Below, piece after piece: positions 1 through 64,000 of a stretch of DNA of 64,000 nt. The notes beneath the pieces were generated by a model. The model saw only the letters and a program-made list of their open reading frames with translations. It was not told the origin of the DNA and made no database searches. Both the position numbers and the translations under genes were made by a program. The number at the start of each line of letters is the position of its first letter. Position 1 is the first letter of the stretch. The DNA comes from Rhodocyclaceae bacterium (GTDB taxonomy: Bacteria > Pseudomonadota > Gammaproteobacteria > Burkholderiales > Rhodocyclaceae): NCBI GenBank assembly GCA_026415155.1, contig JAOAHQ010000034.1, forward strand, positions 1-64,000, given 5' to 3'.

Positions 1-2
1 GC

Positions 3-1703
3 ATGTACCTGCGCGCGCTGTGGGGCCGCGATTTCTTCATGCGCCCGACCGCCGGCGACTTCGATTCGCGCGAGGGCTTCAAGCCCTTTATCGCCGATTT
101 CTTCTTGCACCTGCCCGATGCCTATGACGACTGGAATGGCATTCCCGGCCTCGATCTCTACCGCGCCGCCGCGGCGCACTGCGCCGCGCACGTCGTGGCC
201 ACCACGGCGCGCATCGATGCCGACCGCCTCTCGGCCTTGCAGCAGGTATGCGTCGGCCTCTTCGAGGATGCGCGCGTCGAGGCGCTGGCGATCCGCCGCT
301 TTCCGCGCCTGAAGGATTTCTGGGCGCAGTTTCATGTTGCCGAGCCAAAGGGCGAGACGGTCGGCGACTACCTCAACCGTATCGCTCGCGCGCTGCTCGA
401 CCCGGCTTACGAGGATGCCGAACCGCTCGTCGCCTGGGCGCGCGAAGGCTTTGCCAACGCCGATCTCGCCACGAATGCGGTGTCGGTGGAACTGGGGCTG
501 GCGCTGGCCGAGGAATTCCACAAGCGCCGCTTGCCCTATTCGCCCTACCGCGACGTGCAGGCCGCGCCTTATCGCGACGACAACCGCTACCTGTGGGAGT
601 ATGAGGAATACACCTACGAGCAGGCCATCGCCGCAGGCTTTGCCAGCGAGCAGCAGGTGCGCAAATACGTCAGCGTCTCGGAGATGGTCAATGAGGTCGA
701 AGTCGAGACGGCCGGGGATGATGCGCAGGAGATCTGGGTGTGCGCCACCGAGCTCTTCGATGACGATGGCACGACCTACAACCAGCGGGAAGGCAAGGAG
801 CCGGTCGCCGAGCCGCGCCACTACGACGAATTCGACTACCACATCCAGCTTGCCCGCCCAGCCTGGGCGACCGTGCTGGAAAAGCGGCCGAAATTTGGCG
901 ATCTGGCCGTGGTCGATAAGATCATCGACGAGCATCGCAAGGTCACGCAGCGCTTGAAGCATTTGCTCGATGCCCTGCAGCCGCAGGGGGTGCAGCGTAT
1001 CCGCAAGCTCGAAGAAGGCGACGAGGTGGACATCAACGCGGCGATCCGCTCGCTGATCGACATCCGCATGGGGCAACAGCCCGATCCGCGCGTGATGATG
1101 CGCTCGGTGAGGAAGACGCGCGACATCGCCGTCTTGGTGCTGCTCGATCTGTCGGAGTCGACCAACGACAAGGTGGCGGGGCAGGACTATACGGTGCTGG
1201 AGCTCACGCGCGCCGCGACGGTGCTGTTGGGCGAGGCGATCCATAAGGTGGGCGATGCCTTCGCCGTGCATGGCTTTTATTCCGATGGCCGCCACAACGT
1301 CTTCTACCATCGCTACAAGGATTTCGAGCAGCCCTGGAACGAGATCCCGAAGGCGCGGCTCGCCGGCATGGAAGGGCGCTTCTCGACGCGCATGGGCGCG
1401 GCGATCCGCCATGCGGGGTTTCACCTCTCGCAGGTGCGGGCGGCGAAGAAGCTCCTCATCGTCGTCACCGACGGCGAACCCGCCGACATCGACGTGCGCG
1501 ATCCGCAGTATCTGCGCTTCGATGCCAAGAAGGCGGTCGAGGACGTCGGCCGCTTAGGCGTCATTCCGTTTTGCCTGACACTCGATCCGCGCGCCGACCA
1601 GTATGTGGCGCGCATCTTCGGGCAGAGGAACTACCTGATCCTCGACCACGTCGAGCGGCTGCCGGAGCGCCTGCCGCAGCTTTATGCAGGGCTGACCAAA
1701 TGA
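3..1703 (+). CDS. cbbO: CbbO/NorD-like von Willebrand factor A protein (5' end probably outside window)
   Basis: VWA MIDAS motif DLSES and C-terminal CbbO/NorD-like sequence; directly upstream of cbbY. Confidence 0.8.
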   Translation: MYLRALWGRDFFMRPTAGDFDSREGFKPFIADFFLHLPDAYDDWNGIPGLDLYRAAAAHCAAHVVATTARIDADRLSALQQVCVGLFEDARVEALAIRRFPRLKDFWAQFHVAEPKGETVGDYLNRIARALLDPAYEDAEPLVAWAREGFANADLATNAVSVELGLALAEEFHKRRLPYSPYRDVQAAPYRDDNRYLWEYEEYTYEQAIAAGFASEQQVRKYVSVSEMVNEVEVETAGDDAQEIWVCATELFDDDGTTYNQREGKEPVAEPRHYDEFDYHIQLARPAWATVLEKRPKFGDLAVVDKIIDEHRKVTQRLKHLLDALQPQGVQRIRKLEEGDEVDINAAIRSLIDIRMGQQPDPRVMMRSVRKTRDIAVLVLLDLSESTNDKVAGQDYTVLELTRAATVLLGEAIHKVGDAFAVHGFYSDGRHNVFYHRYKDFEQPWNEIPKARLAGMEGRFSTRMGAAIRHAGFHLSQVRAAKKLLIVVTDGEPADIDVRDPQYLRFDAKKAVEDVGRLGVIPFCLTLDPRADQYVARIFGQRNYLILDHVERLPERLPQLYAGLTK

Positions 1704-2425
1704 GCCTCGAGGCCGTCCTCTTCGACGTCGATGGCACGCTCGCCGACACCGAGGAGGCGCACCGCCAGGCCTTCAATGCCGCCTTCGAGGAGTTTGGCCT
1801 GCCCTGGCATTGGGATGCGCCGCTTTATCGGAAGCTCCTTGCCGTCACCGGCGGCAGGGAGCGCATCGCCCACTATTGCCGCGAGGTCGAGCCGGCGCGG
1901 CTTACCCAGCCCGGCATAGAGGAGTTCATCGCCCGGCTGCATGCGCGGAAGACCAAGCTTTACGAGGACATGGTGCGCGCAGGACAAATCGCCGTACGCC
2001 CGGGCGTGGTGCGCCTCCTTGCCGAGCTCAAGGCGGCGGGGATACGCCTTGCGATCGCCACGACGACCTCGCGCGCCAATGTCGAGGTGCTCTTGGCGAC
2101 CACCCTTGCCGTCCTGCCAGCGCCGATTTTCGAGGTGATGGGCTGCGGCGAGGAGGCCGCGGCGAAAAAGCCCGCGCCCGACGTCTATCTCTGGGTGCTC
2201 GAGCGGCTTAGCCTGCCTGCCGAGGCGTGCCTCGCCATCGAGGATTCGAGAAACGGCGTGCTGGCCGCCCGCTCAGCGGGCATCCCGGTGCTCGTCACCG
2301 AAAGCGCCTGGACGCAAGGCGAGGATTTTGCCGGGGCGGCGGCCGTGCTGCCCGATCTCGGCGAGGTCGATCTCGCCCGCTTGCGGCGCATCCACGAGGA
2401 GGCGACATGCCGCTCGTCGAGCTGA
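1700..2425 (+). CDS. cbbY: HAD-family phosphatase, CbbY-like
   Basis: MSLEAVLFDVDGTLADTEEAHRQAFN HAD motif I and CbbY-like sequence; ATG overlaps the cbbO stop. Confidence 0.85.
   Translation: MSLEAVLFDVDGTLADTEEAHRQAFNAAFEEFGLPWHWDAPLYRKLLAVTGGRERIAHYCREVEPARLTQPGIEEFIARLHARKTKLYEDMVRAGQIAVRPGVVRLLAELKAAGIRLAIATTTSRANVEVLLATTLAVLPAPIFEVMGCGEEAAAKKPAPDVYLWVLERLSLPAEACLAIEDSRNGVLAARSAGIPVLVTESAWTQGEDFAGAAAVLPDLGEVDLARLRRIHEEATCRSSS
2108..2130 (+). repeat. Dispersed 23-bp motif copy: GCCGTCCTGCCAGCGCCGATTTT
   Basis: Inside cbbY. Confidence 0.75.
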
Positions 2426-3567
2426 AGGACATGCTGCAGCAGGCGCGCGCCCACGGTTACGCCGTCGGCGCCTATGACGCCGTCGACAGCCACTTCGTCG
2501 CTGCGATCCTCGCTGGGGCGGAAGCCGCGCGCGCGCCGGTGATCGTCAGTTTCGCCGAATCGCATTTTTCCCATTACGATTTTCCGGCGCTCGTCGCCTG
2601 TGCCGAATCCTTGGCGCGCCGCGCCAGCGTGCCGGTGGCGCTGTTCCTCGATCACGGCGCGAGCATGGAAAGTGCCGTCGCTGCGATCCGCCACGGCTGC
2701 AACGGCGTGATGGTCGATGCTTCCCATCTCGACTTCGAGGCCAATGTCGCGGCGACCCGCGAGGTCGTCGCGATGGCCCATGCCGTCGGCGTGCCCGTCG
2801 AGGGCGAGCTCGGCTATGTGCCGGGGGTCGAGGGCGAGGATGCCGAGCGCCACCCCGGCGAGATGCGCCTTACCTCGCCCGAAGAGGCGGCGGCCTATGT
2901 CGCGGCGACCAGCGTCGACTTCCTCGCCGTCTCGGTCGGCACCGTGCATGGCCGCTTGCGCGGCGAACCAAGGCTCGATCTGGAGCGCCTCGCCGCGATC
3001 GGCGCGGCAATCGAGCAGCCGCTCGTCATCCACGGCGGCACGGGGCTTTCTGATGAGCAGTTCCGGGCGCTCATCGAGCGCGGCGTGGCGAAGATCAACT
3101 ACTACACGGCGCTTGCCGATCTCGCCGCCGCGGCGCTCGCGAAGGCGAAATCCGGCTATGCCGCGGCGCTCGATGCGGCGCGCCAGGCCATCGCCGCGGA
3201 GGTGGTGCGCACTTCGCAAGTCTTCGGCGCGGCGGGGCGGGCGGAGGAAGTGCTCGCCGCCTGCCGGCCCTGGCGCAACGTCGAGCATGTCATCCTCTTC
3301 AACTGGTCGGCGGAAGCGGCTGGGCGCGCGGCGGAATTCGAGCGCGAAGGCGAGGCGATCCTTGCCGAGGTGCCCGGCGTGCGTGAGGCGGTGGTGGGCC
3401 AGGCGATCCATGCGGATGCCCGCTACCAGCGTGCCTGGTTGATTCGCCTCGCGAGCCCCGCCGCGGAAGCGGCCTACATGCAGGACGCAAGGCATCTCGA
3501 GTATGCCAATCGCGTCTTCCGGCCCCACGCGGCCGACCGCATCAAGGGCGATTACGCGCGGGAGTAG
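2407..3567 (+). CDS. Class II fructose/tagatose-bisphosphate aldolase with C-terminal Dabb (stress-responsive A/B barrel) domain
   Basis: FLDHGAS, VMVDASH, EGELGYVPG, IHGGTGL class II aldolase motifs; C-terminus VEHVILFNWSAEA...HLEYANRVFRP resembles Dabb. Confidence 0.8.
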   Translation: MPLVELKDMLQQARAHGYAVGAYDAVDSHFVAAILAGAEAARAPVIVSFAESHFSHYDFPALVACAESLARRASVPVALFLDHGASMESAVAAIRHGCNGVMVDASHLDFEANVAATREVVAMAHAVGVPVEGELGYVPGVEGEDAERHPGEMRLTSPEEAAAYVAATSVDFLAVSVGTVHGRLRGEPRLDLERLAAIGAAIEQPLVIHGGTGLSDEQFRALIERGVAKINYYTALADLAAAALAKAKSGYAAALDAARQAIAAEVVRTSQVFGAAGRAEEVLAACRPWRNVEHVILFNWSAEAAGRAAEFEREGEAILAEVPGVREAVVGQAIHADARYQRAWLIRLASPAAEAAYMQDARHLEYANRVFRPHAADRIKGDYARE

Positions 3568-3569
3568 CG

Positions 3570-3935
3570 ATGTACGCGCGGCTTGCCGATTTCCCGGTGC
3601 TCGACGAGTATCCGCATCGCATCCCCGCCGCGACCTGGAATGCCTGGCGGCGGTTTCGGCTCAAGCAGCCGCGTGTGGCGCAGTGGCGCTTCGATCTGCC
3701 GGGGCTCGAGCCATTCCAGGCCGTGATCGAGGAGCGCCTGTGGGTCTGTATCGACCCGACGCTCGGCGATGCGCCGATCATCGCCTGGCAGCGCTTCGAA
3801 GATGCCGGCCGCAGCGACTTATCGGCACCGGTAGAGTGCAGTGTGCTGCAATATCATTTCGGCGCGAGCCGTTATCGCGACCGCATCCTCGCCGCCATTC
3901 AGGCCGAGCTCGAAGAGCGCTTGCGCCGCTGCTGA
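3570..3935 (+). CDS. Conserved hypothetical protein in the cbb-type cluster
   Basis: 121-aa ORF starting 3 nt after the aldolase stop, same strand. Confidence 0.6.
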   Translation: MYARLADFPVLDEYPHRIPAATWNAWRRFRLKQPRVAQWRFDLPGLEPFQAVIEERLWVCIDPTLGDAPIIAWQRFEDAGRSDLSAPVECSVLQYHFGASRYRDRILAAIQAELEERLRRC

Positions 3936-3942
3936 ACCCATC

Positions 3943-4392
3943 ATGGACGTCCGTTCCCACACCTTTGACCGCCTGCGCCGCGTCTTCTGCTGCGGCCTCG
4001 ATCTCGTCGAATATCTCGGCCTCTTGGTGATCGGCATCGCCACGACGGTGGCGATGTATCACGAGGTGATGGTGATGGTCGAAGCGGGGCGCGTGCAACT
4101 TGCCGACCTCCTCTTGATGTTCCTCTACCTCGAGGTGCTGGCGATGATCGGCCAGTATTTCAAGTCCGGCCAGCTGCCGGTGCGCTTTCCGATGTACATC
4201 GCGATCGTTGCCTTGGCGCGTTACCTGATCCTCGACCTCAAGGAGATGACCGAGTGGCGCATGCTCGCCATCGCGCTCGCCATCTTCCTGATCACGCTCG
4301 GCGTGCTCCTGATCCGTTACGGCCACGTGCGCTTTCCCTACCGCGAGGATAGCGAGGCGGAAAGCGCCGCGAAGCCCTTCGTCAAGGAGTGA
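3943..4392 (+). CDS. PsiE-family membrane protein
   Basis: Four hydrophobic segments, PsiE-like sequence (VEYLGLLVIGIATTVAMYHEV...). Confidence 0.7.
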   Translation: MDVRSHTFDRLRRVFCCGLDLVEYLGLLVIGIATTVAMYHEVMVMVEAGRVQLADLLLMFLYLEVLAMIGQYFKSGQLPVRFPMYIAIVALARYLILDLKEMTEWRMLAIALAIFLITLGVLLIRYGHVRFPYREDSEAESAAKPFVKE

Positions 4393-4408
4393 CCTCGGCG
4401 GGCGAAGT

Positions 4409-4431
4409 GCCGTCCCCCCAGCGCCGAGTTT
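4409..4431 (+). repeat. Dispersed 23-bp motif copy: GCCGTCCCCCCAGCGCCGAGTTT
   Basis: Between convergent psiE-like and SulP-USP; overlaps SulP-USP stop. Confidence 0.85.
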
Positions 4432-7076
4432 CAGGCCTGTTTGTGCACCGCTTCGACGAGAGCGTCCGGTTCCGGCGGGCGCTTGACGACGAGCACGGCG
4501 CAGGAAAGCCCCCCGGCGACGCGGTCGGTCGTCTGGCCGGCGAGCTTCCGCGTCAGCCCTTTTCTCTGATCGTTGCCGATGACGACGAGGTCGGCCTCCA
4601 GGCGCGCGGCCGCCTCGAGGATCGCTTCGGCCGGCGGTTGGGCGACGAGGCAGGGTTCGGCCGCGATACCCTCGATCTTCATGAGCCCGACCTTTTCCGT
4701 GAGATCCTCCTCGGCGCGGGCGCGTTCGGCATCGGTGCTCGCCGCGGCGAGCACCGTGATCGGCAGGCCGAGCGCCTTGGCGATTTGTGTCGCGACCTCG
4801 GCGGCGGTGGCGGAGATCGACGAGCCGTCGCTGGCGAGGAGGATGCGCCGGCGGATCGGTTGCGCGCGCCAGTTGGCGATCAGCACATGGCAAGGCGCCT
4901 GGATCAGGATCTGCTGGGCGATGTCGCCGAGGAGGCGCTCCTTGATGTCGCCCTTGGGCGGCCGGCGGCCGATGACGAGGATGTTGCTGTCAGCCGCGCG
5001 CGATGCGGCGATGATCTCCTGGACCGGCTGCTTGCCATAGCGCACCTGCGTTTCGCAGGCCACGCCGGCGAGATTGGCCTGGCGCTCGGCCTGCGCCAGC
5101 CGTGCATGGGCGATCTCGTCCTCGGCAGGGGTCTCGACCATCGTCATCACGTCGAGCGTGACGCCGAAGTGCCGGGCGAGCTGGATCGCGATGGCCTCGG
5201 GCGCATGGCTGAATTCGCTGCCGTCGGTGGCGAGCAGGAGGCGCTGGCGGCGCAGGCCATCGGGCAGGATGCCGCTATTGCATTCCTTGAAGATGCGCGT
5301 CTTGCAGGTGCGGCAGACGTTCGGATCGAGCGTCCAGTAGAGCGCGCCGGTGACGTTCGTCATCACCGGGAAGAAGGCGCCTGGCCCGATCTGGTCGAGA
5401 TAGCCGCCTTGCCGCAACAGCGCCAGGTTGGTCTGATTGAGCCGATAGAAGTAGAGGCCGCCGCCCAGCCGGCGGCGCCGGCGCGCCTCCTGCGCGAGCA
5501 CTTCGGCGCCGGCGATGTCGATGTAGGAGAGTCCCGAGCAGGTGAGCAGCACGGATTTTTGTAAGGGATTGTCTTCGTCGATCTGCTGTAGCACTTGTTG
5601 CACGTGGCTCGCCGCGCCGAAATAGAGCGAGCCGGTGACGCGCAGGATGCGCAGTTGCGGGCACTCGGGGCGGCCCTGGGCGCGCACGAAGTGATAGGCG
5701 CCTTCCTCGGGGGCGGGCACGACCGGCACCATCTCCGGCTTCGAGGTGCGATAGAGGAACATCAGGAGCGACAAGAAGACGCCGAGGAAGATGCCGGCTT
5801 CGAGGTTGATCAGCGTGCCGATGAGCGTCGTGGCGAGGATCGCGCTTTCCGCCTTGCTGGTATGCCAGATGTGCTTGATGTGATGGAAGTCGATCAGCCC
5901 CCAGGCGACGAGGAACAAAATGCCGGCCATCGCCGCGGTCGGCAGATAGGCGGCGAGCGGCGCGACCGCCAGCAGGATCAGCACCAGCGCGAGCGAGGCG
6001 AACACCGAGGCGAGCGGCGTCTTGGCGCCCGCTTCGTAATTGACGCCGGAGCGGTTGAACGAGCCGGAGGAAGCATAGGCCGAGAAGAAGCTGCCGACGA
6101 TGTTCGCGAGGCCCTGGCCGATGAATTCCTGGTTGCCGTCGATGCGCTGCTCGGAGCGCACGGCGATGGCGCGCGAGATCGAGACGGCTTCGGTGAGCGC
6201 CAGCATCGTGATCACCAGTGCCGCAGCGACGGTGGCCTTGAGGCTGGCGAGCGAGAAGTCGGGCAGCGAGAGTGGCGGGAGCCCCGCCGGCAGCGCGCCG
6301 ACGGTGACGATGTGCGTCTTGTCGAAGCCCTCGATCCAGACGAGCGCCTCGGCGAACAGGCTGCCGACCACCATCGCGGCGATCATGTAGGGAATCTTCT
6401 TGAGGTATTTCTTCGTCAGGATGCCGGTGGCGAGGGTCACGAGGCTCACCGAGAGCACCCAAGGGTTGATGTCGAAGAACTGCAGATAAAGCTGATGCAC
6501 GATCTCGTAAAACGGCGTGCCGCGCGGGATGCCGATGCCGAAGAAATTCTTCACCTGGCTCGCCGCGATGAGGATCGCCGCACCGGCCGTGAAGCCGATC
6601 ACGACGGTGTGCGAGATGAAATTCACCAGCGCGCCCAGGCGCGCGAGGCCGAGGATCAGCTGGAAGAGGCCGACGAGGAAGGTGAGGGTGAGGACGAGCT
6701 GGATGTAATGCGGCGAACCGGGCTCGGCGGTGTGGGAGAGCGCGGCGAAGATGGCGATCGAGATTGCCGTGGTGGGCCCCGAGACGAGATGCCAGGAGGA
6801 GCCGAACAGCGCGGCGACGATGGCGGGCACCATCGCGGCATAGAGGCCGTATTGCGGCGGCAGGCCGGCGATGGTGGCGAAGGCCACGCCCTGCGGCAGC
6901 ACGATCAGCGCCCCGGTGATGCCGGCGATCAGATCGTCCTTGAGCGTTTTGCGCGTGACGAGCGGCCACCAGAGCAGGAAGGGAAAGAATTTGCTCCAGA
7001 GGCCAGCTGGCGGTTTCATCGGCGCGGGTTCGGCGAGGCGGGAGGAGGGGGGGTGGGGAAGACGCGTGTCCATCAA
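4431..7076 (-). CDS. SulP-family anion transporter fused to two C-terminal universal-stress (USP) domains
   Basis: SulP signature (PYGLYAAMVPAIVAALFGSS), short STAS-like segment, then two USP-like domains (LLATDGSEFSH..., LLASDGSSISA...). Confidence 0.85.
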   Translation of the reverse strand: MMDTRLPHPPSSRLAEPAPMKPPAGLWSKFFPFLLWWPLVTRKTLKDDLIAGITGALIVLPQGVAFATIAGLPPQYGLYAAMVPAIVAALFGSSWHLVSGPTTAISIAIFAALSHTAEPGSPHYIQLVLTLTFLVGLFQLILGLARLGALVNFISHTVVIGFTAGAAILIAASQVKNFFGIGIPRGTPFYEIVHQLYLQFFDINPWVLSVSLVTLATGILTKKYLKKIPYMIAAMVVGSLFAEALVWIEGFDKTHIVTVGALPAGLPPLSLPDFSLASLKATVAAALVITMLALTEAVSISRAIAVRSEQRIDGNQEFIGQGLANIVGSFFSAYASSGSFNRSGVNYEAGAKTPLASVFASLALVLILLAVAPLAAYLPTAAMAGILFLVAWGLIDFHHIKHIWHTSKAESAILATTLIGTLINLEAGIFLGVFLSLLMFLYRTSKPEMVPVVPAPEEGAYHFVRAQGRPECPQLRILRVTGSLYFGAASHVQQVLQQIDEDNPLQKSVLLTCSGLSYIDIAGAEVLAQEARRRRRLGGGLYFYRLNQTNLALLRQGGYLDQIGPGAFFPVMTNVTGALYWTLDPNVCRTCKTRIFKECNSGILPDGLRRQRLLLATDGSEFSHAPEAIAIQLARHFGVTLDVMTMVETPAEDEIAHARLAQAERQANLAGVACETQVRYGKQPVQEIIAASRAADSNILVIGRRPPKGDIKERLLGDIAQQILIQAPCHVLIANWRAQPIRRRILLASDGSSISATAAEVATQIAKALGLPITVLAAASTDAERARAEEDLTEKVGLMKIEGIAAEPCLVAQPPAEAILEAAARLEADLVVIGNDQRKGLTRKLAGQTTDRVAGGLSCAVLVVKRPPEPDALVEAVHKQA

Positions 7077-7154
7077 ATATTAGCAGAGAATCATAGACAG
7101 CCGCCGGCCGCCTCGCGGCGAGGCGCCGGGGTGATGACAGCGGCAGGGCGACGG

Positions 7155-7376
7155 TCAGCCGGCGCGGTGGGCGTGCCGGGCCGGCAGGACGGGGCGCCGC
7201 ACCGCATCGGCGCGGCGCAGCGCGGCGGCGGGTCTATCCGCTGCCTCGGCGGCGAGGCGCCGGTAACGCTCGGCTTCGAGCAGATGCGCCTTGCGGCGCA
7301 CCGAGAGGCATTCGCCGGCTTCTGAGGCCGCGACCTGGGCGATCCAGCGGAACAGGGCTTGGAAAATGTTTTTCAT
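7155..7376 (-). CDS. Small hypothetical protein
   Basis: 73-aa ORF (MKNIFQALFRWIAQVAASEAGE...) in the gap between two minus-strand transporter genes. Confidence 0.4.
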   Translation of the reverse strand: MKNIFQALFRWIAQVAASEAGECLSVRRKAHLLEAERYRRLAAEAADRPAAALRRADAVRRPVLPARHAHRAG

Positions 7377-7535
7377 GGCAACGCGCCTTGTCGAGAGTTG
7401 GGGACAGGCGTGTTACGCATGGACCGTGCCAGGGCGGTCGGCTACGGCCAACTCTTTGATGCGAAAGGCTTCCTTGCCGGGCGGGGCACGGCCGTGCCGC
7501 AGTGCGGTGTTGCGATCTGCAATGGTCGGCGGGGT

Positions 7536-7558
7536 GCCGTCCCGCCCGCGCCGAGTTT
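7536..7558 (+). repeat. Dispersed 23-bp motif copy: GCCGTCCCGCCCGCGCCGAGTTT
   Basis: Overlaps stop codon of DASS transporter. Confidence 0.85.
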
Positions 7559-9036
7559 CAGTGCGCAGCGAGGATCGGCATGCCAAGCACCGGCCAGAGG
7601 GTGACGAGCGCGAGCCCCAGCACGAGGAGCAGGATCGCGCTCATCACGAGGCCGTGCTTGAGGAATTCGCCCGGCGTGAATTGCTTCGATTCATAGGCGA
7701 TCGCATTGGGCGCGGCGCCGATCAGGAGCAGGAAGGGCATGCCGGCGGTGGCGAGCGAAGCGAAGAAGATCACGTCGGGCGCGACGCCCAGGTAGCGCGC
7801 GATGACGAGCGAAACGGGCAGCGAGATGGCGATCGCCGCGACGTTCATGATGAAGTTGGTCATCGCGAGCACGAAGGCGGCGATGCCCATCACGAACACC
7901 CACCAGTGCGCGTCAGTGAGAAGGCCGAGCCATTGCACCGCCATCCATTCGGCGGCGCCGGTCTTCCACAGGCAAAAGCCGATGCTCATCGCGCCGGAGA
8001 AGAGCAGCACGATGTTCCAGGGCATCTCTTCGAGATCCTTGACGGTGAGCACGCCGAAGATGAAGAAGAGCAAGGTGGAAGTGAGCATCAGCGCGGCGCG
8101 GTCGATGCCCTTCAAGGCCGGCACGGCCTGCTGCATCGCCATCAGGAGCACGACGAGGGCGACCGCGGCGATGACGAATTTTTCCTGGCCCGTCATCGGC
8201 CCCAACGCGTCGGCGAGCTTGGCGACCTTGGCGCGCAGCCCGGGAATCGTCGCCTTCGAGGGCTTGAAGACGATCGAGAGATACAGCCAGATCAAAAACA
8301 CCATGCCCCAGCCGATCAGGCCGAGATAGAGCGGGAAGTCGAAGAAGCCGACCTGGCGGCCGGTGAATTCGGTGAACATCGCCGCGGCGGCGGGTCCGCG
8401 CGCGGCGCCTAAGAGCGTGATGATGCTGCCGGCGCCCGCGGCCCAGGCCATGCCGATGAAGAGCGCCTTGCCAAAGCGCGACGGGCCTTCGCCTTCCTTG
8501 TAGAGCGCGAGGATGGCGAGCAGGATCGGGAACATCGTCGCCGCCACCGCCGTGTGCGCCATGATGTGGGTCAGCAAGGCCGTGACGACGAGGCAGCCGA
8601 GCAAGATGGTGCGCGTGTTCTCGCCGGCGACGGCGAGCATGCGATAGGCGAGCCGCTTGGTGAGCCCGGTCTTCGTGAAGGCCATGCCGATCACGAGCGA
8701 GCCGAAGATGAACATCACCGACGGGTCCATGAAGTCGCGGAAGGCTTCCTTGGCCGGCCGGATCAGGAACAGCGCCTGGAAGACGCCGATGGCGATCGCG
8801 GTGACGCCGATCGGGATCACCTCGAACACCCACCAGATGCCGGCCATCAGGAAGAGGCCGATCGCCGCCTTGCCCTCGGGCGAGAGGACGAAGGCCTTGC
8901 CCGAGGGGTCGATCGCATCAGCCCAGGGCGGCGAGAAGTAGACGGCGAGGAAGATCGCCAGGCCGCCGACGAGGGCGCTCCATTTCTTCCAGTCGAAGGG
9001 CCTTGCGGCCTCGAGCGTAAGGGCTTTCTCGCTCAT
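7558..9036 (-). CDS. SLC13/DASS-family sodium:anion symporter
   Basis: Multi-TM DASS-like protein (HIMAHTAVAATMFPI, FIMNVAAIAISLPVS); start MSEKALTLE. Confidence 0.85.
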   Translation of the reverse strand: MSEKALTLEAARPFDWKKWSALVGGLAIFLAVYFSPPWADAIDPSGKAFVLSPEGKAAIGLFLMAGIWWVFEVIPIGVTAIAIGVFQALFLIRPAKEAFRDFMDPSVMFIFGSLVIGMAFTKTGLTKRLAYRMLAVAGENTRTILLGCLVVTALLTHIMAHTAVAATMFPILLAILALYKEGEGPSRFGKALFIGMAWAAGAGSIITLLGAARGPAAAAMFTEFTGRQVGFFDFPLYLGLIGWGMVFLIWLYLSIVFKPSKATIPGLRAKVAKLADALGPMTGQEKFVIAAVALVVLLMAMQQAVPALKGIDRAALMLTSTLLFFIFGVLTVKDLEEMPWNIVLLFSGAMSIGFCLWKTGAAEWMAVQWLGLLTDAHWWVFVMGIAAFVLAMTNFIMNVAAIAISLPVSLVIARYLGVAPDVIFFASLATAGMPFLLLIGAAPNAIAYESKQFTPGEFLKHGLVMSAILLLVLGLALVTLWPVLGMPILAAH

Positions 9037-9554
9037 GCCGCACCTCCTTCGCCGAGCACCGCCGCAGCGACTTCGCCGAGCAGATCGACGATGCGCACCA
9101 CGCCAATCGTGCGGCCGCCCTCGGCGACGGGGATCAGGTTGTAGTCCGCCTTGGCGAGGCGGTAGAGCGCGAGCGTGAGCGGCGCGTCGGGCGAGAGCGC
9201 CGGCGCGATCGGCAGCATGTGCTCGCCGACTTTTTGCGTGGCCGCCTTGCGGCAGCTCTCCTCGCTGTCTTCCTGCCACAAGAGGGCGAGGGATTCGGGA
9301 TCGCCGCCGCCGCCTTCGTAATGGGCCGGCGCGCCGGTGAGGTAGTCCGGCAGCACGGCCTGCAGCAGTCGGTGCAGCGTCAGGCGGCCGACCGGCCGTT
9401 CGGCGCGGTCGAACACCAGCACGGTGCGAAAGCGCTCGATCTCATAGCGGTTGCTAAGCAGCGCGAAGACATCGCGCAAGGGCTGGTCGGCATAGACGTG
9501 CGGAAAGTCGGCAAGCGGCGTCATCAGCTCGCGCACGGTTCCTGAAATCGGCAT
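9033..9554 (-). CDS. CBS-domain pair protein
   Basis: VRELMTPLADFPHVYADQPLRDVFALLSNRYEIERFRTVLVFD typical of CBS; overlaps the DASS start (ATGA). Confidence 0.8.
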   Translation of the reverse strand: MPISGTVRELMTPLADFPHVYADQPLRDVFALLSNRYEIERFRTVLVFDRAERPVGRLTLHRLLQAVLPDYLTGAPAHYEGGGGDPESLALLWQEDSEESCRKAATQKVGEHMLPIAPALSPDAPLTLALYRLAKADYNLIPVAEGGRTIGVVRIVDLLGEVAAAVLGEGGAA

Positions 9555-9575
9555 GCTGGGCCCTCCTTGAAAGGA

Positions 9576-11726
9576 TCAATCGTGCAGCCCCGCGGCCGCC
9601 AGCGTCAGGCGGCGCGGCGGCGGCTTGAGCGGGTCGTCCTCATCGACATGCTCGGGACGCGCATAGATCGCCTCGAGCGCCTGCTCGGCGGTGGCATAGA
9701 AGCGGCGCGCGCCGATCAGATCCCACAGGCCGGTGGCGCGCATCACGTCCATGACCTGCTTCTTCAAGCCGGCGAAAATGACGACGACGCCGCTTTCGTT
9801 CAGGCGCTCGACGAGGTGGTGGATGACCTCCTCGCCCGAGGCGTCGATGTCGTTGATGCCGTCGCCGACGATGAGCAGATAAGGCGCCTCGGGATTCTCG
9901 GCCACCGCGGCGAGCACCGCATCCTCGAAGTAGGAGACGTTGGCGAAGTAAAGCCGCCCATCGAAGCGCACGGCGGTGACGACCTTCGAGGCCGGCAGGT
10001 TGTTGAGCTTGGCATCGCGCAGCGTGCCGTCGTGATAGCGGCCGAGGATGGCCACACGCGGCTTCATCGTCGTGTAGAGGAACAGCACGAGCGCAAGGCC
10101 CGCGCCGACCAGGATGCCCTTGTCCAGATGCGGCGCGGCGATCAGCGTGACGACGAAGGTCACCGCCGCCACCGTGCCGTCGAGCTTGCTCGCCTGCCAG
10201 GTGTGCTTGAGCGCGGCAGGCGTGATGAGTCCGGTGACGGCGAGCAGGATGATCACCGCGAGCACGGCCTTGGGGAGATGATAGAGGTAGGGCGTGAGAA
10301 ACAGCAGGGTGACGGCGACGAACAGGCCATTGAAGACCATCGCGAAGCCGGTCTTGGCGCCTGCCTGCAGGTTGATCGCCGAGCCAGTGAAGGAGCCGGT
10401 GGCCGGGTAGGACTGGAAGAAGGCGCCGGCAACGTTGGCCAGCCCCTGGCCGATCAGTTCCTGGTTCGGGTCGAGGCGCTGCTTGGTCTGCGCGGCGAGC
10501 GCCTTGGCCATCGAGATCGATTCCATGAAGGCGACCAGCGCGATGATGAAGGCGGCGGAGAGTAGCGACATCATTGCATCGAGCGACAGCGGCGGCAGCT
10601 TGAAGGAGGGCAGCCCCGAGGGAATCGTGCCGACGACGTCGCCGCCGCCCATCAGGGAGAGCTGGCCTTTTTCGACCTTCTTGATGCGCCACTGGCGGCC
10701 GTCGGTCTCGACGCCTGGCGGCACCGTGCCCTTGACGTAGAGCAGCGCCGGCTCATTTTCGGGCGCCTTGACGCGTTCGAAGTGTAGGCGGTTGATCTGC
10801 GCCAGGCGCGCCTTGTTCTGCGCCTCGAGGCTTAGCAGGTTGAGGCGTATGAGATCGATCTCATGGCGCAGGTCGATGACGCGGCGCGCGTCGTTTTCCT
10901 TCTCGGCGGCGCGCAGTTCGTTGGACTTGGCTGTCGACTCGGCCAGCAGCGCCTTGATCTGCCGGTCGGCGGCGTCATAGGCGGCGACCAGCTCGCGCGC
11001 CGCCGGCGTGGCGATCGTGTCGATCGCGCCCTTCGACTTGTGCTCGAAGCCGATCGCGTAGCTCACCAAGGTGGTGATGATCACGGCGATCAGCACGCTG
11101 GGCTTGGCGAGCGGTTTGATTTTTTTCAACACCAGCATCAGCGCGAGCGCGAAGACGGACATCGCCAGCGTCGGCAGGTGGGTCTGCGGCAGATAGCCGA
11201 GCATTTCCCAGATGTCCTTGAGGAAGGAATCCGAGCGGCCCTTGGGGATGCCAAGCAGCATGTCGAGCTGCGAGAGCGCGATGATGATCGCCGCGGCGTT
11301 CATGAAGCCCAAGATCACCGGATGCGAGACGAAATTGACGATGGTGCCGAGCTTGAGCAGCCCCAGCGCGAGCTGGATGACGCCGACCATCAGCGCGAGG
11401 AGGAGGGCCAAGCCGATGAATTCCTCGCTGAAGGGGACGGCAAGTGGCGTGATCGCCGCCGCGGTCATCAAGGAGATGATCGCCACCGGCCCCGTGGCAA
11501 GCTGTCTTGAAGAGCCCCACAGCGCCCCGACGATGGCCGGCACCAGCGCAACGTAGAGGCCGTAATAGACCGGCAAGCCGGAGAGCTGCGCATAGGCCAT
11601 CGCCTTGGGCACCAGCACCAGGGCGCCGGTGATGCCGGCGATCAGATCGCTGCGCAGGATGTGGGCATTGATCGGAAACCAGGCGAGAAAGGGAAAGAAG
11701 CGCAAGAGCAGCTTGTTGTCGAACAT
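9576..11726 (-). CDS. SulP-family anion transporter with large coiled-coil insertion in a loop of the TM domain
   Basis: SulP signature PVYYGLYVALVPAIVGALWGSS; C-terminal STAS; coiled-coil-like insert of about 140 aa. Confidence 0.9.
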   Translation of the reverse strand: MFDNKLLLRFFPFLAWFPINAHILRSDLIAGITGALVLVPKAMAYAQLSGLPVYYGLYVALVPAIVGALWGSSRQLATGPVAIISLMTAAAITPLAVPFSEEFIGLALLLALMVGVIQLALGLLKLGTIVNFVSHPVILGFMNAAAIIIALSQLDMLLGIPKGRSDSFLKDIWEMLGYLPQTHLPTLAMSVFALALMLVLKKIKPLAKPSVLIAVIITTLVSYAIGFEHKSKGAIDTIATPAARELVAAYDAADRQIKALLAESTAKSNELRAAEKENDARRVIDLRHEIDLIRLNLLSLEAQNKARLAQINRLHFERVKAPENEPALLYVKGTVPPGVETDGRQWRIKKVEKGQLSLMGGGDVVGTIPSGLPSFKLPPLSLDAMMSLLSAAFIIALVAFMESISMAKALAAQTKQRLDPNQELIGQGLANVAGAFFQSYPATGSFTGSAINLQAGAKTGFAMVFNGLFVAVTLLFLTPYLYHLPKAVLAVIILLAVTGLITPAALKHTWQASKLDGTVAAVTFVVTLIAAPHLDKGILVGAGLALVLFLYTTMKPRVAILGRYHDGTLRDAKLNNLPASKVVTAVRFDGRLYFANVSYFEDAVLAAVAENPEAPYLLIVGDGINDIDASGEEVIHHLVERLNESGVVVIFAGLKKQVMDVMRATGLWDLIGARRFYATAEQALEAIYARPEHVDEDDPLKPPPRRLTLAAAGLHD

Positions 11727-11773
11727 GGAACCCTCGAATGCGGCACGATGCGCCGGCGAGTCGCAGAGAAGGA

Positions 11774-11790
11774 TGCTGCAAGGCGCAGCG
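11774..11790. promoter_or_regulatory. Candidate site TGCTGC-aaggc-GCAGCG
   Basis: Inverted repeat in the SulP/gamma-CA divergent region. Confidence 0.35.
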
Positions 11791-11794
11791 CTCG

Positions 11795-11811
11795 CGTTGC
11801 AAAGCGCAGCA
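11795..11811. promoter_or_regulatory. Candidate site CGTTGC-aaagc-GCAGCA
   Basis: Second copy exactly 21 bp downstream of the 11774 site. Confidence 0.35.
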
Positions 11812-11885
11812 TTTTATTCATGCGCCGCACGGCGGGGCAGTGAGCGGCGTTATGCGCGCATCACCGGCGTCTATCGCCGCAGCGT

Positions 11886-11908
11886 GCCGTCTTGCCAGCG
11901 GCGAGTTT
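11886..11908 (+). repeat. Dispersed 23-bp motif copy: GCCGTCTTGCCAGCGGCGAGTTT
   Basis: Intergenic, upstream of gamma-CA. Confidence 0.75.
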
Positions 11909-11970
11909 GCCGACGCTGAAACCGCCCATCGCCCTCATTACAATTCCCGCTTTTTTGAGGGAGGCCGACC

Positions 11971-12531
11971 ATGATCCGCAAGAATCCGAGCGGCGATTTG
12001 CCCATCGTCCACGAATCCGCCTTCGTCGATCCCACCGCCATCCTGTGCGGCAAGGTGATCGTCGAGGAGAACGTCTTCATCGGCCCCTATGCGGTGATCC
12101 GCGCCGACGAGGTGGATGAACGAGGCGAGATGGAGCCGATCGTCATCAAGGCCGGCTCGAACATCCAGGACGGCGTGGTGATCCACTGCAAGGCCGGCGG
12201 CGGCGTGACGATCGGGCGTTCTTCCTCGATCGCGCACCGCTCGATCGTGCATGGACCCTGCACGGTCGGCGACAACGTCTTCATCGGCTTTAACTCGGTG
12301 CTGTTCAACTGCACGGTCGGCGATGGCTCGGTGGTGCGCCACAACTCGGTCGTCGAAGGCTGCCATGTGCCGCCCGGCTTCTACATCCCCTCGACCACCA
12401 ACGTGCATTCGGACGAGGAGCTTTCCCGCATCCAGCCGGTGACGGCCGACGTGGCGAGCTTCTCCGAGAGCGTCGCCGAGGCCAATCGCGCATTGGTGCG
12501 CGGCTACAACCGCATCCGCAACGAGTTCTGA
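11971..12531 (+). CDS. Gamma-type carbonic anhydrase-like left-handed beta-helix protein
   Basis: Hexapeptide repeats, VIHC and HRSIVHG histidines typical of the gamma-CA (Cam/CamH) family. Confidence 0.8.
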   Translation: MIRKNPSGDLPIVHESAFVDPTAILCGKVIVEENVFIGPYAVIRADEVDERGEMEPIVIKAGSNIQDGVVIHCKAGGGVTIGRSSSIAHRSIVHGPCTVGDNVFIGFNSVLFNCTVGDGSVVRHNSVVEGCHVPPGFYIPSTTNVHSDEELSRIQPVTADVASFSESVAEANRALVRGYNRIRNEF

Positions 12532-12540
12532 GCCGGCAGG

Positions 12541-12563
12541 GCCGTCCCGCCAGCGCCGACTTT
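12541..12563 (+). repeat. Dispersed 23-bp motif copy: GCCGTCCCGCCAGCGCCGACTTT
   Basis: Exact consensus, between convergent gamma-CA and sigma54 regulator. Confidence 0.9.
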
Positions 12564-12565
12564 CG

Positions 12566-13918
12566 CTACTCCATCTGGTAGCGCTTGAGCTTGCGCCACA
12601 GCGAGACGCGGTCGATGCCGAGGATCTGCGCGGCGAGCGTCTGGTTGCCGCCGGCTTCCTTGAGCACCCACTGGATGTAGTCGCGTTCCTGCTCCTCGAG
12701 CGAGGGCAGGCGGCCGTCCTTCTTGCGGAAGGTGCGGATCGCCAGCTCGCGCAGGTCGTCGGGCAGGTGGGCGGCCTCGATGGTCTTGCCCGTGGCGAGG
12801 GCGACGCCGCGCTCGACGATGTTCTCGAGCTCGCGCACGTTGCCGGGAAAGTCGTAGGCCTTGAGGAGCTCCAGCGCCTCGGGGGAAATCTCGCCGACGT
12901 CCTTGCCCATGCGTGCGGCGCATTTGCCGAGGAAGTGCAGGGCGAGCAGGGGAATGTCCTCGCGCCGCTCCGAGAGCGGCGGCAGCGTGAGGTTCACGAC
13001 GTTGAGGCGGAAAAACAGATCCTGGCGGAAGTCGCCGCTCTTGGCCATGTCGATGATGTTGCGGTTGGTCGCGGCGATGAAGCGCACGTCCACCTTCAGC
13101 GGCTTCGTCGCGCCCAGCGGCAGCACCTCGCGTTCCTGGATCGCGCGCAGGAGCTTCACCTGCATCGCCGGGCTCATCTCGGTGATCTCGTCGAGGAACA
13201 GCGTGCCGCCGTCGGCGGCAGCGATGAGCCCCGGCTTGTCGGCCTGCGCGCCGGTGAAGGCGCCTTTGACGTGGCCGAACAGCTCGTTGGCGAGCAGTTC
13301 CTCGTTGAAGGCGCCGCAGTTGATCGCCACGAAGGGCCCGGCCTCGCGCCGGCTGTGGTGGTGCAGGTAGCGCGCGAAGAGTTCCTTGCCGGTGCCCGAC
13401 TCGCCGGTGACGAGCACGTTGCAATCGGTCGGCGCGATCTGGCGCGCCAATTCGAGGAGGCGCTGCATCTGGGCGCTCTGCGTGAGGATCTTCACCTTGC
13501 CCTGGAAGCGCTCGACCTCTTCGCGCAGGGCGCGGTTCTCGCGCCGCAGGCGGATCTTCTCGAGCGCTTCGGCGACCACCTTGCGCACCTCGTCGAGACG
13601 GAAGGGCTTGGCGATGTAATAGAAGGCGCCATGCTTCATCGCCTCGACCGCCGAATCGAGCGTTGCGTAGCCGGTGATGAGGATCACCTCGGTGTCCGGA
13701 TGGCTGGCGCGGCACTTGGCGAGGATCTGCATGCCATCGACCTTCTCCATGCGCAGGTCGGTGAGCACGACGTCGAAGGCCTGCTTGTCCAGATGCGCCA
13801 GGGCGTTGCCGCCGCTTTGCGTGGCGACGACCTCGTAGCCTTCCTTCTTCATGACGTGTTCGAGATTGCGCAGGGCGACCTTTTCGTCGTCCACGATCAG
13901 CAGCTTGCCGTGCTTCAT
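12566..13918 (-). CDS. Sigma54-dependent response regulator (NtrC family)
   Basis: REC domain (LIVDDEK, VVLTDLRM), AAA+ GESGTGKE, GAFTGA sigma54 loop, Fis-type HTH. Confidence 0.95.
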   Translation of the reverse strand: MKHGKLLIVDDEKVALRNLEHVMKKEGYEVVATQSGGNALAHLDKQAFDVVLTDLRMEKVDGMQILAKCRASHPDTEVILITGYATLDSAVEAMKHGAFYYIAKPFRLDEVRKVVAEALEKIRLRRENRALREEVERFQGKVKILTQSAQMQRLLELARQIAPTDCNVLVTGESGTGKELFARYLHHHSRREAGPFVAINCGAFNEELLANELFGHVKGAFTGAQADKPGLIAAADGGTLFLDEITEMSPAMQVKLLRAIQEREVLPLGATKPLKVDVRFIAATNRNIIDMAKSGDFRQDLFFRLNVVNLTLPPLSERREDIPLLALHFLGKCAARMGKDVGEISPEALELLKAYDFPGNVRELENIVERGVALATGKTIEAAHLPDDLRELAIRTFRKKDGRLPSLEEQERDYIQWVLKEAGGNQTLAAQILGIDRVSLWRKLKRYQME

Positions 13919-15384
13919 TGGGGTTCCTTGTCGGGAAAGCGCAGCAGGAAGGTGGTGCCCTGGCCGGGGGCGCTTTTCACGGCCACGCAGCCGCCGTGTT
14001 CCGCGACGATCTCGAAGACGATGAAGAGTCCGAGCCCCGAGCCCTGGCCGACGTCCTTGGTGGTGAAGAAGGGGTCGCAGATGCGCGGCAGCACTTCGGC
14101 CGGGATGCCGCAGCCGTCGTCGCTGACTTCGATCTCGACGGCGCTACCGTCGCCGGCGCACTGGCCGAACACCAGTGCGTCGGCCGGGCAGGGCGCGGCG
14201 ACGCGGCGGGCGGCGATCGACAGATGGCCGGCGCCTGCCATCGCATCGACGGCGTTGCCGATCAGGTTGATGAGCGCCTGCTGCAGGCGCTGCTTGTCGC
14301 CAGCGAGCGTCAGCTCGGCGGGGATGGCGAGCGCGACCTCCACGCGGTCGGGAATGCGCGCCTTGGCAAGGCGCAGGCATTCCTCGACGAGCGGGGCGAG
14401 CGTGAGGTTTTCGCGGCGGAAGTCGCGCTCGCGCGCATAGTCGAGCAGGGAGCGCACGATGCGGCGCGCGCGCCAGGTCTCGGCGTCGATCTGCTCGAGG
14501 AGCTCCCGCTGAAAGGCCGTCCCGCCGGCGCCGATTTCTTCCTTGAGGATCTCGCAGGAGGTCGAGATGTTCGAGAGCGGGTTGTTGATCTCGTGCGCGA
14601 CGCCGGAGAGCAGCGTGCCGAGCGCGGCGAGCTTCTCGGCGCGCAAGAGCTGGCCCTGACGCTGTTCGAGTTCGTGGAGCACGCGGTTGAAGGCCGCGGT
14701 CAGCGAGACGATCTCGCGGTCGCCGCCGTCCATTTCGAGCTTGGCGAGCCGGCCGGCCGCCACGGCGGCCATGTTGCGCTCCATCTGCTTGAGCGGGCGG
14801 GCGACGCGGCGGGCCAGCAGTTGGCCCGCCAGACCGACGAAGAGGAGTGTGGCGACGATCGAGCCCATCAGCCAGTGGCGATGGCGGGCGAGCTGCTCGC
14901 GCAGCAGCGAGCGCTCGGCGCGCGCCCAGCCTTCGGCGACGGCGAGGATTTCCTTGCCGGCCTGGCGGATGTCGGCTTCGCGCAGCGGATTCTCGCCGTC
15001 GCGCGCATGCTCGGCCATCAGGGTGCCGTAGCGGTCGAGCAGGGCGCGCAGGCTGTCGATGCGCTCCGGCGTCGCGAAGGCGGCGAACGGTTCGGCGTGC
15101 TCGTCGAGGAGCCGTCGCGCCTGGGCGACCCAGGCGCGATGCTCGTCGAGATCGGCGGCCTGCCGGTAGAGGAAATAGTTTTTCTCGAAGCGGCGGATTT
15201 CGAGCGTCGCGCCGAAAAATTCGCCGATGCGCTCGCCGGCGACGATCTGCGTCTCGAGCAGCCGCATCTCGATCAGCGAAAAGACCGACAGGCCGATGAC
15301 GAAGGCCGCGACGGCGGCATAGCCGAGGACGATCTTGCGGCGCAGCGAGCCGGCGGGCCTGGCGGGAGGATTCATCGGTTGCAT
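13915..15384 (-). CDS. Sensor histidine kinase paired with the sigma54 activator
   Basis: TM segments, HAMP, GVAHEINNPLSNI H-box, HATPase motifs; overlaps the regulator (ATGA). Confidence 0.9.
   Translation of the reverse strand: MQPMNPPARPAGSLRRKIVLGYAAVAAFVIGLSVFSLIEMRLLETQIVAGERIGEFFGATLEIRRFEKNYFLYRQAADLDEHRAWVAQARRLLDEHAEPFAAFATPERIDSLRALLDRYGTLMAEHARDGENPLREADIRQAGKEILAVAEGWARAERSLLREQLARHRHWLMGSIVATLLFVGLAGQLLARRVARPLKQMERNMAAVAAGRLAKLEMDGGDREIVSLTAAFNRVLHELEQRQGQLLRAEKLAALGTLLSGVAHEINNPLSNISTSCEILKEEIGAGGTAFQRELLEQIDAETWRARRIVRSLLDYARERDFRRENLTLAPLVEECLRLAKARIPDRVEVALAIPAELTLAGDKQRLQQALINLIGNAVDAMAGAGHLSIAARRVAAPCPADALVFGQCAGDGSAVEIEVSDDGCGIPAEVLPRICDPFFTTKDVGQGSGLGLFIVFEIVAEHGGCVAVKSAPGQGTTFLLRFPDKEPQ
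14516..14538 (+). repeat. Dispersed 23-bp motif copy: GCCGTCCCGCCGGCGCCGATTTC
   Basis: Inside the histidine kinase gene. Confidence 0.8.
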
Positions 15385-15391
15385 TATGCAA
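15379..15391. promoter_or_regulatory. Perfect palindrome TTGCAT-T-ATGCAA overlapping the histidine-kinase start codon
   Basis: 6-bp arms, 1-nt centre; in the divergent region upstream of the candidate sigma54 promoter. Confidence 0.4.
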
Positions 15392-15464
15392 TCCATGCCG
15401 CTCGTCGTGCAACAGTCGTCTTGGGCCGTGCCGGAAAGCGTCAAGGCGCTTCGTGGCGACGGGG

Positions 15465-15481
15465 TGTTGCATCTCGCAGCA
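15465..15481. promoter_or_regulatory. Candidate enhancer-type site TGTTGC-atctc-GCAGCA
   Basis: Imperfect inverted repeat about 70 bp upstream of the candidate sigma54 promoter; same motif at 11774 and 11795. Confidence 0.4.
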
Positions 15482-15547
15482 CTCCAGGGGCGGATCTGCA
15501 TTGGCGCATGTCCAGTCATTTCATGGGCTTGGGCGGGCCGGTGGGGA

Positions 15548-15562
15548 TGGCACGAATGCTGC
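15548..15562 (+). promoter_or_regulatory. Candidate sigma54 (-24/-12) promoter TGGCACGAATGCTGC
   Basis: Exact GG-N10-GC spacing with TGGCACG -24 box; next to the sigma54 activator/kinase pair. Confidence 0.6.
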
Positions 15563-15574
15563 GCCGGGAACGGC

Positions 15575-15958
15575 ATGAGCTCAAACCACCCGCCTCGCAA
15601 GGTCCTGCTCGCCGTACGCGCCGGCAGCGTCGATCCGCGCCTGCTCGCCTCGGCGCAGAGTCTGTGCGAGCGCATGGAGGCGGAGCTCGACATCCTCGTG
15701 CGCGCGCCCGCCGAGACCCTGCCCGCGGAACTGGACGGCTTCCTGCGCGCGCTGCGCGCGGCCGGCGTGACATGCAGCCTGAGTATCCGGCCCGCCCTGC
15801 GCCGCCGCGACATCGTCGATTATGCCAATGCCCGCGAATGCATCTCGACCGTCGTCATCGATTCCCTCGAAGGCTGGGAAACGGTGGCCGAGGACCGCGG
15901 CAGCGACCCGTGGGCGAGGCTCGCCTGCCCGCTGGTGACCGCCGCGCCGCGAAGATAA
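15575..15958 (+). CDS. Small universal-stress-like/hypothetical protein
   Basis: 127-aa ORF MSSNHPPRKVLLAVRAGSVDPRLLASAQSLCERMEAELDILV...; immediately upstream of SulP. Confidence 0.6.
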   Translation: MSSNHPPRKVLLAVRAGSVDPRLLASAQSLCERMEAELDILVRAPAETLPAELDGFLRALRAAGVTCSLSIRPALRRRDIVDYANARECISTVVIDSLEGWETVAEDRGSDPWARLACPLVTAAPRR

Positions 15959-15966
15959 GCCCTGCC

Positions 15967-18081
15967 ATGAACCTCAAGACCCTGTTTCCTTTCCTGCGCT
16001 GGCGGCCTTACCGGGGCGAGACCCTGCGCGCCGACTTCATCGCCGGCCTCACCGTCGCCCTCGTGCTCGTGCCGCAGTCGATGGCCTATGCCCAGCTCGC
16101 CGGCTTGCCCGCCTACTACGGCCTCTACGCAGCCTGCCTGCCGGTCGCCGTGGCGGCGCTGTGGGGCTCCTCGAACCAACTCGGCACCGGGCCGGTGGCG
16201 GTGGCCTCGCTGCTCACCGCCTCTTCGCTCGCGCCCCTGGCCGCACCGGGTTCCGAGGCTTTCGTCGCGCTGGCGATCCAGCTCGCGTTCCTGGTCGGCG
16301 TCTTCCAGCTGGCCCTGGGCGTCTTCAAGCTCGGCGTCGTCGTGAACTTCCTCTCCCATCCCGTGATCGTCGGCTTCACCAACGCGGCGGCGCTGATCAT
16401 CGGGCTGTCGCAGGTCAACAAGCTGATCGGCGTGCCGATGGGCCGCTCCGAGTCCTTCGTCCGGGACATCTGGGGCGTGCTGCAGCAAGTGGGCGATACG
16501 CACCTGCCGACGCTGGCGATGGGGATGGCGGCGATCGCCCTCATGTGGGCGATCCGCACGTGGCGGCCGCGCTGGCCCGGCGTGCTGATCGCCGTGGCGC
16601 TCACCACCGTCGTTTCCTGGCAGATCGGTTTCGAGCGCAACATGACGGCCACGCTCGATCAGATCGAGGAACCCGAGGCGCGTCTGCTCCTCGATGAGTT
16701 CGCGCGCGCCGAGGCGCGCATTGCCGAGCTCAACGCCGAGATCGCCGCCAAGAACGCCATGCTCCACGAGCTTTACAAGGGCGGGGGCGACCGCAGCCAC
16801 GAGGCGGTGACGCTCAACTACGAGATCGAACTCATCAAGCTCCAGCTCAAGGACCGCGAGGACGAGAACCGCCGCCGTAACCGCGCGGTGCGCAGCTTCG
16901 TCTTCGAGATGGTGCCCGGCGCCGATGGTGCGCCGGCGCGCTTTTACGCGCTCGGCAAGGTGCCGGCGGGCGCGCAGACGGAAGGCCATCGCTGGCGCAT
17001 CGCCAAGGCCACGAGCGGCATGCTCAAGCTCTCCGGCGGCGGCGAGGTGGTCGGCAGGATTCCCGAGGGTCTGCCCTCGGCGAGCCTGCCGAAGTTTTCC
17101 TGGGACGCCTTTTCCGCCCTGCTGTCGGCCGCGATCGTGATTTCCCTCGTCGGCTTCATGGAGGCGATCTCGATCGCCAAGGCCATCGCCGCCAAGACGA
17201 AGGACAAGATCGACCCGAACCAGGAGCTGATCGGTCAGGGGCTCGCCAACATCGTCGGCAGCCTCACCCAGGCCTTTCCCGTTTCCGGCTCGTTCTCGCG
17301 TTCGGCGGTGAACATGAACGCCGGCGCCAAGACCGGCATGTCCTCGGTCATCACGGCGGTCTTCGTGCTGCTCACGCTGCTCTTCCTCACGCCGCTCCTT
17401 TACCACCTGCCGCAGGCCGTGCTCGCCGCCGTCATCATCATGGCGGTGGCGGGCCTCATCGACTTCGGCGCGATCCGCCACGCCTGGCAGGCCAACCGGC
17501 ACGACGGCCTCGCCGCCATCGTCACCTTCGTCGTCACGCTCGCCTTCGCGCCGCATCTGGACAAGGGCATCATGATCGGCGCGGGACTCGCGATCCTGCT
17601 CTACCTCTACCGCACGATGACGCCGCGCGTCGCCATCCTCGGCCGCTACCACGACGGCACGCTGCGCGACGCCAAGGTCAACAACCTGCCGGCTTCCGAG
17701 ATCGTCACCGCCGTGCGCTTCGACGGCCGGCTCTACTTTGCCAACGTCGCCTATTTCGAAGAGGCGATCCTCGAAGCCGTGGCCGCCAATCCGAAGGCGC
17801 CTTATCTCTTGATCGTCGCCAACGGCATCAACGAGATGGACGCCTCGGGCGAGGAGGTCGTGCGCCATCTCGTCGAGCGTCTGCGCGCCGTCGGCGTGAC
17901 AGTGGCGTTCTCCGGCCTCAAGAAGCAGGTCATCGACGTGATGCGCGCCACCGGCCTGTTCGACTACATCGGCCAGCAGAACATCCACGCCACCGCCGAC
18001 ATCGCGCTCGCAGCCATCTATGCCGCCGCCGGCGCGCGCGATGTCGCCGCCGATCCGCTGCGGCCGCGCCAGGCCGCCTGA
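15967..18081 (+). CDS. SulP-family anion transporter with coiled-coil insertion
   Basis: SulP signature PAYYGLYAACLPVAVAALWGSS, STAS domain; clearly similar to the 9576-11726 product. Confidence 0.9.
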   Translation: MNLKTLFPFLRWRPYRGETLRADFIAGLTVALVLVPQSMAYAQLAGLPAYYGLYAACLPVAVAALWGSSNQLGTGPVAVASLLTASSLAPLAAPGSEAFVALAIQLAFLVGVFQLALGVFKLGVVVNFLSHPVIVGFTNAAALIIGLSQVNKLIGVPMGRSESFVRDIWGVLQQVGDTHLPTLAMGMAAIALMWAIRTWRPRWPGVLIAVALTTVVSWQIGFERNMTATLDQIEEPEARLLLDEFARAEARIAELNAEIAAKNAMLHELYKGGGDRSHEAVTLNYEIELIKLQLKDREDENRRRNRAVRSFVFEMVPGADGAPARFYALGKVPAGAQTEGHRWRIAKATSGMLKLSGGGEVVGRIPEGLPSASLPKFSWDAFSALLSAAIVISLVGFMEAISIAKAIAAKTKDKIDPNQELIGQGLANIVGSLTQAFPVSGSFSRSAVNMNAGAKTGMSSVITAVFVLLTLLFLTPLLYHLPQAVLAAVIIMAVAGLIDFGAIRHAWQANRHDGLAAIVTFVVTLAFAPHLDKGIMIGAGLAILLYLYRTMTPRVAILGRYHDGTLRDAKVNNLPASEIVTAVRFDGRLYFANVAYFEEAILEAVAANPKAPYLLIVANGINEMDASGEEVVRHLVERLRAVGVTVAFSGLKKQVIDVMRATGLFDYIGQQNIHATADIALAAIYAAAGARDVAADPLRPRQAA

Positions 18082-18094
18082 ACATGCGCACCCT

Positions 18095-18117
18095 GCCGTC
18101 CCGCCAGCGCCGACTTT
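18095..18117 (+). repeat. Dispersed 23-bp motif copy: GCCGTCCCGCCAGCGCCGACTTT
   Basis: Exact consensus, between SulP and the HyfB-like gene. Confidence 0.9.
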
Positions 18118-18145
18118 CCGCGCCCACCTATAATCGCGTCCCAAC

Positions 18146-20158
18146 ATGCCCAGCCTGCTCTCCATCGACGCCCTGCTGATCGCCGCCTGCGCCTGGCTGG
18201 CCGTCGGGCTCGCGGGGCTCGCCGCGCCGCGCCAGGCGCGCTTCGTCGCCGCGACGCTCTTTCCGGCCGGCGCGTTCGTCGGGCTTGCCGTCGGCGGGGT
18301 AGGGCTTTTCGCCCTCGGCGGCGATCCCCAGACCGCCGTGCTGGCGATCGGCCTGCCCGAGTTGCCTTTCCATCTGCGCCTCGACAGCCTCGCGGCGGTG
18401 TTCGCCCTGCTGCTCGGCTTCGCCTCCGCCGGCATCTCGCTCTATGCGGCCGGGTATTTCCGCCACCAGGACGCGGGCGGCGTGCCCGGCCTGCTCTGCC
18501 TGCAATACCATCTCTTCCTCGCCAGCATGCTGATGGTGCTCTTGGCCGACGATGCCTACGCCTTCATGGTCGCTTGGGAGACGATGGCGCTCGCCTCGTT
18601 CTTCCTCGTCACCACCGACCACAAGCATGGCGAGATCCGCCGCGCCGGCTTCCTCTATCTGCTGATCGCGCATGTCGGCGCCCTCGCGATCCTGCTCGCC
18701 TTCGGCGTCATGACCGGCGGGTCCGGCGACTACCGCTTCGCCGCGCTGCGCGCGCAGGAGCTCTCGCCCTTCTGGGCCTCGATGGCCTTCCTGCTCGCGC
18801 TGCTTGGCTTCGGCGCCAAGGCGGGCCTCGTGCCCCTCCACGTCTGGCTGCCCGAAGCGCATCCGGCCGCGCCCTCGCCGGTCTCGGCGCTGATGAGCGG
18901 CGTGATGCTGAAGACCGCCATCTACGGCCTCTTGCGCGTGAGTTTCGACCTTGCCGGCACACCCCTTTGGTGGTGGGGCGTCGTCGCGCTCGCCTTTGGC
19001 CTCGTCACGGCCTTCTTCGGCGTGTTGAACGCGACGGTGCAGTCCGACATGAAGCGTCTCTTGGCCTGGTCGTCGATCGAGAACATCGGCCTGCTGGCCG
19101 TCGGCATTGGCCTGGCGCTGCTCTTCCATGCCTACCGCATGGAGACGCTCGCCGCGCTCGCGCTCACCGCCGTGCTCTACCACTGCCTCGCCCATGCCGG
19201 CTTCAAGAGTCTCTTGTTTCTGGCGACCGGCTCGGTGCTGCACGCGACGAAGGAGCGCAGCCTCGGCAGGCTCGGCGGCCTGATCCGCCGCATGCCCTGG
19301 GTGGCCTGGCTCGCGCTCGTCGGTGTCATCGCCGGCGCGGGCCTGCCGCCGCTCTCCGGCTTCGTCTCCGAATGGCTGCTCTTGCAGGCCTTCCTCTTCT
19401 CGCCCGGCCTGCCGCACGCCTGGCTCAACATGGTGGTGCCCGTCGCCGCGGCGGTCGTCGTCTTGGTGGCCGCGCTGGCCGGCTTCGCGATGGTCAAGTT
19501 CCACGGTATCGTCTTTCTGGGCCAGATGCGCGAGCCGGCGCTCCAAGAGGCGCACGACGCGGGGCCGTGGGAAAAGACCGGCCTCGTCTGGCTCGCCTTC
19601 CTGACGCTCTTGCTCGGCGTGCTGCCGGGCTCGCTGATCCTGCGCCTCGACGCGGCGACGCGCCAGCTGCTCGGCGCCGGGCTTGCCGAACGCATGAGCG
19701 AGCAGGGCTGGTGGATGCTCGCGCCGATCTCGCCCGAGCGCGCAAGCTACGAACCGCTCGTCTTCCTCGGCATCATCCTGCTTTCGGTCTGGCTCGGCCG
19801 CGGACTCGTCAAGCGCCTCTACCATGGCCGCCTGCGCCGCTCGCCGGCCTGGGACTGCGGCTACCACTTCCAGGGGCCGCGCGCCCAGGACACCGCCGAA
19901 GGCTTCTCGCAGCCGATCCGCCGCATCTTCGAGCCGGTGTTCCGCATGGAGCGCCACTTCCCGAGCATCCGCGACCGCGAGCCCTACTACGCGGTCAAGG
20001 TCGAGGATCACTTCTGGTACTGGCTCTATGTGCCGATCGCGCGGCTGGCGGCGCGGATCTCCGCGCTCGTCGCCAGCCTGCAGGGCGGCCGCATCGCCGT
20101 CTATCTGATGTACAGCTTCCTGACCCTGATCCTGCTCATCCTGGTGGCGCGGCCATGA
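18146..20158 (+). CDS. Antiporter-like membrane subunit (HyfB/NuoL family), Ehr-type complex
   Basis: Proton-channel family motifs (AKAGLVPLHVWLPEAHPAAPSPVSALMSGVMLKTAIYGLLR). Confidence 0.9.
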   Translation: MPSLLSIDALLIAACAWLAVGLAGLAAPRQARFVAATLFPAGAFVGLAVGGVGLFALGGDPQTAVLAIGLPELPFHLRLDSLAAVFALLLGFASAGISLYAAGYFRHQDAGGVPGLLCLQYHLFLASMLMVLLADDAYAFMVAWETMALASFFLVTTDHKHGEIRRAGFLYLLIAHVGALAILLAFGVMTGGSGDYRFAALRAQELSPFWASMAFLLALLGFGAKAGLVPLHVWLPEAHPAAPSPVSALMSGVMLKTAIYGLLRVSFDLAGTPLWWWGVVALAFGLVTAFFGVLNATVQSDMKRLLAWSSIENIGLLAVGIGLALLFHAYRMETLAALALTAVLYHCLAHAGFKSLLFLATGSVLHATKERSLGRLGGLIRRMPWVAWLALVGVIAGAGLPPLSGFVSEWLLLQAFLFSPGLPHAWLNMVVPVAAAVVVLVAALAGFAMVKFHGIVFLGQMREPALQEAHDAGPWEKTGLVWLAFLTLLLGVLPGSLILRLDAATRQLLGAGLAERMSEQGWWMLAPISPERASYEPLVFLGIILLSVWLGRGLVKRLYHGRLRRSPAWDCGYHFQGPRAQDTAEGFSQPIRRIFEPVFRMERHFPSIRDREPYYAVKVEDHFWYWLYVPIARLAARISALVASLQGGRIAVYLMYSFLTLILLILVARP

Positions 20159-21108
20159 GCGTGGCAGGCATTCTCGGCCAACTGTTCGCCCTCGTCCTCG
20201 CGCTCCTCCTCGCGCCGCTGTTGACGGGCTGGGTGAACCAGTGCCGCGCCTGGCTGCAGAACCGTTCCGCGCCGCCGCTGTGGCAGCCTTACTACACGCT
20301 CCACAAGCTCTTCAACAAGGACGTCGTGCTCGCCGACGGCGCATCCTCGCTGTTCCGCGTCGCGCCCTTCGTCGTCTTCGGCGCGATGGCGCTCGCCTGC
20401 GCGATCGTGCCGAGCCTGTCGACCGACCTGCCGTTCGCCCCGGCGGCCGACGCGCTCGCGCTGGTCGGCGTGTTCGGCCTCGCGCGCCTCTTCATCTCGC
20501 TCGCCGCCATGGACGTCGGCACCGCCTTCGGCAGCCTCGGCGGCCGGCGCGAGATGCTGGTCGGTTTCTTGGCCGAGCCGGCGCTCCTGATGGTGATCTT
20601 CACCGTCGCGATGATCGCCAACTCGACCTCGGTCGCCGCCATCGTCGCGACCCTCGCCCACCGCGACTTCGTCATCTACCCGAGCCTCGCCTTCGCCGGC
20701 GTCGCCTTCACGATGGTGTCGCTGGCCGAGAACGCGCGCGTCCCGGTCGACAACCCGGCCACCCACCTCGAACTGACGATGATCCACGAGGCGATGATCC
20801 TCGAATACTCGGGCCGCCACCTCGCGCTCATCGAATGGGCGGCGAGCCTGAAGCTCTACGCCTATTCCTGCCTCGGCCTCGCCTTCTTCTTTCCGTGGGG
20901 CATCGCCGAGCGCGACAACCTGCTCGCGCTGGCCGCCGCGGTGCCGCTTTTGATCCTCAAGCTCGCCATCGGCGGCTTCCTGCTCGCACTGATCGAGACC
21001 GTGAACGCCAAGATGCGCATCTTCCGCGCTCCCGAGTTCCTCGGCACCGCCTTCATGCTCGCGGTGCTCGGCCTCCTGGTGCGCCTTTTGCTGGAGACGC
21101 GGGTATGA
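20155..21108 (+). CDS. HyfC/NuoH-like membrane subunit
   Basis: Multi-TM NuoH-like protein (ENARVPVDNPATHLELTMIHEAMILEYSG); ATGA overlap. Confidence 0.9.
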   Translation: MSVAGILGQLFALVLALLLAPLLTGWVNQCRAWLQNRSAPPLWQPYYTLHKLFNKDVVLADGASSLFRVAPFVVFGAMALACAIVPSLSTDLPFAPAADALALVGVFGLARLFISLAAMDVGTAFGSLGGRREMLVGFLAEPALLMVIFTVAMIANSTSVAAIVATLAHRDFVIYPSLAFAGVAFTMVSLAENARVPVDNPATHLELTMIHEAMILEYSGRHLALIEWAASLKLYAYSCLGLAFFFPWGIAERDNLLALAAAVPLLILKLAIGGFLLALIETVNAKMRIFRAPEFLGTAFMLAVLGLLVRLLLETRV

Positions 21109-21770
21109 GCGACGTGCCGCTTTCCGCCCAGCTCATCAACCTGTGCGCCGCGGCGATCCTGTTGCTCGCCTTCGCGATGCTCGCGCAGCGGCGCGTGCTG
21201 CAGCTCATCGACCTGTTCGCGTTACAGGGTTTCGCACTGTTCCTCTCGACCCTGATCGTCGCCGTGAAGACCGGCCAGACCCACCTCTATTTCTCCGCCG
21301 CGCTGACGCTCGCGCTCAAAGTGGCCGTGCTGCCGCTGATCCTGCGCCGTCTCGTGCAGCGCCTGCACGTCAAGGGCGAGGTCGAGCCGCTCATCAACAT
21401 TCCGACGACGATGCTGGTGGGGATCATGCTCGTCGTCGTCGCCTTCAACGTCGCGCTGCCGATCGCGCAGCTGTCCGCCACCATCACGCGCGGCACGCTC
21501 GGCATTGCGCTTGCCACCGTGATGCTCGCCTTCTTGATGATGATCACGCGCAAGAAGGCGATCACCCAGGTGGTCGGCTTCCTGGCGATGGAAAACGGCC
21601 TGTTCCTCGCCGCGACCTCGGCCACCTACGGCATGCCGATGGTGGTCGAGCTCGGCATCGCGCTCGACGTGCTGATCGGCGTCATCATCCTCGGCGTGTT
21701 CTTCTTCCAGATCCGCGACCAGTTCGACAGCCTCGACATCCACCACCTGGAACGCCTGAAGGACCACTGA
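21105..21770 (+). CDS. HyfE-like membrane subunit
   Basis: Small HyfE-like protein in hyf-type order; ATGA overlap. Confidence 0.85.
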   Translation: MSDVPLSAQLINLCAAAILLLAFAMLAQRRVLQLIDLFALQGFALFLSTLIVAVKTGQTHLYFSAALTLALKVAVLPLILRRLVQRLHVKGEVEPLINIPTTMLVGIMLVVVAFNVALPIAQLSATITRGTLGIALATVMLAFLMMITRKKAITQVVGFLAMENGLFLAATSATYGMPMVVELGIALDVLIGVIILGVFFFQIRDQFDSLDIHHLERLKDH

Positions 21771-23221
21771 TGGACATGTTCGTCGTCATGCTCGCCCTCC
21801 CCCTCGTCAGCGGCGCGCTGCTGACGTTGGCGGGCGAGCGCGCCTGGGCGCCCAACCTCAACATCCTCGCCAGCGCCGGCACCTTCCTCGCCGCCGTGCT
21901 GCTCACCGTCGAGATCGTCGCCTTCGGCCCCCGCTTCGCCTTCGGCGAGCAGTTCTTCATCGATTCGCTCAACGTCTTCTTCGTCGCGCTGACCGCCTTC
22001 GTCGGTTTCACCACCAGCCTCTTCTCCGGCCCCTACATGAAGAACGAACGCGCGCGCGGCAAGCTCTCCGTGCCGCGCCTGCGGCTCTACAAGAGCATGT
22101 ACCAGTTCTTCATGTTCACGATGCTCGCGGCGCTCACCACCAACAACCTCGGCCTGCTGTGGGTCATGATGGAGGCGGCCACCCTCACCACCGTGCTGCT
22201 CGTCTCGCTCTACCGCACGCCGGCCAGCCTCGAAGCGGCCTGGAAATACTTCATCCTCTGCGGCGTCGGCATCGCCCAGGCGCTCTTTGGCACCATCCTG
22301 CTCTACTTCGCCGCCGAGCGCGTGCTCGGCGAGACCGGCAACGCGCTGTTGTGGACCCACCTGGTCGGCGCGAAGGCATTCCTCGACCCGACCATCATGT
22401 CGCTCGCCTTCGTCTTCCTGCTGGTCGGCTACGGTACCAAGGTGGGCCTCGCCCCCTTGCACAACTGGCTGCCCGATGCCCACGCCGAGGGCCCCACGCC
22501 GGTCTCGGCCGTGCTCTCGGGGCTCCTGCTCAACGTCGCGCTCTATGCGCTCCTGCGCTGCAAGGTGCTCGCCGACGGCGCCCTGCCGGCCGGCTTCGCC
22601 GGCAACCTGATGATGGGCTTCGGTCTCTTCACGCTGCTCGTCGCCGCCTTCTTCCTCTCAAGGCAGAAGGACATCAAGCGCATGTTCGCCTATTCGTCGA
22701 TCGAGCATATGGGCATCATCACCTTCGCCTTCGGCATGGGCGGCGCCATCGCCAATTTCGCCGGCCTCCTGCACATGACGCTGCACTCGCTCACCAAGTC
22801 GGCGATCTTCTTCGCCGTCGGCCATGCCGCGCAGAAGACCGGCACGCAGCGGATGGACGACATCCGCGGCCTCGTCAAGATCAACCCGCTGATCGGCTGG
22901 GGCCTGATGCTCGGCACGCTCGCCATCCTCGGCATGCCGCCCTTCGGCGTCTTCGCCAGCGAGTTCATGATCCTCACCCATGCGATGCAGCACCACCCGT
23001 GGGCCACGCCGCTGCTGCTGCTCGGCCTCGGCATCGCCTTCGCGGCGATCTTCGGCCGCGTGCAGCCGATGGTGTTCGGCGAGACGGAAGCAAAACGTCT
23101 GCCCCATGCTCCGGCGATCACGCCGGTGTTCGTGCATCTCGCGCTCGTGCTGATGCTCGGTCTGTGGATTCCTCCTGATCTGGCGCGCTGGTTCCACGAG
23201 GCCGCGCGCATGCTGGGCTAG
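21770..23221 (+). CDS. Antiporter-like membrane subunit (HyfF/NuoM-N family)
   Basis: TKVGLAPLHNWLPDAHAEGPTPVSAVLSGLLLNVALYALLR. Confidence 0.9.
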   Translation: MDMFVVMLALPLVSGALLTLAGERAWAPNLNILASAGTFLAAVLLTVEIVAFGPRFAFGEQFFIDSLNVFFVALTAFVGFTTSLFSGPYMKNERARGKLSVPRLRLYKSMYQFFMFTMLAALTTNNLGLLWVMMEAATLTTVLLVSLYRTPASLEAAWKYFILCGVGIAQALFGTILLYFAAERVLGETGNALLWTHLVGAKAFLDPTIMSLAFVFLLVGYGTKVGLAPLHNWLPDAHAEGPTPVSAVLSGLLLNVALYALLRCKVLADGALPAGFAGNLMMGFGLFTLLVAAFFLSRQKDIKRMFAYSSIEHMGIITFAFGMGGAIANFAGLLHMTLHSLTKSAIFFAVGHAAQKTGTQRMDDIRGLVKINPLIGWGLMLGTLAILGMPPFGVFASEFMILTHAMQHHPWATPLLLLGLGIAFAAIFGRVQPMVFGETEAKRLPHAPAITPVFVHLALVLMLGLWIPPDLARWFHEAARMLG

Positions 23222-23223
23222 CC

Positions 23224-24786
23224 ATGTTCCTCTTCGACGATGTACCCATCGACTTTTCGCCGCAGCCGGGGCTGGGCGCGCCCGTGTGGCGCGGCCGCGC
23301 GGCGGACGGCGACGAACTGAAGGACTTTGCCGCCGCCGTGCAGCAATCCGGCGGGCGCCTCGCCGCGCTGTGGGGTTCCGACCGGCGGCAGGAGGGCCAG
23401 GGCTTCCAGCTCGACTGCGTGTTCGGTCTCGATCGCGGGCACGCCTGGCTGCGCCTCGAACTGCCCGCGGACGATGCCGTCTATCCGGATCTTTCCGCCA
23501 AGTTTCCCGCCGCCAACCGCATGCAGCGCGCCGTCTATGATCTCGTCGGCATCCGCCACACGGGCAGCGACCAGCGCCCCTGGCTGCGCCACGGCGGCTG
23601 GCCGGCCGGCTGGTTCCCGCTGCGCCACGACGCCGGCGCGCCGCCGGAACATGCCAACCTGCCCAGCGATTACGACTTCGTGAAAGTCGGCGGCGAAGGT
23701 GCGCACGAGATTCCCGTCGGCCCCATCCATGCCGGCATCATCGAGCCCGGCCACTTCCGCTTCTCGGTGGTCGGCGAGCGCGTGCTGCGCCTCGAACAAC
23801 GCCTCGGCTACCAGCACAAGGGCGTCGAGCAACGCTGCACCGGCGCCGACATCGCCACCGGCGCGAAGCTCGTCGGCCGCGTTTCCGGCGACTCCACCTG
23901 CGCCTATGCCTGGGCCTACGCCGCTGCCGTCGAGGCCGCCTGCGGCGTCGAACCTTCCCCGCGCGCACTCGCCCTACGCGCGCTGATCCTCGAGCGCGAG
24001 CGCATCGCCAACCACCTCGGCGATCTGGGCATGCTCGGCAACGACGCGGCGCTCGCCTTCGGCCTCGCCCAGTTCTTCCGCCTGAAGGAAGACTGGGTGC
24101 GTATGTCCGCCGAACTCTTCGGCCACCGTTTCATGATGGACAGCATCGTCCCGGGCGGCGTTGCGCATGAGCCGGATGCGCGCGCGCTGGCCGCGATGGT
24201 CGAGCAGTGCGACGCGATCGGCCGCGAGGTCGCCGAGCTGCGCGCGATCTACGACGCGCATGCGGGACTCCAGGATCGCTTCCTCACCACCGGCGCCATC
24301 GACGCTGCCCTGGCGCGCGAGTTTTCGCTCACCGGCATCGCGGCGCGCGCCACCGGGGTGCTGCTCGATGGCCGCGCCTACCGGCAGGGCTATACGCCGC
24401 CGCCGCCCTATGCGAAGCTCGGCGTGCGGCCGGCCACCGATGAGCGCGGCGACGTCGCCGCGCGCGTCGCGGTGCGCTTCGACGAGGTCTTCGAATCGCT
24501 GCGCCTCTTGCGCGAGCTCGCCGTCGGCCTGCCCGCCGGCGAATTGCGGCGCGAGGTCGCGCCGGTGCCGTATGCCGAGGGCCTGGGTGTCGTCGAGGGC
24601 TGGCGCGGCGAGGTGGTGGTCGGCGTGCGTCTCGACGCCGCGGGGCGCATCGCGCGCCTGCATCCGCACGATCCCTCGTGGCAGGCCTGGCCCGCGCTCG
24701 AACACGCGGTGATGCAGGACATCGTGCCCGACTTCCCGCTCATCAACAAGTCGTTCAACCTCTCGTATTCCGGGCAGGATATCTGA
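23224..24786 (+). CDS. NiFe-hydrogenase-large-subunit/NuoC-D-like protein lacking the NiFe-site cysteines (Ehr type)
   Basis: HyfG-like sequence, but RVSGDST at the RxCGxC position and SFNLSYSGQDI at the DPCxxC position. Confidence 0.85.
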   Translation: MFLFDDVPIDFSPQPGLGAPVWRGRAADGDELKDFAAAVQQSGGRLAALWGSDRRQEGQGFQLDCVFGLDRGHAWLRLELPADDAVYPDLSAKFPAANRMQRAVYDLVGIRHTGSDQRPWLRHGGWPAGWFPLRHDAGAPPEHANLPSDYDFVKVGGEGAHEIPVGPIHAGIIEPGHFRFSVVGERVLRLEQRLGYQHKGVEQRCTGADIATGAKLVGRVSGDSTCAYAWAYAAAVEAACGVEPSPRALALRALILERERIANHLGDLGMLGNDAALAFGLAQFFRLKEDWVRMSAELFGHRFMMDSIVPGGVAHEPDARALAAMVEQCDAIGREVAELRAIYDAHAGLQDRFLTTGAIDAALAREFSLTGIAARATGVLLDGRAYRQGYTPPPPYAKLGVRPATDERGDVAARVAVRFDEVFESLRLLRELAVGLPAGELRREVAPVPYAEGLGVVEGWRGEVVVGVRLDAAGRIARLHPHDPSWQAWPALEHAVMQDIVPDFPLINKSFNLSYSGQDI

Positions 24787-25304
24787 TGCTTCAGCTCCTC
24801 AAGCGCATCGTCAAGACCGGCCTCGTCAGCGAACCCGCGCCCGAAGTCGGCGACGCCAAGAGAGAGATCGATCGTCTCAACGACGAGATCCTGAAGATCC
24901 TCGGCCGTGCGCTGACGATCCGTGAGGTCGACGCGGGCTCCTGCAATGCCTGCGAGCTGGAAATCCACGCGCTCAACAACCCCTATTACAACCTCGAAGG
25001 CCGCGGCATCAAGTTTGTCGCCAGTCCCCGGCATGCCGACATGCTGCTCGTCACCGGCCCGGTGACGAAGAACATGGAGAACGCGCTCAGGATCGCTTAC
25101 GCGTGCACGCCCGATCCCAAGCTCGTCGTCGCCGTCGGCGATTGCGGCTGCGGCTGCGGCGAGGTCGGCCGGCTGTTCGGCCCGAACTATGCGACCGTCG
25201 GGCCGGTCGAGGCGGTCATTCCCGTCGACGTCAAGGTGCCCGGCTGCCCGCCGACACCCCTTACCCTGATGCAGGGCATCCTCGCCGCGGTTAGGACGCG
25301 CTGA
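24786..25304 (+). CDS. HyfI/NuoB-like small subunit retaining Fe-S cysteines
   Basis: SCNACELEIHALNNPYYN...GDCGCGCGEVGRLFG...VPGCPPTPLTLMQGIL. Confidence 0.9.
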   Translation: MLQLLKRIVKTGLVSEPAPEVGDAKREIDRLNDEILKILGRALTIREVDAGSCNACELEIHALNNPYYNLEGRGIKFVASPRHADMLLVTGPVTKNMENALRIAYACTPDPKLVVAVGDCGCGCGEVGRLFGPNYATVGPVEAVIPVDVKVPGCPPTPLTLMQGILAAVRTR

Positions 25305-26412
25305 AAGTCGGCGCCGGCGGGACGGCACACTGCGCCGCATCCTCGGCCCCGATGACCTCCAGCTGCCGCGAACGCCAGTCGAGCACCGCGGTGCGCATCG
25401 TCATCTTGCCGGCGAGCGTGGGAAACTCGGCGCGGATCACTTCAGCGGCAAAGCCGGAGAGAAAGCGGCTTTTGAGCTCGGCACGCGCGCGGTCGACGCC
25501 GATCTCGTCATACGGCGCGGAAGACAAGAGCAAAAAACCATCATCGGGAATGCGGCCAGCGGCCATGTTGGCCTCGATGATCGAGGCGGCGGTGCGCACC
25601 GGCTCGTCGAGCTTCGGGCTGTAGGGGCCGATGATCAGCGCGACGTTCGGCGTGTGCAAAAAGTCGAAGCCGCGGCCTAAGCAGATCATCCATTCGCGGT
25701 GGTCGAAGTCGAGCTGGCGCTCATGCCGCGCGATCTGTGCGCGCACCGTGGCGATGCGCGCGAGATTGCCTTCGAGCAGCGGCAGGAGATCGGCGCGCAT
25801 CTGCGCCGGCATGTCGGGCAGGAGCGCGGCAAGCCGCTCGGCGAGCTGCGGCCGTTCGGCTTCGCCGAGCGCGGCCAGGTCGAGCCGCGCTTCGCCCGCG
25901 CCATGCACGATCAGCGCATCCTCGTCGGTCTCGAGGCCGACGATGAGCGGATAGACGGTGCCGTGCGCGGCGCCGAAGATGTGCTCGATCTGGCGCTTGA
26001 TCTCATGGGTATGGCGGATCGCCGCGGCGGTGTCGTAGTGGAAGCCGGCGCAGCCCCGCTCGCGGCTGCCCTTGGAGAAGTGATAGGTGACGAGGATCAG
26101 CACGCGCCGCCCCATCCCGACCATCTGCAGGACGTGATGCGTGAGCACCTCGCCCAGGTGCGGCCAGCCGAGATCGAAGCGGCCGCCGAGGTTGCGCAGC
26201 GGCATCAGGATGCCGACGGGCGTGTTGGTCACCACCGGGATGTTGACACGCCCGTCCATGCACTTCATGACGACGATGGCGGTCGGGTGCTCGGCGAGAT
26301 AACGGCGGCGGGCGAGGCTCGCCTCGGGGCTGCGGAATTCGGCGCCGTGGCGCTCGGCGAGCTCGAACAGCCAGGCGATGCGTTCTTCGATCGGCTTGCC
26401 GTGGATCGGCAT
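25291..26412 (-). CDS. Putative divergent beta/CsoSCA-like carbonic anhydrase
   Basis: CMDGRV (C-x-D-x-R) and H-x9-C (HFSKGSRERGC) as candidate Zn ligands; autotrophy-associated neighbourhood. Confidence 0.55.
   Translation of the reverse strand: MPIHGKPIEERIAWLFELAERHGAEFRSPEASLARRRYLAEHPTAIVVMKCMDGRVNIPVVTNTPVGILMPLRNLGGRFDLGWPHLGEVLTHHVLQMVGMGRRVLILVTYHFSKGSRERGCAGFHYDTAAAIRHTHEIKRQIEHIFGAAHGTVYPLIVGLETDEDALIVHGAGEARLDLAALGEAERPQLAERLAALLPDMPAQMRADLLPLLEGNLARIATVRAQIARHERQLDFDHREWMICLGRGFDFLHTPNVALIIGPYSPKLDEPVRTAASIIEANMAAGRIPDDGFLLLSSAPYDEIGVDRARAELKSRFLSGFAAEVIRAEFPTLAGKMTMRTAVLDWRSRQLEVIGAEDAAQCAVPPAPTFSAS
25304..25326 (-). repeat. Dispersed 23-bp motif copy: GCCGTCCCGCCGGCGCCGACTTT
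   Basis: Overlaps HyfI-like stop and codes the C-terminus of the convergent CA-like gene. Confidence 0.9.
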
Positions 26413-26426
26413 GTTTCCTCCTCTGT

Positions 26427-27227
26427 TTAGCGGCCAAGGCCGAAATCGCTCGCCAGCGGCGGCGCGGGCGCATGAAAGGCCACTGGGCCGTCGGGCTTGG
26501 CGTGGATGAACTGATCGACGGAGGCATTTAGCGAGGCTTCGAGCTCTTCTGGAGTGCCGGCCTCGATGACGACGCCGTCATGGATGAAGCAGGCGTAGTC
26601 GACGATCTTCAAGGTTTCGGAAACATCGTAGGTGACGACGATGGCGGTGGAGCCAAGCGCCTCGGTCAAGCGGCGGATGAGCTGGGCGATGACGTTGAGC
26701 GAGATCGGATCGAGGCCGGCGAAAGGCTCGTCGTACATCGTGAGGAGCGGATCGAGGGCGATGGCGCGGGCGAGCGCGACGCGCCGCGCCATGCCGCCGG
26801 AAAGCTCGTTGGGGGTGAGCTGCGCCGCCCCCCGTAAGCCGACGGCATGGAGTTTCATGAGCACGAGGTCGTGGATGAGCTCTTCGGTGAGATCGGTGAG
26901 CTCGCGCATCGGAAAGGCGATGTTTTCATAGACGGTGAGGTCGGAGAAGAGGCCGCCGGCCTGGAACATCATGCCGATGTCGCGGCGCAGGCGGTAAAGG
27001 CCGTCCTGATCGAGCTCATGGACGATCTGGCCGTTGAAGCGCACGCTGCCGCGTTGGGGCTTGAGCTGCCCGCCGATCAGCTTGAGCAAGGTGCTCTTGC
27101 CGGCGCCCGAGACGCCCAAGATGCCGACGACCTGGCCGCGCGGGATCGCAAGGTCAATGCCCTTGAGCACCTGGTGCTCGCCGTAGGCGAAGTGAAGATT
27201 CTCGATCTCGATGAGCGCGTCGTTCAT
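26427..27227 (-). CDS. ABC transporter ATP-binding protein, MlaF-like
   Basis: Walker A GVSGAGKST, signature LSGGMARR, Walker B LLTMYDEP; H-loop position is Tyr (VVTYDV). Confidence 0.85.
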   Translation of the reverse strand: MNDALIEIENLHFAYGEHQVLKGIDLAIPRGQVVGILGVSGAGKSTLLKLIGGQLKPQRGSVRFNGQIVHELDQDGLYRLRRDIGMMFQAGGLFSDLTVYENIAFPMRELTDLTEELIHDLVLMKLHAVGLRGAAQLTPNELSGGMARRVALARAIALDPLLTMYDEPFAGLDPISLNVIAQLIRRLTEALGSTAIVVTYDVSETLKIVDYACFIHDGVVIEAGTPEELEASLNASVDQFIHAKPDGPVAFHAPAPPLASDFGLGR

Positions 27228-28414
27228 AGTCGTGCGGCGAGGATGGCGGAAAGTTCTTGGTCGGTCAGTTCGATTGGATTGGTCTTCATGCTGCTGCCGC
27301 GGCTATTCGCGACGATGCGCGGTAAGTCGGCCTCATGCACCCCGAAGGCCGACAAGCGCGGCAGGGCAAGCTGCGTTTCCCACTCGCGCAGCGTGGCGAG
27401 GAGAAAGGCGCGCGCCTCGTCGCCGTTCAAGCCCTTCTGCATTGCGAAGCGGCGGCCGATCTCCGCGTATTTGGGCAGCGCGGCGCTTGTGGGCTGGCGT
27501 GCTTTGAGCGCGGCGATGTTGGCAGCCGTCGCGGCGGCAAGCAGCGTGCCGCAGGCTACACCATGCGGGATCGGAAAGAAGGCGCCCAAGGGCGCGGCAA
27601 GGCCATGCACGGCGCCCAAGCCTGTCTGCGCAAGGCAAATGCCCGAGACGAGCGAAGCATAGGCCATCTGCTCGCGCGCCGCCGGAGACTGTTCGGCATA
27701 GAGCGCGAGCAGGCCGTCCTTGACGGCCATGAGGCTGCTTCTCGCCAGCGCGTCGGTCAGCGGATTGGCGCGCGTCGAGACGAAGCTTTCCAAGAGTTGC
27801 GTGAAGGCGTCCATGCCGTCGGCGGCCATGAGCGGCGGCGGGCAGCTGGCGAGGAGATCCGGATCGACGACGGCCCACTCGGCAACGAGCAGCTCGCTGC
27901 GGAAGGATTTCTTGTATTGGCCGGGCACCGAGAGCACGGCGTTTTTGGTCGCTTCCGAGCCGGTGCCGGCCGTGGTCGGCACGGCGACGAAGGGCGTGGC
28001 CGGGCCGCGATAGGGCAATTCCGGGCCGACGCCTTCGAGATGGTCGAGCACCGAGTTGCCGGGTTTCAGCAGACCGGCAATCGCCTTGGCGGCATCGAGC
28101 GCCGAGCCGCCGCCGATGCCGACGACGACGTCGAAATCGTCCTGGCGCAGCGCGGCGACGCTCTCGTCGATGAAGTCCGGCGTGGGTTCGCCTGAGACCT
28201 TGACGATTTCCCACGCGATGCCGCGCTGGCGCAAGGCGTCGAAGAGCCAGGGGGCGTGCGGCGAATTGAGAAAGCTCTTCTTGCCTGTGACGAGGAGCGC
28301 GCGGCGGCCGTAGCCGGCGACGATCTCCGGCAGCTTCTTGAGGCTGCCGCTGCCGAATTCGATGCGTGGCAGGCGGGCGATGGAAAACGGCACGATGGCA
28401 GAGGGGGAAATCAT
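27224..28414 (-). CDS. Iron-containing alcohol dehydrogenase family protein
   Basis: VVGIGGGSALDAAKAIA, PTTAGTGSEATKNAV, AVHGLAAPLGAFFPIPHG. Confidence 0.85.
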   Translation of the reverse strand: MISPSAIVPFSIARLPRIEFGSGSLKKLPEIVAGYGRRALLVTGKKSFLNSPHAPWLFDALRQRGIAWEIVKVSGEPTPDFIDESVAALRQDDFDVVVGIGGGSALDAAKAIAGLLKPGNSVLDHLEGVGPELPYRGPATPFVAVPTTAGTGSEATKNAVLSVPGQYKKSFRSELLVAEWAVVDPDLLASCPPPLMAADGMDAFTQLLESFVSTRANPLTDALARSSLMAVKDGLLALYAEQSPAAREQMAYASLVSGICLAQTGLGAVHGLAAPLGAFFPIPHGVACGTLLAAATAANIAALKARQPTSAALPKYAEIGRRFAMQKGLNGDEARAFLLATLREWETQLALPRLSAFGVHEADLPRIVANSRGSSMKTNPIELTDQELSAILAARL

Positions 28415-28454
28415 GGCGGTATTATCGCTGCATTCTCTTCACAGGAGGCGGGCC

Positions 28455-29492
28455 ATGGCGCTGATGGATTTCATCAAGAAGCAGTTCATCGACATCATCC
28501 ACTGGACGGAGGAGGACGAGGAGACGCTCGCCTGGCGCTTTCCGATGGCCGACTTCGAAATCCAGTATGGCGCGGCGCTTACCGTGCGCGAATCGCAGAT
28601 GGCCGTGTTCGTCAACGAAGGCAAGGTGGCCGATGTCTTCGGCCCAGGGCAATACAAGCTCACGACGCAGACGCTGCCGGTGCTCACCTATCTCAAGAAC
28701 TGGGACAAGCTCTTCGAGTCGCCGTTCAAGTCCGACGTCTATTTCTTCAGCACGCGGCAGAAGCTCGACCGCAAGTGGGGCACGCCGAATCCGGTGACGA
28801 TCCGCGACAAGGAGTTTGGCATGGTGCGGCTGCGGGCCTTCGGCATCTATGCCTATCACATCGTCGATCCGGCGGTGTTTTTTCTCACCGTCTCGGGCAC
28901 GCGCGAGCGATACACGAGCGAGGAGCTCGAAGGGCAGCTCAGAAACAGCATCGTCGCCCACATCGCCGACCTCTTCGGCGAATCCGGCATGCCCTTCATC
29001 GACATGGCGGCCAACCAGCTCGAGTTCGGCCAGGCGCTCAAAGAGGCGGTGGAACCCTTGTTCAAGAGCTATGGCCTTGCTTTGGACAGCCTCGTGGTGC
29101 AGAACATCTCGCTGCCCGAGGAATTGCAGGCGCTGCTCGACAAGCGGATCGGCGTGAACATCATGGGCGGCATGAACGAATACACGCGTTTCCAGACCGC
29201 CGAGGCGATTCCGCTCGCGGCGGCCAACGAGGGCGGCCTCGCAGGCTTGGGCGCCGGCGTCGGCGTGGGTTTTGGCGTCGGCCAGCAAGTCGCGGCGGCG
29301 ATGGCACAGGCGATGAATCCCGCCGTCCCGCCAGCGCCGAGTTCGAGCACGCCGGTCTCGGCGACGCTGCCCGTCTCGCCCGACGAAGTGATCGCCACCA
29401 TCGAGAAGCTGCATGGCCTGGTCACGAAGGGCATCCTCTCGCAGGCCGAATTTGACGCCAAGAAAGCCGAACTGCTCAAAAAGCTCGGTTGA
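28455..29492 (+). CDS. SPFH-domain (virion-core-like/YdjI-type) protein with C-terminal SHOCT-like motif
   Basis: MALMDFIKKQFIDIIHWTE...; C-terminus IEKLHGLVTKGILSQAEFDAKKAELLKKLG. Confidence 0.8.
   Translation: MALMDFIKKQFIDIIHWTEEDEETLAWRFPMADFEIQYGAALTVRESQMAVFVNEGKVADVFGPGQYKLTTQTLPVLTYLKNWDKLFESPFKSDVYFFSTRQKLDRKWGTPNPVTIRDKEFGMVRLRAFGIYAYHIVDPAVFFLTVSGTRERYTSEELEGQLRNSIVAHIADLFGESGMPFIDMAANQLEFGQALKEAVEPLFKSYGLALDSLVVQNISLPEELQALLDKRIGVNIMGGMNEYTRFQTAEAIPLAAANEGGLAGLGAGVGVGFGVGQQVAAAMAQAMNPAVPPAPSSSTPVSATLPVSPDEVIATIEKLHGLVTKGILSQAEFDAKKAELLKKLG
29322..29344 (+). repeat. Dispersed 23-bp motif copy: GCCGTCCCGCCAGCGCCGAGTTC
   Basis: In linker of the SPFH gene. Confidence 0.85.
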
Positions 29493-29495
29493 CGC

Positions 29496-31406
29496 ATGGC
29501 CCAGTCGGCCCAGTGCCCCTCCTGCGGCGCGCCGGTCGAGTTCAAGTCCTCGGCCTCGATCCTCGCCGTCTGCGACTATTGCCAAAGCACGCTCTTGCGC
29601 CGTGGCGCGGCCTTGGACGATTTGGGCAAGATGGCCGCGCTGCTCCCAGACCGCTCGCCCCTGCAGCGAGGCGCGCAAGGCACCTGGCGCGGCAAGCGCT
29701 TTTCGCTGATCGGCCGGCTGCAGCTCGAATGGGCGCAGGGGCGCTGGAACGAGTGGCATCTCCTCTTCGACGATGGCGCGAGCGGCTGGCTTTCGGAATC
29801 CGGCGGCGAATACGTGCTGAGCTTGCCCCAGACGGTGCGCGAAGCCTTGCCGGCCTTCGAAAACATCGAGGTCGGCGAGATCGTGAGCGTCAATGGCCGC
29901 AGCTATACCGTGACCAACAAGCTCGCTGCCCGTTGCGTGGCCGGCGAAGGGGAATTGCCGTTCAAGGTTGGCGCGGGTTATCCGGCCCCCGTCGTCGATC
30001 TGCGTGATACACAAGGCGGGCCGGAGAGCTTCGTCACGCTCGATTACAGCGACGACCCACTCCGGCCGCTCGTCTTCGTCGGCGAGCGCGTCGATTTCAA
30101 GCGCCTCGATTGGCGCAATCTGCGCGAGCGGCCGCCGGCGCCCGCCGTGGCCGCGCGTGCCTTCAATTGCCCGAACTGCGGCGCGCCCTTGCAGGTCAAG
30201 CATGCCGACATCGTCACGGTCGGCTGCACCGGCTGCGGCGCGCTGCTCGATGCCGCGAGCGACGAGGTGAAGCTCATTGCCGCCGTCAGCCGCGCGCTCG
30301 CCGCGCCGCGGCTGCCGCTTGGCAGCCGCGGCGTCTTGCGCGGCGAAGCGCTCGAAGTGGTCGGTTTCATGCGCCGCTGCATGAAGGCCGAGGGCATCGA
30401 CTACTGCTGGGGCGAATACGTCTGCCTCGGGCCCGACAATGCGCTCGTCTGGCTCACCGAATACGACGGCCACTGGAACCTCGCGCGCGTGCTTACCCAA
30501 AGCGTGGCCGCGCGGGCGGATCGCGCCATCGTCGGCCGTGAGGTGTTCCGGCATTTCCAGGACTATGAGGCGCGCGTCGATGTCGTGCTCGGCGAGTTTC
30601 CCTGGCAGGTGCGCATTGACGAGCGCGCGCAGGTCTCGGACTACATCGCGCCGCCTTGGATGCTCTCGCGCGAGAGGACGGCCGAGGAAGTGACCTGGAC
30701 GCGCGCCGAGTATGTCGAGCCGGCCGAGATCGCCGCCGCCTTCAAGCTGGCAACGCCCCTGCCCGCGCCGCGCGGCGTCTTCGCCAACCAGCCCAATCCG
30801 CGCGAGGCGAGCCACCGGCGCGTCTGCAAGCTCTTTTGGCGCTTTGCGCTCGCCGCCTTGCTGATCCATCTCGTGCTCCTCGTCGCCGGCCCCGGCGGCA
30901 CGCTGGTGCGCCAGACGCTGAGTTTTTCGCCGGAAGACGATGAGCCGCAGCTGCTGCCCGCCTTCCGCCTCGAGGCAAAGACGCCGCTGCTCGAAGTGGC
31001 AAGCAGCACCAACCTCGCCAACAACTGGATCGGCCTGCAACTCGTGCTTGCGAACGAGGAGACCGGCGAGAGCTGGCAGGTCGTTCGCGAGCTCCAGCGT
31101 TACGAAGGCGTCGAAGACGGCGAGCACTGGGCGGAAGGGTCGCGCGAGGATGCCATCGTCTTCACCGATCTGCCGCCGGGCGAGTACCGGCTCGCCATCG
31201 AAGCCGAGCTCGATCCGGCCAGCCCGCCGGTGCAGGTCGAAACGCGCGTCAGTATTCCCGGCTCGCGCACCTCGTCTTTGATTCTCGTCTGGCTCTTTCT
31301 CGCTCTCTTTCCGCTCTTTTCGCGCTACCGCCAGTGGAATTTCGAGGTGGCGCGCTGGGCCGAGAGCGATCATCCGATCGTGACCGAGAGCGAGGAGGAG
31401 GAGTAA
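29496..31406 (+). CDS. DUF4178 domain protein with two zinc-ribbon-like CxxC modules and TM segments
   Basis: CPSCGAPVEFKS...CDYC and CPNCGAPLQVKH...CTGC motifs; DUF4178-like beta domains. Confidence 0.75.
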   Translation: MAQSAQCPSCGAPVEFKSSASILAVCDYCQSTLLRRGAALDDLGKMAALLPDRSPLQRGAQGTWRGKRFSLIGRLQLEWAQGRWNEWHLLFDDGASGWLSESGGEYVLSLPQTVREALPAFENIEVGEIVSVNGRSYTVTNKLAARCVAGEGELPFKVGAGYPAPVVDLRDTQGGPESFVTLDYSDDPLRPLVFVGERVDFKRLDWRNLRERPPAPAVAARAFNCPNCGAPLQVKHADIVTVGCTGCGALLDAASDEVKLIAAVSRALAAPRLPLGSRGVLRGEALEVVGFMRRCMKAEGIDYCWGEYVCLGPDNALVWLTEYDGHWNLARVLTQSVAARADRAIVGREVFRHFQDYEARVDVVLGEFPWQVRIDERAQVSDYIAPPWMLSRERTAEEVTWTRAEYVEPAEIAAAFKLATPLPAPRGVFANQPNPREASHRRVCKLFWRFALAALLIHLVLLVAGPGGTLVRQTLSFSPEDDEPQLLPAFRLEAKTPLLEVASSTNLANNWIGLQLVLANEETGESWQVVRELQRYEGVEDGEHWAEGSREDAIVFTDLPPGEYRLAIEAELDPASPPVQVETRVSIPGSRTSSLILVWLFLALFPLFSRYRQWNFEVARWAESDHPIVTESEEEE

Positions 31407-31408
31407 CG

Positions 31409-31549
31409 ATGCCGCGCTTCTATCTCGTCGTTGGCCTGTTGGCCCTCGCGCTCTATGCCTGGGGGCAGAGCAAGGGCGTCGGGCTCTTCGACGAGACCGT
31501 TCAGAGCGCCCCGCAGCGCGGTACGAGCCGCCCCGTCTTTCACAAGTAG
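31409..31549 (+). CDS. Small membrane protein
   Basis: 46-aa ORF MPRFYLVVGLLALALYAWGQSKG... within the operon. Confidence 0.55.
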   Translation: MPRFYLVVGLLALALYAWGQSKGVGLFDETVQSAPQRGTSRPVFHK

Positions 31550-31559
31550 GAGAACCGCG

Positions 31560-31775
31560 ATGGACTTCTTCAACCTCAAGATCTTCTTCAACTCGCTCAT
31601 TTACTCGATCCTCGGCGTCGTCGTGTTCTGGGTCTCGTTCGTCGTCGTCGACAAATTCACGCCGTATGAGCTGTGGAAGGAAATCGTCGAGAAGAAAAAC
31701 CAGCCGCTCGCCACCGTCGTCGCCGCGATGTGCCTCGGCATTGCGCTCGTCGTCGCCGCCGCGATCCATGGCTGA
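31560..31775 (+). CDS. DUF350 (YjfL-like) membrane protein
   Basis: 71-aa two-TM protein MDFFNLKIFFNSLIYSILGVVVFW... Confidence 0.75.
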   Translation: MDFFNLKIFFNSLIYSILGVVVFWVSFVVVDKFTPYELWKEIVEKKNQPLATVVAAMCLGIALVVAAAIHG

Positions 31776-31897
31776 ATTTTTTGCTGCGCGCCCCGCTGGC
31801 TGCGTTGCACGCTGCTCGCTCCCGCGCCTAACGCCGCGTCATGTCTTGGTCGCTGCGCGCCGCGCGCCTTGCCAGCGGGGCGCTTGCGACGAAAATT
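31775..31897. repeat. About 123-bp element bounded by long inverted repeats
   Basis: AATTTT-ttgctgc-GCGCCCCGCTGGC ... GCCAGCGGGGCGC-ttgcgacg-AAAATT; 13-bp perfect inner arms plus 6-bp outer arms. Confidence 0.6.
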
Positions 31898-31900
31898 CCG

Positions 31901-33433
31901 ATGAGCAATCCTGATCTCCCCGCGACGCCGCGCCTGCAACTCGCGCTGCTTTCCTCGGTCTTCGTCGTCGCCGCCTGCGGGCTTGCCTATGAGCTCGTCG
32001 CCGGCGCGCTCGCCTCCTATCTCCTCGGCGATTCGGTCACGCAGTTTTCCACCGTCATCGGCGCCTATCTCTTCGCGATGGGCGTCGGCTCCTGGCTCTC
32101 GAAATACATCGAGCGCGATCTCGTCGGCGCCTTTGTCAGGATCGAAATCGCCGTCGGGCTCCTGGGCGGCTGTGCCGCCGCGCTGCTCTTCATCTCCTTC
32201 GCCGCCGAGCTGGGGCCGTTTCGCGTGCTGCTTTATCTTGCCGTGTTCGCGGTCGGCGTGCTGGTCGGCCTCGAGATCCCGCTCGTCATGCGCATTTTGA
32301 GGCGCGAGGTGGCCTTCAACGAGCTCGTCGCGCGCGTGCTCTCCTTCGATTACCTCGGCGCGCTCGCGGTGTCGATCCTCTTTCCGCTGCTCTTGGCGCC
32401 GCATCTGGGCCTCGTGCGCACCGGCTTCCTCTTCGGCCTCTTGAATGCCGGCGTGGCGCTGTGGGCCTTATGGCTTTTTCGCGCCGAGTTCGCGGGGCGC
32501 TTAGCGCTCAAGCTCGCCGCCTGGGGAGCCTTCGCGATCCTCGGGGCAGGCTTTGTCGCGGCGGGCTGGCTCACGACCCAGGCCGAGAGCTGGCTCTATG
32601 CCGATCCGGTGATCCATGCCGAGACTTCGCCCTACCAGCGCATCGTCATCACGCGCCAGCGCGACGACATCCGGCTCTTCCTCAACCAGAACCTGCAGTT
32701 TTCCTCGCAGGACGAATACCGCTACCACGAGGCGCTCGTCCATCCGGGGCTTGCTAACCTGCCGCAGGCCAAGCGCGCGCTCGTGCTCGGCGGCGGCGAC
32801 GGGCTCGCGGTGCGCGAGATCCTCAAGTATCCGCAGATCGAGTCGGTGACCCTCGTCGATCTCGATCCGGCGATGACGCGGCTCTTTGCGACGGCGCCCT
32901 TGCTGCGGCGCCTGAATGGCGATGCGCTCAATTCGCCGCGCCTGCGCATCGTCAATCGGGATGCCGTGCGCTGGCTCGAAGAGGAAGCGCAAAGCTATGA
33001 CTTCATCGTCGCCGATTTTCCCGATCCTTCGAACTACAGCCTTGGCAAGCTCTATTCCGTGCCGTTTTACCGCTTGCTCAAACGCCATCTCGCGCCGGGC
33101 GGGCGGCTCGTCGTGCAGGCGACCTCGCCGTTTTATGCGCGACAGTCGTTCTGGACCGTGGTGGCGACGCTCGAAGACGCCGGCTTCAAGACGGCGCCCT
33201 ATCACGCGCTGGTGCCTTCTTTCGGCGAATGGGGCTTCATCCTCGCCGGCCGCGAGGAATACCGGCCGCCCGAGACCTTTACCGTGCCGCTTAAGTTTCT
33301 CACGCCGGAAACGGCGCGCGCGATGTTTGATTTTCCGGCCGACATGGCGCGCCTGCCGGCCGAGCCCAACCGCCTCAACCAGCAAAACCTCGTGCGCCTC
33401 TTCGAAGCCGAGTGGCGGCACGCTGTGCGATGA
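31901..33433 (+). CDS. Polytopic spermidine/putrescine aminopropyltransferase-like protein
   Basis: N-terminal TM region plus LVLGGGDGLAVREILKYPQIESVTLVDLDPAMT aminopropyltransferase signature. Confidence 0.85.
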   Translation: MSNPDLPATPRLQLALLSSVFVVAACGLAYELVAGALASYLLGDSVTQFSTVIGAYLFAMGVGSWLSKYIERDLVGAFVRIEIAVGLLGGCAAALLFISFAAELGPFRVLLYLAVFAVGVLVGLEIPLVMRILRREVAFNELVARVLSFDYLGALAVSILFPLLLAPHLGLVRTGFLFGLLNAGVALWALWLFRAEFAGRLALKLAAWGAFAILGAGFVAAGWLTTQAESWLYADPVIHAETSPYQRIVITRQRDDIRLFLNQNLQFSSQDEYRYHEALVHPGLANLPQAKRALVLGGGDGLAVREILKYPQIESVTLVDLDPAMTRLFATAPLLRRLNGDALNSPRLRIVNRDAVRWLEEEAQSYDFIVADFPDPSNYSLGKLYSVPFYRLLKRHLAPGGRLVVQATSPFYARQSFWTVVATLEDAGFKTAPYHALVPSFGEWGFILAGREEYRPPETFTVPLKFLTPETARAMFDFPADMARLPAEPNRLNQQNLVRLFEAEWRHAVR

Positions 33434-35046
33434 GGCGGCGCGACTTCCTCGCCGTGGCGGCGAGCCTGCCGCTCATCGCCTGCACGAAGAAGAGCGCCCC
33501 GCCCTTGCCGCCAGGGACGCTCTCCGGCGGCGATTTCGCGCTCGGCCATCGGCTGCGCGCGGGCGATTTCCCCGCGCCCTCCGAGACGCGCCGCGTGCCG
33601 CTGTTGATCGTCGGCGCCGGCATCGCGGGGCTGTCGGCCGCCTGGCGGCTCGAGCGGGCGGGCTTGCGCGATTTCCTGATCTACGAACTGGAAGAGGCGC
33701 CGGGCGGCAATGCGCGCTTTGCCGAAAACGAGGTCTCGGCCTATCCCCTGGGCGCCCACTACCTGCCCTTGCCGACGCGCGAGGCGCGCGCGCTGCGCGA
33801 GCTGCTCGCCGATCTCGGCGCGCTCGAGGGCGATCCGCAGGCGGCGCGGCCGCATTACGATGAGCGGCTCTTGTGCGCCGCGCCCCAGGAGCGCGTCTAT
33901 CGGCAAGGCTTCTGGGAAGAGGGGCTCCTGCCGCGGCTGGGGGTTTCACGAGCGGTGCGCGAAGAATACGCGCGCTTTTTCGACCTCATGCAGGCATTGC
34001 GCGAAGCGCGCGACGAAGCGGGCCGGCGCGCCTTTGCCCTGCCGCTAGCCTTTTCTTCGCCCGCGCCGCGCTGGCGTTCGCTCGATGGCATCACGATGCG
34101 GCAGTGGCTCTTCGACCATGGCTTGACCAGTCCGGAACTTTACTGGTATGTCGATTACTGCTGCCGCGACGACTTCGGCACGCGCGCGGCCGAGACTTCG
34201 GCCTGGGCGGGGCTGCATTACTTCGCCTGCCGCAATGGCGAAGCGGCCAATGCTGCGCCCGAGACGGTGCTCACCGCGCCCGAGGGCAATGGCTGGATCG
34301 TCAAGCGGCTGGCGCCTCGCTTTGCCGACCGGCTCGTCACGGGTGCGCTCGCCTTTCGCCTCGCGCAGACGCGCCGTCGGGCAAGCGCCGACTTTTGGCT
34401 TGCCGCGGAAGGGCGCAGCCTGCGCATCGAGGCCGAGGCGATCGTCTGGGCCGCGCCGCCTTTCATGCTGCCCAAGGTGGCCGCCGGGCTGCCCGCGCCG
34501 ATCGCAGCTGCCTGCCGGGCCGAGACGGCGCCTTGGCTCGTCGCGAATCTGACGCTTTCCGCGCCGCCCGCGGCAGGTGCCGGCGCGGGGCTCGCTTGGG
34601 ACAATGTGCTCTATGGCAGCCCGGCGCTCGGCTATGTCGTCGCGACGCATCAGCATCTTTCCGCCGCGCCGGGGCCGACGGTGCTCACCTACTACCATGC
34701 GCTCGCCGAGATGCCGCCCGCTGCCGCGCGCGAGCTGCTGTTGCGCCGCAGCCAGCCCGAATGGGCGGCGCTGATCCTCGCCGAGCTTTCCCGCGCCCAT
34801 GCCGACATCGGCCGACTCACCAAGCGGCTCGACATTCACCGCCACGGCCATGCGATGGTGCGGCCCGTGCCGGGCCTGCTCTGGGGCGGCTCGCGCGCGA
34901 TGCTTGCCGCCGGCTGGGGGCGCGTGTTCTTCGCGCATGCCGACGTTTCAGGCCTGTCGCTATGCGAGGAAGCGAATTACCGCGGCGTCCTCGCCGCGGA
35001 GCGCGCGCTGGCCCTCCTCGGGCAGCGCGCCGTTTCGCTCCTCTGA
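33430..35046 (+). CDS. Exported (Tat/lipoprotein-like) FAD-dependent amine-oxidase-type oxidoreductase
   Basis: N-terminus MRRRDFLAVAASLPLIAC; dinucleotide fold LLIVGAGIAGLSAAWRLERAG. Confidence 0.8.
   Translation: MRRRDFLAVAASLPLIACTKKSAPPLPPGTLSGGDFALGHRLRAGDFPAPSETRRVPLLIVGAGIAGLSAAWRLERAGLRDFLIYELEEAPGGNARFAENEVSAYPLGAHYLPLPTREARALRELLADLGALEGDPQAARPHYDERLLCAAPQERVYRQGFWEEGLLPRLGVSRAVREEYARFFDLMQALREARDEAGRRAFALPLAFSSPAPRWRSLDGITMRQWLFDHGLTSPELYWYVDYCCRDDFGTRAAETSAWAGLHYFACRNGEAANAAPETVLTAPEGNGWIVKRLAPRFADRLVTGALAFRLAQTRRRASADFWLAAEGRSLRIEAEAIVWAAPPFMLPKVAAGLPAPIAAACRAETAPWLVANLTLSAPPAAGAGAGLAWDNVLYGSPALGYVVATHQHLSAAPGPTVLTYYHALAEMPPAAARELLLRRSQPEWAALILAELSRAHADIGRLTKRLDIHRHGHAMVRPVPGLLWGGSRAMLAAGWGRVFFAHADVSGLSLCEEANYRGVLAAERALALLGQRAVSLL
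34373..34395 (+). repeat. Dispersed 23-bp motif copy: GCCGTCGGGCAAGCGCCGACTTT
   Basis: Inside the FAD oxidoreductase gene. Confidence 0.7.
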
Positions 35047-35137
35047 AGTCATTGATCAGAAACGGATGCCCCGCCCGCTCACAAATCGCCGCCCGCCCGG
35101 CCGCTTTCCGTCCAACATTGGAGCGGCTTGCTGAAGC

Positions 35138-36373
35138 TCACGCAAGCCAGAGCCAGACGAGCGCGGCGCTGCCCACGGTGATCGGCACGCCGATCCGAGC
35201 GTGTTCGAGCCAGCCGATCTCGATGCCGTCCTTCTTCGCGAGATCGGCGACGATCAGATTCGCGATCGAGCCGACGAGCAGCAGATTGCCGGCAAAGGTG
35301 GAAAAAAGCGCGAGCAGGTGGGCCGCTTTTACGCTGCCGATGGCGGGCAAGAGCAGCATCACGGCCGGCACGTTCGAGACGAGGTTCGAGAGCAGGATCG
35401 TGGCGAGGCCGAGCGAGGCGGGTTCGTGCAAGGCCAGCCCCTGCTCGGCGAGCCACTGGAAGGCCGCGGCGGCAAGTCCCGTGGTCTCGAAGGCATGGTT
35501 GACGACGAAAAGGCCGGCAAAGAGCACCAGGAGCTCCCAATCGACGAAACCGAGCACCTGTGAGGAATGGAAGCGGCGCGACAGGAGCAAGAGACCGGCG
35601 GCGATGAGGGCGGCCACTTCGCGCGGGAAACTCGTGAAGAGAAAGACGATGAGGAGCGCCGTGGCGATGAGGAGCCCTTTCGCGCTCTGCCAGCGATCGA
35701 AGGCGGGCGCTTCCTCGGCCGCCACACTCGGCGCTGGTGGGACGGCAGGTGCGCTTGGCAGCCGCCAGGCGAGGAAGCCCCACAGAAGCAGCAGTGAGAG
35801 CGCTACGGGCGGCAGCGCGGCGGCGCTATAGGCGGCGAAATCGAGCCGCTTGACCGCGCCGATCAGCATGTTCTGCGGATTGCCGATCAGGGTGGCTGCC
35901 GAGCCGAGATTGGCCGCGCAGGCGAGGCCAACGAGGAAGGGCAGCGGCGGCAGGCCGCGCGCCAGGCAGATGCGCGCGACGATCGGCGTCATGGCCAGAC
36001 ACACGACGTCGTTCGAAAACACCGCCGAGAGCGCGGCCGCGACGAAGATCAAGGCGCCCAAGAGCTGTGGCGGGGAAAGCGGCCAGGCGGCGATACCGCG
36101 TGTCACGGCGCTGTAAAAGCCGCCCAGCCGCATCTGCGCCGAGACGACCATGAAAGAAAAAAGGAGCAGCATCGTCGGCAGGTCGATGGCCTGGACGGCG
36201 GCAGCCGGATCGAGCGCGCCGCTGCCGATCATCGCGATCGCGCCCAAAAGCGCGATGCCAGTGCGGTCGAGCTTGAGCTTGGGCAGGCCGCCCAGGAACA
36301 TGCCGAGATAGACGATCGCGAAGATCGCGGCGATGCCCCAGTCGAGCGCATCAGGGGATAAGGCGGCAGGCAT
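35138..36373 (-). CDS. SLC13/ArsB-type anion transporter
   Basis: Multi-TM protein with SNDVVCLAMTPI and NLVSNVPAVMLLLP motifs. Confidence 0.8.
   Translation of the reverse strand: MPAALSPDALDWGIAAIFAIVYLGMFLGGLPKLKLDRTGIALLGAIAMIGSGALDPAAAVQAIDLPTMLLLFSFMVVSAQMRLGGFYSAVTRGIAAWPLSPPQLLGALIFVAAALSAVFSNDVVCLAMTPIVARICLARGLPPLPFLVGLACAANLGSAATLIGNPQNMLIGAVKRLDFAAYSAAALPPVALSLLLLWGFLAWRLPSAPAVPPAPSVAAEEAPAFDRWQSAKGLLIATALLIVFLFTSFPREVAALIAAGLLLLSRRFHSSQVLGFVDWELLVLFAGLFVVNHAFETTGLAAAAFQWLAEQGLALHEPASLGLATILLSNLVSNVPAVMLLLPAIGSVKAAHLLALFSTFAGNLLLVGSIANLIVADLAKKDGIEIGWLEHARIGVPITVGSAALVWLWLA
35725..35747 (-). repeat. Dispersed 23-bp motif copy: GCCGTCCCACCAGCGCCGAGTGT
   Basis: In loop of the SLC13/ArsB-like gene. 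Confidence 0.8.
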
Positions 36374-36381
36374 GGGGTGTT

Positions 36382-38988
36382 TTAGCGGCCAAGCCAAAGG
36401 GTGAGCGCTGCGCGCAGCTGCTCGTATTGCGCATGCAGTGCAGCGAGCGCCGCTGCATCGGGGAGCTTTCCCTCGCGCAAGTCCGCTTCGAAGCGCTTGC
36501 AATGCGCGGCGAAGCGGGCTGCGCCGAGCTGATTGGCGAGGCTCTTCAACGTATGCGCCCGCCGTGCGGCGGTGGGGGCATCGCTGGCGGCGAGCGCCTC
36601 GTCAAGCGCATTGAGGTTGGCCGGCAGATCCTCGAGCGCGACGGCGACGATGTCGCGGGCGAGCGCCTCATCGCCGCCCAATTGAGCGACGAGGCGGTGG
36701 GCATCGAAGATCTCGCTCTCGCTTCCGGCCGCGCTGGGCGCAGCCGGCTCGGCCGCCGGCGGCAAGGGCGCGACGGGCAGCCACTGGGCGAGCTTGGCCG
36801 CCAGCGCTTCGAGCGCGACGGGCTTGGCGAGGAAGTCGTTCATGCCCGCCGCGAAACAGCGTTCGCGGTCGCCGGTCATCGCATTGGCCGTCATGGCGAT
36901 GATCGGCAGGCGCGCCGCCGCCTCGCCGGCGGCACCGGCGCGGATGCGGCGCGTTGCCTCGAAGCCATCCATGACCGGCATCTGGCAATCCATCAGCACG
37001 AGATCGTGGGGCAGGCGGGAGAGCATGGCGATCGCCTCTTCGCCATCGGCGGCGAGGGAAGCGCGCAGGCCGAGCTTGTCGAGCATACGCGTGACGACCT
37101 GCTGGTTGGTGGCATTGTCCTCGACGACGAGCACCTGCGCATGATGGGCAAAGGCGGGGCGAGGAGCGGGGAGCGAGGGCTCGGCCGGCTCTGCTGAAGT
37201 AGCAGGCGCAAAGGGCAGCGTGACGACGAAGACGCTGCCCTCACCCGGCGTGGAACTCGCCTCGATGTTGCCGCCCATCAGTTCGGCGAGCCGCTTCGAG
37301 ATCGACAGGCCGAGGCCCGTGCCGCCATAGCGGCGGGTGAGCGAGCCATCCGCCTGCTCGAAGGGCTGAAAGAGGCGCGCCAAGGCGGCGGCATCGATGC
37401 CGATGCCGGTATCGCGGATCGTAAAGCGCAGGCGCAAGGGGGCGGACGAAGCAAGTTCCGCTTTGAGGCAGACCTCGCCCGTCTCGGTGAATTTGATCGC
37501 GTTGCCGACGAGATTGGTGAGGATCTGCCGCAAGCGGCCTGCATCGCCGACGAGGCGTTCGGGCACCGCCGCATCGATGTCGATGCGAAAGGCAAGATGC
37601 TTTTGGGCCGCTTGCGGGCTGAAGAATTCGCCGAGCTCGCTCAGGAGGGCGCGCGGCGCGAAGGGGCTCGCTTCAAGCGAGAGCTTGCCGGCCTCGACTT
37701 TCGAAAAATCGAGGATGTCGTTGATGATCGCCAAGAGCGCCTCGGCGCTGTTCTTGATGAGCGTGATGCCCTCGCGCTGCGCTGGCGTAAGCTCCTCGTC
37801 GAGCAGCAGCGTGCTCATGCCGATGATGCCATTCATCGGCGTGCGGATTTCATGGCTCACATTGGCGACGAACTGGCTCTTGGCGCGGCTGGCGGCCTCG
37901 GCGACGGCGCGCGCATGGTGCAACAGCCGCAGATGGAGCATGAGGGCCGCAACGGCGATGATCACCATGCTGCCGGAGACGGCCAAGAGCAGAAAGAGCC
38001 AGGGCCGTTGCTGCTCGATGCGCGGGTATTCGCTTTCGGGGCGGATCACGTGGAGGGTCAGTTCGGCATCGGGCAAAAACTTCCGGCTCATCACGACCGG
38101 CACGGGGGATGCATCGATCCAGACGAGCCAGGGAAAGTCGGCGGCGCGGCGATATTCGATCGTGAGCGGCTCGAGTGAAGCCTGCCGGTATTGCCGGCGG
38201 CGTTCCTCCTCGGAAAGCCGCAAGGCGGCAGCCCCTGGCAGCGTGCGCCCTTCGAGCGACTTGTCATCGGCGAGCACGATGACGCCTTGGCTGTCGGTGA
38301 GAAACGCCTGCGAAAGGCTCGTCTGGTAGTAGCTCAAATCGCGCTTGACGGCGACAAGGCCGATGAAGCGGCCGTCGGCGAACACCGGGTGAGAGAAAAA
38401 CAGGCCCGGGATGCCGGTCGTGCGGCCGACCGCATACTGGCTGCCGGGCTTGCCGGCGCGCGCCTCGATGAAATACTTGCGGTCGGCGTAGTGGGTGCCG
38501 ACGAAGCTCGTCGGCTGTTCAAAGTTGCTCGAAGCGATGCAATCGCCTGCAGCGTTGATCACGAAGGCATGGTCGGCGCCCAGCCGCGTCGCTGCGGCGG
38601 CAAGGAAGCGGTTCAGTTCGAGCAAGGCCGGATCATTCGACCAGCGCGGCTTGGCGATTTCCTTGTCGAGCGGCTGGACGTCGGGCCCGAAGCGCTTGAG
38701 CTCGCGCTGCGTCTGCTCGGAGAAGGTCAGCACGGCGGCCGACTGACGCAACAGGTTGATCGATTCGTTGATGCCATTGCCGATCAGCTCGGCCTGCTGG
38801 TGCGCCTCGGTGAGCGTCTTTTGGTAATGCTCCTCATGCAAGTGCCGGCTGTATTCGCTGGCGGCGATCCAGGAGAACATCCACCACGCGAGGAGGACGA
38901 AGACGACCGGCCAGGGATCGCGTTGGCCCGCCTTGAGCAGGCTGCTCGCGGAGGGCGTCGGCAGGAAAAAGCGGGAGAGGGCGTTCAC
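36382..38988 (-). CDS. Hybrid sensor histidine kinase (CHASE/Cache-like sensor, HisKA, HATPase, REC, Hpt)
   Basis: [18 protein letters not shown]-box, [29 protein letters not shown] Hpt. Confidence 0.9.
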
Positions 38989-39068
38989 GAGGCGATCGCT
39001 GCTGTGCCTGAGGGCTGCATGGGCGCTCGGGTATTATTGCCCAATTCGATTCTTCATGAGGTTGCCCG

Positions 39069-39902
39069 ATGTCTGCTGCCACCCTCCATACCGCCACGCT
39101 GGTGCGCTCCGAACGCCTGACGCCGCCTGAAGCCGAGGAAGTGCGCCACCTCGTCTTCCGCCGCGAGGATGCTTCGTTCGAGTGCCTTGCCGGCCAATGC
39201 ATCCGCGTCATGGCGCCGGGGCAATATGGCAACCGCTATCACCCGCGCCTCTATCTCATTGCCGAGCCAGACATGGAGCGCGACGGCGGCATCGAGTTCG
39301 CGATCTGCGTCAAGCGGCACGACTACATCGACGACTTCACCGGCGAGCGCCATCCGGGCGTCGCCTCGAACTATCTGTGCGATCTCAAGATAGGCGATCG
39401 CATCGAGTTCGCGGGCCCGGTCGGCTACCCATTCGCGCCGCCGTCCAACCGCCAGGCCGGCATCGTCATGATCGGCATGGGCACCGGCATCGCGCCGTTT
39501 CGCGCCCTGATCCGCCACATCTACGAAAAGCTCGGCCACTGGGAAGGCAAGGTGCGCCTCTTCTACGGCGCGAAGACGGGCCTCGAGATGCTTTATATGA
39601 ACGATGCCAACAAGGATCTTGCCCAATACGTGCATCAGCCGACCTTCCGCGCCTTCCAGGCGGTGAGCCCGCGCCCGGCCTTCGATGCGCCAGTGGCGCT
39701 CGATGAGGCGCTAAAGCGCAATGCCGCCGAGGTCTGGGAGATGCTCGGGGCGCCGGAGACTCATCTCTATCTCGCCGGCCTCCAAGCGCTCCAATACCGC
39801 ATCGAGGATGCCCTGGCTGAGATCGCCGGCTCGCGCGAGCGCTGGCAGCAGAGGAAACAGGCGATTCAAGCGGCGGGACGCTGGCACGAGGTGCTCTACT
39901 AA
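39069..39902 (+). CDS. Ferredoxin-NADP reductase-like flavoprotein
   Basis: RLYLIAEP, MGTGIAPFRALIRHIYE, YLAGLQ motifs of the FNR family. Confidence 0.85.
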   Translation: MSAATLHTATLVRSERLTPPEAEEVRHLVFRREDASFECLAGQCIRVMAPGQYGNRYHPRLYLIAEPDMERDGGIEFAICVKRHDYIDDFTGERHPGVASNYLCDLKIGDRIEFAGPVGYPFAPPSNRQAGIVMIGMGTGIAPFRALIRHIYEKLGHWEGKVRLFYGAKTGLEMLYMNDANKDLAQYVHQPTFRAFQAVSPRPAFDAPVALDEALKRNAAEVWEMLGAPETHLYLAGLQALQYRIEDALAEIAGSRERWQQRKQAIQAAGRWHEVLY

Positions 39903-39914
39903 GGAGAGGTTTTC

Positions 39915-40514
39915 ATGGGCGGGCGAGACGACATTTCCTGGGATGAACTCAAGGCAATGATCCTTTCGCTGGCCGAGCAGGGCCGCGAGACCGATCGCCG
40001 CATGCAGGAGACTGACCGGCGCATGCAGGAGACCGATCGCCGTATGCAGGAGACCGACCGGCAGATCCGCGAGCTCAAGCGCCAGCTCGGGGCCTTGGGC
40101 AACCGGCTCGGGCAATTCGTGCAGGACATGGTGCAACCCGCCGTGGTGCGGCTTTTCCAGGCGCGCGGCATTCCGGTGCATCGCGTCTATCCGAACGCCT
40201 TGGCCAAGAACGACGAGGGCGAGGCGATCCTCGAGATCGATCTCTTGGTCATCAATGGCGATCATGCGATCGCCGTCGAGTGCAAGAGCCGCCTGACCAG
40301 CGACGACGTCGATGAGCATCTCGATCGGCTTGCTCGCTTCAAGGCCTGCTTCACGGAGCACGCCGACAAGATCTTGCATGGCGCGGTGGCGGCGATGGGC
40401 GCGCCGGAGGAAGTGATTCGCTATGCCGAGCGGCAGGGCCTCTATGTGCTCGTGCAGGCCGATGACGACGTGGTGCTGAAAAACCGCCCCGACTTCGAGC
40501 CCAAGAGCTGGTGA
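39915..40514 (+). CDS. DUF3782-type coiled-coil/nuclease-fold protein
   Basis: Heptad repeats RRMQETD plus EIDLLVINGDHAIAVECKSRL PD-(D/E)xK-like motif. Confidence 0.7.
   Translation: MGGRDDISWDELKAMILSLAEQGRETDRRMQETDRRMQETDRRMQETDRQIRELKRQLGALGNRLGQFVQDMVQPAVVRLFQARGIPVHRVYPNALAKNDEGEAILEIDLLVINGDHAIAVECKSRLTSDDVDEHLDRLARFKACFTEHADKILHGAVAAMGAPEEVIRYAERQGLYVLVQADDDVVLKNRPDFEPKSW
39987..40070 (+). repeat. Tandem 21-bp repeats (about 4 units) coding heptads ETDRRMQ
   Basis: GAGACCGATCGCCGCATGCAG and near-identical copies. Confidence 0.9.
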
Positions 40515-40588
40515 GCGCATGCCGCGCGCCACGCGGCCCTCGACGGTAAAGCTGGGCAGGCCATTTCTTCTCCCATTTCTTCTCCCTT

Positions 40589-40605
40589 TCTAAGCTTTGC
40601 TTAAG
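40589..40605 (+). promoter_or_regulatory. QseB/PmrA-like direct-repeat box TCTAAG-N5-CTTAAG
   Basis: Two half-sites at 11-bp pitch upstream of the RND efflux operon. Confidence 0.5.
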
Positions 40606-40831
40606 CTTCGTCGTCTATCTTGCGCACCTGCCTGAGTCAGCTGCCGCAGCTTGTTCGTGCGCTCTCGAACGTCATGCCCTGCGGGCGCTCGACGTTTGAG
40701 CGGGCAGAGCAAGGGAAATAGCTAAGCGTCGTGAGAGCGCTGGGAATGCCGTTGAATGAGATCAGGGCAGGCAGGCGGGTCATGCCCAAGGCTGCTGCAC
40801 GTCAGTTTTTCACGAAAAGGGGGTCAGTCGC

Positions 40832-41914
40832 ATGCGTCTGATGGCGATCTTGGCAGTTTTGTGTCCGTCCGTCATGGCGCTGGCGGCCGAAGAAACCTTG
40901 ATCCGGTTCTCGCCGCAGCAGGCCGAGCGGCTGGGGATCGTTATCCAAGCGGCCGGGCAAGGGGCGCGCCAGGGGGGCGCACGACTTCCTGCGCAAGTGC
41001 TGATTCCGCCTGCCCAGGTCGAAGTGGTCAGCGCGCCCCTGCCGGCCATGGTGGCGAAGGTGCTGGTCGCCTATGGCGAGACGGTGAGGAAAGGGCAGCC
41101 GCTCGCACGCTTGCAGGGCGCCGCCTTTCTCGAAGCGCAACGCGCCTATCAGGAGGCGCGCGCGCAGGCGGCGCTGGCGGCGGAAAACCGCCGCCGCGAC
41201 GAGGCACTGTTCGCCGATGGCATCATCAGCCAGGCGCGCCTGTCGGCGAGCCGCACCAGCGAACACGAGGCCGCCACCCGTCTGGCGGAAAGACGCCAGG
41301 CGTTGCGGCTGGCCGGTCTTGCCGAAACCGATGCGCCCGGCGCGCTCCATGACGCAGTGCTGCTGCGCGCGCCATTCGACGGCGTGGTGCTCGAGGCCCT
41401 GGTCCAGCCTGGTCAGCGCGTCGATGGGCAGACGCCGCTCTTCAAACTGGGCCGCCTGGCGCCGCTGTGGCTGGAGATGCAGGCCAGCGCCGAGCAGGCG
41501 GCGCAGCTCGTGCCCGGCGACGCCGTGCTGTTGCCGGGCTGCGCCCAGCCGGCACGTGTGACGCTGATCGCGCCGCAGATGCAGTTGGCCAGCCAATCCG
41601 TGCTGATCCGCGCGGAGATGCCCCAGCCGGCCGGCTGCATCAAGCCTTTCCAGTTCATCCAGGCCGAGGTGGCGAGGCGTCGCCCCGCCGAGGGCGTGAT
41701 GCTGCCGGCGGCGGCCTTGGTGCGCCATCAGGGGAAGAGCTGGATCTTCCTCGCCACGGCAGAGGGCTTCCGGCCGCTGCCGGTCGAGGTGGTCGACGAG
41801 TCACCGGGCATGGTCCGGATCCGGGCCGAGATTCCGGCCGATGCCCACGTCGCCGTCAAGGGCGTGGCGGCGATCAAGGCGGCCTGGCTGGGCTTGGGCG
41901 CCGGCGGGGAATGA
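40832..41914 (+). CDS. RND efflux periplasmic adaptor (CzcB-like)
   Basis: Signal peptide, HlyD-type hairpin and barrel; upstream of CzcA-like. Confidence 0.85.
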   Translation: MRLMAILAVLCPSVMALAAEETLIRFSPQQAERLGIVIQAAGQGARQGGARLPAQVLIPPAQVEVVSAPLPAMVAKVLVAYGETVRKGQPLARLQGAAFLEAQRAYQEARAQAALAAENRRRDEALFADGIISQARLSASRTSEHEAATRLAERRQALRLAGLAETDAPGALHDAVLLRAPFDGVVLEALVQPGQRVDGQTPLFKLGRLAPLWLEMQASAEQAAQLVPGDAVLLPGCAQPARVTLIAPQMQLASQSVLIRAEMPQPAGCIKPFQFIQAEVARRRPAEGVMLPAAALVRHQGKSWIFLATAEGFRPLPVEVVDESPGMVRIRAEIPADAHVAVKGVAAIKAAWLGLGAGGE

Positions 41915-41917
41915 GCG

Positions 41918-44900
41918 ATGTTCCAGAAGCTCGTCGAGTTCGCGCTGACGCAGCGGCTGTTGGTGATCATCGCGACCTTGCTGTTGATCGGCGCCGGCGT
42001 GTATGCCTTCCGCACGCTGCCGATCGATGCCTTTCCCGACGTCTCATCGACGCAGGTCAAGATCATCGTCAAGGCGCCGGGCATGACACCCGAGGAGGTC
42101 GAAGCGCGCATCGTCACGCCGATCGAGCTCGAATTGCTCGGCATCCCGAATCAGCGCGCGATGCGCGCCGTGGCCAAATATGCGATCGCCGACATCACGC
42201 TCGACTTCGTCGACGGCACCGACATCTACTGGGCGCGCCAGCAGGTCTCCGAGCGGCTCGCCGGCGTGATGAAGGATTTTCCTGCCGAGGTCTCCGGGGG
42301 GCTGGCGCCGATCACCACGCCCTTGGGCGAGATGCTGATGTTCACGATCGAAGGCGATCTGCCGCTCGACGAAAAGCGCGCCTTGCTCGACTGGGTGATC
42401 CGTCCGCAACTGCGCACCCTGCCGGGCGTGGCCGATGTCAATGCCTTGGGCGGCTATGTGCGCAGCTTCGAGGTGGTGCCCAACTTGCTCGCGCTCAAAG
42501 CCCGCGGCCTGACGCTCGCCGACTTGCGCCGCGCGCTGGAAGCGAACAACCGCAACGATGGCGCCGGCCGGTTGAGCGAAGGAGAGGAGGCGTGGCTGGT
42601 GCGCGTCGAAGGCAGCGTCAAGACGCTGGAAGACTTGCGCGCGATCGTCGTGCCGGACGCGCACAGCGGGCACGCACCGCATGTGACCCGTGTCGGCGAC
42701 GTCGCCGAGGTGCGCATCGGCAGCCTGACGCGCTACGGCTATGTCACCCATGGCGGCAAGGAAGAGGCGGTCGAGGGCCTCGTGCTCGGCCTGCGCGGGG
42801 CGAATGCGCGCGCCGTGGTCGACAGCGTACGGGCCAAGCTCGCCGAGCTCCAGCCGCTGCTGCCCCCGGGCGTGACGACGAAGATCTTCTACGACCGCGG
42901 CGCGCTCGTCGACCGCGCCATCGGCACCGTCTCGAAGGCGCTCACCGAGGCGATCGTGCTGGTGCTGGTGCTGCTGCTCGCTTTCCTCGGCAACCTGCGC
43001 GCGGCGGTTGCGGTGGCCTGCGTGCTGCCGCTCGCCGCGCTCGTCACCTTCCTCCTCATGCAGGCCTTCGGCATGTCGGCGAACCTGATGAGCCTCGGTG
43101 GGCTTGCCATCGCGATCGGCATGCTCGTCGATGCCGCCGTGGTGGTGGTCGAGAACGTCGAGGCGCGGCTCGCCAACGCCGCCGACGCGCAGCTCCCCTT
43201 CCTGCATCGCATCTACCGCGCGGTGCGCGAAGTCACCGTGCCGGTGGTCTCCGGCATCCTGATCATCGTCATCGTCTTTTTGCCGCTTCTGACCCTGCAG
43301 GGCCTGGAGGGAAAGCTGTTCATCCCGGTGGCGCTGACCATCGTCTTCGCGCTGTCGGGCTCCTTGCTGCTGTCGCTGACGGTGATTCCGGTGCTCACCT
43401 CGTTCCTGCTCAAGCCCGCCGCGGCCCCCCATGAGCCCTGGCTGCCGCGGCAGGCGCTGCGGCTTTACACGCCGGTGCTCGCCTGGAGTCTCGCCAACGC
43501 GAAGAAAGTCGTCGCCGGCGCGGTGATCCTGCTCGCCGCCGCGATCCTCGCCTTCTTCCAGCTCGGCAAGACCTTCATGCCGACGATGGACGAGGGCGAC
43601 ATCCTGTTGCAGCTTGCCAAGCTGCCCTCGATCGGCCTCGAACAGAGCCGTGACACCGATCTCGCCGTGCAAAAGGCCTTGCTCGAACGCGTGCCGGAAA
43701 TCCAGGACATCGTCGCGCGCACCGGCTCCGACGAGCTGGGCCTCGATCCGATGGGGCTCAATGAAACCGACAGCTTCCTCGTGCTCGCCCCGCGCGAGAA
43801 ATGGCGCCAGCCGGACAAGGCAGCGTTGATCGACGAGATCCGCCGCGTGATGGCCGAATTCGCCGGCATGGACATCGCCTTCACGCAGCCGATCGAGATG
43901 CGCGTCTCCGAGATGCTCACCGGCACGCGCGGCGATCTGGCGCTCAAGATTTTCGGCAACGATCTGGCCACCCTCAACGAGCTGGCGGAGAGAATCGCCG
44001 CGCTGCTCAAAACCATTCCCGGCGCAGAGGACGTGCTCACCGTGAAGAACGAGGGCGTGCAGTACTTCACGGTCGAGGTCGACCGGCTGATGGCCGGCCG
44101 CTTCGGCCTCACGGTCGAGGAAATCGCCGGCGCCTTGCGCGCCCAGCTCGAAGGCCAGCCGCTCGGCCTCGTGCTCGAAAGGGGGCGGCGTACGCCGCTC
44201 GTGCTACGTGGCGCGGAGGATGTGCGCCTTTCGCCGGCCCTGTTCGCCGGCCTGCAGATCGCCTTGCCCAGCGGCGAGACGGTGCCGCTCTCGCAGATCG
44301 CGCGGCTCAAGCGCGTCGCCGGGCCGGTCAAGGTCGACCATGAAAACGCCGCGCGGCTCGCCGTCGTCCAGGCGAGCGTCGCGGGCCGCGATCTGGTCGG
44401 CTTCGTCGATGAGGCGAAGGCGCGCGTGGCCGCCGAAGTGCCGCTGCCGCCGGGCTACCGGCTCGCCTGGGGCGGCCAGTTCGAGAACCAGCAGCGCGCC
44501 GCCAAGCGCTTGATGCTCGTCGTGCCGGTGGCACTGGCGCTGATCTTCCACATCCTGTTTACCACCTTCGGCTCGGTGCGCCAGGCGGCGATGGTGTTCG
44601 TCAACATCCCCTTCGCGCTGATCGGCGGCGTCTTCGCCTTGCTCATCGCCGGCGAATATCTTTCCGTGCCGGCTTCGGTAGGCTTCATCGCGCTGTTGGG
44701 GATCGCGGTGCTCAATGGACTCGTGCTGATCTCCTATTTCAACCAGCTGCGCGCCCAGGGCATGCCGCTCGAACGCGTCGTCGTCGAAGGCGCCCAGCGC
44801 CGCCTGCGGCCGGTGCTGATGACCGCCTCGATCGCCGCCTTCGGCCTCGTGCCGCTCCTCTATGCGAGCGGCCCCGGCTCCGAGATCCAGCGGCCGCTGG

Positions 44901-44992
44901 CCATCGTCGTCATCGGCGGCCTCGTCACGTCGACGCTGTTGACGCTCATCATGCTGCCGATCTTCTATCAACGTTGGGGAAAAGCCTCATGA
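41918..44992 (+). CDS. Heavy-metal-type RND efflux pump (CzcA family)
   Basis: 1024 aa, PIDAFPDVSSTQVKI, FMPTMDEGDI motifs. Confidence 0.9.
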   Translation: MFQKLVEFALTQRLLVIIATLLLIGAGVYAFRTLPIDAFPDVSSTQVKIIVKAPGMTPEEVEARIVTPIELELLGIPNQRAMRAVAKYAIADITLDFVDGTDIYWARQQVSERLAGVMKDFPAEVSGGLAPITTPLGEMLMFTIEGDLPLDEKRALLDWVIRPQLRTLPGVADVNALGGYVRSFEVVPNLLALKARGLTLADLRRALEANNRNDGAGRLSEGEEAWLVRVEGSVKTLEDLRAIVVPDAHSGHAPHVTRVGDVAEVRIGSLTRYGYVTHGGKEEAVEGLVLGLRGANARAVVDSVRAKLAELQPLLPPGVTTKIFYDRGALVDRAIGTVSKALTEAIVLVLVLLLAFLGNLRAAVAVACVLPLAALVTFLLMQAFGMSANLMSLGGLAIAIGMLVDAAVVVVENVEARLANAADAQLPFLHRIYRAVREVTVPVVSGILIIVIVFLPLLTLQGLEGKLFIPVALTIVFALSGSLLLSLTVIPVLTSFLLKPAAAPHEPWLPRQALRLYTPVLAWSLANAKKVVAGAVILLAAAILAFFQLGKTFMPTMDEGDILLQLAKLPSIGLEQSRDTDLAVQKALLERVPEIQDIVARTGSDELGLDPMGLNETDSFLVLAPREKWRQPDKAALIDEIRRVMAEFAGMDIAFTQPIEMRVSEMLTGTRGDLALKIFGNDLATLNELAERIAALLKTIPGAEDVLTVKNEGVQYFTVEVDRLMAGRFGLTVEEIAGALRAQLEGQPLGLVLERGRRTPLVLRGAEDVRLSPALFAGLQIALPSGETVPLSQIARLKRVAGPVKVDHENAARLAVVQASVAGRDLVGFVDEAKARVAAEVPLPPGYRLAWGGQFENQQRAAKRLMLVVPVALALIFHILFTTFGSVRQAAMVFVNIPFALIGGVFALLIAGEYLSVPASVGFIALLGIAVLNGLVLISYFNQLRAQGMPLERVVVEGAQRRLRPVLMTASIAAFGLVPLLYASGPGSEIQRPLAIVVIGGLVTSTLLTLIMLPIFYQRWGKAS

Positions 44993-45303
44993 GCAAGCCC
45001 ATCGACGTCTGTCTCCATCTGATCCTGCCCAATGCCCTGAAAGACAAGGTGCTCGACGAACTCCTCAAGCATCCGGAGTGGGTGGGGCCCTTCACCACCC
45101 ATCGCGTCGAAGGCCATGGCGACCCCGACAGCATCGAAAGCCCGGCCGAGAAGGTGCGGGGCCGCGCCGAGCGAGTGCGCATCGAAATCCTGCTGGAAGC
45201 CCGCCATGTCGATGCGTTGCTCGCCGAACTGTCTGCCGGGCTGGCGAGCCGTGAGAGCGTCTGGTGGCTGACGCCGGTGCTGCGCGCGGGGAGCCTGGCA
45301 TGA
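44989..45303 (+). CDS. DUF3240-like small protein
   Basis: MSKPIDVCLHLILPNALKDKVLDELLKHPEWVGPFTT...; ATGA overlap with pump gene. Confidence 0.7.
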   Translation: MSKPIDVCLHLILPNALKDKVLDELLKHPEWVGPFTTHRVEGHGDPDSIESPAEKVRGRAERVRIEILLEARHVDALLAELSAGLASRESVWWLTPVLRAGSLA

Positions 45304-46577
45304 GAAGACTGCTTGCGGCCGGCATGCTGGCAGTTGCCTGTCTCGCGCAGGGCGCCGAGGTGGCCGATCTGCCACCTCAAGAGACAGTTCTCGAAGCCTT
45401 GCGCGTCCACCCGCAGGTGCAGGCGGCGCTCGCTGGCCTGCGCGCGGCCCAGGCGCAGCGCGACGGACTCCTGGCCGGGCCGCACGAATTCACGTTGCGC
45501 GCAATGGCGCAAAGCCGCAAGGACCGCAGCATCGACCAGCGCTACCGCGAGCATGAGATCGGCATCGAGCGCAGCTTGCGCCTGCCGGGCAAGGTGGCGC
45601 TGGACGCCGATCTCGGCACGGCCGGCCTCGAAGTCGCGCGTCATGCGCTCGGCGAGGCGCTGCATGCCGTCAGTCGCGAGCTGCTCGCACGCTGGTTCGC
45701 CTGGCAGCGCGAGGCGGCCGCCGTCACCGACTGGCAGGCGCAAGTGGCGATCTGGCGCGAACTCGAGACGGCCGTGCGCAAAAAAGTCGGCGCTGGCGAG
45801 ACGGCACGTCTCGAGGCGATGCTGATCGATGCGCAGCTCAAACAAGCCGAAGCCCAGCTCGCCCAGGCGCAGGCGCGGCGCGAACGCGCCGCGCGCGAGT
45901 GGCGGCAGCATTTCCCAGGCATTGGCCTGCCGGATGCGCCGCGGCTCGCCGAGCCGCAACCCATCGATGCTTCGCCGGATGCCATCGCGCGCTGGCGCGC
46001 GCGCATCCTCGCCGAGCACCACGAGCTCGCCGTCGCGCGCAGCGAGGCGCGCCGCAGCCGCCTTGCCGCCGCGCGCGCCGAGGCCGAGCGCCGGCCCGAT
46101 CCGACCGTGGGCCTGACGCTCGGCAGCGAGCGCGATGGCCAAGAGCGCTTGCTCGGCGTGCATCTTTCGATTCCGCTGCCAGGCGAAGCCCGCACGGCGG
46201 GCGCCCGTGCCGCCAGCGCCGAGGCCGATGCCGCCGCGGCGCGTGAAAGCCTCGCGCTGGCGCGCGCCGAGGCCGAGGCAAGCCAGGCCGTCGCCGCCGC
46301 GGCCGATGGCTTCACGCAATGGCGCCGCCATGCGGAGGTCGCACGGCAGATGGAGGAAAACGCCCGCCTCGTCGAGAAAGCCTGGCGGCTCGGCGAAGGC
46401 CAGTATGCCGAGCTGCAGGCTGCGCGCCGCCAGGCGATCGAAGCGCGGCTCGCCGCCAGCCTCGCGCTGCTCGAGGCCAATGAAGCGCGTTACCGGCTGC
46501 TGCTCGACGCGCACGAGCTATGGGATTTCGAGAGCATAGGAAGTGATGCGGATAAGCGAGACTTAAGCCAGCGCTAA
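45300..46577 (+). CDS. TolC-family outer-membrane efflux protein (CzcC-like)
   Basis: Signal peptide and paired long helices; operon context. Confidence 0.85.
   Translation: MRRLLAAGMLAVACLAQGAEVADLPPQETVLEALRVHPQVQAALAGLRAAQAQRDGLLAGPHEFTLRAMAQSRKDRSIDQRYREHEIGIERSLRLPGKVALDADLGTAGLEVARHALGEALHAVSRELLARWFAWQREAAAVTDWQAQVAIWRELETAVRKKVGAGETARLEAMLIDAQLKQAEAQLAQAQARRERAAREWRQHFPGIGLPDAPRLAEPQPIDASPDAIARWRARILAEHHELAVARSEARRSRLAAARAEAERRPDPTVGLTLGSERDGQERLLGVHLSIPLPGEARTAGARAASAEADAAAARESLALARAEAEASQAVAAAADGFTQWRRHAEVARQMEENARLVEKAWRLGEGQYAELQAARRQAIEARLAASLALLEANEARYRLLLDAHELWDFESIGSDADKRDLSQR
45784..45806 (-). repeat. Dispersed 23-bp motif copy: GCCGTCTCGCCAGCGCCGACTTT
   Basis: Inside the TolC-family gene. 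Confidence 0.85.
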
Positions 46578-46589
46578 GCCTTGCTTAAG
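46562..46589 (+). promoter_or_regulatory. QseB/PmrA-like triple direct repeat CTTAAG-N5-GCTAAG-N5-CTTAAG
   Basis: Three half-sites at exact 11-bp pitch; shares CTAAGCyTTGCTTAAG with 40590-40605. Confidence 0.55.
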
Positions 46590-46638
46590 TCGCGGGGCAC
46601 ACACTGCGAATGTGTTCATTCACCGCAGGAGCCTCGTC

Positions 46639-47034
46639 ATGAAATCCATCTTTCCCTCGCTGGCGCTCGCTTTGGCTTGGAGCGCCCAGGCCGCCACGCC
46701 CGCCCAACTGATGTCCGGCTATGCCGCTGCCGCCGGCGCCGGCTTCAAAGCCGAAGCCGCGCGCGGCGCCGAGTTTTACAAACGGAATTTCGGCGTCTCG
46801 GCGAAGATGCCGTCATGCACGAGTTGCCATACCGAGCATCCTTCCCAGCCCGGCCGCCATGTCGTCACCGACAAGCCGATCAAACCGCTCGCGCCGGCTG
46901 CCAATCCAGAACGCTTCACCGATCCGGCGAAGGTCGAGAAGTGGTTCAAGCGCAACTGCAGCGAGGTCGTCGGCCGCGAGTGCACCGCCGCCGAGAAGGC
47001 CGACTTCATAGCCTTCATTACGGGAGGACACTGA
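46639..47034 (+). CDS. DUF1924 / SHP-like monoheme cytochrome c
   Basis: Signal peptide, CTSCH heme motif. Confidence 0.8.
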   Translation: MKSIFPSLALALAWSAQAATPAQLMSGYAAAAGAGFKAEAARGAEFYKRNFGVSAKMPSCTSCHTEHPSQPGRHVVTDKPIKPLAPAANPERFTDPAKVEKWFKRNCSEVVGRECTAAEKADFIAFITGGH

Positions 47035-47035
47035 G

Positions 47036-47518
47036 ATGAATAAGTTCTTGCTGATCGCTGCCCTGCTTCCCTTGGCTGCCCACGCCGACGATCTGCGTCC
47101 GCTGCGCGATGCGCCGCCGGCCTTCCAGAGCGAATGCGGCAGCTGCCACGTCGCCTTTCCGCCGCAGCTCATGACGGCCGACGATTGGCGGCGCGTGATG
47201 CGTTCGCTCGACAAGCATTACGGCGACAACGCGAGCCTCGATGAAAAAACGCGCCAGCAGCTCGAAGACTTCCTCGTCAAGTACGCCGGCAGCGCGGCGA
47301 AAATCGGCGCTGGCAAGACGGCACGAGCGGGTGAACTACCGCGCCTGACACAAACCCCGTGGTTCGAGCGCAAGCACCGCGAGGTGAAGCCCGCCGACTG
47401 GCGGCATGCCAAGGTCAAGACGCCGGCCAACTGCGTTGCCTGCCACACGAAAGCGGCCGAGGGCAGTTACCGCGAGCGCGAGATCGTTTTGCCCGATGGC
47501 CGGCGCTGGGAGGATTGA
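47036..47518 (+). CDS. Diheme cytochrome c
   Basis: Signal peptide, CGSCH and CVACH. Confidence 0.85.
   Translation: MNKFLLIAALLPLAAHADDLRPLRDAPPAFQSECGSCHVAFPPQLMTADDWRRVMRSLDKHYGDNASLDEKTRQQLEDFLVKYAGSAAKIGAGKTARAGELPRLTQTPWFERKHREVKPADWRHAKVKTPANCVACHTKAAEGSYREREIVLPDGRRWED
47300..47322 (-). repeat. Dispersed 23-bp motif copy: GCCGTCTTGCCAGCGCCGATTTT
   Basis: Inside the diheme cytochrome gene. Confidence 0.8.
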
Positions 47519-47520
47519 GA

Positions 47521-48125
47521 TGGACAAAGTGCTGATCTGGGACGCGCCGGTGCGCATCGGCCACTGGCTCTTGGTCGGCGCCTTCGCGCTGGCCTGGGTG
47601 ACGAGCGAGTCCGAGTCGCTGCGTCTCGTGCATGCGGCCGCGGGCGGCGCAGTCATCGGCGTGATCCTGTTTCGCCTTCTCTGGGGCATCATCGGCACGC
47701 ATCACGCGCGCTTTGCCAGCTTCGTGCGTGGCCCCGGCGCGGCGCTTTGCTATCTCAAAGGGCTCGCGACCGGCCGGGCGCCCCATACAACCGGCCACAA
47801 TCCCGCCGGCGCGATCGCCATCGTCGCCCTGCTGGCGCTCGGCCTGGCTACCGGCGCGACGGGCTGGCTGATCTACAACGATCTCGGCGGCCATTGGGTC
47901 GAGGAACTGCACGAGGGCTTGGCGCAGGCCATGCTTGCCGTCGCGCTCGTCCATGTCGCCGGCGTCGCCATCGGCAGCCTGGTGCATCGCGAGAATCTCG
48001 TGCGCGCGATGCTGAACGGCATGAAGCGCGGCCTGCCGGGCGAGGCCATCGCCGGCGCCCGGCCGCTCATGGCAGGGGGGCTGTTTGTCTGGGCCATGGT
48101 TTGCGGCTGGTGGCTCGCCGTATGA
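47521..48125 (+). CDS. Cytochrome b561-type membrane protein
   Basis: [29 protein letters not shown]. Confidence 0.85.
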
Positions 48126-48183
48126 TGCTAGTCCTTGCCGCAATTCGGGGTGGCTCGTATTCCATCTCACAAGGAGTGTGCGC

Positions 48184-49803
48184 ATGTTTTCCAATTTGAC
48201 GATTGGCGGGCGACTGGCCGCTGTGATGACGGTCCTTTGCTTGCTGCTCGTAACGGTTGGTGCCATAGGGTTTTATGGTGTGAGCAGCAACCGCGATGCG
48301 GCGGGCCGTTTGCGCGTCCATGGCGAGGCAGCCCTCGTCGTTGGCCGCCTCAATACCACGGTGTTCGATTCTCGTCTGCATCTGGCCTATGCGCGACTGG
48401 CAAACAATGAAGAAGCGTTCAAAAAGGAAGGGCAGGTGATCGCCGAGAACAATGCGCGCATACGCTCCGATCTGGAGGCGCTCGAATCCGTGGGCCGCCT
48501 GCTCGATGCGGGTGTACGCGGCAATTTCCACCGCACTGTCGGCGATTATGTCGAGCACTATCTGGCGCCAGCCGAGAAGCTCCTCGCGGCGGCTGACCGG
48601 GCCGGCTTTGAAACCCATTACGCGACCGGCAACCGTTACTACAACGCCTTGAAGGAGAGCCGTACCCGTCTCATCGAAGCGCTACAAAACATCCTGGAGG
48701 CCGAGGCCAAACATACCGAGGCGGTCGAAACACGTACGCTGTGGATGATTCTTGCTGCCTCGATCTTCGGTATTGCGATTGCCCTCTCGCTCGGCTGGAC
48801 GGTGTTGCGCCGCATTGGTCGGGACGCAGGCAGCTTGAGTCGAGGCCTGGAACGCATCCGCCATTACCGTGATCTTGGTAGCCGGCTGCCGGCAGAGGGG
48901 GCCGGCGAACTGGCGCAAATTGCAAACGCGACGAATCAGCTGCTTGCCGATCTGGCTGGGTTCGTTGCGCAAGCTGGACGTCATGCCGGCGAGAGCATCG
49001 ACTCTGCCGCCCGCTTGCTCGCTGAAGCTGGCGAGGTGAGTGCGGCTGCCGAAGAGCAGAAGAAGCGTCTGCGCACAGCGGGTGAAACGCTTGCGCATTT
49101 GCGCGATCAGCTCAAGGCGCTCGCCTCCCAGGCAGAAGCGACGCAGCAGCGTGCCAGCGAAGGCGAACGGCTGGGTGCGGAAGGCGAGCGCGCAGTGCGT
49201 GCCACGGCAGTGGAAATCGACAAAATTGCCGGCCAGGTCGATCTCGCTGCCGAGGGCGTGCGCCGGCTTGAACAACGATCGGCCGAGATCGACCGTATCG
49301 TTACGGCGATTACCGAGATCGCCGATCAGACCAATCTGCTTGCGCTCAATGCGGCGATCGAATCGGCGCGCGCAGGTGAGGCTGGCCGCGGCTTTGCGGT
49401 CGTGGCGGATGAGGTCAGGAAGCTCGCCGAGCGTACCCAGCATTTGACAGGTGAAATACAAGTAGCGCTGGGGGCGATCCGTGAGGAAACCGGAGTCGCA
49501 ATCACGCAGATGGAGGAGAGCAAAAATGTCGTTGCCATGGGGGTCGCCGCAGCCAGCGAGTCGGCAGGGCGCATAGCTGAGATAGGGGCGGCGCTCGCCA
49601 ACATCGCCGCTTCGGTAAGCGAGCTGAGTGCGATGCTGGCAAGCGAAGAGCGTAATGCCGAATCGGCTGCGGCCGCTATTGAGGCGACCGCAAGGCTCGC
49701 CGAGGAAAACGCTGCACGTGCCGCCGCTTCTTTGCAGCTAGCCCACCAGAGCGAACAGTCGAGTCGTACCCTGGCAAGCCAAGTGGCCGGCTACCGGGCT
49801 TGA
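48184..49803 (+). CDS. Methyl-accepting chemotaxis protein
   Basis: TM-sensor-TM-HAMP and hairpin [43 protein letters not shown]. Confidence 0.95.
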
Positions 49804-49813
49804 GATTGACCGA

Positions 49814-50473
49814 ATGCGCATCCTGCTTGCCGAAGACGACCCGCAACTAGGCGATGGCCTGATGGTCGGCCTGCGCCAGGCAGGTTACGCGGTCGATTGG
49901 GTGAAGGACGGCGTGGCCGCCGAGCTTGCCTTGCAAAGCGAGCCTTATGACCTGCTCGTGCTCGATCTGGGGCTGCCGCGCAAAGAGGGGTTGGCCGTGC
50001 TTGCCGCCTTGCGCGCGCGTGGGCAGGCCTTGCCGGTGTTGATCTTGACGGCGCGCGACGCGGTCTCCGACAAGGTCGAGGGGCTCGATGCGGGCGCCGA
50101 TGACTATCTCGTCAAGCCGGTCGATCTCGAGGAACTCGCCGCGCGCGTGCGGGCGCTTTTGCGCCGCGCGGCGGGGCGCGCCGCGCCCCTGCTCAGCGTC
50201 GGGGAGCTCGTGCTCGATCCGGCGGCGCACAGGGTCACGCTCGCGGGCGAGCCCATCGAGCTGTCGGCGCGAGAATTCGCGCTGTTGCAGACCTTGATGG
50301 AGCATGCCGGCCGGGTATTGACGCGCGCCCAGCTCGAAGCCTCGCTCTATGGCTGGCAGGAGGAGCCCGAGAGCAACGCGCTCGAGGTGCATATCCACCA
50401 TCTGCGCAAGAAGCTTGGCGCCGAACGCATCAAGACCTTGCGCGGCGTCGGCTATACGATGCCGAAATCATGA
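49814..50473 (+). CDS. OmpR-family response regulator (QseB/PmrA-like)
   Basis: MRILLAEDDPQLGDGLMVGLRQAGYAVDWVKDG..., winged-helix C-terminus. Confidence 0.9.
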   Translation: MRILLAEDDPQLGDGLMVGLRQAGYAVDWVKDGVAAELALQSEPYDLLVLDLGLPRKEGLAVLAALRARGQALPVLILTARDAVSDKVEGLDAGADDYLVKPVDLEELAARVRALLRRAAGRAAPLLSVGELVLDPAAHRVTLAGEPIELSAREFALLQTLMEHAGRVLTRAQLEASLYGWQEEPESNALEVHIHHLRKKLGAERIKTLRGVGYTMPKS

Positions 50474-51531
50474 CGGGGACGCGCTGGTTTTCCTTGCGCC
50501 GCCGGCTGTTGGTCTGGCTCTTGACCGGCGTGACCGTGAGCTGGCTGGGCGCGATGGGCTATGCCTGGTTTGAGGCGCGCCACGAGCTCGAGGAGCTCTT
50601 CGAAGAGCACCATGACGGCGACGAGGAACACGTGCGTCATGAGCTGGCCGAGCATTTCCTCGTCACGCTGTTTACGCCGCTTGCCGTTGGCCTGCCGCTC
50701 TTGGGTGCCTGGATCTGGTTTGCCACCCGGCAGGGCATGAAACCGCTCGATGGTCTTGCCGCGGAAATCGCTGCGCGCGCGCCCGAGCGGCTCGACCCGC
50801 TCGTCCCGCGAGCGGCGCCTCGCGAGATCCGCCCGCTCATCGAGGCCTTGAACGGCCTCTTTTCCCGCGTGGCGGCCTCGCTGGAGGCCGAACGGCGCTT
50901 TACGAGCGATGCCGCGCACGAGCTGCGCACGCCGCTCGCGGCCATCCTCGCGCAGGCGCAGGTGGCGCAGCGGGCGCGCGATGCGGCCGAGCGCGATCAT
51001 GCGCTGGCGCAAATCCAGGCAGGCAGCGAGCGCGCGCGCCGCCTCATCGATCAGCTTTTGACGCTCGCCCGGCTCGATCCGGCCGAGAACCTCCCGAAAG
51101 AGCACCTGCAGCTCGATCGCCTGGCGGCCGAGGTCTGTGCCGAGCATGGCCCGCTGGCGCTCGAGAAGGCCATTGCCCTCGAGCTCGAAGCCCCGCGTGA
51201 AGTCTTTGTCGATGGCAGCGCCGACTTGCTGCGCATCCTGTTGCGCAATCTGCTCGACAACGCGCTGCGTTACACGCCCGCCGGCGGGCGCGTTTGGGTC
51301 AAAGTCGGCGCTGGCCCGACGGCCGCCGAGCTCGCCGTTGCCGACGACGGGCCGGGCATTCCGGCCGAGGAACGGCACAACGTCCTGCGGCGTTTTTATC
51401 GCCTGGCCGGGCAGGATGTCGCGGGCAGCGGGCTGGGGTTGTCGATCGTCGCGCGCATCGCCGAGCTGCATGGCGCACGCCTTCTTCTCGAGGACAATCA
51501 GCCCGGTCTCAAGGTGCGGGTCGAATTCTGA
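50470..51531 (+). CDS. Sensor histidine kinase (QseC-like)
   Basis: FTSDAAHELRTPLAAILAQ H-box; ATGA overlap with regulator. Confidence 0.9.
   Translation: MTGTRWFSLRRRLLVWLLTGVTVSWLGAMGYAWFEARHELEELFEEHHDGDEEHVRHELAEHFLVTLFTPLAVGLPLLGAWIWFATRQGMKPLDGLAAEIAARAPERLDPLVPRAAPREIRPLIEALNGLFSRVAASLEAERRFTSDAAHELRTPLAAILAQAQVAQRARDAAERDHALAQIQAGSERARRLIDQLLTLARLDPAENLPKEHLQLDRLAAEVCAEHGPLALEKAIALELEAPREVFVDGSADLLRILLRNLLDNALRYTPAGGRVWVKVGAGPTAAELAVADDGPGIPAEERHNVLRRFYRLAGQDVAGSGLGLSIVARIAELHGARLLLEDNQPGLKVRVEF
51301..51323 (-). repeat. Dispersed 23-bp motif copy: GCCGTCGGGCCAGCGCCGACTTT
   Basis: Inside the QseC-like kinase gene. Confidence 0.8.
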
Positions 51532-51615
51532 GGGTGCCGCGCGCAAAGCGGCTTTTACATCGCGCCTGCAGCAGGTAACATTGCCTGCGTGACATGTCAC
51601 TGCGGGAGCGGCGAG

Positions 51616-51840
51616 ATGACGACGACGCACAGCAATCTTCGTGTTCGCAGGCACCGCGACGCGCTGCGCAAGGCAGGGTTGCGGCCGATCCAGATCTGGG
51701 TGCCCGATACGCGTCGCCCTGGTTTCGCCGAAGAATGCCACCGCCAGTCCCTGCTCGTGGCCCAGGCCGATCGAGACGATACCGAGATGCAGCGGTTCAT
51801 GGACGAGGCCTTGGCTGACGTGGTTGGCTGGACGGAATGA
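51616..51840 (+). CDS. mazE: MazE-type antitoxin (DUF3018-like)
   Basis: MTTTHSNLRVRRHRDALRKAGLRPIQIWVPDTR...; overlaps toxin start. Confidence 0.75.
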   Translation: MTTTHSNLRVRRHRDALRKAGLRPIQIWVPDTRRPGFAEECHRQSLLVAQADRDDTEMQRFMDEALADVVGWTE

Positions 51841-52163
51841 GGCGCGGCGACCTCGTGACCGTTGCCCTGCCAGGAGACTATGGCAAGCCGCGGCCTGCTT
51901 TGGTGATTCAGTCCGACTCCTTCAGCGAACACAGTAGCGTGACGGTGCTGCCGGTCACCAGCACGCTCGTCGCGGCGCCCCTGTTGCGCGTCACCGTGCA
52001 GCCGAATGCGGAAAATGGTTTGCACAAGCCGTCGCAGGTGATGGTGGACAAAGCCATGACGGTCAGACGCGACCGACTCGGGCCCGTTTTTGGACATCTC
52101 GACGCGGCCACCCTCGTAGAAATCGAGCGTTGTCTGGCCCTCTTCCTCGGCATTGCGAAATAG
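51837..52163 (+). CDS. mazF: MazF-type toxin (PemK/MazF family)
   Basis: RRGDLVTVALPGDYGKPRPALVIQSD. Confidence 0.85.
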   Translation: MRRGDLVTVALPGDYGKPRPALVIQSDSFSEHSSVTVLPVTSTLVAAPLLRVTVQPNAENGLHKPSQVMVDKAMTVRRDRLGPVFGHLDAATLVEIERCLALFLGIAK

Positions 52164-52225
52164 GCGGTGCCGCCTGCATCGACCTCTTTTGCCGTCGAAC
52201 CGAGAGGGGGCGCTCAGTAATGAGC

Positions 52226-52648
52226 CTAGCGCGTGCGATAGCTCGCATGGCAGCCGATGCAGGCGTTCATGAGCGATGGCAGCTTTTCCAGCGCGGCCTG
52301 ACGGTCGCCAGTCGCGGCCGCGGCGGCGAATTCGCTGGCGGTGAAATGGCCTTGCCTGCCGATCTCGTGCATCTCGGGCGGCATTTGCGGGCCGGGACGC
52401 GCTTCGAAGGGCAGCCGCGCATTCTTGCCCATCGCGGTCTTGCCAAGCCGCTCCTCGGCCACCCGCCCCGCTTCCTTGACCTGATTGCCGGCGAGCAGCG
52501 AAAGGATCTGGTTCAAGGCCATGAGATTGTCGATCATCTCAAGGCGCAGCGTTTCCTGCGCCTGCTGTGTGAGCTTGACGAGTTGACGGGTATCTTCGGC
52601 CGCGGCAGGAAGAGCGAGGCAGCATGCAAGCAGAAAAAGTCTTTTCAT
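52226..52648 (-). CDS. Cytochrome c'-like exported protein
   Basis: Signal peptide and C-terminal CIGCHASYR. Confidence 0.75.
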   Translation of the reverse strand: MKRLFLLACCLALPAAAEDTRQLVKLTQQAQETLRLEMIDNLMALNQILSLLAGNQVKEAGRVAEERLGKTAMGKNARLPFEARPGPQMPPEMHEIGRQGHFTASEFAAAAATGDRQAALEKLPSLMNACIGCHASYRTR

Positions 52649-52674
52649 GGCATGACTCCGGCAAACAGTGAAGA

Positions 52675-53976
52675 TCAGCGAAACGGCGCAGTGATGAGGC
52701 CGACGAGGGCGCAGGCGCCGATCACTTTCATGATATCGAGCCGATATTTCCAGAGGGCGACGAAGCTTGCGAGGGCGATGGCGACCGCCAGCCAGTCGAT
52801 CGCGCCGGCGAAGGGCGCGGCGGGGTTTGCCTGCGGCCAGAAGGCATGCCAGGCGAAGAAGACGGCGAGATTGGCGATGACGCCGACCACGGCGGCGCTG
52901 ATGGCAGCAAGCGGCGCGGTGAATTTGAGCTCGCCGCGCGTCGCTTCGATGAGCGGCGCGCCGGCGAGGATGAACCAGAACGAGGGCAGGAAGGTGAAGA
53001 AGGTGGCCACCGCCGCGCCGGCGAGGCCAGCGCCGAGGTAGCCGACCCAGGTGACGATCATGATCAAGGGGCCGGGCGTCGTTTCGCCGAGCGCGAGGCC
53101 ATCCATCATCTGCGGGCCGGTGAGCCAGCCATACTGCTCGACGGCGTGCTGATAGACGTAAGGCAGCACGGCATAGGCGCCGCCGATGGTGAGGAAGGCC
53201 GCTTTCGTGAAAAACTCGCCCATGGCAAAGAGCGTGGGCGCCTCAGAGATCAGCCCCATGGCGAGCGCCCAGAGGGAGAGGAAGGCGAGCGTGGTGGCGA
53301 TGAGCTTGCGCCACGAAAAGACGGCGTGCGCCGGCGGCGGCGTGTGGTCATCGATGACGGCCGGCCCGCAGCGCAAATGCGTAGCGGCATGGCTGCCAGC
53401 ACCGACTTTGAACCAGGCCGGCGCGAGTTTTCCGCCGATGACACCGAGCAAGGCCGCCGTCAGCACGATCCAGGGAAAGCCGATCTGGAAGACGAAGATG
53501 CCGAGGAAGGCGGCCAGCGCGATGCCGCCCAACAGGCCATTGCGGATCGTCTTGCTGCCGATGCGCCAGGCGGCGAAGAGCACGATGGCCACCACGGCGG
53601 GCTTGATGCCATAAAAGAGGCTGGCGACGAGCGGCAGATCGCCAAATGCGAGATAGAGGGCGGCGAGCGCGCAAAGCAGCACGAAGGCCGGCAGGAAGAA
53701 GAGCACGCCGGCCAAGAGCGCGCCGCCGAGGCCATGCAGCAGCCAGCCGAGGTAGATGGCAAGCTGAATCGCCTCCGGCCCGGGCAAGAGCATGCAGTAG
53801 TTGAGCGCATGCAGAAAGCGCCGCTCGGAAATCCAGCGGCGTTTTTCGACGAGCTCCTCGTGCATCATGGCGATCTGCCCGGCCGGGCCGCCGAAGCTCA
53901 CGAAACCGAGCTTGAGCCAGTAGGGCAGGGCCTGGCCCAAGGTCGGCGCGGACGGGACGGCAGTGGATGGCTCCAT
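52675..53976 (-). CDS. chrA: Chromate-transporter (CHR) family protein
   Basis: FVSFGGPAGQIAMMHEELVEKRRWISERRFLHALNYCMLLPGPEA. Confidence 0.9.
   Translation of the reverse strand: MEPSTAVPSAPTLGQALPYWLKLGFVSFGGPAGQIAMMHEELVEKRRWISERRFLHALNYCMLLPGPEAIQLAIYLGWLLHGLGGALLAGVLFFLPAFVLLCALAALYLAFGDLPLVASLFYGIKPAVVAIVLFAAWRIGSKTIRNGLLGGIALAAFLGIFVFQIGFPWIVLTAALLGVIGGKLAPAWFKVGAGSHAATHLRCGPAVIDDHTPPPAHAVFSWRKLIATTLAFLSLWALAMGLISEAPTLFAMGEFFTKAAFLTIGGAYAVLPYVYQHAVEQYGWLTGPQMMDGLALGETTPGPLIMIVTWVGYLGAGLAGAAVATFFTFLPSFWFILAGAPLIEATRGELKFTAPLAAISAAVVGVIANLAVFFAWHAFWPQANPAAPFAGAIDWLAVAIALASFVALWKYRLDIMKVIGACALVGLITAPFR
53939..53961 (-). repeat. Dispersed 23-bp motif copy: GCCGTCCCGTCCGCGCCGACCTT
   Basis: N-terminal extension of ChrA. 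Confidence 0.8.
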
Positions 53977-54040
53977 GAGGGGGAAAGGGGCGGCGCTTTC
54001 TTCGGTATATTGACGCGAGGATTAGAACACGAGGAGGCCC

Positions 54041-55516
54041 GTGATGTCCCAGTGGCTGACGCTCTCGCGCGCGGCGCATCTCATTGGCGTGCCGCGCGCC
54101 ACCTTGCAGAAAATGATCGCCGAAGGCCGCCTGCCGGCCTTCGATGGCCAAGTGAGCGCCGAGGATCTGACGCGATTGTTTCCCGAAGTGCGCCTCGATG
54201 AAGCCGGCGCCTTCGAGCGCATCACCCAGATCAAGGAGCAGGCTTTTGGCCGCCGCGTGCGCGAACGCCTGCTGCCGAATCAGGAAGTGCTCGCCCAGCG
54301 GCTCGCGGCGCAAAGCGAGGAGCTCGAAGAGGTGCGCCGCACGCTTGCGCATTATCACGATCTCATCGAGGCGCTGCGCGAGAAGATCGAGACGCTGGCG
54401 CATGAAAGCCCGGCCGCGCAGCTCGATGAGCTGGCGCGCTTTCTCGACGAGGGGCTCGCCGGCGTGTTATCCCGCGAGGAGCCGGCGGATCAGGTGGCGG
54501 TGATGGACAACGTCTTGCGCGTCATGGCGGCCCATGTGAAGGTAAAGCCCTCGAATCACGAGTTCTTCGTCGAGGGCAACGAGACGATCCTCTCCGCCGC
54601 GGTGCGCTCGGGGCTGTCGCCTTCCTATGGCTGCGGCAATGGCAATTGCGGTCTATGCAAGGCGCGTATCGTGTCAGGCCAGATCCGGCAGGTGCATCCC
54701 TACGACTACCCGCTCTCGGCGAGCGAACGGGCGCAGGGCTATGCGCTGTTGTGCTCTCACACGGCCGTGACCGACCTCGTCATCGAGATGCTCGAAGCCG
54801 CCTCCCCCGAGGACATCCCTGAGCAGCAGATCGTCGCCAAGGTCAGAAGCATCGCGCCGCTTGCGCCCGATGTGCAGCTTCTGCATCTCGTCACGCCGCG
54901 CACGAACCGCTTGCGCTTTCTCGCCGGGCAAAGGGTGACGCTGTCGGTCTCGGGCCAGACGGCGAGCTTTCGCGCCGATTATCCGATCGCCTCCTGCCCC
55001 TGCGATGACCGCAATCTGCTCTTTCACATCGCGCGCGACGAGGAAGACGAATTTGCGCGCTATCTCTTCGCCGGCGCGCTGAAGGCGGGCGATGCGGTGA
55101 GCGTCTTCGGCCCCTGGGGGCGCTGCGTGCTCGCCGCCGACTCGGGGCGCGATCATGTCTTTCTCGCCTGCGACACGGGCTTTGCGCCAGTGAAGAGCCT
55201 CATCGAACATGCGATCGCCGCCGACGTGCCGGGCAGCCTAAGGCTTTATTGGGCGGCGACCGGCCCCGCAGGGCACTATCTCGAAAACCAGTGCCGTGCT
55301 TGGGCCGATGCGATCGAAACCTTCCATTACACGACGCTCGCCGCCGCGACGCCGCAGGAGGCCGGTGCTGCCGCGGCGCGCGAGGCGCTCGCGGCAGGCG
55401 ATATCGCCCGCTGCGAGTGTTATCTCGCCGGCCCGGCCGCCTTCGTCGCGGCGGCGCAGGCGGCGCTTGCCGCCGCGGGGCTGCCCGCCGCTCAGCTCCA
55501 TACCGAGGAACTCTGA
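54041..55516 (+). CDS. Fusion: N-terminal HTH-like module, coiled coil, [2Fe-2S] ferredoxin, FAD/NAD reductase
   Basis: LTLSRAAHLIGVPRATLQKMIAEGRLPAF; CGNGNCGLC...C ferredoxin motif; FNR-like C-terminus. Confidence 0.8.
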   Translation: MMSQWLTLSRAAHLIGVPRATLQKMIAEGRLPAFDGQVSAEDLTRLFPEVRLDEAGAFERITQIKEQAFGRRVRERLLPNQEVLAQRLAAQSEELEEVRRTLAHYHDLIEALREKIETLAHESPAAQLDELARFLDEGLAGVLSREEPADQVAVMDNVLRVMAAHVKVKPSNHEFFVEGNETILSAAVRSGLSPSYGCGNGNCGLCKARIVSGQIRQVHPYDYPLSASERAQGYALLCSHTAVTDLVIEMLEAASPEDIPEQQIVAKVRSIAPLAPDVQLLHLVTPRTNRLRFLAGQRVTLSVSGQTASFRADYPIASCPCDDRNLLFHIARDEEDEFARYLFAGALKAGDAVSVFGPWGRCVLAADSGRDHVFLACDTGFAPVKSLIEHAIAADVPGSLRLYWAATGPAGHYLENQCRAWADAIETFHYTTLAAATPQEAGAAAAREALAAGDIARCECYLAGPAAFVAAAQAALAAAGLPAAQLHTEEL

Positions 55517-56568
55517 TGCGCCCTGCCCAGCTTGCCTTGATTCTCGACCGCGAATTCGAAAGCACCGCCTCTGGCCATCACACGCCGGTGATGCTCTGGG
55601 GGCCGCCGGGGGTCGGCAAGTCGCAGCTCGTCGCCCAGGTCGCGGCGCGTCATGGCGTGCCTATCGTCGATATCCGCCTCTCGCAGATGGAGCCTTCCGA
55701 CCTGCGCGGCATTCCGTTTCGCGTCGAGGACCGCGTCGAATGGGCGGTGCCAGCCATGCTGCCGGATGAAAAGCGCCACTGGCCGGCCGGCATCTTGTTT
55801 CTCGATGAGATCACCTCGGCGCCGCCCTCCGTCTCGGCCGCCGCTTATCAGTTGATCCTCGATCGGCGCTTGGGCGAATACCGCGTGCCGCCCGGCTGGG
55901 CGATCTTCGCCGCCGGCAACCGCCAGGGCGATCGCGGGGTGACCTACGCGATGCCGGCGCCCTTGGCCAACCGCTTTTCCCACTTCGAGGTCGAGGTCAA
56001 TCTCGACGACTGGGTGGCCTGGGCCTACGCGAGTGGCATCGATGAGCGGCTCATCGCCTTCTTGCGCTTCAAGCCGGAGCTTCTCTTCGATTTCGATCCG
56101 GCGAGGAACTCGGGCGGCGAGATGGCTTTCCCGAGTCCGCGCTCCTGGGAATTCGCCCACCGCGCGCTGCAGAAATTCGGCGATCACGATGAGCTCTTGG
56201 CCGGCGCGCTGGCCGCCTGCGTCGGCCAGGCCGCGGGCATCGAGTGCGCCGCCTTCATTGCGAGCCTTGGGCGGCTCCCTGATCTCGACGCCATCTGTGC
56301 GGGCGCCGAAGTGGCGGTGCCCGAGGAGATCGACCTGCAGTATGCCGTCGCTGCGGCTTTGGCCGGCCGTGCCCTACGCGTGCGCAGCGAACCGCAAGCC
56401 AGAGAAGTCTGGGGCCACATCCTCGCCTACGCGCAACGGTTCCCGCAGCGCGAGATGGGGGTGATGCTCGTCTCGGATCTGGCGCGCGGCCTCGGCGAGC
56501 AGCTCTATGCCGTGCCCCAGTTCGCTGCCTGGGCCCAGGCGGTGGCCGATCTCATGCTTTACGAGTGA
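55516..56568 (+). CDS. MoxR-family AAA+ ATPase
   Basis: WGPPGVGKSQLV, ILFLDEITSAPPSV. Confidence 0.9.
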   Translation: MRPAQLALILDREFESTASGHHTPVMLWGPPGVGKSQLVAQVAARHGVPIVDIRLSQMEPSDLRGIPFRVEDRVEWAVPAMLPDEKRHWPAGILFLDEITSAPPSVSAAAYQLILDRRLGEYRVPPGWAIFAAGNRQGDRGVTYAMPAPLANRFSHFEVEVNLDDWVAWAYASGIDERLIAFLRFKPELLFDFDPARNSGGEMAFPSPRSWEFAHRALQKFGDHDELLAGALAACVGQAAGIECAAFIASLGRLPDLDAICAGAEVAVPEEIDLQYAVAAALAGRALRVRSEPQAREVWGHILAYAQRFPQREMGVMLVSDLARGLGEQLYAVPQFAAWAQAVADLMLYE

Positions 56569-56645
56569 GCGAATCGAGACACGGGTTAGATAACGCGGGC
56601 TACAATCTCACCAAAAATAGCGACCCAGGGGGACGGGTTAATAGA

Positions 56646-59210
56646 ATGCGCATCCGCAACTTCATTCTGGCCACCTCGGCGGCCGTGGCCGTTGGGTTCT
56701 TCGCCCTGAGCTACTACACGCTGGGGCGGGTGCTCGAACATTCAGTGCGCCGTAATGCCGAACAATCGGCCGATGCGCTGGCGCAGACGACCTTCGCGGC
56801 GATGTATCAGGTGATGAGCACCGGCTGGCGGCGCGCCCAGGCCGAGGCCTTCATCGCCTCGGTGGCCGAGGCGGCGGGCCGCGGCACGCCGACCACGCTC
56901 AACATCTACCGCGGGCCGGTGGTCGAGGCCGACTACAAGAAGATCGAGCAGCCGCCCTTCGATGCGCGCATCGAGGAAGTGTTCGCGACGGCGAAGCCCT
57001 TGCGCGAGGCGCCGGCCGGCGGCGTGCGCTTCCTGATGCCGCTTGTCGCGAACGAGCGCTGCCTGCGCTGCCACGATGCGGCGCAGGAAGGCGACGTGCT
57101 GGGCGTCATCGAGGTCAAGCAAGACTTTGGGCCGCTCTTGGCAGAGTCGCGGCGCGACTTTTTGCTCTGGATGGCGGGCTTGTCGCCCCTCCTCATGCTG
57201 GCAGCGGCTTTCGCGGTCTGGCGGGTGAGCCAGCGCATCGAGCGTTCGATCGCCGGTGTCGCCGAGTCGATCGCCGAGGTCGATGCCGTCGCCGATCTCA
57301 AGCACCTGCAGCTGCTGCGCCACGATCCAGGCTTCGAGGAATTCGAACGCCTTCTGCTCAGGCTCGATGTGCTCGTCGCCAAGCTGCGCGCAGTCGCGGT
57401 CGACAAAGACGTGCTGCAGTTTGAGATCGGCTTGCTCGAAAAATTCGTCATCACCTCCGAGGTGGTGCGCGACTGGGGCGAATACATCGCGCGGCTGCTT
57501 GCCGACATCAACCAGGTGATGACGACCCACATGCTGTTCTCGGTGTTCCAGGTCGATGACGAAGTGTTCGACCTCGAGCTCTTCTGGTTCAAGACGCCGA
57601 CCGAGGAGACACGCGCAATGGTCGAGCGCCATGTGCGCAGCGTCATTCAGACCGAGCGCCTCTCCGAGCTCGCCCAGGTGAGCTTGCATCACCATTACCC
57701 CACCGCCGGCGGCGAGCCGATCGCGCTCGACGAGCGGGATGTCGCGCTGCATACCAAAACCTTGATCGTCGATCATCCAAAGATTGGCGGCATCGTCGGC
57801 ATCGGCGTCAATGCCGAGGCGGTCGAGGACGATACGCTGCGGCTCGTCATGGACAGCATCCTGTCGACGATGCTCAACGTCGTCGGCTCGGTCAAGGCGA
57901 TCCACAAATACACGCGCGACATGGAGTATTACGCGACGCGCGATCCGCTTACCGATCTCTACAACCGCCGCGTGTTCTGGGAGCTCTTCGAATACGAGGT
58001 TTCGCGCGCCACCCGGCACGGCTATCAGTTCGCGCTGCTCGTCATCGATCTCGACAATTTCAAGCTCGTCAACGACAACTACGGCCATGCCATCGGCGAT
58101 CGCTATCTGCAGGCCATCGCCCATGCCATCAGAAGCATCCTGCGGCCCGGCGACGTCTTCGCGCGCTACGGCGGCGACGAATTCGTGCTGATCCTGCCCG
58201 ATACCACGCAGCCCGCGGCAGCGACGGTCGGCCAGCGCCTGCTCGACACCGTCAGTGCGCTGCGCCTCGAAGTCGAGGAAGGCCCGCCGATCACTGGCAG
58301 CGTCTCGATCGGGCTCGCTGTCTTCCCCTTGCATGCCAACAACGCCAAGGACTTGTTCCTCTTCGCCGACAACATGATGTACAAGGCCAAGCAGGCCGGC
58401 AAGCAGCAGGTCGGCATTCCGAGTGAAGAAGAGGTCGCCGAAGTGTTCCGCGACATGACGGCGACCACCGTGCAGGTCGTCAACGCCGTCAATGAGGGCC
58501 GCATCGTGCCCTTCTTCCAGCCCATCCTCGACATCCGCGCCAATCGCATCGTCGCCTTCGAGGTGCTCTCGCGCCTTTCATTCGAGGGACAGCACATCGA
58601 GGCCGGCCGCTTCATCGAATACGCCGAGAAGGCCGGCGTCATCCATCGCCTCGATATCATGGTCATGGAACAGGCGCTCGCCGCTGCTGCGGCGGCGCAG
58701 TTTTCCGGCTACATCTTCCTCAACCTCTCGCCGCGTGCGCTGGCGCTCGCCGACTTCCTCACCATGCTCAAGCGCACCATCAACGCCTGCGGCCTGCGGC
58801 CGGGCCAGATCGTCTTCGAGATCACCGAGCGCGACACCGTCAAGAACATCGTCTTGCTCGAGCGCCTGATTGCCGAGCTCAAGCTCGAAGGCTGCAAGCT
58901 CGCCATCGACGACTTCGGCTCTGGCTTCTCTTCCTTCCAGTATCTGCGCCGCTTCCCCGTCGATTTCCTCAAGATCGAGGGCGACTTCGTCGTCAACATC
59001 CTCGACAACCCGCGCGATCGCGCCTTTGTCGAGACGATCTGGAAACTCGCCGCCGATCTCGGCATCCAGGTCATCGCCGAACACGTCGAGGACGAAGGCG
59101 TGCTCGAGGCCTTGCGCGGCATCGGCGTCGACCTGGCGCAGGGCTATTTCGTGGGCCGGCCCGAGCGCGTGCTCGGCGAGAAGCTCCGTTTTCCGCTGGC
59201 CGAAGGATGA
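56646..59210 (+). CDS. GGDEF/EAL protein with periplasmic heme-binding (DUF3365/Tll0287-like) sensor
   Basis: CLRCH in the sensor, YGGDEFVLIL, FEVLSRL and IDDFGSGFSS. Confidence 0.85.
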   Translation: MRIRNFILATSAAVAVGFFALSYYTLGRVLEHSVRRNAEQSADALAQTTFAAMYQVMSTGWRRAQAEAFIASVAEAAGRGTPTTLNIYRGPVVEADYKKIEQPPFDARIEEVFATAKPLREAPAGGVRFLMPLVANERCLRCHDAAQEGDVLGVIEVKQDFGPLLAESRRDFLLWMAGLSPLLMLAAAFAVWRVSQRIERSIAGVAESIAEVDAVADLKHLQLLRHDPGFEEFERLLLRLDVLVAKLRAVAVDKDVLQFEIGLLEKFVITSEVVRDWGEYIARLLADINQVMTTHMLFSVFQVDDEVFDLELFWFKTPTEETRAMVERHVRSVIQTERLSELAQVSLHHHYPTAGGEPIALDERDVALHTKTLIVDHPKIGGIVGIGVNAEAVEDDTLRLVMDSILSTMLNVVGSVKAIHKYTRDMEYYATRDPLTDLYNRRVFWELFEYEVSRATRHGYQFALLVIDLDNFKLVNDNYGHAIGDRYLQAIAHAIRSILRPGDVFARYGGDEFVLILPDTTQPAAATVGQRLLDTVSALRLEVEEGPPITGSVSIGLAVFPLHANNAKDLFLFADNMMYKAKQAGKQQVGIPSEEEVAEVFRDMTATTVQVVNAVNEGRIVPFFQPILDIRANRIVAFEVLSRLSFEGQHIEAGRFIEYAEKAGVIHRLDIMVMEQALAAAAAAQFSGYIFLNLSPRALALADFLTMLKRTINACGLRPGQIVFEITERDTVKNIVLLERLIAELKLEGCKLAIDDFGSGFSSFQYLRRFPVDFLKIEGDFVVNILDNPRDRAFVETIWKLAADLGIQVIAEHVEDEGVLEALRGIGVDLAQGYFVGRPERVLGEKLRFPLAEG

Positions 59211-60457
59211 CGGACGCTGCCGACAAGCTCGCCAGCGCGCGCACGCGGCTCATCCTCGATCAGCCCTTCCTCGGCGCGCTGGTGCTGCGCCTGCCCTTGA
59301 AACCCGCCCACTGGTGCCGCACCACGGCGACCGATGCGCGCACGCTCTACTACAACCCGCGCTGGATCGAGCGCCTCTCGGGCCCGCAGGTCGAATTCGC
59401 GCTCGCTCACGAGGCGCTCCACTGCGCGCTCGGCCACTTTGCGCGGCGCGGCCATCGTCAGCAGCGCAAGTGGGACTTAGCTTGCGATCTGGCGATCAAT
59501 CCGCTGCTCGTCGATGCCGGGCTCAGGCCTCCGCCCGAGGCCCTCGTGATCGATCTTTATCGCGGCATGGCGGCCGAGGAGATCTACCCCTGCCTCGATG
59601 ACAGCCTCACCGAAAGCCAAATGATGGACGAGCATCTGTGGGACGGCGACGAGGGCGGGCGGGGGGAAGCGGGCAGCGCAGGCGCGGGCGGCGGCAAGGC
59701 CGGCGGACAGGAGGCCGAAAATGAAGGTAGTGGCGGCGCAACGCCGGCCAAAGTCGGCGCTGGCGAGACGGCAGGGATGGGCGCGGATGCGCCCCCCGCC
59801 CCTTTGCGCGCCCAGGAAAAAGAGCGCTTGCAAAGGCAGTGGCAGCGCCATCTTGCCGCCGCCGCGCAGCGCGCGCGCGAGGCGGGCAAGCTCTCCGGCG
59901 AACTGGCGCGTCTTGCTGAAGCGGCGCTTGCGCATCAGGTTTCCTGGCGTGCGCTCCTGGCGCAGTTCTTCGCCCAGGCAGCGCGCGACGACTACAGCTG
60001 GCAGCGGCCCGCGCGCCGCAGCGAAGGAAAAAACGGCGAGGCGATCTGGCCGAGCCTATCGAGCCGCATGGGCGACATCCATGTCGCGCTCGATGTCTCC
60101 GGCTCGGTGACGGAGGCCGATCTCGCGGATTTCCTCGGCGAATTGAATGCCTTGAAAGGCAGCCTGCCGGTGCGCATCACGCTCTTTGCCTGCGATAGCG
60201 ATCTTGCCGCCGGCGCGCCCTGGGTGTTCGAGCCGTGGCAGCCGCTCATCCTGCCGCGCCACTTCGCCGGCGGGGGCGGCACCTCGTTCCTGCCCGTCTT
60301 CGAATGGATCGAGCGGCAGGGGGCGCGCCCCGACGCGCTCGTCTATTTCACCGATGCCGAAGGCGAGTTTCCCAGGCAGCCGCCCAACTTTCCGGTGCTC
60401 TGGCTCGTCAAGGGCAAGGCGCCGGTGCCCTGGGGACGGCGCGTGCAGCTCAATTGA
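59207..60457 (+). CDS. DUF2201-type vWA/metallopeptidase-like protein
   Basis: LAHEALHCALGHFARRGH and MIDAS VALDVSGSV; ATGA overlap with upstream gene. Confidence 0.8.
   Translation: MTDAADKLASARTRLILDQPFLGALVLRLPLKPAHWCRTTATDARTLYYNPRWIERLSGPQVEFALAHEALHCALGHFARRGHRQQRKWDLACDLAINPLLVDAGLRPPPEALVIDLYRGMAAEEIYPCLDDSLTESQMMDEHLWDGDEGGRGEAGSAGAGGGKAGGQEAENEGSGGATPAKVGAGETAGMGADAPPAPLRAQEKERLQRQWQRHLAAAAQRAREAGKLSGELARLAEAALAHQVSWRALLAQFFAQAARDDYSWQRPARRSEGKNGEAIWPSLSSRMGDIHVALDVSGSVTEADLADFLGELNALKGSLPVRITLFACDSDLAAGAPWVFEPWQPLILPRHFAGGGGTSFLPVFEWIERQGARPDALVYFTDAEGEFPRQPPNFPVLWLVKGKAPVPWGRRVQLN
59750..59772 (-). repeat. Dispersed 23-bp motif copy: GCCGTCTCGCCAGCGCCGACTTT
   Basis: In linker of the DUF2201 gene. 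Confidence 0.85.
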
Positions 60458-60557
60458 GGCTCTGGCGAAAGCAATAGGCGAGGCCGCTTCGGGTATCCTA
60501 CGCGGCTTTACCGCTCAAGAACGGGGCAAGAGACTCCGGCTGATCACGAGGGGGAGC

Positions 60558-63080
60558 ATGGAGGATCCACCGCAGACGCCGATTCCTTATGACGAGCTCG
60601 TCGAACAGCTCGTCGTCGCCGCTTTCGTCATCGATGTCGAGGGGCGCGTCTTGGTGTGGAACCGCGCCTGCGAGGATCTCACCGGCCTGCCGGCCAAGGC
60701 AGTGATCGGCACGCGCGGCCATTGGCGCGCTTTCTACGACCACGAGCGGCCCGTGCTCGCCGATTTGATCGCGCGCGGCGAGACGCATCGCATCGTCGAT
60801 CTCTACGCCCAGGCCGATAGCCACTGCACGATCCACGGCGGCTTGCACGCGGAAAACTGGTGCTCGATGCCGCTTTTGGGCGTGCGGCGCTATCTCTCGA
60901 TCGACGCCGGCCCGATCCGCGATGCTTCCGGCCGCATGGTCGCGGTGGTCGAGACGCTGCGCGACTGGACGGCCTGGAAAACTGCCGAGAGCGAACTGCG
61001 GCTCATCGAATCGGTGTTCGAGAGCGCCTCGGAAGGCATCCTCATCACCGACACCGAGGCGCGCATCGTGCGCGTCAATCCCGCCTTCACCGAGCTCACC
61101 GGTTATGCGCAAGAGGAAGTGCTCGGCAAGCGCCCGTCGTTTCTGCAATCGGGCTTGCATGAGAAGCGCTTCTATGCCGAGCTGTGGCACAGCCTCACGA
61201 CGACGGGCCACTGGCGCGGCGAGATCTGGAACAAGCGCAAGAATGGCGAAATCTATCCAGAGCACCTCGCCATCAATGCGGTGCGCGATGCCGAAGGTCG
61301 CGTGACGCATTACGTCGGCCTCTTTAGCGACATCACGCAGCAAAAGGCCGTCGAGGAGCGCCTCGAGGACATGGCCACCCACGATGCGCTCACCGGCTTG
61401 CCCAACCGCATTGCGCTCTCGCTCAAACTCCATCAGGCGATCGCCGCGGCGCGCGCCCATGATCGCCTCGTCGCCGTCTGCTTCGTCGATCTCGACGGCT
61501 TCAAACCGGTCAATGACACCTGGGGGCACGAGATCGGCGATCGCGTGCTCGTCGAGGTGGCGCAGCGCTTCAAGCAAGCCTTGCGCGCCACCGACACTGT
61601 CGCGCGCATCGGCGGCGACGAGTTCGTCTTGGTGCTCGGCGAATTCCACGACGTCGAGGAGATCGAGTTCGCCTTAAGCCGCATCCTCGAGCACATCCGC
61701 AAGCCGATCGTCGTCGATGATTTGCGCATTGCGATTTCCGCCAGCATCGGCGTCACTGTGCATCCCTTCGACGAATCGGACACCGATACGCTGATCCGCC
61801 ACGCCGACCAGGCGATGTACATCGCCAAGAACCAGGGCCGCAACCACTGGCACATGTACGACATCCATGCCGAGGACGAGGGCCGCCAGATCAACGCGAT
61901 GCTCGCCCGCGTGCGCGAGGGGTTGCAGCATGGCGAATTTAGGCTTTACTACCAGCCCAAGGTGAATCTGCGCGAGGGCCGCATCGTCGGCATGGAGGCC
62001 TTGATCCGCTGGCAGCATCCCGAGCGGGGGCTTGTGCCGCCGGGTGAATTCCTGCCCCAGGTCGAGAACTCGCCCCTGATCGTCGACCTCGGCGAATGGG
62101 TGATCCGCGAGGCGCTCGCCCAAATCGGCCGCTGGCGCGCCGCCGGCCTCGAGATGAAGGTGAGCGTCAATATCGCGGCGCGCCAGTTTCAGCACATCGA
62201 CTTCGTGATGCGCCTGCGCAGCATCCTGGCGCAATACCCCGAGGTGCCGCCGCAGCTCCTCGAGATCGAGGTGCTCGAAAGCACCGCGCTCGACGACGTC
62301 GAGAGCGTGCGCGCCATCGTGCTCGCCTGCCAGGAGCTCGGCGTCGATTTCGCGCTCGATGACTTCGGCACCGGCTATTCGACGCTCACTTACTTGAAGC
62401 GCCTGCCGGCGCGCGAGCTCAAGATCGACCAAAGCTTCATCCGCGACATGCTCGAAGACAAAGAAGACCTCGCGCTCGTCGAAGGCGTCATCGGGCTTGC
62501 CTCGGTGTTCAAGATGGGCGTCGTCGCCGAAGGGGTCGAGACCCTGCAGCACGGCATCGTGCTGATGCGCATCGGCTGCGACGTCGTGCAGGGCTACTAC
62601 ATCGCCAAACCGATGCCGGCCGAGCGCGTGGCGGGCTGGTGCGCCGGCTTCCAGCCCAATCCGCTCTGGGCGCAATGGGCCATTCCCTGGGATCGCACCC
62701 ATCTGCCGCTCGTGCTTGCCGAGTATGACCACCTCAAGTGGGTGCAGCGGCTCGCGGCCGCGCTCGACGATGCGACGATCGAGCTGCCCGCGCCTGACGA
62801 AATTGCCAATCCGCATGTCTGCCGCTTCGGCCAGTGGTATGACCACGACGGCCGCCGGCAGTATGGCGAGCTCGCCGCCTTCCGCGCCATCGCGCCGTTG
62901 CACGAGCGCGTCCATCGGCTCGCCGTCGAGATCATCCGGCTGCGCGATCTCGGCGAGATCGAGGCGGCGCGCGTCTTTGTCACCGAGCTCAATGCCACCA
63001 AGGACGCCATCGTGGGGCTCCTTGGCGTGCTGCATGGCGCCTTGCTTAAGCAGCGGCCGGCTGCTGGGCTTGCGTCCTGA
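60558..63080 (+). CDS. PAS-PAS-GGDEF-EAL protein with C-terminal CZB-like zinc-binding domain
   Basis: IGGDEFVLVL, MEALIRWQHP, DDFGTGYSTL; C-terminal CRFGQWYDHDG...H...H. Confidence 0.85.
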   Translation: MEDPPQTPIPYDELVEQLVVAAFVIDVEGRVLVWNRACEDLTGLPAKAVIGTRGHWRAFYDHERPVLADLIARGETHRIVDLYAQADSHCTIHGGLHAENWCSMPLLGVRRYLSIDAGPIRDASGRMVAVVETLRDWTAWKTAESELRLIESVFESASEGILITDTEARIVRVNPAFTELTGYAQEEVLGKRPSFLQSGLHEKRFYAELWHSLTTTGHWRGEIWNKRKNGEIYPEHLAINAVRDAEGRVTHYVGLFSDITQQKAVEERLEDMATHDALTGLPNRIALSLKLHQAIAAARAHDRLVAVCFVDLDGFKPVNDTWGHEIGDRVLVEVAQRFKQALRATDTVARIGGDEFVLVLGEFHDVEEIEFALSRILEHIRKPIVVDDLRIAISASIGVTVHPFDESDTDTLIRHADQAMYIAKNQGRNHWHMYDIHAEDEGRQINAMLARVREGLQHGEFRLYYQPKVNLREGRIVGMEALIRWQHPERGLVPPGEFLPQVENSPLIVDLGEWVIREALAQIGRWRAAGLEMKVSVNIAARQFQHIDFVMRLRSILAQYPEVPPQLLEIEVLESTALDDVESVRAIVLACQELGVDFALDDFGTGYSTLTYLKRLPARELKIDQSFIRDMLEDKEDLALVEGVIGLASVFKMGVVAEGVETLQHGIVLMRIGCDVVQGYYIAKPMPAERVAGWCAGFQPNPLWAQWAIPWDRTHLPLVLAEYDHLKWVQRLAAALDDATIELPAPDEIANPHVCRFGQWYDHDGRRQYGELAAFRAIAPLHERVHRLAVEIIRLRDLGEIEAARVFVTELNATKDAIVGLLGVLHGALLKQRPAAGLAS

Positions 63081-63145
63081 CGAAACCCTGCTCTTGGCAG
63101 GGGCATGAACGGCTTCGCGGCGGCGAGCGGTATCATCCGCTGACG

Positions 63146-64000
63146 ATGGCCGCTGTCGAACTCACGCCCGAAGATGCCTTGCGTTTGAATGTCCTCTTGG
63201 CCGGCGAGGTGCTCGCCGTCAAGATCGACGAGGGCGCGCGCGTGCTTTTGGGGCTCACGCCGCGCGGCGAGGCGAAGGTGCCGCTCAATCCTGTCGGGCG
63301 GCCGGAGCGCTATTTCCAGCGCGTGCGCGAACTCTTGGGCGGCCACGCGCTCGGCTCGCCAGGCGGCTATCCCGTGCATTTGCGGCGCTGGACGCGCATG
63401 GGTCATGCCGAGCCGCAGAAGCTCGAAGCCTTCCTGAAGCTCGGCGAGCCCGAGGCGGTGCTCGCCGTCGCCCATGCGCCGACCTTGACCGATGAGCTCG
63501 CGCGGCGCGTCTGGTGGGCGCTGCCCACGCCCGAGGTCGCTCAGGTCATGCTCGCTCATCCGGCGGTGCGCGCGGGACGGATGGGCCGCGTGCTCGTGGC
63601 GGCGCTCATCGAACACCTGCCCTTCGAAGCCGAACCGATTGCGGCGATGCACCTCGTGCGCGGCCTGCTGGCGAGCGGCCTCATGACGGAAGAGGAGCGC
63701 GCCGCCCTGTGGGCGAAGGCCAAGCGCCGGCCGCACTATCTGATCGGTTTTCTCGAATACCTGCCCGAGGATCTGCCGCCCGAAGCGCCGCTGCCGCCGC
63801 TTCCCAACCTGCCCGACACGCCGGCGGCGCGGCTACTTGAGCGCTGCCGCAGCGGCGTGGGACAGGCCTGGCTCCATGCGGCGGAAATCGCGCTCGATCG
63901 GCCGCCTGCGCACGAGGCGGTCTATCGGCTGCTCGATTTGATCGGTCAGTATTTCGCTGCCGGGCGTGAGGCAAGCGCGAGTCTTAACGACTATCCCGCC
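63146..64000 (+). CDS. dsrS: DsrS-like protein (runs off window)
   Basis: ELTPEDALRLNVLLAGEVLAVKIDEG...GEAKVPLNPVGR...LGSPGGYPVHLRRWTRMG; recognised from memory of the DsrS family. Confidence 0.6.
   Translation, partial: MAAVELTPEDALRLNVLLAGEVLAVKIDEGARVLLGLTPRGEAKVPLNPVGRPERYFQRVRELLGGHALGSPGGYPVHLRRWTRMGHAEPQKLEAFLKLGEPEAVLAVAHAPTLTDELARRVWWALPTPEVAQVMLAHPAVRAGRMGRVLVAALIEHLPFEAEPIAAMHLVRGLLASGLMTEEERAALWAKAKRRPHYLIGFLEYLPEDLPPEAPLPPLPNLPDTPAARLLERCRSGVGQAWLHAAEIALDRPPAHEAVYRLLDLIGQYFAAGREASASLNDYPA

Follow-up and report, generated by a model that had tools for sequence, protein, structure and literature searches.

A non-palindromic 23-bp motif, GCCGTC-YYG-CCAGCGCCGA-S-TTT, is dispersed in hundreds of copies through the genome analyzed here, and judged by its sequence features it is probably the main dialect of a repeat of the DNA-uptake-signal type in a set of Rhodocyclaceae genera. 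Self-specific DNA uptake has been documented in two bacterial families only, Neisseriaceae and Pasteurellaceae (PMC12616744), hence the generalities on receptor–signal coevolution rest on two cases. The motif would add a third case, independent of the other two and from free-living bacteria, in which receptor–signal coevolution, the origin of uptake bias and whether ComEA is needed become directly testable. Rhodocyclaceae are common in groundwater and wastewater, and the motif would also be an inherent marker for tracing gene flow inside the family and out of it. More tentatively, we propose that a third bacterial family may have independently evolved uptake-signal recognition, with the two-half-site pattern GCCGT-N12-GACTTT, no need for a canonical ComEA and a receptor that has diverged, in what it recognizes between the half-sites, into at least three dialects. 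In the literature searched the motif is unreported, i.e., we found no report of its letters or of uptake sequences in these genera, nor competence assays for the carrier organisms.

Motif copies in the window and consensus

The window, i.e., the whole 64-kb stretch of DNA under study, had been described in the initial annotation as holding about 16 copies. A search with GCCGTCNNNCCAGCGCCGANTTT at up to three mismatches gave 17 matches, compared with a mean of 0.14 and a largest value of 1 in dinucleotide shuffles. As had been described, the copies are single, on both strands, and both genic and intergenic. The functions of their host genes are mutually unrelated.

2108-2130, + strand: exact copy within an HAD-hydrolase gene (1700-2425, +)
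4409-4431, + strand: exact copy between the convergent genes 3943-4392 (+) and 4431-7019 (-, SulP permease)
7536-7558, + strand: copy with 1 mismatch at the 3' end of a DASS-symporter gene (7558-9036, -)
11886-11908, + strand: copy with 1 mismatch, intergenic
12541-12563, + strand: exact copy, intergenic, with convergent genes on either side
14516-14538, + strand: copy with 2 mismatches, coding (the ORF call is uncertain here)
18095-18117, + strand: exact copy, intergenic
25304-25326, - strand: copy with 1 mismatch close to the 3' end of a carboxysomal-carbonic-anhydrase-like gene (25291-26412, -)
29322-29344, + strand: copy with 1 mismatch within an SPFH/Band-7 gene (28455-29492, +)
34373-34395, + strand: copy with 1 mismatch within a flavin oxidoreductase gene (33430-35046, +)
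35724-35746, - strand: copy with 1 mismatch within a CitMHS-transporter gene (35138-36373, -)
45783-45805, - strand: exact copy within an outer-membrane efflux protein gene (45300-46577, +)
47300-47322, - strand: exact copy within a dihaem cytochrome c gene (47036-47518, +)
51301-51323, - strand: exact copy within a histidine-kinase gene (50470-51531, +)
53939-53961, - strand: degenerate copy with 3 mismatches at the start of the gene 52675-53940 (-)
59750-59772, - strand: exact copy within a DUF2201 (VWA-like) gene (59207-60457, +)
63464-63486, + strand: degenerate copy with 3 mismatches within the gene 63146-64000 (+)

At the place orthologous to the copy at 14516-14538, the relatives G011 and G013 have a same-length copy with two mismatches, and the site in G004 aligned with 18095-18117 is likewise an exact copy. 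The copy at 51301-51323 encodes KVGAGPTA, aligned ungapped with GATAQGDA of a motif-free relative. Neither Rfam families nor a link of the motif to tRNAs were found in the window.

An information profile from a 464-kb sample has sharp edges at 23 bp with unconserved flanks, and A is avoided at the base directly 5' of the motif. The three gap bases, given as variable in the initial annotation, approximate YYG (position 7 is C or T in 92% and position 9 is G in 86%), and position 20, previously given as N, is mostly C or G. GCCGTC, described as invariant, is indeed so in all 17 window copies; genome-wide, C at position 6 is kept in only about 90%.

Distribution among genomes and dialects

The genome to which the window belongs (G000, 2.38 Mb in 70 contigs) holds 413 copies when one mismatch is allowed and 521 when two are, the latter split 261/260 between the strands, compared with 0 copies of a reversed control pattern. 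Neither counts at Markov level nor confinement to the window were seen. A chance or codon-usage by-product, to which only the high G+C content lends itself, is practically impossible: it is refuted by the shuffles, by the reversed pattern searched in this genome and by the gap-length control described below.

Among the same-genus genomes, 18 of 19 (own genome included) carry 363-746 copies. The remaining one, G006, has none, and its sampled sequence contains no other strong repeat. In the genera g2, g9, g62, g70 and g88, nearly all sampled members have tens to hundreds of copies, most remaining Rhodocyclaceae genera have 0-15, and beyond the family there are stray copies only. Metagenome-assembled genomes (MAGs) labeled Rugosibacter contain 183-235 copies, those labeled Sulfuritalea 124-319 and one labeled Propionivibrio dicarboxylicus 516 (all at up to one mismatch). 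Several Rhodocyclaceae bins are also carriers; the family assignment of carriers is taken from the MAG labels. Stray exact copies occur in otherwise motif-free genomes and might mark transfer. Some of the stray copies in MAGs may be bin contamination, e.g., in Sideroxydans WOFB26, which by its name could come from the sampling series of Rugosibacter WOFB27.

Two further forms were found. Genus g69 (G086) is almost without the main form and has the consensus GCCGT-N-YCC-CCAGCGTCGACTTTT (also written GCCGT-N4-CCAGCGTCGACTTTT); exact CCAGCGTCGACTTT occurs 139 times in G086 and not once in G000. The dialect of genus g11 (G028) reads CGCCGTGCYG..GGACTGACTTTT. In the main form and in both dialects, the GCCGT and GACTTT half-sites are exactly 12 bases apart. 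Exact GCCGT-N12-GACTTT was counted 50 times in G000, 34 in G017, 23 in G002, 10 in G028, 9 in G086 and 5 in G064, whereas eight other gap lengths averaged 0 to 0.25 per genome, and 0.0 in G000. The pattern was absent from the sampled DNA of G006, G023, G033, G036 and G082, and in 20 further genera, sampled at up to 20 kb each, it was isolated only (one in G035, two in G063, one in G065). That the gap stays constant while the sequence inside it changes suggests that a single protein reads the DNA and that its specificity has shifted. The fixed spacing and the common architecture of the dialects support the earlier proposal of a protein-recognized sequence.

Placement, origin and maintenance of copies

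We assigned 102 G000 copies (up to two mismatches) to genes with a home-made gene caller; 69 were wholly coding, 10 partly coding and 23 wholly non-coding. The last group is 4.4-fold enriched over the 5.2% of positions expected (P ~2e-9). Coding copies are read in several frames and on both strands, giving peptides such as AVPPAPT, RRLASADF, KVGAGGTA and KSALAGR, and are oriented opposite to the host gene in 37 cases and along it in 32. That copies are in excess in intergenic DNA and near the ends of genes would suit a transcription terminator or another transcription signal, and the inverted arrays of 54-bp units described below would fold as strong hairpins. But about two-thirds of the copies are genic, in both orientations, and one copy by itself reaches only -2.6 kcal/mol when folded, which makes such a signal hardly credible.

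The spacing of "roughly one per 4 kb" given in the initial annotation holds as a density (about one per 4-5 kb), yet the copies are significantly evenly spaced, with a coefficient of variation of 0.62 in G000 compared with 0.96 for random placement and none of 5000 simulations as low. Gaps below 500 bp numbered 2 compared with 10 expected. In the closed or nearly closed genomes G002 and G017 we found no replication-arm polarity and no flip of orientation between the arms. A polar site of the Chi or KOPS type was rejected, as orientation is independent of the replication fork.

For orthologous sites, we aligned G002 with G017 (88% identical). Of 69 site comparisons, 52 retain the motif (up to three mismatches) with unchanged length, 9 are of the same length but degenerate or lost and 8 have gaps. 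At sites with up to one mismatch, fixed motif positions are 93-96% identical, free positions 74-78% and flanks 85%; the fixed positions are hence constrained and the free ones are not. Compared with motif-free relatives, the peptides encoded by the motif are 30% identical, whereas the whole proteins are 61% identical, and 15 of 30 protein alignments are ungapped at the motif. We conclude from this that the motif overwrote residues at permissive places. Alignments of this kind show that copies arise mainly by substitution, not insertion, as published for uptake sequences, which originate by point mutation (PMC1626085). Gapped alignments near the motif amount to half, compared with 24% reported for the H. 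influenzae USS (PMC1626085).

Exceptions to substitution exist. A QueE-like alignment has gaps of 8-9 amino acids at the motif and a TrpC-like alignment one of 18 amino acids; we take the two proteins with extra residues to be QueE and TrpC. Moreover, 54-bp units in varying number extend about one-tenth of the sites in G002 and G017; the units correspond to 18 codons when in frame and form a long, strong hairpin (-39.7 kcal/mol). Both observations would fit the view that the single 23-bp copies are what remains of a short repeat, mobile or REP/MITE-like. Against this, nothing is conserved beyond 23 bp, most copies are coding in several frames, most orthologous differences are same-length substitutions, G000 has one 54-bp pair among 118 sites, and the dialects are set apart by point changes, with the spacing kept. 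Presence or absence of whole units, mainly outside genes, as in REP/MITE-like elements, was not what we found, and we regard a mobile repeat as very unlikely. The earlier preference for a protein-read site over a decayed mobile element thus agrees with the same-length substitution origin and the copies inside many genes.

The main rival to an uptake signal is a chromosome-organizing or segregation site, where an intracellular protein would bind the motif to compact, anchor or repair the chromosome. Even spacing, constrained fixed positions and the fixed half-site distance would all be explained, as would the lack of ComEA in most carriers tested (see below). However, the motif is neither oriented relative to the replication arms, unlike KOPS or Chi, nor restricted to one macrodomain. 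Its absence from the same-genus G006 and from most genera of the family would be odd for a housekeeping site, and genus-specific dialects are typical of uptake sequences. We therefore consider a chromosome site unlikely; if the motif does act inside the cell, an evenly spaced, genus-switchable chromosome motif would be no less surprising.

Comparison with known uptake sequences and the uptake machinery

Published hallmarks of USS and DUS are the lack of orientation bias, spacing more regular than random, a preference for non-coding DNA even though many copies are coding, and family-wide occurrence (PMC1626085). For DUS, the literature adds dialects specific to clades, family members that lack the sequence and strays of foreign dialect (PMC3630211). 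We favor an uptake signal because each of these hallmarks was tested and found here, apart from a lower density and more gaps: the motif is over-represented, without orientation bias, regularly spaced, preferentially non-coding with genic copies and diversified into clade dialects around a conserved core, and its origin is mostly by substitution. The density is several-fold below the approximately one per kb of DUS and USS. As to uptake machinery, pili and ComEC are present and ComEA is missing from most carriers tested. Among the three options of the initial annotation, i.e., uptake, chromosome organization or recombination, an uptake-like signal would fit best, and Chi/KOPS-like polarity is absent.

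With the neisserial DUS, read by the receptor ComP, the motif shares abundance (DUS have hundreds to thousands of copies), occurrence on both strands and in genic and intergenic DNA, clade dialects, family members without copies and strays of foreign dialect; GCCGTC is also found in AT-DUS. In contrast, the motif is a bipartite 23-mer whereas DUS are continuous sequences of 10-13 bp, it is sparser with few inverted pairs, ComEA was not found in most carriers tested, and its receptor and uptake role are putative. The CTG core is kept by all DUS dialects (PMC3630211). Positions 6-8 of the motif read C-Y-Y, and we rejected the DUS proper (12-mer with CTG core); for the likeness of GCCGTC to DUS raised in the initial annotation, no more than coincidence can be claimed. 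The Pasteurellaceae USS, with the proposed receptor ComN/PpdA, is likewise discontinuous, with a T-rich segment at fixed distance from the core, and has subclade-specific types, even spacing and an origin by point mutation. Its sequence is however unrelated, it has two AT-rich segments instead of one short TTT, and it is denser. Like Chi, KOPS and matS, the motif is short, over-represented and predicted to be read by a protein; unlike these, it is without replication polarity or regional clustering, far longer and absent from most Rhodocyclaceae. The hairpin-forming 54-bp tandem repeats resemble REP/REPIN elements, whereas the single motif is non-palindromic, mostly coding and without conserved flanks. 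Compared with these systems, the motif is most likely an uptake sequence, which would make it a third, independent variant with a bipartite layout.

As an uptake signal, the motif would be read at both half-sites on extracellular DNA by a surface receptor, for which a type IV minor pilin is the likeliest candidate. Pilus retraction and import through ComEC would bring motif-bearing DNA in, and recombination of the preferentially imported self DNA would replenish the copies by uptake-bias molecular drive. Dialects would then be changes in receptor specificity. Candidate receptors are the ComP-family pilin beside ispH or the adjoining FimT/GspH-type pilin: a minor-pilin operon adjoins ispH and encodes a ComP_DUS-family pilin with a GspH/FimT-type neighbor. 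In G000, the minor pilin (G000:C25:1819-2241) scores 46 bits against Pfam ComP_DUS (cut-off 27.3); its structure model is poor (mean pLDDT 55.6). The ComP_DUS-family pilin is found in G000 and G017, but also in the motif-free G006. ComEC is present, with open frames without stops, in nearly all carriers searched and also in G006, hence ComEC and the ComP-family pilin do not track the motif. Pilin identity did not separate carriers from non-carriers, and we rejected the idea that the motif tracks one pilin gene, as the ComP-family pilin does not sort the carriers.

Genomes contain 14-17 prepilin-type proteins each, and PilM, PilN, PilO and a secretin were found in G000. DprA was not found in the sampled part of the sequence. 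Vibrio cholerae uptake requires ComEA (PMC3879209). Speaking against an uptake signal, small ComEA (HHH_3) was not found in G000, G001, G002, G004, G009, G011, G017, G019, G026, G079, G086 and G141, so that even the closed genome G017 yielded none, nor did the dialect genome G086; it was present in one of 12 main-motif carriers tested (G105) and readily detected in the motif-free G023 and G036. HHH_3 matches in genomes without small ComEA are open frames of about 800 amino acids, probably Tex. The machinery evidence is permissive, not discriminating.

The missing ComEA would also fit relict sequences, left from an ancestral uptake bias and decaying since competence was lost in many carriers, as would the many one-mismatch copies in G002 (28, compared with 22 exact ones). 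On the other hand, the fixed positions are still conserved between G002 and G017 well above the free ones, and the ComEC frames are free of stops, so that a relict appears improbable. A ComF/GntX-type gene was found in G017 and is itself motif-bearing.

Tandem units at motif sites

About one tenth of the motif sites in the closed or nearly closed relatives G002 and G017 were lengthened by 54-bp tandem units, each with an inverted motif-like arm. Unit copy number was unequal between the two species, and some extensions fell inside genes, in frame. Example arrays from the G002/G017 set, by sampled stretch, are:
L265:6161-6291, 54-bp tandem unit array
L342:18901-19031, 54-bp tandem unit array
L272:7238-7368, 54-bp tandem unit array

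Motif copies in a viral-filed contig and in low-copy genomes

The viral-filed contig IMGVR_UViG_3300009945_000063 contains a tandem array of ~316-bp units (L025:883-2238) with one motif copy per unit and integron-like unit ends, CCTAAC/GTTAGG. The array resembles a run of integron cassettes more than a phage.

Small clusters of exact main-form copies were seen in low-copy genomes (G036, G123, G168, G339 and others), with the motif absent elsewhere. Such clusters would be expected of DNA acquired from carriers; in MAGs, bin contamination may also be their source.

Motif-free gap and other repeats

The largest gap found between motif copies, 18.5 kb in the source genome (G000:C31:56036-74556; L253:16036 to L254:14556), holds pilM-pilN-pilO-secretin, aroK, aroB and gltB. 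Its pil genes have 47–56% GC, compared with 65% for the genome.

Other words, TTCCCAAAATG, GTCTCAATCCCTTTGAA and similar ones, were over-represented in the sampled stretch G000:C4:1-60000 (L241-L243), with 12–13 occurrences there; they may belong to a CRISPR or some other array. G082 (genus g65, L387-L389) carries a dispersed repeat distinct from the 23-bp motif, GTGGGAGCGGGCTTGCCCGCGA, frequently in inverted pairs and similar to REP elements.
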